Assembly (NCBI GenBank): GCA_031213475.1
Contig: JARUPZ010000034.1
Coordinates: forward strand, 620,001 to 684,000
Direction: 5' to 3'
Origin: Nereocystis luetkeana
Taxonomy: Eukaryota > Sar > Phaeophyceae > Laminariales > Laminariaceae
DNA: 64,000 nucleotides
Below the pieces are notes generated by a model that did not search any database, was not told where the DNA came from, and saw nothing but the letters and a program-made list of their open reading frames with translations. This document shows, piece by piece, positions 1-64,000 of the stretch; positions within the stretch are counted from its first letter, which is position 1, and the number at the start of each line of letters is the position of its first letter. The translations under genes were made by a program, and so were the position numbers.

Positions 1-179
1 CCCTTCAGCATGCCACGTCAATCCACGGCAACCTACGACACGGATCCCACCCGGACCTGATCTCACCCGGACCTATCTCTAATGTGGTGCTCTGCTCTCA
101 CCCACAAGGTGCAGAGTTTTAATTAGCCCTCCGCAGGAGCCGTCGGAGGCCCACCGACCACGCTGATCCCATCCAGACC

Positions 180-430
180 CGAGCAAGCCACGGCAAGTGG
201 GTCAAGCCGTGGTGGCTTGCCGTGGAGATTGCCGTGGGGCTTGCCGTGGAGACTGTCGTGGGGCCTGCCGTGGAGCTGTTGTGGCGTGATAGTGAGCTTG
301 CCATTGGCCGCGGGGATGGCCGCGGCGCGCCATGGGGATTGCCGTGGCGCCTGCCGTAGGGCTTGGCGTGGCTGTGGTGCCGTGGTTTGCCCATGGGTAA
401 ATGCCATGAGCTTTCACGACATGCCATGGC
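180..430. repeat. GCCGTGG-type minisatellite
   Basis: Degenerate tandem units of about 15 or 30 bp, built on TTGCCGTGG(A/G)G and ending in CCATGG/GGCATGCC palindromes. Several overlapping frames stay open on both strands because the repeat contains no stop codons, so they are not evidence of genes. A related field lies at 3150-3490. Confidence 0.8.
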
Positions 431-611
431 ATGCAGTGGATTGCCATGAGAACTATGGCGGGTTGTCATGGCATTCAGGCCATGGCACTGGCGTGGCTTG
501 CATTTGCACTGCCGCCGCAGCATGCAGTGGATTGCCATGAGAACTATGGCGGGTTGTCATGGCATTCATGCCATGGCACTGGCGTGGCTTGCATTTGCAC
601 TGCCGCCGCAC
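430..611. repeat. 91-bp tandem duplication, two copies
   Basis: The segment starting ATGCAGTGGATTGCC at about 431 recurs almost unchanged at 522, giving two head-to-tail units of 91 bp that both end GCACTGCCGCCGCA. Identity is high, so the duplication looks recent. It continues directly from the GCCGTGG minisatellite to its left. Confidence 0.9.
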
Positions 612-849
612 GGCCACCCAAAAGTAAAGTACTGCCCATCTCTCGCTGAGTGGCTTAGTGTTTTTTTCCTGATAAGCGAACAGGCTCCGACCTTTGCAAT
701 ATCACCGTGCGTGAACAAAATATAGAGTCAGCGCTCCTTTGTATCGACGCGGGCCTCTATGATTTATTCCTGCTCCGCACGAACTGCACTTGACTGTGCG
801 GGCTCGACGATTGACAGTATTTAATGCTTGTATGAGTAATTTTCTGTCC

Positions 850-1235
850 ATTTCATGGGCATGCATTTCGCGGACTATCCATGAACTGTTCGCGGACGGT
901 CCACGGACTGCCCCTGGACTGCCCCCGGACTGTCCGCGAACTATCCACGGGCGCCCCACGGAATGTCCACAGACTGTCCACGGACTATCCACGGACTCCA
1001 CCCACGGCGTCAGCGGACGGTCCACCGGCTGTCCGTGGATTACCCACGTATTGTCCTTACACTGTCCACCGACGCCAGACGGGCTATCCACGGACTCCTG
1101 CGAACACCACCCGTGCGCCACAAGGACTAACTATGCATAGTGTTCGCGGACTGTCCATGGACAATCCGCACGCTCCATGGACTGTCCTTGGACGATCCAC
1201 GGACTGTCAGCTTCAAACCTTGCTTCACACCACAC
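850..1235 (+). repeat. GTCCACGGACT minisatellite, first arm
   Basis: Short degenerate units around GGACTGTCCACGGA and CGGACTATCCACGG fill this stretch. Many are themselves palindromic (GTCCGCGGAC). It is the reverse-complement counterpart of the field at 1550-2055. Open frames here translate to repetitive Pro/Arg/Thr-rich peptides and are treated as by-products. Confidence 0.8.
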
Positions 1236-1549
1236 CCCCGCACTTGGGATTTCCATGACATTTTTTCCTCTTCGTGATTTATAGGGGTGGTCTATTGGTG
1301 TCCCCTGGTTAGGTATTTCTATCCATTACCTAGGCGTTTTACCTCCGGGGATGAGTCCTTGATGTCCCCTGATGGGGCTGTTTATCACTTCGCTAGTGTC
1401 ACATACGGAAATGGGCCGATGGTGCCCTCTGGCGGAGTTCCATCATGTCGGTAAGCGCTTTTACCCTGGGTTGTAGTATTTTCCTCCCCTCTTGGGCACG
1501 ATATGTTTGCGTTAATGACTATAGTCATTTTAGCAGTTATTGTACCATG
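1236..1549. other. spacer between the two minisatellite arms
   Basis: About 300 bp of non-repetitive sequence separating the two oppositely oriented arrays. I see no coding potential, RNA gene or known repeat in it. Confidence 0.5.
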
Positions 1550-2055
1550 TCCGCGCACAGTGCATTGCCAGTCGGCTGATAGCCCGTGGGTATTCCGTGG
1601 AGTGCCCGTGGAATTTTGGTGGGCAGTCCGCGGACACGTGGACAGTCCGTGAGCAGACCCTGGACAGTCCGTAGATAATCGGCGAATAGTCTGTGGGGTG
1701 TCCGCAACAAGCTTATGGACAGTCTACAGACAGTCCGTGGACAGTCCGTGGGGTGTCTGCGGACAATCCATGGAGCGTACATGAATAGTCCGCCGACATT
1801 CTGCACTCAGTCCGCGGATGAGTCCGTGGGGTGCCTGTGGACAGTCCGTGGGGCGTACGAGTATAGTCCGCGGATATTCCGCGGACAGTCCGCGGACACT
1901 CCGCAGACATAGTTGGTGAACAGTCCGTGGACAGTCCGCGGGTAATCCGTGGACGGTCCGCGGGGTGTCCCTGGAAAGTTTGTGAGCAGTCCGCGGAAAA
2001 TCCACTTCCGTCGACAGCCTGTGGGCAGTCCGTGGGGTCCATGGGGCGTACGAGG
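1550..2055 (-). repeat. GTCCGTGGACA minisatellite, second arm
   Basis: Degenerate units of about 12-24 bp such as GGACAGTCCGTGG and GTCCGCGGACA. The predominant orientation is the reverse complement of 850-1235, so the two fields form a very large imperfect inverted repeat around a spacer of about 300 bp. Confidence 0.8.
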
Positions 2056-2990
2056 GACGCCGTCGTGGAGCGACAGCCTGAACCGTGCCAAGCTTATGCA
2101 AGGGCCGACGCCTAGGGAGAACCAGCGAACAGAGCACACCCCTCAAAACGTTAGAGTGCATGATACCATTGAGCTCAGAGCAATTGATATTGAGCGCGAC
2201 GCCGGGTTCGCGAAACCCCGTCGAAGTCGCGCCCCGAGCCTGCGGGATCCCCAATTCTTAGAGTATCCAGCGGAACACAGGACACGATAATCCTATGAAA
2301 GTGGGCCTTGTCCAAGTGGCGGCCAGAAGTGCGACCCCGCCGCTTAAGTAAAATTATCCTCCGCACCCGATACGCCAGCATGCCGCCTTCTCCGAAGGAG
2401 CCCCCCTTGTACTTGCGGTAGACATCGCGGCAGCCGTCTTGGCTGTTCTGACGCACTACGTACAAAATCTTGCCAATGCACTCCCGACGTCAGTGTCGCC
2501 TCCCGGGCCCTCGTGTACCGACTTCCGAAATCGGCAGCTGATGACTGCGTGAGCACTTTAATATCAGTACACATCTCCACGGAGACACGGGAACAAGTTG
2601 TTTTGACTAGGGTGGAGTTGGCATACTGCGGGGGAAAGGAGCATCCTACTGCTGGGGAAGAGAACTCGTTCTTCACTATTTGCCGTCACCGCATTCTCCG
2701 CGGCCATCACCGACGACGACTGCGCCGCCGGTTTAGGCGACAGGGCTGGGAACTGGGTTTTCCATCGCCCTCACCGGGTCTATATGGCGAGTCGCCATCT
2801 CTGCTATATCCACCATAGAGGGCTAGGCCGCCACCATCGTCGTCTCCGGGGCAGCAACCAAGCTGCCATCGCTGCCGTCACCCCCCCGACGTTCGCAAGT
2901 TTTCCGACGATAGTGAGGGAACTAGCAATTGAGTCGTCGAAATCGTCGGAGGGGGCTCGATCGTTTGCGTTTGATTCTGTTTATTTGGAA
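2056..2990. other. no recognised feature
   Basis: Mixed-composition sequence with only short frames on both strands. None shows a domain or motif that I recognise. It may be a remnant of the repeat-rich element to its right, since the end of this stretch leads into a segment that recurs near 8405. Confidence 0.3.
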
Positions 2991-3127
2991 TTTTCATCGT
3001 GACAGTTACACGCTATTTCGTAGTGGTTGGAGCTGATCACCTCAGAAGGTTAGTCCGCATTTTGTCTATTGGGCTTGTGTGCTGGGGTAGTGACGCCCCA
3101 GAGAGCACTCACCCCTCTGCTGCAGGG
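2991..3127 (+). repeat. copy of a segment that recurs at 8405-8545
   Basis: The stretch with CATTTTGTC, GGGCTTGTGTGCTGGG and AGAGCACTCACCCCTCT aligns with 8405-8545 in the same orientation, with scattered substitutions. It may be one terminal part of the degraded retroelement in between, but the other shared segments occur in reversed order, so simple LTRs cannot be claimed. Confidence 0.6.
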
Positions 3128-3149
3128 CTCCACACTTTTTGAAAATTTT

Positions 3150-3490
3150 GCCGTGACATTGTCATGGTACCACCCTTGGCATACCATGGCATCCCCACGG
3201 CATCCCATGGCGCGGCATAGGATTCCATGGCGCGCCGTGGGGAGTGCCCGGCATGCCACGGGTGGTACCATGGTAACCCCGCGGCAACCGCCACGGCACT
3301 CCATGGCGACCCCACGGCATGTCATGGAAACCCCCCCGACACCCCGATGTTCAAGGCATCCAGGTTAGAGTTTGGAACGTAGTGTTAGGGTTAGGATTCC
3401 ATGGTATGCCGTGGAGGTCCGTGGAAGGTTCCGTGGTATGCCGTGGAAGATACCGTGGAAGGTTTTTCCGCAGGTGGTGCCACGGCATGT
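3150..3490. repeat. CCATGG/GCCGTGG palindrome cluster
   Basis: Dense alternation of CCATGGC, CCACGGCA and GCCGTGG in both orientations, related to the field at 180-430. Almost every 10-20 bp contains a self-complementary hexamer. Overlapping open frames on both strands reflect the repeat rather than a protein. Confidence 0.75.
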
Positions 3491-3775
3491 CGCGAAAAAG
3501 GACATTTTAATGTACATCCCGGGGAGCAGGACACAGCCACCGCTGGTACAGCAGGGAGGGGTGCTGTACCACCATCGTTGGATTTCCCCGACGGTGACAG
3601 AGGGAAAAAGGGGGACAGCCCGAAACGTGAGCTGCCCTCTGACATGCTTGGCAGTGGGTCTGCGGAGGTCAGCATTTTCCATAGAATAGCATTTTCCATC
3701 ACGTGATTCATATACCAGGTACCAGGTATAGGCTAGTGGGTAGTGCTTCCACAATCACCAACAGATATAGCCGGC

Positions 3776-3845
3776 GTCCCCGGTGGCTTGGCAGGCGGTC
3801 CGCGTGCCCACTCAGATCATTTTCGTTGGTTCGAGTGTCACCGAG
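3776..3845 (+). repeat. tRNA-like head of a SINE, separated from its body
   Basis: CGGTGGCTTGGCAGGCGG resembles a pol III A box, and TTGGTTCGAGTGTCACC lies at the B-box/T-arm position. The head is followed at once by the head of a second, complete SINE instead of by its own body. A headless SINE body follows that complete copy, so this head and the body at 4169 may be two halves of one element split by the insertion. Confidence 0.65.
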
Positions 3846-4168
3846 TCCGGTGCCCCGGTGGCTTGGTAGGTGGTTCGCGTGCCTATCAAGACCAATTTCG
3901 TGGGTTCAAGTCTCACCGAGTGCACATGCTCGCAGGAATTTTTCTTTCATGAAGAAATTGATTAGCGGAAAGCGCGAGAGCGTGAGATAGCTACATTCGA
4001 TGAAAATCGACGAGCAGTGAGAACGCTGAACCCTATGCGCGACAAAAAATAAAGGCACGTACCGGGGGGGAGAAGGGACGACACCTGTGACCACGGCTTG
4101 TCCAGAAGATCGCCGAGGGTAAAACCTCGTACGAGCTAGGCTGGAAAGTAAAAGTGATGAAAAAAAAA
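3846..4168 (+). mobile_element. tRNA-derived SINE, full-length copy S1
   Basis: The 5' part has a tRNA-like A box (GGTGGCTTGGTAGGTGG), a T-arm (GTGGG-TTCAAGT-CTCAC, five pairs with one G-T) and an acceptor-like CACCGAG end. A body of about 230 bp follows, with GCGGAAAGCGCGAGAGCGTG, GGCACGTACCGG and CCACGGCTTGTCCAGAAGAT, ending in an A-rich tail. Copies at 22483 and, inverted, at 24840 share head and body. Such elements are non-coding, transcribed by RNA polymerase III and moved by a LINE enzyme. Confidence 0.85.
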
Positions 4169-4410
4169 ACTCACAAGGACTCTTTCTTGCAAAAAAGTCG
4201 ATTAGAGGAAAGCGCGAGAGCGTAAGTTAGCAACATTCGATAAAAATCGACGAGCAGTGGGAACGCTGAACCTTATGCGCGATAAAAACGAAGACACGTA
4301 CCGGAGGGGAGACAGGACGACACCTGTGACCACGGCTTGTCCAGAAGATCGATGAGGGTAAACCCCCCTAAGCTGGAAAGTAAAAGGGATGTTGAAAAAT
4401 AAATATACAA
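4169..4410 (+). mobile_element. SINE body without tRNA head, copy S2
   Basis: Begins directly after the poly(A) of S1 with CTCACAAGGACT, the equivalent of the head/body junction in the other copies. It continues through the same body motifs to a short A-rich end. With the isolated head at 3776 it could be the older element into which S1 inserted. Confidence 0.75.
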
Positions 4411-6411
4411 TAAAAAGATGGGTCGCGATACTGTTGTAGTATATAAACATGTGCCAAGAATTCGGCCCCGGTGATGGACACGGAGTCGCATGTACGAGGG
4501 CGGAAGATCCCGGAGATGGTGCCGTGGCGTTGACGTCACGTTTAGGAACCCGCAGCCGCTACTGCTGTCAGCTACAAGGGTATCGCTGTACAGCAGTAAT
4601 ATTAAACGCCCATTCGTGGCAGCACAACCATAGGCAGCAGCAGCGTACGCCCTACTCACTGTGGGAGTCAAACGGTAGGCACCCTTGCCGGGTGTAGCGG
4701 GAAAAAGGTGGGCGTACAGCAGCAGCGAAATGCCTCAAGGAAGAGGTCTATCCTTGGGCGCCCCCGTCGTGTGATCGGTGGGGGGAAACCGGGCGGCGTA
4801 GCCGCACGTACCCCGTTACGGGAAAGTAAGTGGTGGATACGAACGATGTTGCGGAGGCAGTGTCGTTTCGACGGAGTGGCTACCGTTGTACAGCAACAGG
4901 AGGTGAAGTCCTACGGCGGAGGAGGAAGGTTGTTAGGCAACCTGGTGTTTGGAACGGCAACGGGTAGAAAGATAAAATAAACAGTAGAAATATCGAAAAA
5001 GCGAAGGTGGGGGTTTCACACGGAACCAACGGGATGTTTAGTACGGGGGTAATACTAGAGAGGCAAAGAGGGCACTCGTAGCAGGATCAATCGCACTTCA
5101 GGTAAGGAAGAGAGAGCAGTGGGAGCAGCGAGATAATCAGAGTCGATAGATATCGGGCAAAGCCCAGCACGAGCAGGGGAGAGTCAGGCGCCGAGCAGGG
5201 AGCGGCGTAGATTCATCAGGCATCGGTTTTTGTTCTGGTTTCGGGTTTGGTTCTTTGTTATTGTTATGTTTATTTTTGGAGGTAGGATGGTACGTCTCGC
5301 AAACCTTCCCAGTATCAACCATCACCTGGAGGAGAAGGAGGAAAAGGGGACCTTCGAGGCAGGGGGGCCTTCGGGACCACCAGGGCCCGGAGCAGACCAG
5401 GGGCAAGGAGCGGCCGTCGGCGTAGTGGACATGGCACCGTCAAGTGAGGGGTCTGGCAACGCTAACGTGCACAACACGTTGGGAGGTAGAGCCATACCAG
5501 TACGTAAAGTGAATTTCTCGCCGGGCGTTCGTACGCCACCAGGGAGGGGAAGGCGCAGAATAGGTCACATGCTATCACCGGGCCGTGGGGCTCGCACTCC
5601 ACAGACTCGTGGGCAAGGGCTCAGCCCCAACTGGGGAAATGCGCAGGAATTCTCCACACACCGTGTCCCTCCCCCGCGCAACAGCAAAACATTTGTTTCG
5701 CCCCGTCCAGTATTCAGGCCCCCCCATAGGCGGGGAGAGGGAGTTCGTATGAGCAAGAGGCGGGGAGGCCGCGGGGACACGGCCAGTACAATTCGCTGGG
5801 CGAGCAAGTCGGGAAAGTTTGGGCCTATAAGGACTCGTCAGACCCGCCGAAATGGCAGCCACGGCAGGGTGGGGGGCAGGGGGGACGGGGCGGAGGACGG
5901 TGGGGGAACGAGGCGGTACACCCGCAGCAGCAGCAGCTGGAGCAGTTCAATCCGCAGCAGTGGCAACAGCAGGGGGGGGGCGGGGGGACAGGAGGGGGGG
6001 GGGTGGACCACGTTGGGGGGACGAGGAGGCGTTACCACGGCAGCAGCAGCAGAAGCCAGGTCTACCGCAATAGCAGCAGGGGCGGACACACGAAGGTCGG
6101 GGAGGGTCGGGGATGTAAGCCTGTGGGAGGACAACGGACTGGGACAGCGACAGGTACAGCAACAGCGGTCAGGCCCGCCGCAGCAGCAGTGAGAGCCGTC
6201 GTACGAAAGTCGGGGGAGGTTCGAAGGAGAAGCCAGTGGGAGATAGGAGCGGCAAGGCCGCCACAGCAGCTGCAGCAGGGGCAAGCACCGGAAGAGCAGA
6301 GGCACCCTGGGCCAGCCCTGGGGTGGGGGGATAGGGGGGACATATCACACGGCACCGGATCGCAGTGGGGGGCACCGGAAGCAAGAGGCCCTCCGCGCGG
6401 GGATTTCGAAG

Positions 6412-7143
6412 GTGTGGAGGGAGCGCCGGATTGTTATTCCGGGCAGCCGACCAATTGGGGGGGAGAGGGGGGGGTTGGGGGGAGGAGGGGGAGAAGGGGG
6501 GGGAAGGTGGGGGGGGGGGGGCGACAAGCCTCCCGTTTTAGAGACGATGTGGTGGAAGGCCGGCCGCCCCAAGGCAGCCTGGGCAACACTGCGCGGGAAC
6601 GGGTTGCCTCCGCCATTCGAAACGGCGGACTCCGTGAGGCTGACCGCCAGCGGGTTTGTCCTAAAGTTGGAGGGGGCGCAACAGGTGGCATCTCTGTGCG
6701 GGATAGACGCCCGGAATTTCACCCAGAAGGAACATTTTGGCGAGGGGGGAAGGGAGGTGGACGTGTCCCTGGACCTCAGGGTGGAGGCGTTGTTTCTCCT
6801 GCTGATGAATCTCGCGCAGTACATAGTGGACAGCACCGCGGCCCCCGGGCGGGCAGCACTGCGGCGGTCGGGCGCCTTGTCGGAGCGCTTCAGGGTAGTC
6901 GCCCAAGGCACCCGGACGTTCCATGCACAGAAAGCGCGGGTAGCGGCATCGAGGCAATTCCAGCTGACGTTTGTGAAGTGCTTCAATGAGGACCTGTGCG
7001 AGTGGACGGAAGAGGTGATCAGGCGGGGGCTTCTGCTGCAGCAGGAACCAGGGAGCTCATTTCCTAGCCCGAACAAGGCGGGATCGATGCCGCTGCCTCC
7101 GTTTTCGCGGACGTACCGGTGGATCTCAGCGGCACCGATCTAA
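6412..7143 (+). CDS. gag-like frame inside the retroelement relic
   Basis: An open frame of 243 codons. The first 40 residues are almost pure Gly/Arg from G-run DNA; the rest is a normal-composition, largely helical-looking domain with a LASGFVLK-like opening, a Cys-containing centre and a basic C-terminal third. There is no zinc knuckle. Its position ahead of a pol-like stretch and inside a repeat-bounded region suggests a capsid-like Gag, but I know no family signature for it. It is treated as part of a fossil element. Confidence 0.35.
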   Translation: MWRERRIVIPGSRPIGGERGGLGGGGGEGGGRWGGGGDKPPVLETMWWKAGRPKAAWATLRGNGLPPPFETADSVRLTASGFVLKLEGAQQVASLCGIDARNFTQKEHFGEGGREVDVSLDLRVEALFLLLMNLAQYIVDSTAAPGRAALRRSGALSERFRVVAQGTRTFHAQKARVAASRQFQLTFVKCFNEDLCEWTEEVIRRGLLLQQEPGSSFPSPNKAGSMPLPPFSRTYRWISAAPI

Positions 7144-7930
7144 CTGGTGCACACGGCGCGGTCCGGCTCTTGGATAGGAGGGGAAGGGGGTGGGGACGGG
7201 GGAGGGACGGGGGGGGGTCATCGCGAAGGGTTAGAAGGCGGGAAGGGGGCGGGCGGGGGGCGGCGGAGCCTGGGGAGCGGCGTCGGGGATGGGGGGAGAG
7301 GGGCAGGGAGCGGAGGGGGGGGAGGGGGGGGAGGGGGAGGAAGAGGAGGCGGGGAGGGGGGGTGCACCACTGCGACGAATACACACGACGGGGCGCGTTT
7401 ATCCCCGAGCCTCAGAAAGAGGAGCCGTGCGGGTATATTCACGAGAACAGTCGGAAGCTTCCGAACGGCGCGTTCGTACCGCGGAAAGGGGGGGAGTAGG
7501 GGAAACGCAAGAGGGAGGGAGAGGGGGGCGAGGCGGGGGATCGGAAGGGGGCGGAGAGAGGGGGGAGGGCGACGGCAGGCCAACGAGGAAATGAGGGCAC
7601 GGGATCCGCAGCACGGCGGGGCCACCTACACGAGCAACCGGCAGCGGTACCGAGGCACCCACGACGAGGGTTAGGGCGCGGAGTTCGGGTTGGGGGTTGA
7701 GCCACGGGGGGGGACTGACTCCAGGATCGGTGGTTTTGTAGGAAAAAGGTGCGACGTCTGGCCAACGCAGGAAGGAGCAAGGGTAGCACAGGGGTTGTTA
7801 GGGAAGGTAGGGGGCGGGACGGATGCAACCGTGTGGTTGATGGGGGTTTTAGCCACGACCGCCGGAGACGTGTTGTCGTGAATTGTCCAGGGAGGGGGGC
7901 AGGAGGGGTGTAGAACATGTGGTGCGTTGA

Positions 7931-8212
7931 TTGGGCGGGTCGTTGACAGCGCCCCATATGAATCCGGAGCGCGTGGAAGCGTTCTTCGGGGACAAGCACA
8001 GTTTTCCGGGAATTGATAACTTGAAACATATCGCGCGCGTCGGGGTTCCAGTTGTTACGGGAGAACTAGTGGTGGATATGAACGATGTTCTGGAGGCAGT
8101 GTCGTTTCGACGGAGTGGCTACTGCTGTACAGCAAGAGAAGCTGAAGTCCTGCGGCGGAGCGTAATCGTAGGCAGGAAGCAGCGGCATTGTATGCCAATA
8201 GTGGAAGCATAA
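7931..8212 (+). other. pol-like fragment of the retroelement relic
   Basis: A 93-codon frame containing NPERVEAFFGD, IDNLKHIARVGVPV and, towards its end, AREAEVLRRSV. This resembles the segment that precedes the reverse-transcriptase palm in some retroelement polyproteins, where a conserved HxSxxxxxxVL motif leads into the RT. No catalytic RT motif follows. The assignment is by resemblance only. Confidence 0.35.
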
Positions 8213-8609
8213 CCATTGACCCTCACCGTGTCCAGCGGGAAGGGGAGGTGTACAGCGGCAGCTAAACGCCCCGAAGAAGCTCACTCTTGGGCACCCCCGC
8301 CGTGTGGTCGACGGGGGTTTCAGGTGAAGGAATTGAATTGAGTGTTGGTTGGTCACTGCCGTCACTGTCTTGTGAAGAATCCTGGAGGGTGTTGCTTTGT
8401 AATTTCAGTATGACAGCTACACGCCGGTTCGCTTTGGTTGGGGCCATTGACCATTTGTAGGTTAATTTGCATTTTGTCGGCTGGGCTAGTGTGCTGGGAA
8501 ATGATGCCCCTGAGAGCACTCACCCCTCTACTGTGCCTCTTGCTCCTACCCTGTTGAAAGATCAACAATGCAATTACTTGAAACCTAATTCGCATTGACG
8601 TAATGATTC

Positions 8610-9275
8610 ATGAACGTGTTCTACCATGTTCCGGCGGTCCACCCCACCGACGGCCTTTGCCTCAGCCTTTCTGCCGCTTGGCCCGCCGCCAACTGCCGGA
8701 ATGGGGTCGGCACCCCTGCCACCACCACCACGGCCGTTGGGCCTGTCGCCTGGATTGCCGCAGCCGCCATTGCCACTGCCACTCGTCGCGCGCGAGGCCA
8801 CTCTCCGGGTCCTATCGATCGCGATTTCACCATCGCGTTTAAAAGGAGTGCTGCCACGAGCACAGCCGCCGCCGCCGCCGCATGCTGGCGCTGTCGCCGT
8901 CGTGTGCACTGCCGTCACCGTTATTCAACAAGCGGCCAAACAGGCACTACTGCCCGCAATGTTGCCGTCTCCCTGGTTGCTATCGGCTTCGTCACTAGCC
9001 CCGTTGTCGATGGTCGCTCGCGCCTCGACGAAGATGTCACCTTTTACACCAACATTTTCCCTGGCGCTAGAGTCGTAGCCCCTACCGCCGCCACCACTCT
9101 CAACGCCATCGTAAACACCGCCGCAGCCGCTATACCGTATGTCGGTCGTCTCAGCCCCGGCCAGCAGTCCAGCCTGGTGACCCGTGGAAGCTTACAAAAC
9201 GTTGATGGACGTGATACTCAGTCTCTGCAGGAGAAGAAGCTACCAGGTATAGTCGTATCGCTTGTGGGGAGTTGA
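8610..9275 (+). CDS. uncharacterised Ala/Thr-rich open frame
   Basis: A 221-codon frame, Ala-rich over its middle third because the DNA is a run of GCC/CCG-like triplets. The same DNA is open in three other frames, including the opposite strand (8574-8918), so length alone is weak support. The last 90 residues have more ordinary composition (YTNIFPGARVV, AIPYVGRLSPGQQ) and could be an exon or a relic. No domain, signal peptide or splice context was recognised. Confidence 0.2.
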   Translation: MNVFYHVPAVHPTDGLCLSLSAAWPAANCRNGVGTPATTTTAVGPVAWIAAAAIATATRRARGHSPGPIDRDFTIAFKRSAATSTAAAAAACWRCRRRVHCRHRYSTSGQTGTTARNVAVSLVAIGFVTSPVVDGRSRLDEDVTFYTNIFPGARVVAPTAATTLNAIVNTAAAAIPYVGRLSPGQQSSLVTRGSLQNVDGRDTQSLQEKKLPGIVVSLVGS

Positions 9276-9464
9276 GGCTAGTAAAGCTGACACTGTTGTG
9301 GCGCTTTGGATCAATTGAAGCTCAAACCATGTCAGGTGGTTGACGTATTATGGCCGGCCATTAATACTGATTAGGGCGCGAGAAGCAGGCCAAGACACGG
9401 CTTGCGCAAACCGAAACAGGACAATAACACGAAAACAGCCAGCAAAAGTACCAAAAAGGAAATA

Positions 9465-9469
9465 CTCTT
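9465..9469. other. 5-bp target-site duplication (left), CTCTT
   Basis: CTCTT directly precedes the left LTR. The same five bases directly follow the right LTR at 14052-14056. A 5-bp duplication is usual for LTR retrotransposon integrases. Confidence 0.8.
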
Positions 9470-9875
9470 TGTTTGAGTGCAGGAGCTGTCGGACGCGTGC
9501 ACGTGTTGCACGCGTGGTCTACACCATGATCGTCGAGCAAGATAAATAAAATACTCGTACAATAAACCAAACACAACACACACCAGGTTGGGTCAATACC
9601 GGTCTGTCAGAGACCCCACCACATAAACCACACACAGGAGGTAAGCCGCACCAAGCTTGTCACCGGCTGCACCACTCACATATAGACAGGCAATATCGTT
9701 ATCATCAAAGCCCGGGTCGTATCATTAACATCAGGGACTGCTCTCGGAGGAGCAGCTCCACCCCTCCAGCCACGATGCACACTAAATAATGCCCCGATAC
9801 ATAATACGAAACCTCACCATATATGACACCCCCTATATCCGCAGACCTGTATCAAGCTACCGCATACCACAAACA
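9470..9875 (-). repeat. left LTR (3' LTR of the minus-strand element)
   Basis: Begins TGTTTGAG and ends CCACAAACA. It matches 13620-14051 throughout, including the AAACCAAACACAACACACACCAGG segment region, the CGGAGGAGCAGCTCCACCCC palindrome and the ATATCCGCAGACCTGTATC end. The polypurine-like ATAGGGGGGC (minus strand, 9876-9885) directly adjoins it. Confidence 0.9.
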
Positions 9876-9885
9876 GCCCCCCTAT

Positions 9886-11860
9886 TCGGTGCGCGATACG
9901 ATAGGTCCGAATATCTTATCACCAATTGCCAGGTAAAACGGCAACCCAAATTCCATAAATAAATCATTGCCAACGTGAAACGGCAACCCCAAATTCCATC
10001 CTTCATCGTTGCCAAGGTACAACGGCAATCCCAAATTCCACCCTTCAGAATCGCCAAAGTAAAACGGCAATATTCCCGATACCAAATCTCTCAATCTCGA
10101 TTCCAGTATAGACCTCCTGAAACATATCAAGACAGTAACTATGGGAAGGGAAAACATCCAACAAACGTAAGTATGTTGGTAAAACCTTCAAACAAAATCA
10201 ATAACACCGTCTTCACATAGATATCGTATCCCCCGATAGCATTGGCCCCCCTGTTGTTTACTGTGGAAAAGCAGAACAACAGAACGTCTCTGATGTAGGA
10301 CATCTCAAATCGAACTATAATATCCCCCCTGCTATTGATAGGTGTTCACTCCGGGAGTATGCAAAAGTCAACAACATACTGCATCTGAATTTACAAGTAC
10401 TATGGATACTACTGTAGTAATTTTGGGTCCCCTGTACGTTGTGCATGCTTGAACAATAGCCGACGGGTACGGCGCGATTCATGAAGACCATCGGCATACC
10501 CTATTGGCGTGTTAGCATTACTCAACGCATGAGTACACCCCAAACACATTTTCCATCCCCCTAACAGATCCTGAAGTTGCACGTCAATTCTTCAAATATC
10601 TCCCAGAAACATTCCATGCATATCGAAACTCCTACTCGTATCCCACAAAACGAAATGCCTCAAAATCCCCGGCGAAACAAATCAGTGAATTAAATCACTA
10701 CAGGCTCATCACAAAGTCAAGCCCAAAACGAAACGCCTCAGCGGGCAACGGTTATATGAGAAAATCGGCATACTGCTCTTCCGACCGAACGTGTTGATCT
10801 CAGACTCCCCCCATTAGAAACATGGCTTAGACATTTGTATCCAGTAGGGGAAAACGATTAACAGGCATCAGCGCACAAAATCACTCCACCAGAGACAGAC
10901 CTCCGGTCAGTACCCTTGCGCGCATGGTCCGCATCCACGTATTATCTCACTCCAACTGAACTCCACTATCTGCGATAGAAAGTCTTCGTCGTGTTATCGA
11001 GTACTGCTACTATGCCCCCCCTGCTCGGTAGACGACAAAGCACTCATGAATAAAATGTTGCGATATCTTTATGACTCCAAAATACCTCAACCATAAAATA
11101 AAAAAGAAACTAACTCACGTCCAACCCCCCCGCAACTCCACCTCTCAACCTCCGTCTCCTGCTCCCTACAATACGGATGCGACGCTTGTCTCCCGCCGCG
11201 GCTCCATGTTGCCGCGACATTGACTACATCTCGCAAAGCCGCAGGTGCAGTGGGCAGTATCGGGTGGGTAGCTTTAGCGTCAGAAACCAATCCAATTCGT
11301 GTCAAAAACCAAGCCAATTCGTGTCAAAAACCAAGGCTACTCGTTAGATAATGAGTCACATCATTATGCACTATGTCTACGAGTAGAATCATGTCATCAA
11401 CCCCCCCCTCATGATTTCACTCAAAACAATGGTGACAAGACAACGTCAGTACCGATTTCTATAAATAGTTGGTCTTCCTCATATTCAAGTGGGTAATTGG
11501 CAACGCAGGTACGTCCGTTTGCCATTACAACTCGCGGCCTATGTGGACACAGCAGTACGGATTCAGGTAGCAGACGTGGTACGGTTCCCTCATACCCTCT
11601 GGTTAATATACGAGCACGTAGACAGCAGCTGCGGTGGAAATGCCTTTGTCATATCAGTATGAGACATACCAGGTACCAGGTACGCCACACCTTCCATAAT
11701 ACTGCACATTTCATGCAAGAACATACCAGCCGAACACAAAGAAAGTACAGAAAAGGACAAACAAAACAGATCCAGTCCACCAAAATCAAAGTGGGCGACA
11801 CTGGAAAAATATAACATGCCTATTTCCTAGGGTCGAAAGGGAAATTTCGCTTCCCGCTGC
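9886..11860. other. internal region of the LTR element without coding signal
   Basis: About 2 kb between the 3' LTR and the gag-like frame. Beyond the minisatellite and two TACCAGGTA motifs (11667 and 11674) I find no domain in any frame. This is where a polymerase would be expected in an autonomous element. Confidence 0.5.
9925..10085. repeat. 45-bp minisatellite inside the LTR element
   Basis: Three to four imperfect units of about 45 bp carrying AAACGGCAA(C/T)CCCAAATTCCA and TTGCCAA. They lie just inside the 3' LTR. The open frames over them are repetitive and not taken as genes. Confidence 0.7.
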
Positions 11861-11907
11861 TGCTGCTGCTGCTGCTAGTCCCCCTCCCCTCGGCCTGTTT
11901 CCCAGGG

Positions 11908-13540
11908 TCAAACGGGAATTTTCGCTCCCCGCTGCTGCTGCTTCTGTTGGCCCCCGCCCCCTCGTGCCCCTCGTCTCCCCTTCCGCCACCATCCCCCCAA
12001 AACCGCGCCAGGTCCATCCTCCCAGCCACTCGGTGCCAGTCTCGCCCACATTAGTTTTCCCCGGTCGAAGGGGTACGTTGACCTCCCCTTCTGACCTGAG
12101 CTAGCCTGCTGCGACGACCGCGTCACGGCCGATTCCACGTCCACCCTCTCGCTGCTACGGCAGCTCGACGTGTAAACGAAACGCGCAACCCCGTCGTTGC
12201 CGAGCTCCATCTCGTCCTGTCTGCGCATCTCGGACACAGCAACACCAAGCCCCACCACCTCAGGCTCAGCATAACCAAGGCCCACCACCTCGGACACAGT
12301 AACACCGAGCTTCACGACCTCCGGCTCAGCATCACCGAGCTCCAGCACGTCGGACACAGCAACACCAAGCTCCACCTCGGATACAGAAACACCATGGACA
12401 ACGCCTCCGAATTCACCAAAACCAAGGTCCGCCACCTCAGGTCTAGTATCACCAAGCAACACCACGTCGGACACAGTAACACTAAGGTCCACCACCTCAC
12501 GGTATTCTTGCTGCAGCACAGACGTTACACACGGCTCTTGAGCATCACCGAGCTCGTCCGGTGGAGGCTCGCGTCGGCAACTCCACACCACATCGGGCGA
12601 GTAGCTCGTCGCCGACCTCGTTGCTGTCGGCTCCACCCGCGGCTGCTGGGGTGCAGGCATCCCAGCCTGCGGCGTACTGTAGTACTTCGGCGCGTAGACG
12701 GCAGTGGGCTGGGCAGTGACACACTGCCTGGCCATGCGACCATGAAAAATGAAGTCTTCATACACACTGTTGGGTGCACGGCAAATCACGTCCCTATGCC
12801 CTCGGGCGCCACACCGTGCGCAAATGTAGAATCCCTATATTGACACTCCTGCAGGCGGAGGGCACTCAGGATGATACCACACGCGATCGGTGTTACCAGC
12901 CGCACCAGTGCACCACTCCGAAGAAACATGTGGCCGCCGCTGCTGCTGCTGCTGCTGAGGTTGCTGAGGCTGTTGCTGCCCTCCGACTCCACACTGCCGC
13001 TGATGCTGCTGATGCTGCCCTGTGTTTCCATACTGCCGCTGATGCTGCTGCTGCCAGCCATCCCACGGTAGGGGTGCACCAGAAGTTCCTGAGCCCCTCA
13101 CATTAAGAGCTCAACATCTCACCCGATACAGTACTTGGCAGAAATTTGTTCGCGTCACCCGACCGGCAGTTGTATGCGCTACTCCTAAAACGAATATATG
13201 AGTAAAAATTTCAGCCTAACTGCTTCCTCACTTAGGGAACTGAAACCTTTGGCCAAACAAGTGCAACCCCTACCGTGGGGTGGATAACTCTGGCCTCCAC
13301 CCAGCGTTGCTGCTGTTGCCCACCAAATTGCTGCTGCTGAGGCTGAGGCTGTTGCTGCCCTCGGCCTCCATGCTGCCGCTGATGGTGCTGCTGCTGATAA
13401 CTCTGGCCTCTACCCCACCGTTGTTGCTGTTGTCCACCAAAGTCATACCGCCGATGCTGCAACCGTGCGTTACCTCCATACCGTCGTTCCTGCTGCGCCT
13501 CCATACCAAGCAGCTCCTCCATTTGCGGCATACCACCACA
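11908..13540 (-). CDS. gag-like region with CCHC zinc knuckle
   Basis: On the minus strand a Gln-rich stretch (around 13232-13531) is followed by a second Gln-rich patch and then a perfect CCHC knuckle, CARCGARGHRDVIC, at 12822-12781. After it comes a 290-codon open frame. Its middle holds tandem peptide repeats built on VSEVV-LG-AEPEVV (DNA 12230-12510), and its end is Gly/Arg/Gln-rich. C-x2-C-x4-H-x4-C knuckles bind RNA in retroelement nucleocapsids. The region is the Gag part of the LTR element and is treated as a fossil. Confidence 0.7.
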
Positions 13541-13619
13541 GCCGCCCTTCTACCAGTGGGTGCTCTCCTCTAACACAGTATAACCCTTCAGCGTCCTCCG
13601 GGCCCGGAGTCACGATATC

Positions 13620-14051
13620 GTTTTGAGTACAGGAGGTGCCGGGCGCGTGCTCGTGTTGCACGCGTGATCTACACCATGATCGTCGAGCAAGAGAAAATAA
13701 AATACTCGTACAATAAACCAAACACAACACACACCAGGTTGGGTCAATACAACACACACCAGGTTGGGTCAATACCGTTCTCTTAGAGACCCCACCACAT
13801 AAACCACACACAGGAGGTAAGCCGCACCAAGATTGTCACCGGCTGCGCCAATCACATATAGAGAGGCAGTATCGTTATCATCAAAGCCCGGGTCGTATCA
13901 TTAACATCAGCGACTGCTTCCGGAGGAGCAGCTCCACCCCTCCAGCCACGAGGCATGCTAAATAATGCCCCGATACATAATACGAAACCCCATAATATAT
14001 GAAACCCCCAATATCCGCAGACCTGTATCAAGCTACCGCATACCACACACA
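13620..14051 (-). repeat. right LTR (5' LTR of the minus-strand element)
   Basis: Matches the left LTR and is longer mainly because the AACACACACCAGGTTGGG segment is present twice in tandem (about 13720-13770). It ends CCACACACA, followed by the CTCTT duplication. Confidence 0.9.
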
Positions 14052-14056
14052 CTCTT

Positions 14057-15045
14057 GACCCTCATCCATCCGTCGTTCCTTTTGAAAACGACTTTCGTAT
14101 ATCACGAGCAGTGTTATTCGTCGGTCGAGAAATTTTACCGTTTTGTCTCAAAAAACAGGCCGGCTTCTAACAAGTTACCACAGGACTCGACCGCTTCAGT
14201 TTCTGCTGGGGACGCCCGGATAACGTAACAACGACTAAGTCAAGAATAGCACTTCCGAAACTCACACTCACCCTCGTGAAGAGTTTGATCCCGACGCCCG
14301 TGAATGCGAGCAAACTTACTACACGCCAGGCGAGCCGGAGGGTTGCTCCATGACTAAAATTCCGTGGTGGCCGTTACGATTGCCGTGTTTTCTCGCGCGA
14401 GCGCAGCGTAACGTTTATAGGAGAATCATACCGAGCGATGCCGATATATTTCGCCTCTGTATCTCGCGGCAATCAATGCAACATATCAGCTCGTCCCCAG
14501 TGTCTCGAATTTCATCTACCTGCGCGAGAAGCAGCATCGCTCATACCGGAGGAGCTAACAGGGTCATGTCGCAAAGCCTGGTCGCTATGATTCGCCGTAA
14601 GTGGTTCATGCCGACGAGCTATCCTACAGAAGGATGTGCATATAGCAAATCCCACACCACTCTAGAACACGTACATCGTCCGAGGTGGTCGATCTGGCTC
14701 ACACGCCCATTATTTAGAGGGATGGGCTGCCCTCGCGAACGATGTCCTCTACTCGGACACCAATGCCATCTCATGCAATAAAGCTCAGTCCAACATGTTG
14801 CAGGCATGCAATAATACAACGCCATCTAAGATTCTCGTCACGAACCGCATCGTCGCCACTTGCAATGCAGTACACATCCATCCGGAGCCTAAGAACGCAG
14901 ATGCCTGCCCCGTATACTACAAATATTGTAGGTGGGTTCAAACGCGTCATGTGCAATGTGCCGACCTCCTCGCGCGAGGAGGATGCTGCACAATGCCGTG
15001 AACACCCAACTTCGCGTTGCTTGCTCTCAGCCGGAATGGGGAAAT
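14057..15045. other. intergenic, 3' flank of the monooxygenase gene
   Basis: Between the LTR element and the last monooxygenase exon. A 143-codon plus-strand frame (14350-14781) shows no domain and has Met/Cys/His-rich composition typical of chance frames. The minus-strand 3' UTR of the monooxygenase must lie here, but I could not place a polyadenylation signal with confidence. Confidence 0.4.
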
Positions 15046-18000
15046 CTACACCTTGACGTAACCTGGGTACTTCGTGTTGACGTCCTGCATCTCCCGGACA
15101 GCGTCCCCTAGAGCCACAGCGGTGCCGTGCGCTAAGAATTCTCGAATGCGGTAGTGACAAGGCAGAAGGGGCCCGCTCCACAGCCACTCTTTGAGGACCA
15201 GCATGGCCTTCTCCTCATTCCCATCGGGACATATTTCTGCCAAGGCTTCGGAAAACAACGACATCTCCGCTGAGCGTTGCGTTTTCGGAGCGTGGTTAGC
15301 ATCGACGCCATCTGTGTTGATGTCGTTATCCGGCCCGTACCGGCCATCCCTCGCCGTCGAAGCCTGAGTTGCTGCCTCGGGAAGAGCACGAAGAAATCCG
15401 TTGAGGGCCATCGTACCATCACGATCAGGTGATTCAGTAGCTTCCTGGATGAAAGGAGAATCACCTCCCGCGTGGACCGACCAATCTTGCGAAGGCACCA
15501 GACCAGCCACTTCCGCAAGGGCTTCCATGACCTCCAAGTAGCCCTGCGCAAGGGACATTTAGAAGTTTGATAGTATATAGTAAAAGGCATGTTTGTATTC
15601 CATGGTGATGTGAGCACATCGCATGACTCACAGATAGTGCTTACGATGACAAGTATCTAACACGGCAAGCTTACCTGCACTTCCTCCTCTAGCATGGCTA
15701 CCCGTTATTGCTGTACCAGCCGTACTTTTACCGCTTCGAATGTAGTACGCAAGGCCCTGACTACGATACCCTTGCCCGGGTTTCAGCTGCAAGACTCAAG
15801 CCCAGTAAACGTCGCGCCAACCACCTTTGCAACGTGAAGAAGTAGCCATCTCCGGGGTCCGCAGCTGGGGGTTTAGGACGTATGGCACTGCCTCAATGAT
15901 GCAGTGGTGTATTAGTAGTACGACTTTGTTAACGTCTTGTTAATATGAATATATTCTGCCACGGCTACTGGTGCGGCTGTTGCTTCCCCGTGTGTAGCAC
16001 TCGTCGAGCGACCGCGCTGTCGAGGTGCTACACTACCTGGTACTTGACTACGTATTAGGTGCACGAGTACGTTGTTACAGTGGTAATCATGGGCGAGGAG
16101 GACACCCTTTCTCACCGTCGCAAATTGAGAACGAGGCTGAGCGTTCCTGACGTCCCGTCTCTCTTGGAGGCCTGCTGCGCATATTTCGGCGGTCGGCGGG
16201 GGTACCGCGCCACTCCACATTCGCGCCACCCACCTGTGGCACAACAAACAGAATAGTGCTCCCGGGTTGCAGCAAAACAGATTGTGCCCACGATTGCTGA
16301 TCAATATGCGCGGAACGTATCGACAGAACAGGCAAACGAAATCCCACGATGATATTCGCCGCCAATACAATTATAACCATTGCTCGTTTTCGTGTTGTCA
16401 CTATTACGGGGGACCATATTAAATAGGACCTACGGTACACGCAAAAACCTATATATTCCGCTATTTTTACTATTATAAATAAACAATATTAGGTCTTATT
16501 TACTATGGACCCCCGTAATAGTGCAATAATTGCTTCGAAACCACCGGCGCATGCCCAGCAAGGCCACGAGCGAGCACACAACGCGCGGGCGCGGGTACGT
16601 CTCGGATTACATAGTTGAGTATTGCGAACCTCTCACCGCGCCTGAAGCTCTACCACCCCAAAATAAGGCGCCCTGTACACCCCGACGAATGCCAGGTTCG
16701 GCACGCAGGGGTTCCACGTCAGGGCATGAAGCAGAATGGGCTGAACCGAGTCGCTCTCATCAAACTCGTACTTCTCAAGAATGTTCGCGGGCAAAAAACC
16801 GATTTTCGGGCGCAGTCCAGTACAGCAAATAACGTGGTCAACCTGTTGGGCGGAGAGCGGGTTAACCGAGAGGGTACGATAGGATGGTATGACTGAGACA
16901 CTTCGAATGCGTTGCTTTTGCCTTCCGCTACAGTGTCACCCGATACTGGTTCAGATCGAAGTCCGGTGCTGGTGTGCTTACTTGCAGATGGAATGGGGCG
17001 TCTGCGAACGAGCTAAGGGCCAGCTCGCTTCGACAATAAAGAATAAGGAAGATACAAACACAGGAACTGCGGAGTAGAGGCCAACACCACAGGTCGTCGC
17101 AAAAACAACACAAATCTTCCCGGAACATGTGGACAATTGGCTTTAGATATCAATATATCAACTGCCCCTATTTTTCGGGGCGGAGTGGTACACATTGCTG
17201 GTGCGCTATTTGAAAGTTTGCGTGTACAGCATGCGGAAGAACTTGTCGTTTCGCCTCAATACGCTGGCTGATCGTGCATGATCCTCTGCTGGCACACCCG
17301 TACAAGAGCTTGAATATTTGCGCGTCACAGTATCCAGGTGTCTCACGTGTTCGCTGGTCCCATCCGAGAAGTGGACTTTGCTTTCTTGGACGTCGAGAGC
17401 GACCAACCTCGGTCTCACTTCAATACACCCGTCCCGTACCTGAAAAACAAGCGGTTTGTTTGCGACAAGCACCGTGACAGCTGGGCAATATGTACGATGT
17501 AGTCCCCAAGGCATTTCACGGCGGACGGAGCACGCAAGCCGTGTTGCTGGATCGAAGCCGCGCAAGTGTTAGCCTGCTAAATTATACACCGGTATAACCG
17601 TAGCACATGGCTGCACCGAACCTTGTTCAGGAAGGCCTCCGATATGGCGACACTGGTCGACACGTTGGGCCCGTTCTCAAGCCGCAGCGCTTCATGCACG
17701 TCGCCGGGGTCCTGGCCAGACAAATGAAGGCAATACGTCCGAAGCCCCATTAGCTTCTCTGCCGCAGACAAGTCCTTCGCTGACTCGCCTGCGGCGGCCT
17801 TGAGAGAGTACAAAACAAGGTCTAAAGGCATCCCATAAGCCGCCGACTCCTGGCTGGTATGGTCCCCATTTGCTCCTCCACAAGAGTGACCGCAGCCCCC
17901 TGTACGAGTTTCTGTTGTGGCCCACCTGGCTGCACCCTCTTCATCAACCAAAGCGCTAGACGCGCCTTTATCGTTGACATCCGTACACGCCACAGTAAAA

Positions 18001-21000
18001 CTGGCAGAGGGAGTGCTCCTGATGCCGGTCAAACTAGCAGAGGAGGTGCTGCTGGTGTTGTGCTCAACCTCGAGCTCCGCGATAACGCTTGGCGCGTCGG
18101 CTAGGGTAGTAGGTTGTTTGTCGGGATTCGGCACCGGCATCGAAAAAACACGGGGAAGAAATACCGATGCCCCGCCGGTGGCTACCACGCATTTCTCTAC
18201 TGTTTCAGTAAGACCTGGGGCGGTCGAGAAATATGGGCAGGAGCGGGGGGGGGGGGGGTCGTGTTTCGTTCGGTCTAGTGTTGAGCGCCGGAAAGCGCTT
18301 GAAAATGTACGACAACGTTTGATGGTAGTGTAGGAATACCTAGACTATGGCTCCAGTGAAATATATGTGCCTGTGGTCTTAGCACGCACACCGCTGTCGA
18401 GCGTCGGTGTCGTCCTTCGTTGTGCCACACTGGTACTGTCCTATTGCCCTATTCATGGTAAACACTCGAAGTATTTCCAAGTAGTAGGAGTAGTAGTAAC
18501 ATCAGCAACATCAGCGACAATGTACCTCTCCGGCTGTGCATACTCTTCCACGAGGCCTCTAGCTGCCGTACAAACAGTAAGAGCACAAACACAATGCCAG
18601 GTAAGCAGTAGGCCGCACCTCCCTTCCACCTTGCACCACAGAATAATGCACTACATAGGCATACTGTACGTCATCAAAACTACCTGACAGCCCTCACCAG
18701 AAGCAATCTCTGCACCGCTGAATGCGCAGCCAACCACTACGACCGATTTTCCAGAGAATTGTTCGGGGTCCCGGTATGCTCCGCTATGCGTGGCCCATCC
18801 GTTCTCCACCGCATCCGTGATTCCTCTCACTTTCTCCGGCGGAGGAAAGTAAGGTGTTACGAAAATCCCCGAGGCAATTATGCACTTGTCGAACGCGTCT
18901 GTCCTCTTTTGAGCCTTCCCGGTGCTTCCGTCACCAGCAGCAGAATTTGAGGTAAAGGTCACCTCCCATCCGCCGGACTTGGACGGTACGACTGCGGTGA
19001 CCTCGTGGCCGAACCGCACGTAGCGCACAAGATTGAAGCGCACTGCGTAGTCCTCGAGGTACTTCCTGACTTGAGCTTTGCTCACGAGACAAGAATTGTC
19101 AAATGCACAACACAAAAAACAGTACCAAAGCGCGCGGGAAGAGAGAAGCAAATGCGAATGAGATGCGTGGCTGTGCTTGCGGGAACGTGAGTGCCACTGT
19201 TATAAGCACATTCCCGCTTTACAGCTGTTGACCAGGCAGCCTCTGCCACTACATTTATGTGCGCTTGAAAGGACTCTCGATTTGCAGGGCGATCTTGAAA
19301 CAACGGCCGATGGGCACAGGTGGCATGGCATGACTCTCTGGCCTGGGGTCATCGACAAGCACGAGTATGACGTGTATCAGGTGGCCAGAAGGGGACTTCG
19401 GAGGCGCGGCAAAAATCTTCAAGCATGTGGAACAAGGGCTCATGTATCTCGAAGGATATTGGCCCGTAGACGCGGGGTCCTGCACGCGTACTCGCAGAGG
19501 TTGAGGTGGCATAGGTTTTCCTTCTACACGTCTGATATTTACACCACCAACATACCCATGACCTACAACGTTGGTGTTCACTGCTGGTACTGCAGCAAAT
19601 ATTCAGGTACAGCTGTATGATACTGGCACGGGTGCTACTACTATTAATAATACAGCACTCCTGCTGTTATGGTGTGCTATTCATTGGTTTCTATCGTCAG
19701 TACGATATCTCTGTCACAGCTTACACATGCTAACATGCTAAACCGCCTGCACTATTTATTTTTCGGACACCAAGCCCACGCTTTTCTACACAATGTGCTT
19801 GCACACCGGAACATAGGTATCGTACCGTGCCATTTCGCGTGGCTTGCTTACCGCACGAGGGGAACGTGGGGGCATCTTCAGGCCAGCGGAAGTCTGAAAA
19901 GCAGCAAGTGTGCTTCGACAGGTTCGTCTTCATCGACGTCCATACGCGCCCGCCACTGCGACCAGGGGGGGGGGCAAAACGTGTGACGCTGCATGCCTTC
20001 GGTGACTATTAACAGGGAGCGATATGCAGCCTTCCCGAAAACAACATGATGATGTTTCAGGAATCTGGAAATGTAAGGTTCCTAACACGTCCCACCCTGG
20101 ACGGAAATGAATGAACCGCTGGGGCATAACTATGAACACCAACCATTCTGTTTCCACCCAACTACTACAGTAGTACATAGACACAGAGGGGTTTACCCTG
20201 CACTTACTCTACTCGAAGCTCTCTCGCCAGCCTTACACTACGATGGTGTGAACTTGTCGAGGAGGGGGGAGAGGAAAAACCAATGGTCCGTGCAAACAAT
20301 GCCGTTCTTGAAGTCTGTTTGCACTGTACTGCATACTTTTACGTTTCGAAGCAAGGAAGTGTTGATCATGTTTGGTCTTCCGTGTATGGGTTTCGAAGAC
20401 CAGTCACCAACCAAATCCTTCCCTCTTTCGACCGGCACCAGAACGCTAACCGCCAACTTGCCCTGCCCTACCTTACCCTAACCCGCCCTGCCCTATCCTG
20501 TCCTATTGGTCGCCGGTGCTGACTGCAAGGTGAAAGTTAATTTTCCTAACCTGGTCCGACAGAGATACAGACTTATATCGCAACCAACTAACAACCCCAT
20601 CGTGTTCACATGTGGTAGAGCCAGCCAGCCCTTGCCTGCGACGTCGTTTGTGCCCGTCTATGTTCTGTAGAATCGTGATGTCTGTGGCCACAACTCTTCA
20701 AAATATATCTATGAATAAAATCGAGCGTCAATACGGAGACTTGAGTATACTGGATGTCTTTGGGTAGAGACAACAGTTTAGTCCTGTCTAGCGTAATGTG
20801 AGGACAACAGGAACTAAACGCCTTACTTACCGGTATGGACGAAAATAAAATGTTTGTTGGATGTAGATGTATACGCACGTTTTTGACACGCCTTGCATAT
20901 CCACTGCTTGATTCAAATATTGAACTAACAGTTGAGATTACGTCGACGGCCGTTGGTATTACTGCACGCGTAATATACTAGACTAATAGTGTCGATACTG

Positions 21001-24000
21001 CTATTCTACCGCTCGCTGCCCTGGCGTATTGGTGCAGTAGTGTGAATCAAGGTAAATATACTGTAGCATATAGTGTACGTAAAATACGTGTCGTGGATAT
21101 TGAACCCACCTGCCCGTTTTCCACAGCCCTCCGAAGCACAAGTCTCGCTCATATACGGTAGGTTCTAAACCGACCTACCAGGTATATATTATCGTAGATC
21201 ACGTGCCAGTCAGCACGTCAGCGCCAGGCAGTGGCAGGGGAGCAGCACAAGAACGCACGGAACAAACCGATGAGCGATTAAAAGGGCTCCGTGTACTACT
21301 TTCAGAAAGTACAGCATTATTAGCGGTCTACTACCAGCCATCAAAGCAAAGTCAGCTGCTATTAATACTATTGTAACGCATAAGAGATGGAGGTGTTTGG
21401 TCTGCTCCCCGTCAGTTGAAGTGAACAGACAGCCCAAGTCTCTCGTCAGCGGGGTGTGGGGTACGTACGAATAGTGGTTCGGGGTCCTAGTAAGTGCGGT
21501 GAACATTGCGTGACTTATTGCCTCAGGGTACTAGCTTAGTGCGGTGAACATTGTTTGACCTTTTGGCTCGGGGTCGCAGTTTAGTGCGGTGAACATTGCT
21601 AGACCGACTGACTCTGGATCCCAATTGGGCGCGGTGAAACATTCTTGAGCGGCCTCGTTCCGATACTTAGTGCGGTTGACGCACCTGTTTTTCATCCGTG
21701 CGGGCCCGTCACGCCTCCACACCACTACGAACAGCAAGCAGCGAAGTACGTACAAGGCCGAAGTGCGCAAACCAGTAATGCAGCGCCAGAGCACCGACGG
21801 CACGACAGCAGCGTTCGGCTGGATGTAGCCCTACTTGACGAGCAGTGCAAGCGCACACTATTGCGCGTAGTCCTTCGGTTCGCGCACAAGTAGCTGTAAT
21901 ATACCACCTTGCAATCTGGAACTTCAATACTCCCGATATATCCTACGATACTTTCTGCTGTGGAGCCGCACTACTTTATGTACTCTCCGAGCATCGGGAT
22001 AGTTCGGGGTCCCACTACTGCTGCTGCTGCTGTAGTCGTGCGGTTATCGTCGTCAGGAGAGGCGCCGCACTAAAGTGGGACCTCGACACCGCGACTGCTG
22101 TACCAAGACATGCCGAAATCGCACTCTTCCCAAACGTGTCCCCTTTACTACTCGGACAAAAAGTCCCTCCTTTACTGCTTTACCCTCGCATGGCTCATCC
22201 GTCCGTTGGTTCGTTCATAGCGGTAGTTCACAGGTTCGTCCGATGGTCTCACCTTTTGATGGCCTCGAAGTTAGCAAGACACGTATCCCCTCTACATATT
22301 ATTAGTATACCTGGTGCTGTTGTGTGTTGTCTTCACATAAAACCGTTTCTTCTACCCAACTACCTCAGTACACGTGTCACCCAGTGTCCCTCCTGATTCC
22401 TTATCCGAGAGACACCAGGGTGGTTTTAAACTGTGAGTACCCGGATACTTGTTCTGTACCTGGTATAGCATTATCATGTACGCGTCTCCGGTGGCTTGGT
22501 AGGTGGTCCGCGTGCCTACTAAGATCAATTTCGTGGGTTCAAGTCTCACCGAGTGCATGCTCCTAGGGACTTTTTCTTAGTAAAAACAATGATTAGCGGA
22601 AAGCGCGAGAGCGTGAGTTAGCTGCATTCGGTGAAAATCGACGAGCAGTGGGAATGCTGAACCCACGTACCGGGGGGGGGAGAAGGGGCGACACCTGTGA
22701 CCACGGCTTGTCCAGAAGATTGCCGAGGGCAAAACCTCCTACCAGGTACGAGCTAGGCTGGAAAGTACAAGTGAAAAAAAAAAGTAACAGCATACCGTGG
22801 TACCTGGTGGCTATTAATGGAGCCAAATCGCACCTGCAGCAGTAGACCTCTACTATTGATACATAGATGCACGTATGGCTATACAGCAGTATAGTCCCGT
22901 CAGTAAGAAAGGGCCCTACAAGAACATAATAATGCTCATTTTTGGGAGAACGTTGAGAATATTGAGTCAAGAAAAACGGCTCAGTGGTTAAATCTACACT
23001 AAATCCTACCAGGTATATAATAGCCTATGCTCAAGGTTGTTTGAAGATGGCGCCCAATACGTGAGAATCTCAGGCTTGCCCAGATTAGATGTTTTTTGTT
23101 GGCGGGCCCATACTGCTGTATACGGTTGTGCGTGCGTGTGGAGCTGTACTGTATGATCAGTACACCATACCACCCGGGCGATAAGGTAACACACCCCGTG
23201 GGACGAATTCCTACGCCGAGGTTTTCCAAGCGCGGAGGGCACACACAAACAACCAATATGCTGGCTTTGGTAAGATATTTCCACAGACGCGTTGCTCGGC
23301 GTTTGCACCTTCCCGGTCGTCGAGAAAACTACTGAAGAAATTCGTCCGAGGAGGTTCGTTGTCTCACCACCCGTGTGATAGTACTGTTATACGGTACGAG
23401 GTATGTGTGCAGTACATACCGGCACCATCTAGGTTTGCTAAAGGAGCGGCAGCATCGAGTACTCGGACAGCTCTAGACCTACTACTTGAAGACTGCAGGC
23501 ACTCACGACCAGGTACATAATAGAGATAAGTCAACGGGTAGCTGTTTGATGAGGTATATCCAAGCTCTGCTCTGCCTATTTTTTGTGGGCCCGTGACACC
23601 ACACCCAACACGTTGCTGTTTTCGAGCATCTCTGGAGATACTATTAATATGTGGCATACCTGTTAGAGAGTTTTGCCCCTATCAAGACTACACAAATACA
23701 AGTTTTATCCCATGTAGAACCTGGTGATGCTTTTGAAGAGATAAGGTATTTCTTTATTCTGAATCCGGGGAGACGAAATGGGAGCCGAAATGGGATCAAC
23801 ATGGTCGATTTGCTACTTATTTATTTATTTGCTCCTGCACCACTTATTCTATACGAGGGTAGCTGGTACTACTCCCTGTGAAAACGGGTTGAGGATTTTG
23901 AGGGCGAACATGCAGTAAGCAATCTCATCATGATGTAGGGGTACCTTTTTTGTAGAGATACATTTTGATCACCTCGATGCAGGCTTTAGCTGCGGCAAGT

Positions 24001-24035
24001 CCACTGGACCCACCCCCGACGATAGCGACCTTCAT
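15046..24035 (-). CDS. flavin-containing monooxygenase (FMO-like), nine exons
   Basis: Exons on the minus strand: 24035-23973, 21174-21110, 19955-19852, 19075-18698, 18199-17622, 17439-17347, 16842-16637, 16233-16116 and 15543-15046. All junctions are GT-AG, the phases match, and the product is 700 residues. The family oxygenates N- or S-containing small molecules using FAD, NADPH and O2. Seen here: the FAD fingerprint GGGSSG (7-12), YERD...GGLW (29-39), MKTNLSK (51-57), an FMO-signature-like HSGAYRDPEQF (174-184), the NADPH-site VGCAFSG (192-198) and CCTGLRP (433-439). Residues 224-325 are a Ser/Thr/Gly-rich insertion where relatives have a short loop, and the acidic last exon (165 residues) is a long C-terminal extension. 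No signal peptide or membrane anchor is visible. The start is the first ATG, four codons ahead of the FAD-binding strand. The substrate is unknown. Confidence 0.9.
16404..16518. mobile_element. MITE-B copy in intron 7 of the monooxygenase gene
   Basis: Inverted ends TTACGGGGGACCATA/TATGGTCCCCCGTAA (one mismatch here), flanked by TA on both sides, with an A/T-rich centre containing AATATT. No coding capacity. TA duplication and size point to a Tc1/mariner-type non-autonomous element. Confidence 0.85.
22483..22790 (+). mobile_element. tRNA-derived SINE, full-length copy S3
   Basis: Has the same tRNA-like head (GGTGGCTTGGTAGGTGG, GTGGGTTCAAGTCTCACC) and body as S1 and ends in a 10-nt poly(A). 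It lies in intron 1 of the monooxygenase gene, antisense to it. Compared with S1 and S2 it carries one extra TACCAGGTA in place of TA at 22740-22748. Confidence 0.88.
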
Positions 24036-24129
24036 GCTTGCTCCCGCGGGTCTTGTGCCTGACCTGATGGTGTCAGCGTCTTAGGTCTGTTGCATATTTC
24101 CCCTAGCCCCCGGCCAATAATGCTCGTAA

Positions 24130-24360
24130 TGAGGGATAAAACTCCTGTCTGCGTTGTCGGTGGTCGGCAACAATGGGAATGACTTACATTCCCATTCCCA
24201 TTGGTGGTCGGCAATGGGAAATGGGAAAATGACTCATTCCCATTGGTGGTCAGGGCGGGTGGCGGGTGAGACCAACGGGAATGTATGTCATGCCCATTGG
24301 GTGAGACATGGATGTCGTTCCCATTGATCGGAATGCCTCTATGAATAGTCATTTCCATTA
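24130..24360. repeat. palindromic CCCATT/AATGGG cluster upstream of the monooxygenase
   Basis: AATGGGAATGACTTACATTC, CCCATTGGTGGTCGGCAATG and related blocks repeat in both orientations and could form several hairpins. The cluster lies 100-330 bp upstream of the monooxygenase start codon and therefore in its likely 5' UTR or promoter. No specific factor site was recognised. Confidence 0.6.
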
Positions 24361-24834
24361 CCAGGTACCTGGTACCTGGTAGGTGATAACGATATAATAC
24401 CAGGTACGTAGCACGTGGCACTTTCACCCCTTGACAACATGCATTGACTGACCCCAAACTAATACCTGGTAGGTTTTAGTGTCGAACAACCCGCCCTGTG
24501 CACCCTTGACAGCGCACGTTTTGCCTAGCTTGACATGAGTCCCGATATATTGGATGAGAATCGATGATGATGATGACGACATACCCAAGGTAGGATTTAG
24601 GTACACACAACAGACAGCAGCAGCAGACCTTGGCAGTACTCTGTAATGAATATTGGCCGTAGGCGTTGACATGGGGTGAAAGCATAACCAATGGCAATGA
24701 CGTCGTTGCCATTGACCACAGCAGGTACAGCAGTACGTCGCAGTACGTCTGCCGACTACCACTGCTGTAATACAACAACAGCTGCATATATAGCGTCCCT
24801 GCGTCCCTGTTTTGATACGCCGCAATTCTCCTGA

Positions 24835-24837
<3 letters not shown>

Positions 24838-24875
<38 letters not shown>

Positions 24876-25199
24876 CCATCCCATTCATTATCTTCGCACA
24901 TCTTCTTCTCTCTCTCCTTCCAACTCGTAACTCAGATCCGGGGTCACATAGCAGGCTCTTCTCCCCCCTTCCCGCTACGGTACGTGCCTTCATTTTTATC
25001 GCGAGAAGATTTCAGCCTTTTCTTCCCTCGTCGACTCGCATCGAATTGTGCCTACCCACGCTGCAAGGCGCTCTCAACAATTGAATCCCTTTTTTTATTT
25101 TTGCAAATAAAGTCAAAGTCCGACCCTCCTAGGGCTCGAACCCAGGACTCAAACAAGTAGAATTCGAGGTTAACCACTTGAACCACCGGGGCGACCGGC
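24838..25199 (-). mobile_element. tRNA-derived SINE, copy S4, with long poly(A)
   Basis: Read on the minus strand from 25199: a tRNA-like head (GGTGGTTCAAGTGGTTAAC as A box, CCTGGGTTCGAGCCCTAGG as T-arm), then a body with CGATGCGAGTCGACGAGG and GGCACGTACCG followed by GGGGGGAGAAG. These align with the S1/S3 body. A run of about 37 A follows. The head differs from that of S1/S3, so this is a second subfamily. The long uninterrupted tail suggests recent insertion. The head does not fold into an acceptable tRNA, so it is not listed as a tRNA gene. Confidence 0.75.
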
Positions 25200-26050
25200 T
25201 ACTGCAGAGCATTAATTATTACATTATTACATACATAGCTTACCACAAAATTTGGAAATTCAGTAAAAATGGGATATAGACGAGACATATTACGCAGCTT
25301 GCAAAGTGGAGTATCAACTATGCAATCAGTCGAACTCACAGCTGACGTATTTCATCATTTCATAAAAAAATACTGGTTGGTACACGTCGTACCAGGTACA
25401 GCAGTTTATTTCAGCGTGTTTGCCAAAATAAGGTATACCTGGCCACTTTTAAGCCAAAATCAGTTACATGCTTGGCCAGGCTGACATCGTAACTGATTTT
25501 GGCTCGAAAAGACCAAGCAAGGTACCTGGTATGTCGTATACTCTGTTTAGCTTTCAACTGATTTTGGCCAACTTTGAACCAATCAGAGAGGCCATACGTA
25601 CACTCTTTTTCTCTCCGTATTATGCGTCTGCCCTCCCTCGGCGGCTGATTTCACGGTCCCTCGGTTGAAATTATTCTGTATTAGCGCACGAGTATAAAAA
25701 ATCTGTACTCGTACGTTGTACAAAGGACGTATTTACATGTATGTATATGCATACATCATGCGTGCGCTGGTTTCACTTTTCTTCCTTGAGGTGTGCGACG
25801 TGCTTCAGTTGTTGTGATGTGTACGAGTACTGCTGTGTTGTTTTCTAAGGTCACAGCGGTCTATACAGCACCATGGTATTTGTGTGCACCACCCCGCATC
25901 GAGGTGGTCTCAAGGTTTGGTACGACAAGATAATTTCGTGCCGAGCAGGCGGTTCCGCGAGGACGGTCCAGAAGTTTTAAAGCTGTTAACGGGGGGGGGC
26001 GCCCGAATAAATACTCTTCTGGGCGCCTCCGCCGTGGCAAAACAAACGAG
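25200..26050. other. intergenic, no gene recognised
   Basis: Contains two TACCWGGTA motifs (25390, 25523) and repeated CCAAAATCAGTT / AACTGATTTTGGC words in both orientations at 25455-25570, which could form a long stem. No coding signal was seen. Confidence 0.4.
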
Positions 26051-26055
26051 GCCTA

Positions 26056-26160
26056 TTACGGGGGACCATAGTTAATAGGACCAAATATTGTGAGTAAAAA
26101 TGCTTGAATATATAGGTTTTTATGTATACCACAGGTCCTGTTAACTATGGTCCCCCGTAA
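26056..26160. mobile_element. MITE-B copy
   Basis: Perfect TTACGGGGGACCATAGTTAA / TTAACTATGGTCCCCCGTAA ends with TA duplications; 105 bp. It is among the best-preserved copies and serves as a reference for the unoccupied CCATAGT site that carries the TACCAGGTA insertion in the copy at 58518. Confidence 0.9.
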
Positions 26161-26659
26161 TAGTAATAGTGACTCTCTGCAGGTCCAAGTGGAGCCCGTG
26201 GTATCTATACACCCTAAAGAAAATAAAACGATTTATATTTTGCAGGCCATGTGGCACGCTTCTTCTTTTACCCAACTTTCATGGACAGAACACCACTTAC
26301 TTGTGGCCCGCGTTTTTTACTTGGTTATAGTATGTACCTGAGTTTGGCTCAAACGGATCAGGTATATACAACTGATTTTTGGTATTTGCCCTTTACTTTA
26401 CTACTTATTGACTCTACAAGTAAGTAATAGCGAACAACCTCTCAGTAAAAAGGCAAATGTATCGTCAAATAGCTAGGAGGCCTTCCCGCCGGCCTTGGTC
26501 CAGCTACGGTCCACCCTACCCGTTGGGGCGTTGGTCCTCAGACTAAGCCCTTCCTTGTTGTCTGTTTTCGCTAATTTCTACCCGGTACGTATTATACAGC
26601 TTACTTAGGGTTTCCATCATTTTTCGCCGCGGAAAAGTTTTTTAGATGCTGGTTTCAGC

Positions 26660-26935
26660 AAAAATTATTCTAATATTTATTGGAATAATTATTGTGTGAG
26701 CACTAGGTTTCGAGTGTTGTTTATGAATTGGAATAATTAATTGTCTAATAAACAATTGGTTGCGGAGACTGATAATTAATTGGAATTATTCTGCAAATAA
26801 AATTGATTTCGGGTGCCGGCCCAATAATAATTGGAATTGTCCAGACAATTGTCTATTGATTTCGGGTGTCGTCCACTACTATATGATAACTGAAAAAATG
26901 TTCAACTGACTTCGGGAGCTGTCTATTATAGAACT
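26660..26935. repeat. GATTTCGGGTGCCG / AATTGGAATTGTCC minisatellite, left cluster
   Basis: Four to five diverged units of about 55 bp combining AATTGGAATT(A/G)T, AACAATTG and TTTCGGG(T/A)GC. The same unit recurs in the same orientation at 28190-28345, about 1.3 kb away. Confidence 0.7.
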
Positions 26936-28189
26936 ACATACTTAGATCACAACCCCTGAGCGTGCTCGGTTGGTGCATCCCTGGCCTCTCAGAGCTCCCA
27001 CTTCCAAACCGCCTCCTTTCATTACTTGCCGGACCTTTCCAGCAGTTCTTTGTTTTCTCGGTCATTTCTTCCTTTTTTCTTCTTTCGTTTGGTGTGCGTG
27101 CGTGTTCTCCGAGCACGGCATCGCGGGAGGACCCGGCACCGTCGCGGGTGTCAGCGGGTGCTGGCGGGTAGAGGGGGGGTTGCAAGGAGCGCGGTCGCCG
27201 CTTTCGTGCCTAGGCGTCGCGTGTGCCTCGAGACACGAGGGATGCATGAACGGGCTTTGTCTGGCTTCGATTTATGATTGTTGATAGAGTATGTACGAGT
27301 TTATAAAGGTCGTTCGGGAGGGCAAGATAATATTCAAGCGGTGCTTATTTTTGCGACCACGCTGAAGTTGAAAGAGGGAGGTGTGCAGTTTGAACACCAA
27401 CGCTATCGAGCTGGCGAACGACGGCCACGGTGAGCACCGGGCTTCACGCGGGGCGGGCGACGGGGCTGATTGTGGCAGAGAGTGATAAAAGCTTTACCCG
27501 GACCGAATCATAAGCGAGGTGGTCGCGAGAGGGGCGGGCGGCGTACGAGGCTGAGAGAGGCTGAGAGAGAAGCTCTTCTGTGCGATTTTTTTTTTCTTCT
27601 TTTCGACCGGGTGTAAGGTGTTCCAATCAGGCAGAAAAACATTATACGAGAGGGGACGGGGATTTTTTTTCCTTTCCGAGTTTTCGGTTTCATTTTCATT
27701 GTTTTTGCTGCTGTGCCGTGCTTGCTGTGCTTTCGCTTTCTTCGTACATACAGTACAGACATAGAGCATATCGAAAGAAGAAAATAAGTACAGACAGTAG
27801 TACCCTACCTGGGGTGTATGTACGTACGTACGACATCCGCGACGCGAAGCGTATATGTGGCATCCAAGCTGACGTCGGAGCTGTTTTTTCCTGAAGCATG
27901 GCGGCGGGGCTCTTGGCATTATCAAGTCGCCGGTTTGCAACTACGACCCTTGAAAACACTAAACTCAATCGTGGACCTCTGTTCGCTTCGCATAATAATT
28001 TGATGTACTTTTTTCCTTCCTGAGCGAGCGTAGCGGGCGGCGTAGGCCGCCCGCGGAGCGAAGCGCCTTGTAATTATTATTAGGCTTGCCATCCGACAAT
28101 GTGCAGCATGAGCTTTCACGTTGATCAATCAAAACATCCCTGAAAGAAGAAATTTCCGTACTCGAAGGAAACCTATACATCCAGTCTAT
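26936..28189. other. stretch between two clusters of the same minisatellite
   Basis: No convincing gene. Pyrimidine-rich on the plus strand near 27050-27090 and A/T-rich near 27570-27800. It holds a GC-rich perfect hairpin at 28032-28053. Being bracketed by the same short repeat on both sides, it may be the interior of an unrecognised element. Confidence 0.35.
28032..28053. other. GC-rich perfect hairpin
   Basis: GCGGGCGGC, a GTAG loop and GCCGCCCGC form a nine-pair stem in an otherwise A/T-rich context, flanked by GAGCGAGCGTA and GGAGCGAAGCGCC. Function unknown; it may mark the end of a small element. Confidence 0.55.
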
Positions 28190-28345
28190 CTACGTTCTGA
28201 TTTCGGATGCTGCATATTAAATGGAATTGTCCAAACAATTGATTTCGGGAGCTGTGAATTAAATGGAATTGTTCAAACGGACTTCGGCGATTGGAAGGTA
28301 GTTGGAATTGTCGGCACAATTCATTTCAGATGCCGTGAACGAAAC
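28190..28345. repeat. GATTTCGGGTGCCG / AATTGGAATTGTCC minisatellite, right cluster
   Basis: About three units, same orientation and consensus as 26660-26935 (ATGGAATTGTCCAAACAATT, TTTCGGGAGCTGTGAATTAA). Confidence 0.7.
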
Positions 28346-29269
28346 CAATTGCTCGATAAATGTCATGGCCGTGGACCTATTTATAGTATTATTACTAGGG
28401 AATAAAAGGCCCTCCCGCCCCCACGGCGGTCGGGCCAGATTCCTGTAGATGATATACGAGCTATAATAGGTGAGCCAATACGTACATAGGATGGATATTA
28501 ATTGTGGTCCCGTGCTTTAAATTGGTGAAAACCACTTGGTAAGTCACTTCATGTAGGAGCTCAATAAGCGTTAAAATGATGAATTGTGGAACATTTATTT
28601 GATGTGCTTGCTCCCTCTCTGGAATCTCACACTGCAACTTTATTAGTCGTTGGTTGCAGCAGTACGACGCAATATAATCTGCGGGTAAAACTATAAACGC
28701 ATAGCAGAGGGACCACACTCGGAGTATCGACTGTTTCCGTATCCAGCAAATTTCGTAGTCTGAATGCTGAGACTATTAGGGTGCTTGCGGCCTCAACATT
28801 GCGAGTGACTGGGAGTGTGTGAGCAGTACTCAACTTCAAACCTCGAAACACTGCCTGAATGTTGCGAGTAAGTGCGAGTGAGAGTAGTGCTAAAAATCCA
28901 AATGCCACGGGTGCAAGGAGTGCCCGCAGGGTCGGACGCCGAAATATCCGAATGAACGGTTGTCAATATTATCACCTTAACCGAGAGGGTGAGGTGTGTT
29001 AAATCGAGGTGTCAGAGCAGAGGTCAGACGACCGTGCTGGTAGGATAATGAAATGAAAACGATGTCTAACTTACTTCATTACAAACACGAGGATGATGTA
29101 GACGGCAGTAACAGTGGTACAACGCAAAATGTAAATGCCGTACGAGACGTATCTGCACGAAGAACAGCTGTAATTATGGTGATCATCGATAGAAGAATGT
29201 GCCAGATTGGGTCGTCCTGAGCAAAGGCCAGACGATGCTCGTAAGATATCAATATGAGAAGGTGCAGAT

Positions 29270-29960
29270 AGATGCTCCGAGTACCTTGGAGTAAAGTAAC
29301 GAGTATCGGAGATAAAGTACTTCAGGTACTTCGTGGACTCGGAGTATTTCAGGACTCGATACTCCGGGATACTGCTCGTACTCGGAGTATTTCGGGTATG
29401 ATCACTCTCAATACTGTGCTTGTACTCGGAGTATTTTGGGGTTCGATAGTCTGAAATACTGCTGTACTCCGAGTATTTTGGGGTTCAGTACTCTGGAATA
29501 CTCGTTGTACTTGAAGTATCTGGGGATCTTGTACTGCTCCTACTTTAAGGACTCGGAGTACTTGGGCATTTCGTACTGCAAAACCTTTAATACTCGGAGT
29601 ATTTCAGGGTTTCATATTCCGACGTACGAGTAATACCCGGAGTATTTCAGGGTTTTATACTCCAAGGTACTCCAGGTTAGAGTATTACAGGGAGTATTTT
29701 ACTCGGACGAAGTATTCCTGGGTTCAATACTCGCGATACTCGGAGTACCCCGAGTAATGTAGATGTTTGGACTCCGGGTACTGCTTGTACTCGAGTATAA
29801 GTACTGCTCATACTCCCAGTATTCGGAGGTTTGGCCCTTCAGTACTGCTCATACTCCAAGTACTCCGAGTATTTAGGCCACAATTAAAACTCGGAGTACT
29901 CGGAATACGAAAATTACTCGATACTCCGAGTATACTAAGGCTACCGAGTACAATACCGAG
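29270..29960. repeat. TACTCGGAGTA palindrome field
   Basis: More than a dozen copies of CTCGGAGTA / TACTCCGAG at irregular spacing of roughly 20-60 bp, often as the full palindrome TACTCGGAGTA, with GGGGTTC and TTTCAGG between them. Not a perfect tandem array. It leads into the 315-bp duplication on its right. Confidence 0.8.
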
Positions 29961-30490
29961 AAATCGAACGCTTTCTAGCCGCGAGCAATGTCGGTACAAC
30001 CCCCAAAAGCCGTCAAACCGGCTGCTGCACATACATGTGGTACAGGGCGAGTTTTGACGTCGTGAAAAGCTGTTTTGGATCATCGTGATTCTTACTGATA
30101 TTAAAGTAGTAGTGGTGCTCGAGCAGGGTGCCAACAACAGCATCATACGATGGCGAAACAACAGAAGGAGGAGCAGCAGTATAGGCAACACCAGTACTCT
30201 AATACTCGGAGTACTCGGAGTATGAAAATTACTCGATACTCCGAGTATACTCGGAGCATCGAGTATAATACCGAGAAATCGAACGCTTTCGAGCCGCGAG
30301 CAATATCGGTACAACCCCCAAAAGCCGTCAAACCGGCTGCTGCACAGGTGATATAGGGCGAGTTTGACGTCGTCAAAAGCTGTTTTGGATCATCGCGATT
30401 CTTGCTGATATTAAAGCAGTAGTGGAGCTCGAGCAGGGTGCCAACAACAGCATCATACGATGGCGAAACAACAGAAGGAGGAGCAGCAGC
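29890..30490. repeat. 315-bp direct duplication, two copies
   Basis: The segment from CTCGGAGTACTCGG (29890) through ACAGAAGGAGGAGCAGCAG recurs from 30205. Shared landmarks are GAGAAATCGAACGCTTTC, CCAAAAGCCGTCAAACCGGC and GCCAACAACAGCATCATACG. Scattered substitutions show it is not brand new. Each unit carries the start ATGGCGAAACAACAG, but the frames do not agree between copies, so coding is not claimed. Confidence 0.85.
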
Positions 30491-30989
30491 AGCGTCAAGC
30501 CGAGTGGTAAAATTCGACGGGGATCAAACGAAGCCGGCACGAGCCAACGTGAACCGACGGAGGATGATAAACGAACCACGCATACGCGTCATACATCCGC
30601 TCCTTCCTGCTAGGACAGCCAACGTCTTTCGCACCGAGTAGGCCGTTTGTGTTGTCTCACCATAGGTGCGGCAGGCAGGCTTCTTCCTTCCGCTGCTGTA
30701 TACAGTTGAGTTGTCTTTGCTCGGGGCAAGGTCTTCGCGCCCAAACTCATCATCATCGCCACAGGTTACCATCAACGCGGTGTAGCGAGCGTCGCTCCTC
30801 ATCCTCTCTAGACGGGAGGTGACGTCGGTTGGTTAAATATTAAAAATTGCAGCGGGTTTTCGATGCGTAACGTCAAAGTACGATCTCGACCAACAACGCG
30901 GCGGGACAAACAGATACCTTCTCGTGTCAAGCGTGCATGATTGTGAGTGAGTGTACAGCAGTGTGCTGCGGTAGAAGGAGATAGAGAGG

Positions 30990-31100
30990 ATGATTTGGAA
31001 ACTGGGTGTTGTTGCAGAGCTTATAGAGGAAGGTACTGCTTTGCTGTCTGCAGTAGTCCTCAGCGCGGCGTATGTAGTGTACAAAAGACGACAGAGATGA
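30990..31100 (+). CDS. possible small membrane protein, 36 residues
   Basis: An ATG-initiated frame: MIWKLGVVAELIEEG, a hydrophobic segment (ALLSAVVLSAAYVVY) and a basic end (KRRQR, then TGA). The acidic-hydrophobic-basic arrangement is that of a single-pass membrane peptide. A candidate splice acceptor (TTGTTGCAG) falls inside it, so it might instead be the end of a longer spliced gene. Length alone cannot exclude chance. Confidence 0.2.
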   Translation: MIWKLGVVAELIEEGTALLSAVVLSAAYVVYKRRQR

Positions 31101-31990
31101 TTGCGTAAACCCCTCGGTAGCTCGAAAGACTTTTATTTCGATGGACGTCGGGTGAAGCGGCGGTAGATGACGAGGACCGGATGCTCAAAGCGCAGGAGGG
31201 CAGGAACACATGCGTGTTTCGAAGATGATGTCGCGAAGGACAAAATCTTGGAACGTTGCACGAAGGCCGCTAGCAAAAGGTTATTTCAGAGTTTGTGAGA
31301 GATACATTTTTTTAAGTTTTTGCACCAAGGGAGTACGTGAGGTATATATTTTTTATACAAGTTGGTATTTGAGGCAATACTTTGATGAAGTTATAAATTG
31401 GGTATCACGCTGTCTATATACAACTAATAGATATTGGTCAACCCGACTCTTCCCGAACCCTAACCAACACCCTACAACCTTGACCCCGACCCACCTTTCT
31501 CTTTTTCCACATTCGAATTCGCTGCTATCAACGTCGACGTACAGCTTCTCTGTCGTAGAAAACATGGTGATGGCTTTCACAGAAGTTGCCTATGATAATC
31601 GCTTGCGAGTCTGTGGGCTATTCGTACAGAAGTATTGTTTCCGTGAAGTCCAAGGCTATACGGGTAGAGCGGAGTACCCCCGTTTCCACCACCTTGTCTA
31701 CGGTAGGCTCTAACTTTTATGAAAAACGAGCGTATGGTGGGTGTGGGCACAGCTTACCGGACAGCCCCCGTGGTCGTGCACAGCGTTGGGAGCATATCGT
31801 GGAACAAAAAAAAAAAAGAAGCTTGAGACTGCATATAACTACAGGAGGGTGGCCACTCGCGCATGTGTTTCCGGTCGGATCAATACGGGATTCTAAAAAT
31901 GGGCCCCCTGTTGTAGCCTTGGCCGGAATAAAACTCCCGTGTAGAACGATGTGGGCGCTCGTAGATGCGTCGCCTCTCATTCTCAAGTTA
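31101..31990. other. no gene recognised
   Basis: A 167-codon plus-strand frame (31210-31713) has no domain and an A/T-driven Phe/Tyr-rich composition. No repeats were recognised. Confidence 0.4.
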
Positions 31991-31993
31991 GGG

Positions 31994-32101
31994 TTAACCC
32001 CTTTAGGCCTTAAGGCCTCCCGTTTCGGGGACAAATTATTTGAAATATTAGTGAGATATTTTTGTTTCTGTACCCAAACAGTGCAGTTCTGAAAGGGTTA
32101 A
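31994..32101. mobile_element. MITE-A copy, diverged
   Basis: Begins TTAACCCCTTTAGG and ends GAAAGGGTTAA, with CCCGTTTCGGGGACAAAT inside. Clearly the same family as the copies at 34095, 48737 and 56829, but many positions no longer pair, so this is an old copy. Confidence 0.75.
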
Positions 32102-34094
32102 GCGAATTTGCCACCGATGAATTTGCGAATGTGACCGAGCCGAGCGCGATGCACGAATATCGAGGTGTTGCTTCAATGTGTCTACAGTAGCGCTCATATT
32201 TATAGCACTGCCGTGCCGTATAATTTCCGCGGGCTGCAGGCCGTGGTGTGGAGGTGGGGATGTGAGGATGGCGAGGATCCTGCGTTAGGATCCCGGATCT
32301 AGGGGATAATATAACGAAAGAAGGGCAAGGGGTACTAACTACTCTAAGTACTTTAGATTGAACACAAAAACACGAACAACAAAATACATCTTGTTACTAG
32401 TAGTAGAAGGGGACAATCCCCCACTCCAACACTTAAAAAAAATTATGGCACTACATGCTGCCAGTAGTAGTACTTGTTATACCAGCTGTGCGTGGCTTCG
32501 GATGTCGCCGGCCGTTGTTGGCTATGCTACATATACAAAGCACATAACACAGCGAGGGCAACAGCAACAGCCGCCGTGTCCATCCCGTGCCCGCTGCTCT
32601 CACGAAAGGTACTGCGCGGGAGACTAGCTGTTGAGTTTTAGTGACGGACAAGAAAGCGCCTCGTGCGTTTGGCGGAGCGTTTGCTGCTACTGGTGACATA
32701 TTTTTGACTGCCCATGGACAGATTGGTTCTTGGTCTTGAGCCTATAGAAACGCGTGGTGGCTTTGTCACACGGTCTGGTTATCGCCACACGATTTGGTTA
32801 TTGTCACACGGTCTTGTTCTTTTTACTGGTATGGTTTGGTGGATGGCTGTGGTTGACCGCTGTCGCTGTCGTCTGCGGGAAATAAGGCAGCAGTAGCAGC
32901 TTCACGTCACTCCCACAAAGGGTGGGTCTGTTTCGAACTCGGGTATCGAAACCGGAATTGCACTTACAGTAGCTAATAGTATTAGATTTCGAAGAGGAAC
33001 GCGCGTGGGGCGCACTCGCAGTGAAATTTTGTTGAGTCGAAGCACTCCTTGCGTTAACGTTTGCACTGCTGCTGGGCGTCGCCATCAAGGCCCAAGTCAA
33101 GTCGTGATGTACGCGTTTAATCTGTGTCGTTGTGCATCTTTCCATTACTCCTAGAGAGCCTCTGAAACCATGCTCGTATGATTATCATCGGCTACATACG
33201 AATTTGTATTCATCGTATCCTCCTCTTTGGACTATAAATATTTTGCTTTCGGTGTCGGCTACTTGTTACTGGCTGTGTTTTGCACATGTTCTAAAATTAA
33301 TAAGATTCCTAAGGAAAAATGTACCTTTGCGTTAAATACTCCCCGCATCCTATCCTTTATGGTGCTGTGTGGCCACCATCATCTCCAAATTTGCAATGTA
33401 TTCACACCGACTGTTGGTGTAGACACCAAAGCTGCACGTGGTTGGTGCCTCAGACGAACTGATGAAAACGTCTCGTTTGACCTGTCCCGTTTAAGCGTCT
33501 ATTATTCAGGCACGGTGGCTGCCCCGGAATGGTGCGGGTGTTCTGTCCCCCCTTTGATTGCGTGTGGCCTTCTATCAAAGTACCTCGATAGTTAGCCGGG
33601 TGAAACGAGCTGCCGTATCCACCCTACTGTAGTCCAGGCGCCTACCCTCAACTCAACGGAAGTTTGAGCTTTGGCTAACAAAGGCCTCATCCACAAGGGT
33701 GACGCCGAAATCCTGCTAATATAGTTTTGTAGCAAGTAGGCTTTATCCCCCCGCGTCCGGCTCTACCTTGAAAGTTAGGCGACGGATAACGATGAGTGGA
33801 CGCCTGTGTTATGTCCTATGATATATTATGATGACATGACCGAGGGCCATGCAATACTGCCACGCCAACGCGTCCTGCCGCCTTACGACGTTGGCGCCGC
33901 TGGCACCCTTTCCGTGCTTGACCAGTTTCATGATGTTTGTCAACTCGTCTAACCCAGGGGGGTCGGCATGATGACGTTCTGCACGCGGGGGTGGCTTCGT
34001 CGCTGCCTCAAGCGTCAAACGCGCAAACCTCTTCGACAGACAGAGCAATGGCCCATCCGTTTTCTCCCCTTGCCACTCGGGTCGGTTGTCGTCG
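32102..34094. other. no gene recognised; a few open frames
   Basis: A plus-strand frame at 33227-33595 (122 codons) begins with a hydrophobic segment (YLLLAVFCT) and ends in a Cys-rich part. A minus-strand frame at 34132-33809 has ordinary composition (KRFARLTLEAATKPP). Neither has a recognised domain, splice context or partner exon; they could be exons or relics. Confidence 0.25.
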
Positions 34095-34191
34095 TTAATC
34101 CTTTTAGAACCGCAGTCCCGTTTTGGGGACAAACTACTTGAAGTTTGAGTGCTATGTCCCCAAAATGGGACTGCGGTTCTAAAAGGATTAA
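34095..34191. mobile_element. MITE-A copy, near-perfect hairpin
   Basis: A 97-bp palindrome beginning TTAATCCTTTTAGAACCGCA and ending with its reverse complement; only the centre (CTTGAAGTTTGAGTGCTAT) is unpaired. TTAA at both ends suggests piggyBac-type target duplication, and piggyBac termini also begin with CCC. No coding capacity. Confidence 0.9.
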
Positions 34192-35170
34192 CGTCGAATA
34201 GTATTCTCCCCCCCGTGGTTAGATCACGGCGAAATCCCTACATCCTCCTACGCCACGCGATTCAATAGTAGCTCGTGCTATGCTGTAATGATGTTCGCCG
34301 TTTTCTGTCCTCCAGAGATGACAACGTTTCCTGTCTATAACCGACCTGTCTTTTCAAGATGGGCCTCCTCTCCTTCAGAGGCTATTCGTGGTTCAAGTCC
34401 CCTAGGTTGTGTTTTGGTGCGTCGTCGGAAATAGAATCGTGCACACTGTACAGTACATAGTTCGCTTCCTCGACGACCCCACACCGATCAATATACACCA
34501 CTGCGGTATGATATTTCGCTCGGTACACGATACTGGAGATGTACTCGCACGCCGCTTGTAGATAGACCTGCTGAGCTACCTCAAGCTATCTGTAATGAAA
34601 ACGGCAAGCACTCGATCGGAGTTATCCCACTGGAAGCATTATCCAGCTCCGCAAAACTGGTGAAAGAAATGGTAATCGAGACAGTTGTTGTTGATTATAG
34701 AGGAGGTGGTGAGAGGGGGAGGAGGGAGGGACAGTGCGCGATACACGGTCGATCGATCGCAGCACTCAAGATTCCTAACAAATATTGGTACAGCACAACC
34801 CAAGGCATGCGCTAGGTACCGGAATAAAACAACCTCCCTCTAGTAAACTCGAATCGCTTTATCGGGGTTCAACTACGTGTGAAACCGTGATAACTAATCC
34901 CACGTGGTTCCACCGCGTATGATGAGAAACCGTGAGAAGTGATTCTACGCTTTGAACAAACTGCTACTCGAATAACAGGTGATTACTGCTGATATCAGTG
35001 AACTCGTATCTCATCAAACAGCTCTGCCCCCGACAGCGAACCTCTAGACTGCGAACAGATGAATGCTGTTTTGCAGCGAAGATGTCTCCAATACGGCCCC
35101 GCGATGGAGGAGTGGCAGTAACATTTGAAGAAGCTGTGTAAAGAGCACTCCGACAGTACAGCGGAGAGGT
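34192..35170. other. no gene recognised
   Basis: Short frames only. The stretch near 34370-34405 has a GGTTCAAGTCCCC B-box-like word but no matching A box or cloverleaf. Confidence 0.4.
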
Positions 35171-35171
35171 T

Positions 35172-37083
35172 ATGGCAGAGGCGGTGGCGGTTACGCGGCG
35201 AGCGATACCGGCTTGGAGAAGAGGAGAGTCATCCACCAGGACCATACAGGGCGGCAGAAAAGGACAAGTAAATCTACACTATTTTCCACGGATTGGTGGA
35301 AGCGACCTCCTTCGTACACGCGTCTTGGTTATGAGATCTGCACCGCATTCACGCCCTAGGCTTCGTGCAAGACCCAACCCGAAGAGCCAGGGTCAACAAG
35401 TCACGCACACATCACGCGCCGAATCCGGCCCCACATGCGGGGTGCCGGCCCCACATGCGGGGTGCCAAGAGGTGGATCAGAACACCCCCCTTCAACAGAT
35501 CCATGGTCTCGGCTGATCGGCGGACATGGCAGAGGAGAGAGCCATAGACGCCCGGGTCAGCGTAGCTGAGCTCCGTTTCTCCAGGGGGTCCACCATCCCA
35601 ACCAGAACGGTCTATGTGCCGCGGAGTGCAACGGAGAGAAGAGAGGAAGACATCGACGGGGATTGGCGTGGCACGACCTCTCTGCAACCACAAATGGAAG
35701 ACCCGTCCAGGGCTTGTGAGAAGCACATTGTAGCCCGTCAGAGGTTTGCGTTTGCCGGTTGGCGCGCTCAAATCAACTGCGCAGGGGAAGGGGCCTTCGA
35801 CAAGGAAGACGAACGGTCCGGGATACGTAGTCTTGAGAGACGGGAATGGGGCCGCCCCGTTGGAAAAACGTCCTCCCCCGCGGAAATAATGCTGGCGATC
35901 CACCATAGATATGACGGCGCTATGGAGTGGGGGGTCCATCGACGAGGGCAGTTGCCAATACTTTGGTGGTCAACGATTTCGACGGTTGGAGGCCGCGAAC
36001 CACGGGGAAAGCGACCGACACATCAAAGGGAGGGCGCGGGAGGAGGCAGAACCATCGTGCACGTACTGCGGTCGGGCTCTCTGGGTCGCCTCGACAGGGG
36101 GCCGGGGGACAATCATATGCAAGTACCCACCCCGTGCCCTCACGGAGGGTTGGTGTACGTTCACCGCATGCTGGAGAGAATGAGCCACGTCGCGCTAGGA
36201 TAAGTAGACCCGAGATCCTACGTTGCGTACCGCTCCGAGTGGGTGGGTAAAAACCGACTCCCCCGCCCGGAGAAACTTGCTAGAGGGCTGCCAATGGACG
36301 ACCCCGGAGGAAGTGGGCGGCGTTAAGGAACACCGTGCACTTGGCGGACATCCGTCAGCGGGGTATTCCCGGACTAAGGCCGACTAAGTTGCATGACGAC
36401 CGGCGTTTACAGATTGTTCGAGCTCATGGTACGTGCCCGGGAGGGAGCCCAACCTTCCCTTACAGTGCACCCCTGTTCAATGATACAGTGGGCCTGCCTC
36501 AAGGGTATTTTTTTTATCCTCCCCGCCCAAGGGAACGGGACGCGGCTGCTGGTCGCTAACGTGCGCTTTTAACTACGTTCAGTAAGCGATCGCAGGATAT
36601 CCTACTCCGGTTGACAAACTGGAGGCTCTACGGTGAGCCTCACGTCCATCCATATATGTTGGGCATCCAAGGCGAGTGGAAAGAGCGATTGACATTGTGG
36701 ACCCTCGAGATTTGCTGGAGGAAGGCGCCGCGCTGCATCTCCGGCCAGTGGGGGTGGTGACGTTGCCGAGGGCAACGGGGCTGGTACTGGAAAACGATCC
36801 AAGAACGGGGGGGCAGCTTGAGCAAGAACGCGCAGCTCCGGACGCCACAAAGGATCACACGAGCGTGGGAAGCAGGATTACCACGTCAGCGAGACAGCCT
36901 TGGGGTGGGGCGAACCTAGCAGAGAGGGGGAGGGCGGCGAGGGTGGTGGTAAGCGGAAGGCAGAGGTACGCGAACTTGTGGTGGGGGGAGGAGATAAGGG
37001 AGGGCGGAGAGTCAGAGAAACGGAAGGACAGGAGTCGGAATGAACGACAGTGCAAGACACCATACGTTGAGGTACCAGCTTGA
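35172..37083 (+). pseudogene. unidentified coding-like stretch upstream of the LINE
   Basis: GC-rich DNA with several long plus-strand frames (35172-35516, 35526-36203, 35911-36183, 36676-37083), interrupted and out of register with each other. One contains CTYCGRALW followed by a basic Cys/His-containing stretch that could be a small zinc-binding site. Another ends in a Lys/Arg/Glu-rich tail. I recognise no family. It may be the 5' half of the LINE whose reverse transcriptase starts near 38624, but that link is unproven. Confidence 0.3.
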
Positions 37084-37176
37084 GGATCTCCGAGGGTGCC
37101 AGGGAGGGGACCCAGAGGCGGGGAGCGCCTCCGTACCTTCCTGGGCGGCACCCGGGGAATATGCGGGATCCGTCGA

Positions 37177-38384
37177 TTAAACCTCCGTCTCAGGCACCGG
37201 GCGGTACGCTTTCCATGGGAATAAGAGCGCCACGTGCTTGATGTTAGTTACGTGGTTGGGGATCTCACGAGAATTGCGGCACTGGCACCACTCCGGTGCC
37301 CCATCCAGCTGCACAGGTGGCTGAGACCCCCCCCATGGCGCATTACGGGTGTAAAACACTCTTTGTGGAGGCATTGCACAAGGTAGCACACCATTCAGCG
37401 GACCGAACCGAGAGGCTGTCAACGCATTGTGGGGTTTGCTATTGTGCTCATTGTCTACACACGGATGCGTTTACGCCCACGTCATGCATGGAGGAGGTCC
37501 CGGCCCCCCGTGTGCGGAGCCAAGCACCCGTGATGGGGAGCACTGGAGAAATACATCCAAGCGGGCCCGGGTCTTGGAAATCGGACCGCGCGGATGGGAG
37601 TGGGGACCACACACCACGAGAACCGACCTAGCCGGGAGATTTGGTACAGGTGTGGCCAGAGCAGCCTTTGTAGGGCCGCCATTCGATGCCGTTTTCTTGA
37701 ATGAATTGGGGCAAAGTCTCTCGGCCAGAAACATTGTCCAGTCGTAGTTGTCAGGCGCACACACGTGCGTGAATGCCCACGTGCTCGGCATGCTCAACCA
37801 AACACGACATGGGCGAGCACCGGTCAAATTGAGACTTGCCGGCGCCAAACTCGCTCCTGGGGGCGACCAAGTTATGGTGCCTGATGTCGGCCCTGCCCCC
37901 CTGACCATACTCCCTGATCAAGAGGAGACAGGTGGTCGTGTTGGTGGAGTGCGGGGGCATAGTCCTCCTGCTTCCATCGCTGATGGCGTACAACAGGCGA
38001 GGTAACTCAAGGCAACGGAATGGTACCCAGGAAGATTCGGAGGAGTCGAAGCTCGAAGGCGCGTAGTCGGTCTGTCACCACGCAGGAGGGGTCAAAGTGA
38101 GAGGTGCGCAATACTCTGACACAACACGCCCGGCCGCAAACGTAGAAACGTGAAGCACGTTGATGGCCAAGTTCTCTTCTTTATACCACGCCACCGTGTC
38201 GACCACGGTGACGGCTGCAGTGCTGGCGAGTGCCAGCGATGTGTAAGATGGAAAGTCTTCCCCGTGTCGCCCGGGAAACGACCACGCCTGCGGTGTAGGA
38301 TTTGGCGTCGTCAGCTCCCGCAGAGCCATACCGGGCCCCGGAAACGATGGTCAACAGTCCACACACCTCTAATTCATCATCCAT
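37177..38384 (-). pseudogene. degenerate minus-strand coding relic
   Basis: Successive minus-strand frames (38384-38181, 38329-38075, 37993-37751, 37908-37471, 37422-37177) have balanced, protein-like composition. The last carries APEWCQCRNSREIP before a clean terminus (KAYRPVPETEV, stop). WCxCxxCxxMP motifs occur in proteins with a P2X7-like cytosolic tail, some linked to mobile elements; here the second Cys pair is incomplete. Orientation is opposite to the LINE. The identity is not established. Confidence 0.3.
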
Positions 38385-38623
38385 GCCGACATCGGGCGGG
38401 AAAGGTTCAGCCGAGGGATGACAGCCTTCTGGCAGGGAATTATCGTCGGCCGCACGCGTTCGTGACAGAGCTATGACCGCTCTCCTTGCAGTCGAGCCTC
38501 ACCGCGTTCGGGGGGCATTTTGTCGGCCGGCTTACGTGAGCATTACATCGAGGATGTTCATCCACCGCAGGGGCTATGCGACAGTGGCGGCTGTGGTTGG
38601 AGGGGGGAAAGCGAGAGGTTTAG

Positions 38624-40865
38624 GTGTATGAGGTTGCCGCACACGGAGGAGTGGAGTATGTGAGACCAAGGGCACGAACGCTGCACGAGACGGACAACTG
38701 GCTCGTTATCATCGACTACTCCAACGCCTTTAATACTCTGAAAAAGACAGCGGTGATTGCGGAAGTGGTCAACTATGTGCCATGACGCCGTTATGGGCCA
38801 AGTACCATGGTACAAGACCAGCTGACGTTTTTTTACCGAGACAACCAATTGCTCCAGCGGTGTCAAGCTGGCTGATTTTAAGAGGTCGGAAATATTGTAT
38901 CTGGCTTTGTGACCGGAGCTGAAGCGTTTCACAGAGGGTGTCGATGGAGAAATAGTGTAAGCCTTCACGTACAGGATGGACGACATATATCTCGACCTCA
39001 TGGAGTTCAAACCCAACACGGTAGGGTCTTGCCTTCCTCTGACCAGAGATACCCGACATCGGCATCGTGGACAACCAACCTCTTGTCAAGATCGTGGCAC
39101 TCCCACCGGGGCACGCTCCGACGGTCGAGCATATTTCGCTCCTGGAAAGCGTTGAAGTCCGTATTGCAGATGAATGTGGATTCACGGTGGCTGGTCTATC
39201 GATCGGCGCAGACGAGCAACGGAGGGAGTGAATAATGGAGGTGCGGACTGTCTTGCGCGCTTCCTCTTAACGTGCCGGACAAGCAAGCGACGGCTCTCAT
39301 CAGCACCGAATCCCTCGAGAAGAGGACAAGTTACCTTGGAAGGGCTATGGCCACGTGGCTGTTCCTCGAAGCTTGCAAGAGGGCAGACAACGGGACGCAA
39401 TCGGAGTACGAGAACATCTTCGAGCTACCGCGCGCGGCGGAAGCACCGTCGTTTTTCCAGGAGAGGTGCCCGGGTATTCGGCTGACATTGCAATCTCACC
39501 AGCAAGTCTAAGCACAACTTTCTACCGAAGCGGGCTTGGGACTGCCGTCGACGAAAGCGAGGCGATTGTTTGTTGCCACTGGAAGCAGCATTTGGATTCT
39601 GCCGGAGCTTTTGCCCAATGGCCCGTTTCAAGGCCGGGTGAGGAGGGGGCTCCCCGCATCGAGTGTCATCGCTTAGCTCGGAGATAGCTTGCGCGAGATT
39701 CGAGACACATGCAGGATAACGAAAGAAGAGATGGCTAGCGTCGTCCCTAAATCTTGGTTGGAATAGGGTCTACGCCCAAAGAGGAACCAAACCTCAAAGC
39801 CCCAAGAGGCCGACATGCTAGAGGTGAAGGATGCGGTTACCACCAACTCCAGAAATCGGAACAGGTGCCAACCTGGTCAACCAGAGCCAGCACGTCGTGC
39901 GTGCGGCTTGTATCGGCCAGTTGCCGGAGACGGCTCGCCCGCCGGGACCGGACGACCCGCTGGGGGGTAGGGAAACCAAGGGTTCGCGATGGCTCGATAC
40001 AGGAACCTACAACGGCCAGGAGTCGCCGCATGTCTTCGGGCAAGGTCAACGGACTAGCTCTGTGTCATACCCGGCTCAGAAGAGGTTTGGGAAGTGTAAG
40101 GCGTTTCACGGGGACTAAGGAACGCGTGGCAGTGAGGGGCTTCTACTTCGATGCAGTCGACGCGGATAACCGACGCGGATAATCGACACAGATCTGTCCC
40201 AGAGCCGGGGTGCAGAAGAACCAACACCAGCCGCTTCTCCGCGCGATCTCCCGTGCGCTGAAGCCACCTGGGATGCCGTGCCAAGTTGAGAGCGGGGAAC
40301 CTTTCACGGCGGACAATAATCTGCGCGTGGAAAGCATCGTATATATAGGGGGTTTTCGTTGCGCTCCGATCCAAGAGTACAGGAATAAGTCTATTCTACT
40401 GTTTTTTATCATAGCAGACTCGCAAGCGCAGGTATACCTGCTTGGAAGCAGTGCTGGAAACGATGGACCCGCTGCCTCTGCCTCCAAAGCGTGCAAGCGA
40501 CAACATATCGCTCGTGCGGGGCATGTGTCCTTCGATGAACGGAGCCGCAAACTCGCCAAATTTGCCGGCGGAAAGCTTTGGGCTCCCCGGGGTAAAATAC
40601 AGCCTAAACTCATCGACCAGCTGGCAGCGAGCGTCGTTGGGGGAGGGGTGGAGGGTCAATGGCGAGGAAGGGGTTGGTGAAGGAAGGCCTACCGCGAACC
40701 GTCACGGCGAATTCACAATTCGCCATTCCGCGGAGGGCATCGTGCCCCAAGCTCCCGCTTAGTGGTCTTAGGGATCGCCATGAACCAAGAAGAACCCGGG
40801 GGGCCGGGTTGACATTCTCACTCCGATGGCGTGGTGATGGAGCCCCGATGCGGCTCAGGACTTAA
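38624..40865 (+). mobile_element. non-LTR retrotransposon (LINE) relic, reverse-transcriptase half
   Basis: Starts inside the RT domain: VAAHGGVEYVR, then motif A (WLVIIDYSNAFNTL) in a frame open for 53 codons (38624-38782, stop at 38783). The catalytic motif C appears as TYRMDDIYLDL around 38970 with an extra Arg codon inside the usual YMDD. Downstream come IADECGFTV, MPDKQATALISTESLEKRTS (39271 on) and a final basic region ending at 40865. At least three frame changes and several stops separate these pieces, and the N-terminal RT motifs are missing, so it is dead. The satellite field begins directly after its 3' end. Confidence 0.8.
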
Positions 40866-43800
40866 ACCTTAACAAAAGCGTATATCAATGATCGACGCCA
40901 AACTACAACCACGTCAGAAATACCCGTTGGGGTCACGACAACGACCACCACTATAATGGTGCTACCACTGTAGCATCTGCTTACAGGACACCGACCTGCA
41001 CCTGCCGACAGGATGTCGACCAACCTCAAGCCCAAGATGGAAGGTAGGGGGGACACCTGACTTATGGCTGCTATATACTTGACGTCCCCCAAAAGCAGAC
41101 TTTACTGTACGAGTGAGTGAACTTTCTCGCGCGAAGGGCATCTAAACAACTCCCATGGAACGACAATTAATTGCCGTACATCGACTGTGGACGCCAAATT
41201 ACAACCACGTCAGAATCATCCGTTGGGGTCGCAACAACGACCAGACGCACTACTACTTTGTAGCACCGGCCTAAAGGACACCGACCAACCTCAAGTCGGT
41301 GGTGAGAAGTAGGGGGGGCAACCAGCTTACGTAGACCACTATGTACAAAGCCTCCCTCAATAACAGACTTTGCTCTATGAGTAACTGGTCTTGGTCGCGG
41401 GAATCGTAACAAAAATATTCCCATGGAACGATCTTTGCCGTGCATCGATTGTCGTCGCCAAACCATTATACAACCACGTCAGAAATATGCGTTGGGCTAA
41501 CGACCACGACCAATAGTACATTTACTGCAGCACTTGCCGTCAGGTCACCAACCAACCTCAAGCCAACGGTGGGAGGCCGGGGGGCCACCTGAATCAGGCC
41601 ACTGTGGAATGTGCGTCCCTCAGAAACGGGCTCTGCTCTACGAGCATCTGGCCTTGCTTGCATGAAGCGTAACAAAACGATTCCCACGGAACAATCAGTG
41701 CCACACATCGATTGTCGACTCCAAACTACCGTACGACCACGTCAGAAATACCCATAGGGATCACGACAACGACCAGCACCACATGTAGTACTCCTACTGT
41801 AGCACCTGCACACAGAACAAGGACGAACTTCCTAACCACTGTCGCACCTGCCTACAGGACACCGACCAACCTCAAGCCCACCGTAGGGGGTAGGGGGGCC
41901 ACCCGGAATAGGTCACTATGTTCTGTACCTCCCTCTGAAACTACTTTTTTTACGAGTAGCTGGCGTTGCTCGCGCGAAGCGTATTAAGACGACCACCATG
42001 GAATGACCATTGCCGTACGTCGTTTGTCGACGCCAAACTACAACCATTTCAGAAATTTGCTTTGGGGTCAAGACAACGGTCAGCAGTACTATCACTGTAG
42101 CACCTGGCTACACAATACCGCCCAACCTCCTACTACTACTGCTGCCAACCTGCAGTCAGGACATCGATCAAGGTGGGAGGTAGGGGGGGCACCCAGATTA
42201 ATCCACCGTGTGGGGTACCTCCCTCCAATACGGATTATGCTCTACGAGTATTGTGGCCTTGCTAGTGCCAAGCCCAATAATAACAAAATAATTTCCATGG
42301 AACGATTATTGCCGTATATTGATTGTCGACGCCAAACTACCATCGTGTCAAAAATACATGTTTGTTTGGGATCACGGCAACGACCAGTAGAAGTACTATT
42401 ACTGCAGTACCTGTATACAGGACACCGATCAACTGAAGCACACGGTGGAAGGTAGGGGGTCCACCCCGCTTAGGCCACTATGTACTGTATTACCCTCAAA
42501 TACGGACTATGATCTACGAGCTACGAGTGTCTGGCCATTCTAGCGCGAAGCGTAACAAAATGGCCACCATGGAACGATCACTGCCGTGGATCGATTGTTG
42601 ACGCCAAACCACAACCACGTCAGAAAAATACATTGAGGTCGCGACACCGACCACTACTCCTACTGCTGCACTACTGCTGCAGCTGCCTGCAGGACACCGA
42701 CTGGCCTCCTACTACTGTAGCACCGGTCTACAGCACACCCACCAACCTCAAGCCCATGGTAGAAGGTATGGCGATCACCCAGCTCAGATAGACGTGTACC
42801 TGCACCTATCTTGAGCTCGGCTCCACGAGTTGACTATCGTTATAGCCTTGTTATAATAGCGCGAAGGATAGCAACACGATTGTCATGTGGAACGATCATT
42901 GGCGTACATCGGTTGTCAACGCCAAACAACAACCTATACCGTTCGTCAGAAACGTCTGTTGGGTATCACGACATCGACAATTACTAGTACTGCTACGTAC
43001 TTGAGCACCTGTCTACAGGACACCGACCGATATTCAACTGTACCACTTTCCTACTGGGTATCGACCAACCTTAAGACCACGGTGGTAGGTAGGGCTATCA
43101 CCCGGCTTCGGTCACTATGTTCTGTAACTCCCTCGAAACGGGGCTTATTTCCTCTACAAACGGGTAGTAACTGGTCTTCTTGCTAGCGCGGAGCGTATCG
43201 AAACGATCCCCTTGGAACGGTCCTTGCCGTACATCGTTGTCGACGCCACACTATAAACTTTGAAACCACGTCCGAAATACCTGTTGGGGTCACGAAAGAC
43301 CTGCAGTGCTACCACTGTGCTGCTGTAGCACCTGTCTATAGGACACCAACCAACCCTCCACTGCTTGTAGCACCTACCTACATGATACCGACCAACCTCA
43401 GACTGTACGAGTAGCACCTGCCTACAGGACGCCAGCCAAGCTCACAGCCCACGGCCTGAGGTAGGGAGCCCACCCGGCTTAGGCCACTCTTATTGCTGTA
43501 CGTCCGTCGAAAACGGAGTTCACTCTATTTTCCAGTAACTGAAGGTCTTGCACGCACAAAGCGCAACAAATCGATTCCAAAGAACGACCAATGCAATAAA
43601 TCGATTGTCGCTGTCAAAGTACAATCACGCCATCAGCCAACGTGGGATCACGGCAACGACCAGTAGTAGTACCGCTACTACTACTACTGCATTACCTGCC
43701 AACAGGATGCTGTGACCAATCTCCTCCTACTGAACTGTGGCATCTTCCTACTGGATACCGACCACAGCCTCAAGCCCACGGTGGGAGGAAGGGCGGTCAC

Positions 43801-44345
43801 CCGGCTTATTAGGCCACGTTGTACTCGATCGACCTCACTCACAACAGAATGTCTTGCCTCTACGATATCTGGGCATCGTTCTCACGAAGCGCAAAAACAA
43901 ACGACTCCCAGCCCCACGGAACGATCATTGGCGAACATCGATTGTCGACGCCAACAACTGCAACTACGTCAGTAATATCCGCTAACGACAGCGACAATTA
44001 TAATAATATAATAGTACGTCTTCAGTTCCTTTTTTTTTGGAGTAGTAGCTGCCTGCCGTATTACAGCAGTAGTACCTGTGGCTACAGTACCGGAGGATAC
44101 CGACCAACATTCAACAACTGTAGGATCTGCCCGCAGGACCCACCGATTAACTCCAAGCCCACAGTGGGAGGTAGGGGGGGCCACCCGGCTTTAGGCCACT
44201 ATGTATGTGATGTAATGCCCAAGTAAACAGACTTTCTTTCCTATACAACTTTTTAATTGCCTTGCTAGCGCCGAGCGTGACAAAACGATACCTACGTATG
44301 GAACTACTGTAGTTGAAATTAATTGTTGTTACGCTTGCCATCCGA
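40866..44345. repeat. diverged satellite field, left block (about 11 units)
   Basis: Head-to-tail units of 250-380 bp. Each carries TTGCCGTACATCGATTGTCG, CCAAACTACAACCACGTCAG, GTTGGGGTCACGACAACGAC, CTACAGGACACCGACCAACC, a GTGGGAGGTAGGGGGGCCAC block, CTCTACGAGTAACTGG and CTCGCGCGAAGCGTAACAAA. Unit starts (GGAACGATCATTGCC or close) lie near 41157, 41424, 41686, 41999, 42298, 42569, 42887, 43214, 43580, 43916 and 44299. Length variation sits mainly in a (TACTAC)n/(CTG)n segment. No frame is conserved between units, so it is non-coding. Confidence 0.9.
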
Positions 44346-45605
44346 TAATGTGTACCTGGTAGTGTTGTTCCAAAAAACGACGAACGGAAAAAGTAAAGTG
44401 AAGAACTCTCCAGAACAAAAGCGTGGCCGCAGTATCATACGACAAATAAATCAAGACTCGACTGACGACGCCAAACTGCAACAATAAATAACCTGGGAAA
44501 TAATATCAGTTTGGGGTCACGACAGTCACCACACACAGTAGTATTAGTAGTAGAAATACCACCCTGCTTGCTGTGGCACCTGTCTGTTTATTGTATATCT
44601 TTCGAATTGCATTATCATTTTCGTTTCCAGAGTCGTGGGAGAGAGAGGTTCCTCCCCTCGGCCAGATACCTCTATCGCAGCTTCCTGCAATAAATACCCT
44701 GAGTATCTCGACCACTTTATTTTACGTCTCTCTCCCTACTATGATACCGGCCGGGTTCCCAACTAGTAGTACGGCCTACAGTTGTCTCGGATGACCAAGC
44801 CTCCGAATGGTACGGTATCATTCGACTCCCCCAACACCGAGGTGATGTGAGACTACTGTTTACCGTACTCGTAGTTGTTTCCTACCCCACACCGTTTCTT
44901 CCCCCGGCTGTCTCTCCCTTGCCACCTTTGCCCTCGCCAGCTTGCGTGACACCCTCGTGGTATATTCCATGTTATTACGCGTGTACGCCTTGTACGCTTG
45001 GACCTCCACCTCCCCTCTCTCTGGATAACTCGTTCCGCTATGTCTTCCCCCGCCGCGAGCGTGGTCGCGGCTCTTATAGGCAACGAGTGCAGGGCGAACT
45101 CATCGGGATTCCGACCTGACTTCGCCTTGATTGCTCTAAGAGCACGGGCCTACCTAACCACTCTTACGGCTTTGCCACACCGATACGAGGAAAGGGGGGC
45201 ATGGTCGGGAAAACCAGGAAACACCTTTCATCAACTCCAACATAGGGGCAACGGTCCCGCCGTCTGCCTTACATCCCCCCTGATCACCAAAGTCGTGTCA
45301 GCTCGCCCCCGCGCTCAGTTCGTGGTCCCAGCAGGGCCGAAATAGAGACGGGAGGAAAAGAAAAGAAGGCACAACTTCCTGGCTTGATTCGACAAACCAG
45401 CGACTACCTCACGTCTAGTGCTCATCACAGGACCTCGTGCTTGCTCGTGCGCGGCGTGGGGGTGCTGACCTACGCTCGATGCCTTGCTTGCAAGGACTGC
45501 GTTCGAGGCCTTCCCTCTTCCAAACCAAACTTGCTTTATCCCAGTTCTCTTTACCAATAAACCCTGTTTTGTCCGTTACCTCGTTTGCGGAGGCCGTTAC
45601 TTCGT
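44346..45605. other. 1.26-kb insertion interrupting the satellite field
   Basis: Satellite homology stops after 44340 and resumes near 45610. The inserted DNA has plus-strand frames at 44847-45119 and 44998-45345 (MSSPAASVVAALIGNE... ending VVPAGPK) with ordinary composition but no recognised domain. One TACCTGGTA occurs at 44353. No inverted or direct terminal repeats are evident, so the nature of the insertion is open. Confidence 0.5.
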
Positions 45606-47320
45606 CTACGGACAAAACTACCCTTTGTAAGACACCGACCAGCCTCCAAGTGTAGTACCTGCTTTACTACATGATACCGACCAACCTCCTACGACAACTG
45701 TATAGCACCTGCCTACAGGACACCGACCAACCTCAAGCCCACGGTGGGAGGTAGAGGGGTCAATCTGGCTAGGCCACTATATATATATATATATGCTGTA
45801 CCTCCCTAAAAAAACAGGCTTTGCCCTACAAGTATATGGCCTTGCTCGCGCGAAGTGCAGCAAAGCGGCTCCCATGGAACGATCGTTTTTGTACAACGTC
45901 GATAATCGACGCCAAATTACAGTTAGTTAGTACTCGTAGTACAACCACGTCATAAATACTCCTTGAAGTCACAACTACACCGAGTAGTACTGCTGCTGTG
46001 GTACTGCTATTACTGAAGAAACTGCCTACAGGACGCCGACGAACCTCCGACTGCTATGTATGTTGTACCACCTGCCTCCCAGGTACTACAGGATACCGAC
46101 CAATCTCAAGCCTACGGTGGGAGGTAGTAGGGCGGCCACCTGGATTGAGCAACTGTGTACGGTATCACCCTCAAAGCCCAACTAATGATCTACGAGTAAA
46201 AATGGCCTTGATGGCGCGAAGTGTAGCAAAACGATTCCCATGGAACGATCATTGCCGTACATCGGTTGTCGGCGCCAAACTACAATCACGTCAAAAACGA
46301 TGCCCGTTGGGGTCACGACAAGAAGACCAGTCGTACAGTAGCATCTGGCTGCAGGACACCGACCAACCTCCTACTGTATCACCTGCCTACAGGTTACCGA
46401 CCAACCTCAAGCCTACGGTGGGAGGTAGGGGGGCCACCCGGCTTTTAGGCCACATTGTGCCGAATATTGAACCGATCAAATATCTACGGACTATCCTCTA
46501 CGAGTAACTGGCCTTGATGACGCGAAACGTACGAAAACGATCCCCATGGAACCATCATTTCCGTACGTCGAGTGTCCGCGCCAAACTACGGCCACGTCGT
46601 AACTTGGGGGCACGACAAAGCCTAGTAGTTATTACTACTAATAGCACCTGCCTACAAGGCATAGACCAACCTCAAGCCCACGGTGGGAGGCTGGGGGGGG
46701 CACCCGGCTAAGACCACTGTGTACTGTACCTCAAAACCGACGTTGACATATACGAGTAACCTTGCTCGCGCGAAGCATAACAAAACGGTTCCAACGGAAC
46801 GATCATTGTCGTATATCGATTGTCGACGCCAAACTACAACCACATCAGAAATAGGCCAGTAAATGACAAACAAAATGAGCTGTCGACTCCTGGGTGGGGT
46901 TATCCCAACCTCTCTTGATCGAACCTAAAAGGGGTCGACTAAAGAGGGCCGGGAAGTCCATGAAATGTGACACAGACGGAGTCTTATGTTATCTCTGTGT
47001 GGTACAGATGGACTATAGAACCCGCACACAAATACGAAAGTGCATTGATTGGGTAAAAGCTATTTTTACCCAGATCTCCAAGGAAGATCAAAAAAAAAAA
47101 AAAAAAAAAGAAATCGGGGTAACCACAACGACCACTCCCATAGCACGCGTGCTAAAGGATACCGGCCAACCACGAGCCCACAGTGGGAGATAGATATAGG
47201 CGGGCCACCCGGTTGAGGCCACTATCTATGAACCTCCTTCATAAACGAAGTTCGCTCTACGAGTAAAAGGCCTTGCTCGCGCGAAGCGTTAACAAAACAA
47301 TGATGCCCCCCGTGAAACGA
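45606..47320. repeat. diverged satellite field, right block (about 5 units)
   Basis: The same unit as 40866-44345 in the same orientation, with unit starts near 45874, 46241, 46546, 46793 and 47310. The 46793 unit is interrupted by a poly(A)-tailed insertion at about 46858-47111. Confidence 0.88.
46858..47111 (+). mobile_element. poly(A)-tailed retroinsertion inside a satellite unit
   Basis: The satellite sequence is interrupted after CACATCAGAAATA and resumes as GAAATCGGGGTAACCACAAC, so AGAAAT appears on both sides and can be read as the target duplication. The insert of about 235 bp ends in 19 A. It does not match SINEs S1-S4. It contains CTTGATCGAACCT, a weak B-box-like word. Probably another SINE or a processed RNA; parent unknown. 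Confidence 0.7.
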
Positions 47321-48736
47321 CCATTCTCGACGACGTGTGCTTCGGTAAGGGCGCTATACCCCCATTTCCAGTGTCTATCTTCGGCCACTCAGTCGAGCGT
47401 GGGCTCTGTACCTCACTCCCAAATGGGTTTGATTGATTTTTGTTGGCGCAACAACAGCGCAACAAACAATCCATTGTGGTGGTCTACTGCTCTATAAAAA
47501 AGAAAACGTGAAGATAATAAGATTAAGACTCCAACGAGCAACGAGGGTAGTCAATATCGTAGGCTGAATGCATTGTGGCTCTGAGCGCCTGACACCAAAT
47601 ACCTAAAACGATCCTCCGATCGTAGCTTTGGTCTTACTGTAAAGGTTGAGATAATTATTTAGGTTAGAGGCGCTGAAATGAGAAGGGAAGGGAGGTGCTG
47701 CTGTGGACAGGAAGCGAGAGATATACCGACCTAAACACACAATGGTTGGCAACAGTAAGTGTCATGGAGGGTGTAGGAGCAGCATGCGCCCAGCAGAAAA
47801 GGTAGATCATCTTGCCGCCGTGCCGTACGACTCCTTGCGTTTATAACTCGGACACCATGTAGCAGAATATCACCCCCCCGAATCACGCGGATAAATGATG
47901 AGTGGCCGTTGCTACAATCGCCACTTTTTACCTTCATGCTGTCCCCCCTGAAGTCCTAATCAGGAATCAGATACAGGTTGAAGTAATTTCTACTGTAGCA
48001 GTTGTAGTATTTAATAGATAAGAGTTTGTTTTGGATGTACTTGGTTTTCTTCTTGGGGGGCATACGAAGTGTTTTACGATGTTGTTGAGTTATCAACGAT
48101 GAAGCCCATCATGCAGCATAATGCTGCACATTTCTTTATATAATTGAAAAACAACAGCTAGCTGTGAGATCGAGGGTTTGTTCCAAACTCATATTTGCAA
48201 GCTCAAGTAGTGTGTGGTACTTCGACCGCACGTATTACGGGTGTTACATGGCCTCAAACAGGGTATACATACAGCCCGTACATGAGGACGACAAAATCTG
48301 AAGCTGCTGCAGAGTTCAAGGAGTGGGTGTGCCTATAGTTGGGAAATTAAAAAAAAGGGGAAAAAAACGAGTGGGTGTGCCACGAGTGGGAACTCCCCCT
48401 CCCCCCCTCCCACGGTGTGTATCTCATACCTGGTACCTGTTATTACTGGTCATGTACCTATGGTTGCTTATTAATAGCAAATCACAACAAGACGAAGTGT
48501 ACCGAACGTTTAAATGCAGCAGATGGAACCCTCAACAACAACCAACCGTATACACTCTGTTGCGTGTGCGCGGTTGATACTTGCATGATCGTGACATCTG
48601 CCCGCCTTGATCCTTGGGCCACCCGGTGTGCTTGGGGCTTTGACACCATACACTGCCTCTCTGAAAAGTGACGTCGCGACCGACCCTGGACGATGACACG
48701 ACACCAGCCGAACAAGGATTTCCCACCAATCAGAGT
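47321..48736. other. no gene recognised
   Basis: Short frames only; one TACCTGGTA at 48427, inside a run of TACCTG repeats. Confidence 0.4.
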
Positions 48737-48833
48737 TTAACCCCTTTAGAACCGCAGCCCCGTTTTGGGGACAAACCAGTCAAATTTCAAGTAGTTTGTC
48801 CCCAAAACGGGACAGCGGTTCTAAAGGGGTTAA
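48737..48833. mobile_element. MITE-A copy, near-perfect hairpin
   Basis: 97 bp, TTAACCCCTTTAGAACCGCA at one end and the reverse complement at the other, TTAA at both borders, centre CAGTCAAATTTCAAGTAG. Almost identical to the copies at 34095 and 56829. Confidence 0.92.
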
Positions 48834-50679
48834 ATTCCAAAATAATTGGCCAATAATAGAGAGAAAAGGGAGATCTCTAGGAACTATGCTGTGGACACCA
48901 CATATCGAACTCTCTCTCCCTGACTCTTCTCCTTGCATCAACACTCAAGCGACGAACAAGGGACCGAGAAATTGATACCCGATCGAACCAGCCAAGGCAA
49001 ACCGATCGACCGCCGTCGAAAACAAATATCACCCGAGTGCCACCACCGTTGGAATCATGTGTGTGCACTATTATTTCGGCCCAACGCGACGATGACCACT
49101 CAGCCCATAGAAAACTCGGGGATCGACCCATGATACCCCCTGACGATCACAGCCCCAATGAACCGCAAGCCGTTGCTGCAACTTGTTCGATATCGTCCGG
49201 CGAAAAATACAGAATCAACAAGAAACGCACATGCGACTTGCACCATGCAGTATGCATGCACCAAGCAGCAGCAGCAGCAGCAGCGGCGGCAGTAAAGACA
49301 GCAGAGAAAAATATACCAGGGATTATACTCGAAGGTCTCGCGAGCTAAGTCCCCTCACCTTCGGCTGTGAGTCACCATGATTCTGCGCCTCTTTGAATGA
49401 TGATAAGAGAGAGGAGAGCGCTCAAGACGTTTTCGAGACGGCGAACAAAACGTGATATTCCTTATTTTTCGCCAATCAATGGAATACTATAATACATGGT
49501 AGGGGGCAACATCGACCACTAAATATGAGTACGACTCCAGTTCCCGACCGACGTTACTGGTACCCACCCGAAAACGTTGGCAGGTTCGAAATGTTTTCCA
49601 ACGAGCAACCAAGCAAATCGTATCGCAAAAAAATATACCACTTCACTCCCCTTGCAGGAGCGAAACCCAGCTGCCATCAAGACGACAGCCGAACCACTTT
49701 AACTAATCTGCCTGTCTAAATAAAAATAGCGCACGAAAAAAGCGTCCCCAGCTTCCCGGCTGTTCGAACGCCCCCTGCTACTACACTAGTGCTCTTCCTC
49801 ACGTCCAATGCTCCAGTTTCGGGCACCCAAGACCGGCCCCGCAAAACAGTTTGGTTCCGCGTGCGCTGTTTTTTCCCCCGCCAAGGGTATAACAGATGAA
49901 TACCGTCGATTGCAGGGGTAATAAAGACCTTGCGAGCTTCCAAAGAGGCCTCGACACCAAAAGTACATCCACAATTAAAAGACACGGAAAAGGTGCGATT
50001 CCATTTGACCGCCAGCGCAACAGCAGAGCCGCCTGCCTAGCCTATAGACTACCGCATCAACCGTGCTAACCAGGCGAGCTACCAAGCTAGCTAGACGTGT
50101 GCAGAGAAGCTCTGCGACCAACCCACAGTGAAACAAGGCGCCGAAATTGCACACGCAGAACGAGCTACTGCACCGCGAAAAAAAAAGAAGAGAAAACACA
50201 CAAATTAACAGAAATAAATGTACACCTTCCGATCCTCGCTTCTCCTCCCGACCCCCTTCCCAACGAGGCCATCTGCCTCGCACCGAACACCCTCGTCTCG
50301 CAGTCAACGCCAACGAAAGCCTGCCCCCCCCGGCCACTCAGTCACCCAAATCCAACGAAATCCTGGCTCCCCATTCACCCAATTTCTCAAACTCCAAACG
50401 AAATTCTAGCCCCCCAGTCCCTCAAATCCCCCAGTCCGCAGAAACCAACGGACGGCCCCACACCGCCACTCTCCCCCCCCTTCTCCTCCTCCCGGTCACC
50501 CAGTCGGCAAAAGTCAAATAGCGGCTAAACATCCCCACCCTCCACTTCCTCCCTCTTCCCTCCGCACCCTCCTCCACCGATTGGCGTTGCCGTCTATAGT
50601 AGCACTCAGCGGTACCTCTACACGGTTTCCTTGCCTTACCTTGCCTCCGCCCGAGTGTTTCCTTATCCCCCCCCCCCAC
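48834..50679. other. no gene recognised; (GCA)n microsatellite at 49266-49292
   Basis: Several Pro/Ser-rich or Arg-rich frames of 60-145 codons overlap on both strands. A 64-codon frame at 49525-49719 and a minus-strand frame at 49985-49716 have ordinary composition but no recognised motif or splice partner. Pyrimidine-rich from 50220 to 50680. Confidence 0.3.
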
Positions 50680-50835
50680 ACCTCGCCTTTCGCTTCACGC
50701 TTGGTACACGCAGTGTCCGCCTGATCAGTGAAAAACGACGCGCTCCGCGTCGACACTGCAGGGATCCGAGGGTCTACCGTCATACGCTAGGGGCGTGCAT
50801 GACGTGAGTACACCCCCCCCCCCCCCCCCCCTCCT
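50680..50835 (-). repeat. poly(G)-headed dispersed repeat, minus copy
   Basis: On the minus strand a run of about 20 G is followed by TGTACTCACGTCATGCACG, CGTATGACGGTAGACCCTCG and TGATCAGGCGGACACTGCG. The order and spacing are those of the plus-strand copies at 58800-59360 and 60360-60705. Confidence 0.7.
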
Positions 50836-50925
50836 CTTCCTCTTCCTCCTCCTACCTCTGCTCTGCTCTTCCTACTTCTCCTCAAGATTGCCGTCTATAG
50901 CAGCAGTTAGCGAGCGGTGCCTCTA

Positions 50926-51030
50926 TTACGGGGGGCCATAGTTAACAGGACCAAATATTGTTAGTAAAAATGGTTAAACATATAGGTTTTTATGTCTACC
51001 ATAGGTCCTGTTAACTATGGTCCCCCGTAA
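50926..51030. mobile_element. MITE-B copy directly downstream of the cysteine-rich gene
   Basis: 105 bp with TTACGGGG(G/A)CCATAGTTAA-type ends and TA duplications. It starts 18 bp beyond the stop codon (51050-51048, minus strand) of the modular gene, so it must form most of the proximal 3' UTR or carry the transcript end. Confidence 0.9.
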
Positions 51031-51047
51031 TAGTACTAGTCTAGGAG

Positions 51048-54000
51048 CTAGCATCTAGAGTGGTGGGCGCTAAAGGCGAGAGCCCCCAAGAAGGCGGCGA
51101 GGCTAGCCACTAAGGGTACAAGTCCAACAGGCGCCTGCAGCCTCGACTCGGCCGAGTTCACGGTGGAGTTGACGAAATCGTTGGCGTTTCCAGACAAGAA
51201 GGGGGTAGGGGTGGGCACCGGAGTGGTCGCGGGCGCCATGGTGGGGGCAGGCGTGACTGCGGCAGAGGGCAGGGGGTGGCAGGGGGGGGGCAAGGGCAGC
51301 AAAGGGAGCAATGGTAAGCGAGCATCTGGTCGATATCTGTCATATAGTATAACCTGGACGGGCTGTGTTATTCGCCTTTGCCCTCTTTGGACTTGAGAGA
51401 GGGACGTTGCCGACAAAAATAGCCTATTACAGTATGGTAACGCCCACCGCGTGATTGGGGGGGGGGGCGGGGGGGGGGGGGGGGGGGGGTGATACAGATT
51501 GGTGTCCTGACTGCAAAGCAAAGCAGTCGTGCGGCAAAGAGCGCAGCAAGACAATGCCCCTCACCGCCGCTGGGGCGCTCGCGCTGCTCGTAGACGGTTC
51601 AATGGTTGGATGACACCGGAGATACCAACCATTTGGATGGCCACTGTCAAAGGGGCCCCAAGGCATCTAACCGTTACAGAGACTGCCATGCTACCATGCT
51701 ACCAGGTATATTTTTTGGGCAGTCAATACCCGGTGTCCATGCAACGATACCAAATACAGCAGCAGTGGCGCAAACGCTCGTGCTACCAAGAACCTAACAA
51801 AACAGGCGGGGACCGGCGGAGCACGAACAACCCCTCACGTCGCACAGGCCTACATCGCACGGGCTTATAGCGACTGTTGCGTCAGTCTCACCGCGGCGCG
51901 ACGCGCTGGGGATTCGGCGGATATCATCCTCTCTAACGCAATCGAGGAGGGAACAACAGACGACAGCAACCCCCAACTATGGTGTTGCAACAAACGCAAA
52001 GCGTAGCAGACGGGATGAGGACGGTTGCTCATTGGGCAGACCGAAAAACAACGACCAATACGCAACCTACGAAATACGTACCTGGTTTGTACACACAGTT
52101 CAGGACACCCACCGGTAAGAAGCGGGTAGGCAAGCCGGAAATCTCATTCGAGACCGGATCCCGTCTACACCAACTTCAGAATAACGACTCAAAGAAATTA
52201 TTATTTCCCTGTAAAATATCACCCCGGCTTCTTTATTGCTCGTTTTCTTATGTGGTGTTCTGTGCTGTACTACACATCCATCTTTCTTTCTTTTGTTTCA
52301 AACGGTGTACGACAAAAGCAGAACACGGCGTCACACTCCACCCCAGCTCAGCATGAAAAGAAAACCAGTGGGGTGGGAGATTTGTGTGTGTACCTAAAAA
52401 AAAAAATGCTTCGATTTCCTCGATTTTTGTATGCCCCCGCCTGGGCCTCCATAAAGCTATTAATAGTGGAGTATAGTGGAGTATACGAATACGTACGTAC
52501 TCGGGCTACTAATAGAGACGATGCGATGAGACAGCAACCAACACCATCAATATCGTCCATCGCTGTCCACCATCCAGCAACGCACACAAGCCGACGACAC
52601 TCGCAAGTATCCTGCTGCGCGAGGTATCAGCGAGAGTTACGGCACAGGACGCCGATAGGAGTAACCTAAAAGCCGGTCCGGGCTGGTTTTCTTATCTGAC
52701 AGAGGGTAGAGGGTGCTTTCCACACCAACTTCGAGATAACCACTCTTATGTCACTATTTCCCTCTGAATCTCAGTCTGGCTTTCTCACTAGATTGCCTGT
52801 CACTGCAGTAACTGTCCTCTACTCCAGCACTTCTATACGCTATTCGTGCGCCATGATGTGTTTCAAACTCCCTTGCAGCGGACGTGTAGTGAGGTGTAGT
52901 GCGGTGCAGCGCATTGTGATGCAGTACAGTGTACCTGGTAGTGCAGTACAGTACAGTGCAGTGCAGTGCAGTGGAGGGGCTAGGAGTGTAGTGGAAAGTA
53001 GTCATGTCTAGTGCGCGATCGTGGCTAATAGTACATCACGCAGGTTTCCGTGCACCAACTTACAGGGTACGATGCACGGGGCGACCACCTGCCCTCCGCA
53101 GTTCTGACCGGCGGTAAGGATTGTCGATGGGCAGCAATCAGAGGCACCCGCCGTTCCGGGCACCTGGCTGCATCCGTCTCCGCCACAGAACCCGCAAGAC
53201 ATCTTCAACAATGACAACAACACAAGAACAAGGACGAGATGGAGAAGCACAACAACAGGATCAACAGCAACAAGATCAAGAAAAAATATCAACATCAACG
53301 AAATAACAAAAAACACAAGTACAAGAGCACGGCAACCGCAGCAACATAGAATATATGTACCGACAGAGACGGAAGGGAGAGGCGAAATACGACGAAGGGC
53401 AGAATCGAAAGGAGAGAGCCGGGATCGACGCAACGAACAGAGTGAGCGAAGGAAACCAGCAGTGGCACAACGCGCGATCCAAGCATCACACGCAGCTAGC
53501 TGGCAAAGATTGATTATCGACGAAAACTTTCGACTTCAACCTTGAGGTCTCTTTTAACTTCGACAAAAAATAAGGCCTCATGTGACGTCTAGGGGGCAAG
53601 ATTTTCGATCTCAACGCTAAGGCGTTTCTTCAGTTTTCATAAAAAAGGAGGGGCTTATGTGACGTCTACAGTACGGGCTGCAAGGTCGGACGGGCGGCAA
53701 TCGATCGGCAGCCAGCAAAAACAGGCTACTACTAGTACAAATATCAAGAGCATTGACATCACCCAGCGAAGGAGGGACGCGAACGTTTTCCAACGCTATT
53801 GGTGTTGCGAGTTTTCTCGACGTGGGATCAAAGTCGAACATTTTCCTTGCGGGAGGCTCTCTTTATCTCAACAGATATTTCCGAAAACGTCTCCCTTGTT
53901 GGGTACTGGAAACCTTTTCACTTCTGGAGAAGTCGAGAACTGAAAAACGATCGCACGCACCATCCTGAGCGAACGCAACGCTCTCCCAGTAGGTGCGGCA

Positions 54001-54161
54001 GGCGCATAGTCGAATGCCTCTGCTGACAGAAAGTGGTGCGTCATCCGTGTGCGGCACCACAGAACAGAGAACAGTGAACATACTTAAGTTGTACGTACGC
54101 ACCTTGCAGCAAACGTTTTCATCTTGGTAGCCGGCCAGCCCGTTGCTGCACGTAGACGGGA
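51048..54161 (-). other. module 5 and C-terminal anchor of the cysteine-rich protein (three exons)
   Basis: Exon 54161-54103 codes PSTCSNGLAGYQDENVCCK. Exon 53202-53064 codes MSCGFCGGDGCSQVPGTAG, DCCPSTI and APCIVP plus one base. Here CGQCGG is replaced by CGFCGG. The final exon completes the codon as Phe (PFTPAPTM) and runs through the Thr/Pro linker and hydrophobic tail to TAG at 51050-51048. The Met opening the second exon is internal, not a start. Confidence 0.85.
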
Positions 54162-57100
54162 CTGCGATGGGGTTCAGCACGGGGCGGGGGGGGGTCGGGA
54201 AAGTACCCGCACGGGGCGGGGGGGGGGGGGGGGTGGGGGCAGGAACATGACACCGACCGAGGTGAAAGGTGATGTAGAGTGATGGGTAGGGGCAATCACA
54301 GATTACATCCACTTTATCGCGTGTCCACAACAGTTCATAATACTCGCAAACACCCGAACTGACCACCGAACGCAGCCGAAACTATGAGAAAAGCAGCAGC
54401 AGCAAAAGCAGTGGCAACAACCGCAGTGCCAAAGGTAGCTCAGCAGCAGCGGCGGGGGCGGCGGCGGCGGCGGCAATTGGAGCGAGTAGTCAACACGTTA
54501 CTCGAGCTCGTCCCCCTTCAAGCGGTGGCGCGATACTCAGAACGCGAAAGCATCCACACCGTTTTGAGCATAGTGCTATGTTTGCTGTTGTTCGTGCTGT
54601 TGCTCAAAACGCCGCCAGCAACAAGGTATGCGGTACAGAATATCCCTGTGCGTATATATCAGGTACCTGGTACCAGGTATGATACAGCAAGCAGAAAACC
54701 TCACGCGGAAACCGGAAATACCCAACAAAACTAACAAGCAAACAAGCTACACACGATCAAAAGCTACAAGCAGACCAAGCGACCAGAAATAAAACAAGCA
54801 CGCTAACAACCAGATAAAGAAGGCGGAACAAGCAAACAAAGAAGACGAAAAAAGCAAGCCGTCAGATAATTCACTACAGACAGACAAACAAAAAGCAAAA
54901 ACACAACCAACGAACAACAAAGCACACGAGACAAACAAAACACACACACACACAAGTATTTCCCACGAGAGCTGCGATCCATCTTGAAAAAAAAAGAAGA
55001 AAAAAAAATATGCGAGGTCCTGGGTAAAAAACTAACAAAAAAAAAAGAACGAAAAAAAATAAAATATAGGTATGCAGAACGCCTTATGACTGCGACAACA
55101 CGACGAGAAAGACGCCAGGAAGGAGACACCACTCACCCACAGGGGCAGCCGATCCGATCACGGCCGGCGACGGAGTGTTCACCCAGTCGGTGATGATGCA
55201 CGGAGCGGCGCCGGCGTTCTGGCAGGACGTGCCGTTTGCTGAGATGGAGGTGGAGCAGCAGGCGTCTGGCCCCGCCGTTCCCGGAATGGCGCCACACCCC
55301 GCGCCACCGCACTGGCCGCAGTTTTCCGCACAGCTTTAAGGCCGATGCGTTGAAATCGTTGCAATGCGGCCATTCAGTTCAGTCCAGTCCAGGTGGGGGA
55401 TAGGGGAGAGTAGGGCAGGGCAGGAACAAGGGAGGTGATCGGGGGGTGGGGGGGGCGGGGGGGGGGGGGGGGGGGGGGGTTAATGCCTTGCCCAAAATAG
55501 CGAAGGAGAGTCCATCGAAAAGGCAGCCGATAAGGCAAGGCGGCTGTAAGGATTTTACTCTTACCGGCTGGGGGTACAGTAGTCATTAAACTATTGACAG
55601 GTGCAGTGGTATCAATCGTGATACATTAGTGCATTAATGCACATCAGACAGAGCATCTACCGATCATTCCCACTTGTGGAAGCTCTAATTATTTCAGGGC
55701 AGATAGACATACCTGATCTGTATGATCTGTATGGTATATATTATCAGTATGATATATATGGTCTGTATGATCTGTATGACCTAAAAAACCTGCAAGATTT
55801 ATTGTAGGACATATTTCCTGGATATGTATTAATAGTATTAATGCACAAATCCTTCACAACATCTCATAACGGCAGGTTAGGGTCTCGAAGATGTGTAGAT
55901 TATCTATCTGTAGATGATCTATACGTAGATGAACTATCTGTAGATGAATTATCTGTAGACGATATATCTATGCTAGGTGTGAAAAACATGTATGTAAGGC
56001 CAAAAGTATGGACGCTTAGAATCTGTGTGGGAAACGCTTCGCACCAGAAAAAACAAAACTCAAGAAAACCAACTAATATCTCGGACGTGGCTTCAAAGTC
56101 TCGATGACATCCTTAGGCGAGGCTGGTTGCGCGTCCTACACAATACAATGACAAGAAGAGGTACCAGGCACCAGCCACTTCTGATCGGGAGTACAGCCCC
56201 CGTTTTCTACTATTACGGGGGACCATAGTAAATAGGACCTACGGTAAGACAAAACCTCTTTACCTATTTTTACGAACAATATTTGGTCCTATTTACTATG
56301 GTCCCCCGTAATAATATTAATATGAGAGTACTGTGACAGGAACTATTCATACCAGGTTATACCCTACTGTTAGGCATGGGACTGGAGGCCAAAATATCCT
56401 CAACAGGTCTCCAGTCAGAGCGGTAGTCCCGAATACAAGCGCATATGGTAGGTGTATCAGAGTGGAAGTACACCAGGTATACGAGAATGGTATTTATTTA
56501 GTTATTTTATTGGTTTCTTGACGCTTTTGGGACTGCAGTCCCGTTTTGGGGACGGAGTGCTCTGAGTTTGACTGCATTGTGCCCAAGGAGGTTGATGTCC
56601 TACATACTGTACCATAAAACGGTTGAGCTACGTTGAAAAGTCGAGCCAAACTTTAGAACCAACTGCCGGCACCCGCATCGTTCGGTACTAAGGGTCGCGA
56701 TCTCAACGAGGCTTTTTTTTGTTTTTTTCAATTTTTTCTCGAAATTTCGGTATTTCTCGGTATTCGAAAAGAATACCGAAATTTCGGGAAAATACTGAAA
56801 AACTAAAACTAAAACAAAACAGTACTCGTTAACCCCTTTAGAACCGCAGTCCCGTTTTGGGGACAAACTACTTGGACTTTGAATGGTTTGTCCCCAAAAC
56901 GGGACTGCGGTTCTAATAGGGTTAAGATCGACCTCAACCACTTTTCCCTTCATGAATACCAGCAGCAGCAGGAGAACAAAAAAACAAAAACAAAAAACGA
57001 CTATGGGCCAGACTCAAACGCTTGTTTTCTTTTCCAGAGTATGTAAGGCAGATTGTTTCCTTCGTAAAAAAAACAGTTTCCCGAGAAAACAAACGTATGT

Positions 57101-60100
57101 ACGAGTATATAAACATGTTTATGAATCGTGCATAAGTCGAGAGCCAACATTTCTCAAAAGCCCTTACTTAGCACTGCACGGTTTTTTCCAAAAATTGAAT
57201 AAAAAGATGTCCCCCAAAACGTCGTGTGCAGTCACTGTCAGTCAGTCAGTCAGTCATCCAGTATGTCACTCATTCAGTCAGTCAGCCAGTCAGCCAGTCA
57301 GTCAGTCAGCCAGTCACTCAAGTCACTCCCGAAGGATAGCTGCATGTCTCCATGCCACGATATTTAATACGAGGCATTCATCGGTCTGAAGGAGTCTTAC
57401 CAGATGTCGCCGTTCTGGACACCGTCGAAGCCGTTCGTGCACGTGGACGCAGCTTCAAGAGTCCAGACGTTGAAAACAATCGTGGACCGACGCATCACGA
57501 TGGGAGAGGAGAGCGGAGGGGGGCGAGGGGGGGAAGGGGGGGGGGGGGGGGGAAACGAAAGAAAAAAAATTGGTGGCGGGCACAAGCGTCCGCACAACAG
57601 CGTTTATTCCTATATGCGGCTACGGCAATGCATAACACGAGTATACCCTAGGCAAGCACAAACTCAGTACGCCCCTCGCCCCCACCCACCCACCCACCCA
57701 CCCACCCCCACACCCTCATCTTACCGAACGGAGCAGCCACACCGGGCACGCCCGCGGGAGCCGGGGTGTAATTCTGGATCACGCACGGCGCCACAATGCC
57801 GTTGCCGTTGCCGCAGAAGTTCTGCTCGAGCAGCACGGTCGAGGCGCAGCAGTTGCTCGAGCCCCCCGTTCCGGGGATCGTTCCGCAGCCCACGCCGCCG
57901 CACTGTCCGCACTCCTCCTTACAGCAGGCAGCGCCGTTCTGCACGCCGGGGAGCCCGTTGCTGCACGTAGATTGAACTGCCAGGATTGAAAAAAAAAAAA
58001 AAAAAAAACGGGGCGAAAAAAAAAAGAAACCACCATCAAATCAGACCAAAACAAGGAAAAAAGCGGGGAGCAAACAAAATGGAGAACCGGACAACAAACA
58101 AACTGCGGTGGAGGATTAAGGAGCCAGGCAAGAAACATAATTTGGGGGGAGAGAACGGATGGAGGGCCGGAATGATTGGGCGAAAACATGGAACCACAAA
58201 CACGAACAAAAAAAATGCGATAGAAAAAAAGATTCACACAGAAAAGAGAGGGGTCAGGACAGACGGAACCCGACAAAACAAATGTTTGGGTTGCAAACCG
58301 TAACCAGCCAAGAAAAATCATACGTAGGGGGTTAACGAAACGGATGCGGAGGAGGGCGAGGGAGGGAGGGAAGGAGGGAAGGGGCAGGAGTGGGGGCGGG
58401 GGGGGGCAGTGTTGACGACTTGGCCCAGCTTTGATTACGTAAATAGTTCATAACTCGCACTAACTCCTTCCTTGACTAACCCTTTTAGGACTGCAGTCCC
58501 GTTTTGGGGACAACCTATTACGGGGGATCATACCAGGTAGTAAATAGGACCAAATATTGTTAATAAAAATAGCGAAACACATAGGTTTTTGGGTGTACCG
58601 TAGGTCCTATTTAATATGGCCCCCCGTAATAGAACTGAGTGCTTCGTGCCGAAAACGGGACTATAGTTTGTCCTAAAAGGCTAATTACTAGAATTTTCCC
58701 GTACGATCGGGTTGGGTTTAGGGTTTTTTTACGGTCGCGTATACTAACCACTGCTGTGTCGAACCAGGGCTAAGGTGATATGTGTACAGCCCTCGTGAGG
58801 CGTCGCGGGGGGGGGGGGAGGGGGGGGAGGGGGGGGGGGTGTACTCGATAGGAGAGATGTACTCGATCTCATGCATGGCCGTAGTCGTATGACCATAGAC
58901 GCTCGCATCCCTACAATACCGGGACGGAGCATGTTGGGTTTTCACCGACCAGGCAGACATTGCTTGCACCAAGCGCGAAGCGCCGTGAGGTGTCTGGCGA
59001 GTCTCATGAAGGGTGAGCTGCATCCTACTAAGAACCGCTTTTGAGGCGGACTTGCATATGGACGACAGCTTCAATGAGTTGATTTAATTTCCGGGGGGGG
59101 GAGGGGGGGTACTCATGTCATGCATGGCCGTAGTCGTATGAGCATAGACCCTCGCATCCCAACAGCGCCCGGGACCTATACAGCACATCGGGTTTTCACG
59201 GACCAAGCAGGCATTGCTTGCACTAAGCGCGGAGCGCCGTGGGGTGTTCGGCGAGTCGCATGCAGGGTGAGCTGCATCCTACTAGGGAGCTTGTTAGGCG
59301 GACTTGCACATACTGTAGATGACAGCTTCAATGAGTCAATTTAATTTCCGGTGTGGCCAATTCCAGGGACCACTATGGGGGTACTATGTAACTGCCTCGT
59401 GGGTGGCTTACCATGAACACTACGTGATGCGACCATTCCCCTTGTGCGGAGTAAAGGTTCTTCCTTCCGCACAAATGATCTATAACTCGATCGCCTGCTG
59501 TGACTGACCGCCAAAAAAAAACAAAACGGTACCCTGGGTGCCTGCCGTAGCTCAAGTAATGATCATAAGGTTTCACGGTGTCGTTGCCAACCGACACCAA
59601 CCCAACCAATAGATGGAGGAGGGAAGGGGGGGGGGGGGGGGGGGGGTCAGTGGATATAAAAACGACACCGAAGTTGTGGGCGAAGCGAAGGAAGGGGAGG
59701 AGAGGTCGCTTCTTTTGGCCGCGATGGGCAATGAGTGAGCGATGGAGACCGATGGGTAATCGACCACATACCACTAGCAATCAAGAGTGAAAGAGAAAAA
59801 CGCATAGATTGAGACGGAGAGGCACTCGCCGACAGGATAGGCAGTACCGACGAAGGCGGGATTGACAGGGGACGGGGTGAAGCCGCCGATGATGCAAGGT
59901 GGTTCAACTCCGTTTCCGCACATCTGGCCAGGTCATGGATGGGGGGGTGTGCACACAAGAACACACGTACACACGGCAACAAGCAAGAAACGAGAGGCAA
60001 AAGGTAAGAGAGGGGAGAAAAAATAGGTAACATGCAACGGACAACGGGCAGAATAACAAGGGGGAAGAGAAGATACTAGAGACACGGGACACACGACAAG

Positions 60101-63100
60101 ATGCCATCGTACCGTGTAAGAGGTATGGATGGCACTGTCGGTACCTACTGGCACTTGAATAGTTACCTTCGACGATAGCTAAAATCACGCAAGGAGTCGA
60201 CAGTCGTGTACCTGGTATGGTGTACATACCTACAGTACATACCAGGTACGAATAGTAGCACACGCACACGGTTGATGATTCTCAAAGTCGGTTTCTGGCC
60301 TAGATATATTTGTAGAACTCTAAATCTTGATTGACCCTCCCCCCCCCTCCCAAGCAAAGACGTATGGCCGTAGTCTTATGGCCATAGAATAGATGCAAAC
60401 GACGGAGCATGTCGGGTTTTCACCGACCAGGCAGACATTGCTTGCACCAAGCGCGAAGCGCCGTTAGGTGTCCGGCGAGTCGCATGAAGGGCGAGCTGCA
60501 TCCTACTAAGAACCGCTTGTAGAGGAACTTGCATACGGAAGACAGCTTCAAATTAGTTAAATTAATTTCCGGTGTAGACATTTCCAGAGACGCCAATGAG
60601 GAGGCGGGGGGGGGGGGGGTACTCGATAGGAGAGATGTACTCGATAGGAGAGATGTACTCGATCTCATGCATGGCCGTAGTCGTATGACCATAGACACGG
60701 GGGGGGGGGGGGGTAAGTGACTAACCTGGCCAGTCTCTCGGACGGAGGAGGAGCAGCAGAAGTCGGACCCGCCTGTTCCGGGGACGGTACCGCAGCCAGC
60801 CCCTCCACACTGCCCACAAGCCTGCGGTAATACAAAAGCGGGACAGCATACAAGGAGCAGGTGGTGAACCGGCAGCGTACCATCATCACCACCACCATCA
60901 CAAACCATCACAACACCACGGCCGCCATCGCCACCATACCTACCAGCATCACCACTGCCACTACAAACATTGGGCTGTTGCAGTATTACGGGGGACCATA
61001 GTAAATAGGACCAAATATATTCATAATAAAAATAGCGAAATAAATAGGTTTCAGTGTGTACCGTAGGTCCTATTTAATAGGGTTCCCCGAAATAGTACAA
61101 AACACCCCACAAATGTCCAGCACGGGACGACTATTAATAGTCACCCACCTCAAGACAGCAGACGTCCAGGTCCTGGTAGCCAGGCATGCCGTTGCTGCAT
61201 GTGCTGGGAACTGTCACAGCATGAAAGGATAGGATATTAATGGGGAGTATATACCCAATGGACAGAATATGGGGGATGGGCGGTAGTCAGTCCTTGCTAA
61301 TACTATGTGCCTCGTCTGTCGATTGGAATGATTGAAGAACATCAGAAGTGCTTCTGCAGAAACGGCCGCGTTTTATACTGCCGCTGCCACCATTATCGAT
61401 ACTACTACCTATACTACTACCACTACGACTACCACTGTTCATAATATTGTTGATGCTATTACTACTACATATATTACTGCTACATATACTACTACTACTG
61501 CTGCTACTACTGCTGCTGCTACTATCATTGGCTAGCACCAACATTAGAATACCATCAATACCAACTAGTACAATACTGCTGTGCAAATAAAAACGTTCAC
61601 AAGTACAGCAAACAACACACACCATAGCAGCACACATCGCATAAACCAAATGCCCACACGCACACCAAAGAGTCCTATTAAGATCCGAAGCGGCAAGCTC
61701 TACAGCTATTCGCTCTGCTACACCATCTCACCAACGGGAGCAGCAGAGCCAAAGTCTGGAACCACCGGAGCTGGAGTGTAGCCTTCGATCACGCACGGAG
61801 ATTCGTTGGTCACATCGCACGACTGGCCTGCCGTCTTTACGAACGAAAGCACGAGACGGCACAACAAAGTGTGGTGAGCTCAAGCTGGCTCAATATATTT
61901 TCGTGTATCTTACCAATCCGCCGGAGGATTATAAACCGAAGCAAAAACAAAACCAAACAAAAATAGCGCAAGAGCAAAACAAGCGTCGTCGCGGGAAAAG
62001 GCAGTCATGGGGTCCGGGGTGGCAGTTCCTACAATATTTTAGCATGAGGCACGAGCGGCGCCTCCTTTTGGCAAAAAATGGTACGCCGTGCCGTGTATTC
62101 AGATGTTCGACGACAAGCAGGGTACGTGTCTTCAAGCTCAGGGCACGGGTTGGTATCCAAATAACAATAACCAGGGCGTTTTTCTGTGCGGGGTTAGGGA
62201 ACTGCTTGGTTACAACCACCATGAGCGCAGACAGACATTCATTTCCAGGTAGAGTTACGTATATACAACCGTCACGATTACGGTGCTTTGTTACTTGGAC
62301 ACGTAGCACACCGGGTCTGTTGTCTAGAATAGGCATAGGCAAAATCGGTATGATCCTATTCCTATAGGAGGCCTATCTACGGTTGCTCGTGATAGGGATC
62401 GATCGGCACGTTGTGGAGCCAGCTGAGGCCGACATAAGATATCGACATGCAATACTCCAACCTATTGACGTATTGACAGACCAACAGGCGCATTCAACAA
62501 GCTACTGCCCAGAGTTCGATACTTGGCACATAGGATTGTCTATCAAGCTTAGCTTTACCCTTACTATCAAAATTCGGTTGATCGATGATACTGGAACTCC
62601 CGAAGCGAGGAAAGAGCCTCAGAGCCCGCACCACTGCCGAAACCTTCTCTTATCTCACCCCCCTCCCCTAATCCTGCACGCCTACACATGCTCATACTCT
62701 CTGGAAAACTCACCAGGACGATGGACGAGCAGCACGCCGCAGACCCAGCAGTACCAGAGATCGCTCCGCAGCCATCGCCACCACACTGACCACAGTTTGC
62801 CGCGCAGCACTGTCATCCCGCACCAATGACGTGTTCAGGCGGTTTTGCGGCGGGGGGGGGGGGGGGGGGGGGGGGGTACTCATGCCATGCATGGGGAGGA
62901 GGGAGTAGGTCTGCTTTGTGCCGTGGCACGTAAAGGTGCTATGAATACGCGCATACCTGGTAGTATATACGGTTGCGGTGTGTGTCCTAACGAAACATGT
63001 GCCGATGAGCTCCAAATAGCGCGAAAAAGTAAAGACTTCTTCCGGTCGATCAGTAATCCACTGAAGTAGCCCCGCAGATAAATGCTAAACCGCCGGCCAA

Positions 63101-63462
63101 TGGCATTTGGATTCCTTTCAATTAGCCGGCAACGGACAAAGCGTGTACGCGTGTCGATCGGATGTCATCCTGCAACAATGAACAAAATAACGCGTGGACT
63201 GAACGGATATTATCCTGCTGCAAATAACGACGACGTGGGTCCGACGCAAAACGTGCCGCAAACAGCCATTAAAAACCACGTGGACCCAACGGATACCATT
63301 CTCTGCTAACAACCACATGATAAACGCGTGGGTGCAACGGATATCTTCCCGCAAACAACCACTAAAGCCCACGTGGATCGAACGAATGTCTTCCTGGCGC
63401 AAAATATCTTACCGCAGCTCCGTCTTGGAATCCAAGGATGCCGTTGGAGCAGGTGGATGAGC
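51048..63462 (-). CDS. modular cysteine-rich extracellular protein, 12 exons, 5' end beyond the window
   Basis: Exons on the minus strand: 63462-63413, 62809-62714, 61822-61732, 61210-61149, 60821-60726, 59923-59830, 57976-57725, 57452-57401, 55333-55137, 54161-54103, 53202-53064 and 51256-51048. They give about 464 residues. Five modules repeat the scheme STCSNGxxGxQ, CC, CGQCGGxGCG, PGTxG, CC, C, PC(I/V)(I/V) and TP(A/S)P. Modules join at phase 1 on both sides, so each is a symmetrical cassette. The last exon has a Thr/Pro linker (TPAPTMAPATTPVPTPTP), two Asn-Ser-Thr/Ser sites and a hydrophobic tail (VGLVPLVASLAAFLGALAF) ending HHSRC, either a membrane anchor or a GPI signal. An upstream exon must exist because the first one starts in mid-codon. 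Dense Cys pairs imply disulphides and export; a binding or wall role is inference. Confidence 0.85.
53520..53675. repeat. 83-bp tandem duplication, diverged
   Basis: Two units, each with TTTTCGA, a CTC(A/T)AC stretch, an A-run and TATGTGACGTCTA or CATGTGACGTCTA. They lie in the intron between the last two-but-one exons of the cysteine-rich gene. The TGACGTCT word resembles a CRE/bZIP site, but its position in an intron makes a regulatory role speculative. Confidence 0.5.
55895..55970. repeat. TATCTGTAGATGAA minisatellite
   Basis: About five units of 15 bp in the 54162-55136 / 55334-57400 intron region; in one frame it reads as VDELSVDELSVDD. Considered non-coding because it lies within the intron between module 4 exons. 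Confidence 0.75.
56213..56311. mobile_element. MITE-B copy in an intron of the cysteine-rich gene
   Basis: 99 bp, TTACGGGGGACCATAGTAAA / TTTACTATGGTCCCCCGTAA ends and TA duplications; well preserved. Confidence 0.92.
56521..56563. repeat. half copy of MITE-A
   Basis: CTTTTGGGACTGCAGTCCCG followed by TTTTGGGGAC matches one arm of MITE-A; the second arm is missing. It lies 270 bp from a complete copy. Confidence 0.6.
56829..56925. mobile_element. MITE-A copy in an intron of the cysteine-rich gene
   Basis: 97 bp, TTAACCCCTTTAGAACCGCA and its near-perfect reverse complement, TTAA borders; centre CTTGGACTTTGAATGGT. One position of the right arm differs (TTCTAATAGGG). Confidence 0.92.
57236..57325. 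repeat. (CAGT)n microsatellite
   Basis: CAGTCAGTCAGTCAGTCA with occasional CCAGT and CACT variants over about 90 bp, just inside the acceptor side of the intron between modules 3 and 4. Confidence 0.9.
57725..57976 (-). other. module 3 of the cysteine-rich protein, whole module in one exon
   Basis: A 252-bp exon holds the complete module: QSTCSNGLPGVQNGAACC, CGQCGGVGCGTIPGTGG, NCCASTVLLEQNFC, APCVIQNYTPAPAG, ending APF plus one base. Both borders are phase 1. The two internal introns present in modules 1 and 2 are absent, making this the intron-poor form and the best definition of the domain. Confidence 0.9.
58476..58684. mobile_element. MITE-A copy split by a MITE-B insertion
   Basis: Left arm CTAACCCTTTTAGGACTGCA...GGGGACAAC at 58476-58515. 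Right arm CCGAAAACGGGACTATAGTT...AAAAGGCTAA ends at 58684. Between them sits a complete MITE-B. In intact MITE-A copies the break point reads ACAAACTACTT, which offers the TA that MITE-B duplicates. Confidence 0.88.
58518..58629. mobile_element. MITE-B copy nested in MITE-A, carrying a TACCAGGTA insertion
   Basis: 112 bp with TA on both sides (58516-58517 and 58630-58631). Where the other copies read ACCATAGTAAATAGG this one reads ATCATACCAGGTAGTAAA, a net gain of 7 bp at the TA. Confidence 0.9.
58800..59092 (+). repeat. poly(G)-headed dispersed repeat, copy 1
   Basis: G-runs, then GTACTCGATAGGAGAGATG, CATGCATGGCCGTAGTCGTA, TTTTCACCGACCAGGCAGAC, GCACCAAGCGCGAAGCGCCG, GAGCTGCATCCTACTA and ATTTAATTTCCGG. 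A second copy follows head to tail. Not coding: frames are not conserved. Possibly a small non-autonomous element. Confidence 0.8.
59093..59360 (+). repeat. poly(G)-headed dispersed repeat, copy 2
   Basis: Tandem neighbour of copy 1 with the same landmarks, from GGGTACTCATGTCATGCATG to ATTTAATTTCCGGTGTGG. It lies in the intron between modules 2 and 3 of the cysteine-rich gene. Confidence 0.8.
60355..60705 (+). repeat. poly(G)-headed dispersed repeat, copy 3 plus the start of a fourth
   Basis: 60355-60575 matches the body (GTATGGCCGTAGTC to TTAATTTCCGGTGTAG). 60607-60700 is a new G-run head with GGTACTCGATAGGAGAGATG in duplicate and CATGCATGGCCGTAGTCGTA, broken off at another G-run. The donor of the exon at 60726 lies only 20 bp away. 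Confidence 0.75.
60984..61096. mobile_element. MITE-B copy in an intron of the cysteine-rich gene
   Basis: Left end TTACGGGGGACCATAGTAAA; right end diverged (TATTTAATAGGGTTCCCCGAAATAG). Flanked by TA. Older than the copies at 50926 and 56213. Confidence 0.85.
61385..61540. repeat. (TACTAC/CTG)n microsatellite
   Basis: Irregular run of ACTACTACC, TGCTACTACTGCTGCTGC and related triplets in the intron between exons 61822-61732 and 61210-61149. It reads as poly-Thr or poly-Leu in the two open plus-strand frames, which are therefore discarded. Confidence 0.85.
61732..63462 (-). other. module 1 of the cysteine-rich protein (three exons)
   Basis: Exon 63462-63413 codes SSTCSNGILGFQDGAA. Exon 62809-62714 codes CCAANCGQCGGDGCG, then a stretch ending ACCSSIVL. 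Exon 61822-61732 codes SCDVTNESPCVIEGYTPAP and ends APV plus one base. The GGCCAG acceptor of the third exon, rather than the GGCAG six bases earlier on the minus strand, keeps the frame. Confidence 0.85.
63140..63400. repeat. 60-bp minisatellite in the intron next to module 1
   Basis: Four to five units with CAACGGATATCTTCC-like, AACAACCACTAAA-like and CCACGTGGA(C/T)C words. It abuts the donor of the first visible exon (63413). Confidence 0.75.
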
Positions 63463-63799
63463 CTAGCATCAAGAGGACAAGCAGGTACGTCGAAAGAAGG
63501 GGGGGACAGATGCCATCAGGGAGGGGTAACGGAGGGAACAAGCGCTTCAGGAAACGCAATGATTCAAACAGAAAAAAAGCCGCTCACGAACACGAGGCCT
63601 TCTTGCCATTTTTTCGTGTATGCGACTCGTTCAGTACACGTTACGGCGACGCGCAACAGGATACATGCACCGTCACAACGGTCAAGGCCTTGCGTCAACC
63701 AATCAGAGCCGCCTGCGTCAACCAATAACCAACCAGAACCGTCTGCGTCAAAGCACAGGGCGACGTGGTGTATGAGCCTTTTCTGTTGGGCCCTCACCG

Positions 63800-64000
63800 A
63801 TGGTCAAGTGGTATTTCACGCGCACGAGCAAGAATTGTTTGACGTATGAGCAAGTATTGTTAGTCCTCACCGACGAACAGGTGTTATTTCACGCATGGGC
63901 AAAATACGTTCGGCGCATGAGCACACTTTTGGTCTGCCGCATGAGCAAGTTATGTTTGACGCATGAGCAAGGACTAATTGACGCAAGCATGAGCACAGTT
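63800..64000. repeat. GACGCATGAGCAAG short tandem repeat at the window edge
   Basis: Repeats of about 20-30 bp, TTTGACGCATGAGCAAG and variants, continue to the right edge. They should lie in the intron upstream of the first visible exon of the cysteine-rich gene. Confidence 0.65.

Follow-up and report, generated by a model that had tools for sequence, protein, structure and literature searches.

Sequence comparison with sister repeats indicates that the 9-bp word TACCWGGTA, found in 27 copies in the window (the whole 64-kb stretch of DNA analysed), is a young, TA-targeted class of 7-bp insertions that changes TA to TA-CCWGG-TA and is derived relative to the sister repeats. With moderate confidence, we interpret the copies as 5-bp excision footprints of a TA-specific, Tc1/mariner-like transposon, the donor of which is hypothetical.

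Abundance and arrangement of TACCWGGTA

A recount recovered all 27 copies reported in the initial annotation, comprising 15 TACCAGGTA and 12 TACCTGGTA, at a density of one per 2.4 kb; the coordinates also agreed, except that the copy placed at 60208 starts at 60209. Dinucleotide shuffles (n=100) yielded a mean of 0.50 copies with a largest count of 3, and order-3 simulations (n=60) a mean of 0.52, again with a largest count of 3, in line with the earlier estimate of about 0.5 in 64 kb. The Markov expectation is 0.55 at order 3 and 0.93 at order 4; the values at higher orders, 4.1 and 11.5, come from models that learn the word itself. In the 60 order-3 simulations, the highest count for any complex 9-mer was 9, and TACCWGGTA heads the 9-mer ranking of the window once C runs, A runs and a CAG repeat are set aside. 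The excess of TACCWGGTA in the window is confirmed as real.

The match to the word is nearly all-or-none. Of the 28 TACCNGGTA in the window, 27 have W at the centre, TACC[CG]GGTA occurring only once. Forms with one mismatch are present 20 times (17 of them apart from true copies) where 13.0 would be expected, an excess that perhaps represents four to seven one-base-decayed copies beside the 27 intact ones. The similar numbers of the two forms had been attributed to mismatch repair, an argument that fails: TACCAGGTA and TACCTGGTA are reverse complements, so strand symmetry alone yields the ratio, and 15:12 shows random orientation only and is no evidence for mismatch repair.

Merging of tandem copies gives 22 separate arrays, listed here without strand:

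3713–3728: tandem array of two, TACCAGGTACCAGGTA; TA at +7
9241–9249: TACCAGGTA
11667–11682: tandem array of two, TACCAGGTACCAGGTA
16034–16042: TACCTGGTA
21176–21184: TACCAGGTA; TA at +7
22457–22465: TACCTGGTA, ~20 bp upstream of a SINE-like repeat
22740–22748: TACCAGGTA within a SINE-like repeat; TA at +7; sister 3855–4166 without the 7 bp
23007–23015: TACCAGGTA; TA 7 bp off on both sides
24359–24381: tandem array of three, mixed centres (A, T, T); TA at +7
24398–24406: TACCAGGTA
24463–24471: TACCTGGTA; TA at +7
25390–25398: TACCAGGTA
25523–25531: TACCTGGTA; TA at +7
44353–44361: TACCTGGTA; TA at −7
48427–48435: TACCTGGTA; TA 7 bp off on both sides
51700–51708: TACCAGGTA
52932–52940: TACCTGGTA; TA at −7
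54664–54679: tandem array of two, mixed centres (T, A); TA at −7
58531–58539: TACCAGGTA within a MITE1 arm; TA at +7; clean change against 10 other arms
60209–60217: TACCTGGTA; TA at +7
60240–60248: TACCAGGTA
62954–62962: TACCTGGTA; TA at +7

The tandem arrays contain five extra units, compared to 0.21 expected at random. A and T centres occur together in two of the four tandem arrays, a pattern not produced by simple duplication. The arrays are also unevenly spread: 11 copies in 9 arrays are packed into 4.35 kb at 21176–25531 (P 0.0016, for a stretch picked after looking), three neighbours fall within 70 bp (P 0.02), and the 18.8 kb from 25532 to 44352 are free of the word (P 0.0085).

Filled and empty sites in repeats

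Self-comparison of the window (pairs of at least 45 columns, E up to 1e-4) placed only two of the 27 copies, at 58531 and 22740, in well-aligned repeats, and both have a sister that lacks exactly 7 bp. The alignment of sister repeat copies, which had been proposed as a check, shows a state without the 7 bp for each of them. The first lies in MITE1, an inverted-repeat element that measures ~112 bp when empty, has ends CTATTACGGGGG and is present in six copies in the window:

58515–58632, plus strand: MITE1 copy holding the insertion at 58531
60984–61097, plus strand: MITE1 copy, empty site
56209–56313, minus strand: MITE1 copy, empty site
50923–51034, plus strand: MITE1 copy, empty site
26053–26164, plus strand: MITE1 copy, empty site
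16400–16521, minus strand: MITE1 copy, empty site

At the 58531 position, 10 of the 11 MITE1 arms are empty (e.g. GACCATAGTAAATAGG) and one is filled, reading GATCATACCAGGTAGTAAATAGG; compared to the other arms, it shows a clean change from TA to TACCAGGTA. The second copy lies in one of two SINE-like repeats that are 81% alike:

22488–22783, plus strand: SINE-like repeat with the insertion at 22740
3855–4166, plus strand: sister SINE-like repeat, empty site (CCTCGTACGAG)

The filled copy reads CCTCCTACCAGGTACGAG where the sister at 3855–4166 reads CCTCGTACGAG. Placing the gap as an inserted CTACCAG needs no substitution and placing it as a TA insertion needs one, and both placements are possible at 81% identity. 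A more distant sister at 4290–4403 likewise lacks the insert and has a further 2-bp difference. A query for the empty site of 51700 retrieved a 40-bp match of 70% identity (E 0.14), which was dropped as chance.

Several other repeats were noted along the window. The SINE-like repeats at 3774–4403 and 22482–22783 have heads that look tRNA-like by eye (GTGGCTTGG...GGGTTCAAGTCTCACC); ARAGORN and Rfam gave no match in the window, these heads included. A second inverted-repeat element, MITE2, of ~97 bp with ends near ACCCCTTTAGAACCGCAGTCCCGTTTTGGGG, lies at 34095–34191, 48737–48833 and 56829–56925. Tandem repeats at 29337–30505 contain all 10 window copies of the odd palindrome TACTCSGAGTA, and 40879–47298 holds many diverged repeats that appear coding-like by eye.

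The MITE1 end was also found in three contigs from bacterial genomes, JALZVB010000211 (L035), JALZWC010000131 (L034) and JALZWD010000061 (L033), titled as Saprospiraceae and Flavimaricola MAGs and spanning L033:1–12215, L034:1–8227 and L035:1–4244. They are probably chimeric or contaminated records, with an algal-looking start followed by bacterial-looking DNA, the borders being our own reading of G+C, long ORFs and repeat matches. The algal-looking part runs to about base 3650 in L033 and 980 in L034 (~4.6 kb together), and in L035 the shared sequence is confined to about the first 117 bases. These parts contain three TACCWGGTA in L033 and one in L034, compared to none in the bacterial-looking remainders of 8565 (L033) and 7247 (L034) bases. 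Two of the three L033 copies are inside MITE1: the insertion at L033:2762 is a clean 7 bp and occupies a different TA of the element, and L033:2824 is a 7-bp insertion only relative to the MITE1 subtype at 16397 (by eye), the difference from most copies being 11 bp. Altogether, 12 MITE1 copies were aligned (two of them partial), three of which hold TACCWGGTA, at three places. The derived state is seen in three repeats (58531, 22740 and L033:2762) and less cleanly in a fourth (L033:2824). The TA-specific micro-insertion proposed in the initial annotation is thereby borne out, as a change from TA to TA-CCWGG-TA at 58531 and L033:2762, and at 22740 with one substitution. MITE1 copies diverge from one another by roughly 8–29%; set beside this, the scarcity of decayed TACCWGGTA indicates that the insertions are young relative to their host repeats.

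The algal-contig search matched only G003 among 394 genomes of one family, and G001, G002 and four weak matches (E 1e-4 to 7e-4), which were dropped, among 398 genomes of another; G001:C85 holds one more MITE1 copy. Counts of TACCWGGTA against a reversed control were 23 vs 14 in G001, 60 vs 34 in G002 and 5 vs 8 in G003, and were read, from the totals, as ordinary bacterial counts. The tandem form of the word occurs in nine viral contigs, at one place each, and was taken as chance from G+C (35–65%) and counts alone. Viral contigs yielded no match to the MITE1 end or to one stretch each of MITE2 and the SINE-like repeat.

The target itself is biased. The copies had been described as sharing no flanking sequence, which is nearly right, but 16 of the 44 outward flanks have a second TA at a distance of exactly 7 bp from the target TA, against a background of 7.3% over all TA sites (p 3e-8). 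Such a TA is present on at least one side in 14 of the 22 arrays, whereas none of 2000 draws of 22 random TAs exceeded 11, even at the most favourable of ten distances; allowing 8 bp as well raises the figure to 18 of 22, a choice made after looking. Of the 10 empty MITE1 arms, 7 already have the second TA at the position of 58531, as do the empty sister of 22740 and the sister copies of L033:2762 (all by eye), so the second TA preceded the insertion; at L033:2824, the empty state has no second TA at 7 bp. The base outside the target TA is A in 1 of 44 flanks (background 18.7%, p 0.001). On the other side, a TA at 7 bp is also fairly frequent at generic TA-5-TA sites (90 of 486 flanks, TACCWGGTA copies included) and hardly occurs beside TACWGTA (5 of 60). 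The tendency of the target TA toward another TA exactly 7 bp away is a new observation, and a palindromic preference around the TA, as expected for a Tc1/mariner footprint, is present.

Possible origins of the insertion

In the excision model, an element would insert at TA, duplicating it, and leave by staggered cuts ~5 nt inside both ends, so that 3' overhangs CCAGG (or CCTGG) would remain on both flanks. The overhangs could pair C:G, C:G, G:C and G:C around one A:A or T:T mismatch, the repair of which would fix the W centre. The C(A/T)G scar left by Sleeping Beauty is likewise put down to overhangs that pair around one mismatch. Strong pairing through G:C may be why the product is uniform, and the target bias at 7 bp would be that of a dimeric enzyme. 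Each footprint would offer the preferred TA-5-TA spacing and so give rise to tandem arrays, and the clustering of nine arrays in 4.35 kb would fit local hopping. We infer that a longer element was once present, together with the sequence of its ends, the stagger of 5 nt, the family of its transposase and the way in which the break was repaired.

Against this model stand the lack of a donor in the window and half-sites at chance level. TA-CCWGG or CCWGG-TA half-sites number 15, compared to 14.5 ± 3.9 in simulations, and have no sequence in common; the pair at 23515 and 61178 matches at 16 of 25 bases (32-bp alignment, E 0.12) and was set aside. No convincing inverted-repeat element of 40–8000 bp with CCWGG ends was found within the window, the best candidate, with 10 of 15 bases matching, being read as chance. 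A Pfam scan of 30 of the 47 stop-to-stop ORFs of at least 150 aa in the window revealed no transposase; the only match above cut-off is a partial flavin-binding monooxygenase-like gene at 18654–19199 (PF00743, E 1.3e-15), and a PCEMA1 match (E 0.006) fell below it. Of the TA transposon with CCWGG ends postulated earlier, the insertion at TA is therefore upheld, but neither an excess of half-sites nor a matching element appeared in the window. Moreover, Tc1/mariner footprints vary, whereas TACCWGGTA is nearly uniform and its shorter variants show no excess (TACCGGTA 2 vs 1.6 expected, TACCAGTA 3 vs 3.2, TACCTGTA 1 vs 2.2). At the observed density, the genome would also hold very many excision events, which counts against the model.

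Other candidate scars were counted in the window. TACCGTA is mildly high (13 vs 6.9 expected). TACWGTA occurs 30 times against 12.4 expected, partly through the repeats at 41–47 kb. One of these, TACTGTA at 59311–59317, lies where sister repeats at 58958 and 60436 lack 5 bp, the gap of the second being split in one alignment; by this comparison it seems to be a Sleeping Beauty-type 3-bp CWG scar, a point in favour of the excision model. The pair TACGAGTA/TACTCGTA could be a 4-bp scar class, with 18 copies against 2.45 expected, several of them in the 41–47 kb repeats, two in one duplicated repeat and the others apparently independent:

1856, 9552, 10633, 11378, 13703, 25706, 25822, 29625, 41951: TACGAGTA/TACTCGTA, copies 1–9
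42243, 43406, 44866, 45931, 46191, 46499, 46751, 47258, 57100: TACGAGTA/TACTCGTA, copies 10–18

A mariner-like footprint from CCA ends with 3-nt overhangs, one terminal mismatch and fill-in would yield the same CCWGG product on paper with no 5-nt stagger, and the ends of the Mos1 mariner begin CCAGG. The full fill-in product TACCATGGTA is present at two places, compared to ~0.1 expected, but two are few beside 27 TACCWGGTA, and the simple Mos1-like product TACCATA/TATGGTA is not in excess (5 vs 8.4 expected). We regard this route as rather unlikely.

A direct, fixed micro-insertion would dispense with a longer element altogether, an enzyme adding CCWGG and a copy of TA at a TA. The 7 bp would spread by themselves or through a templated or end-adding reaction, and the product would recreate the TA-5-TA target. 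The nearly uniform product, the element ends that are not in excess in 64 kb, the equality of the TA-5-TA target spacing and the insert period, and the tandem arrays all speak for such a route. On the other side, to our knowledge no enzyme performs this reaction, the W-centred dyad is the outcome of excising a symmetric transposon, and a 3-bp Tc1-type scar also seems present in the window, at 59311; we judge the direct route distinctly unlikely. Its strict form, in which the TACCWGG unit spreads through a brown-algal genome by inserting directly at TA pairs and never had a longer parent element, we doubt strongly. If true, TACCWGG would be the smallest self-propagating insertion yet proposed, with its own product as its best next target.

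A binding site or regulatory word under selection, such as that of a dimeric transcription factor, would suit an odd palindrome that is strongly enriched, but is very improbable given derived 7-bp insertions in single repeat copies at differing positions, with empty sites in their sisters, and few graded near-matches (20 vs 13.0). A sequencing or assembly artefact or chance has a negligible probability, as shuffles and simulations reach at most 3 copies and the word recurs in algal-looking DNA of other public contigs.

Relation to known systems and meaning

The excision-footprint reading finds its closest parallel in Sleeping Beauty and Frog Prince, whose footprint is given as C(A/T)GTA in the cited passages of PMC3878927. 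TACCWGGTA shares with them the TA target, the TA at both scar ends and the W-centred dyad, and differs from the Sleeping Beauty scar in having one more G:C pair on each side. At 58531 (against 10 arms) and at L033:2762 (against sister MITE1 copies), the insert sits precisely at a TA and is bordered by TA on either side. In the passages cited, Tc1/mariner overhangs are 2 or 3 nt (PMC3878927) and footprints 2–4 or 0–4 bp (PMC7913693, PMC9976928), whereas the present scar is 5 bp; a palindromic target preference is described there for the Tc1/mariner element ZB (PMC7913693). Compared to the Sleeping Beauty and Frog Prince footprints, TACCWGGTA is nearly uniform, with many scars but element ends that are not in excess. 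It acts like a Tc1/mariner footprint but is not classed as one, because a 5-bp scar lies outside the described range and the element and its transposase are unseen.

The footprint of Minos consists of the 4 terminal bases between the TAs. Minos is Tc1-like with a stagger of more than 3 nt, but its scar is 4 bp and has other letters. Among the literature matches listed, no description of a TACCWGGTA insertion class was found.

Ectocarpus, according to the sections cited of PMC12477816, has 17 Mariner-Tc1 families with almost 12,000 copies, mostly non-autonomous, which makes a donor elsewhere in the genome plausible. The host of the window is probably a kelp-like brown alga, and those families provide a plausible host lineage and superfamily, but the cited sections describe elements, and neither "footprint" nor "excision" occurs in the main text.

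If the footprint reading is true, Tc1/mariner-type excision would extend to a 5-bp scar. Such scars are almost invisible to repeat annotation, which seeks elements; they would constitute a readable record of past jumps and ready presence/absence markers. If the density in the window holds genome-wide, one transposon family could account for a large part of the recent small insertions in this lineage.
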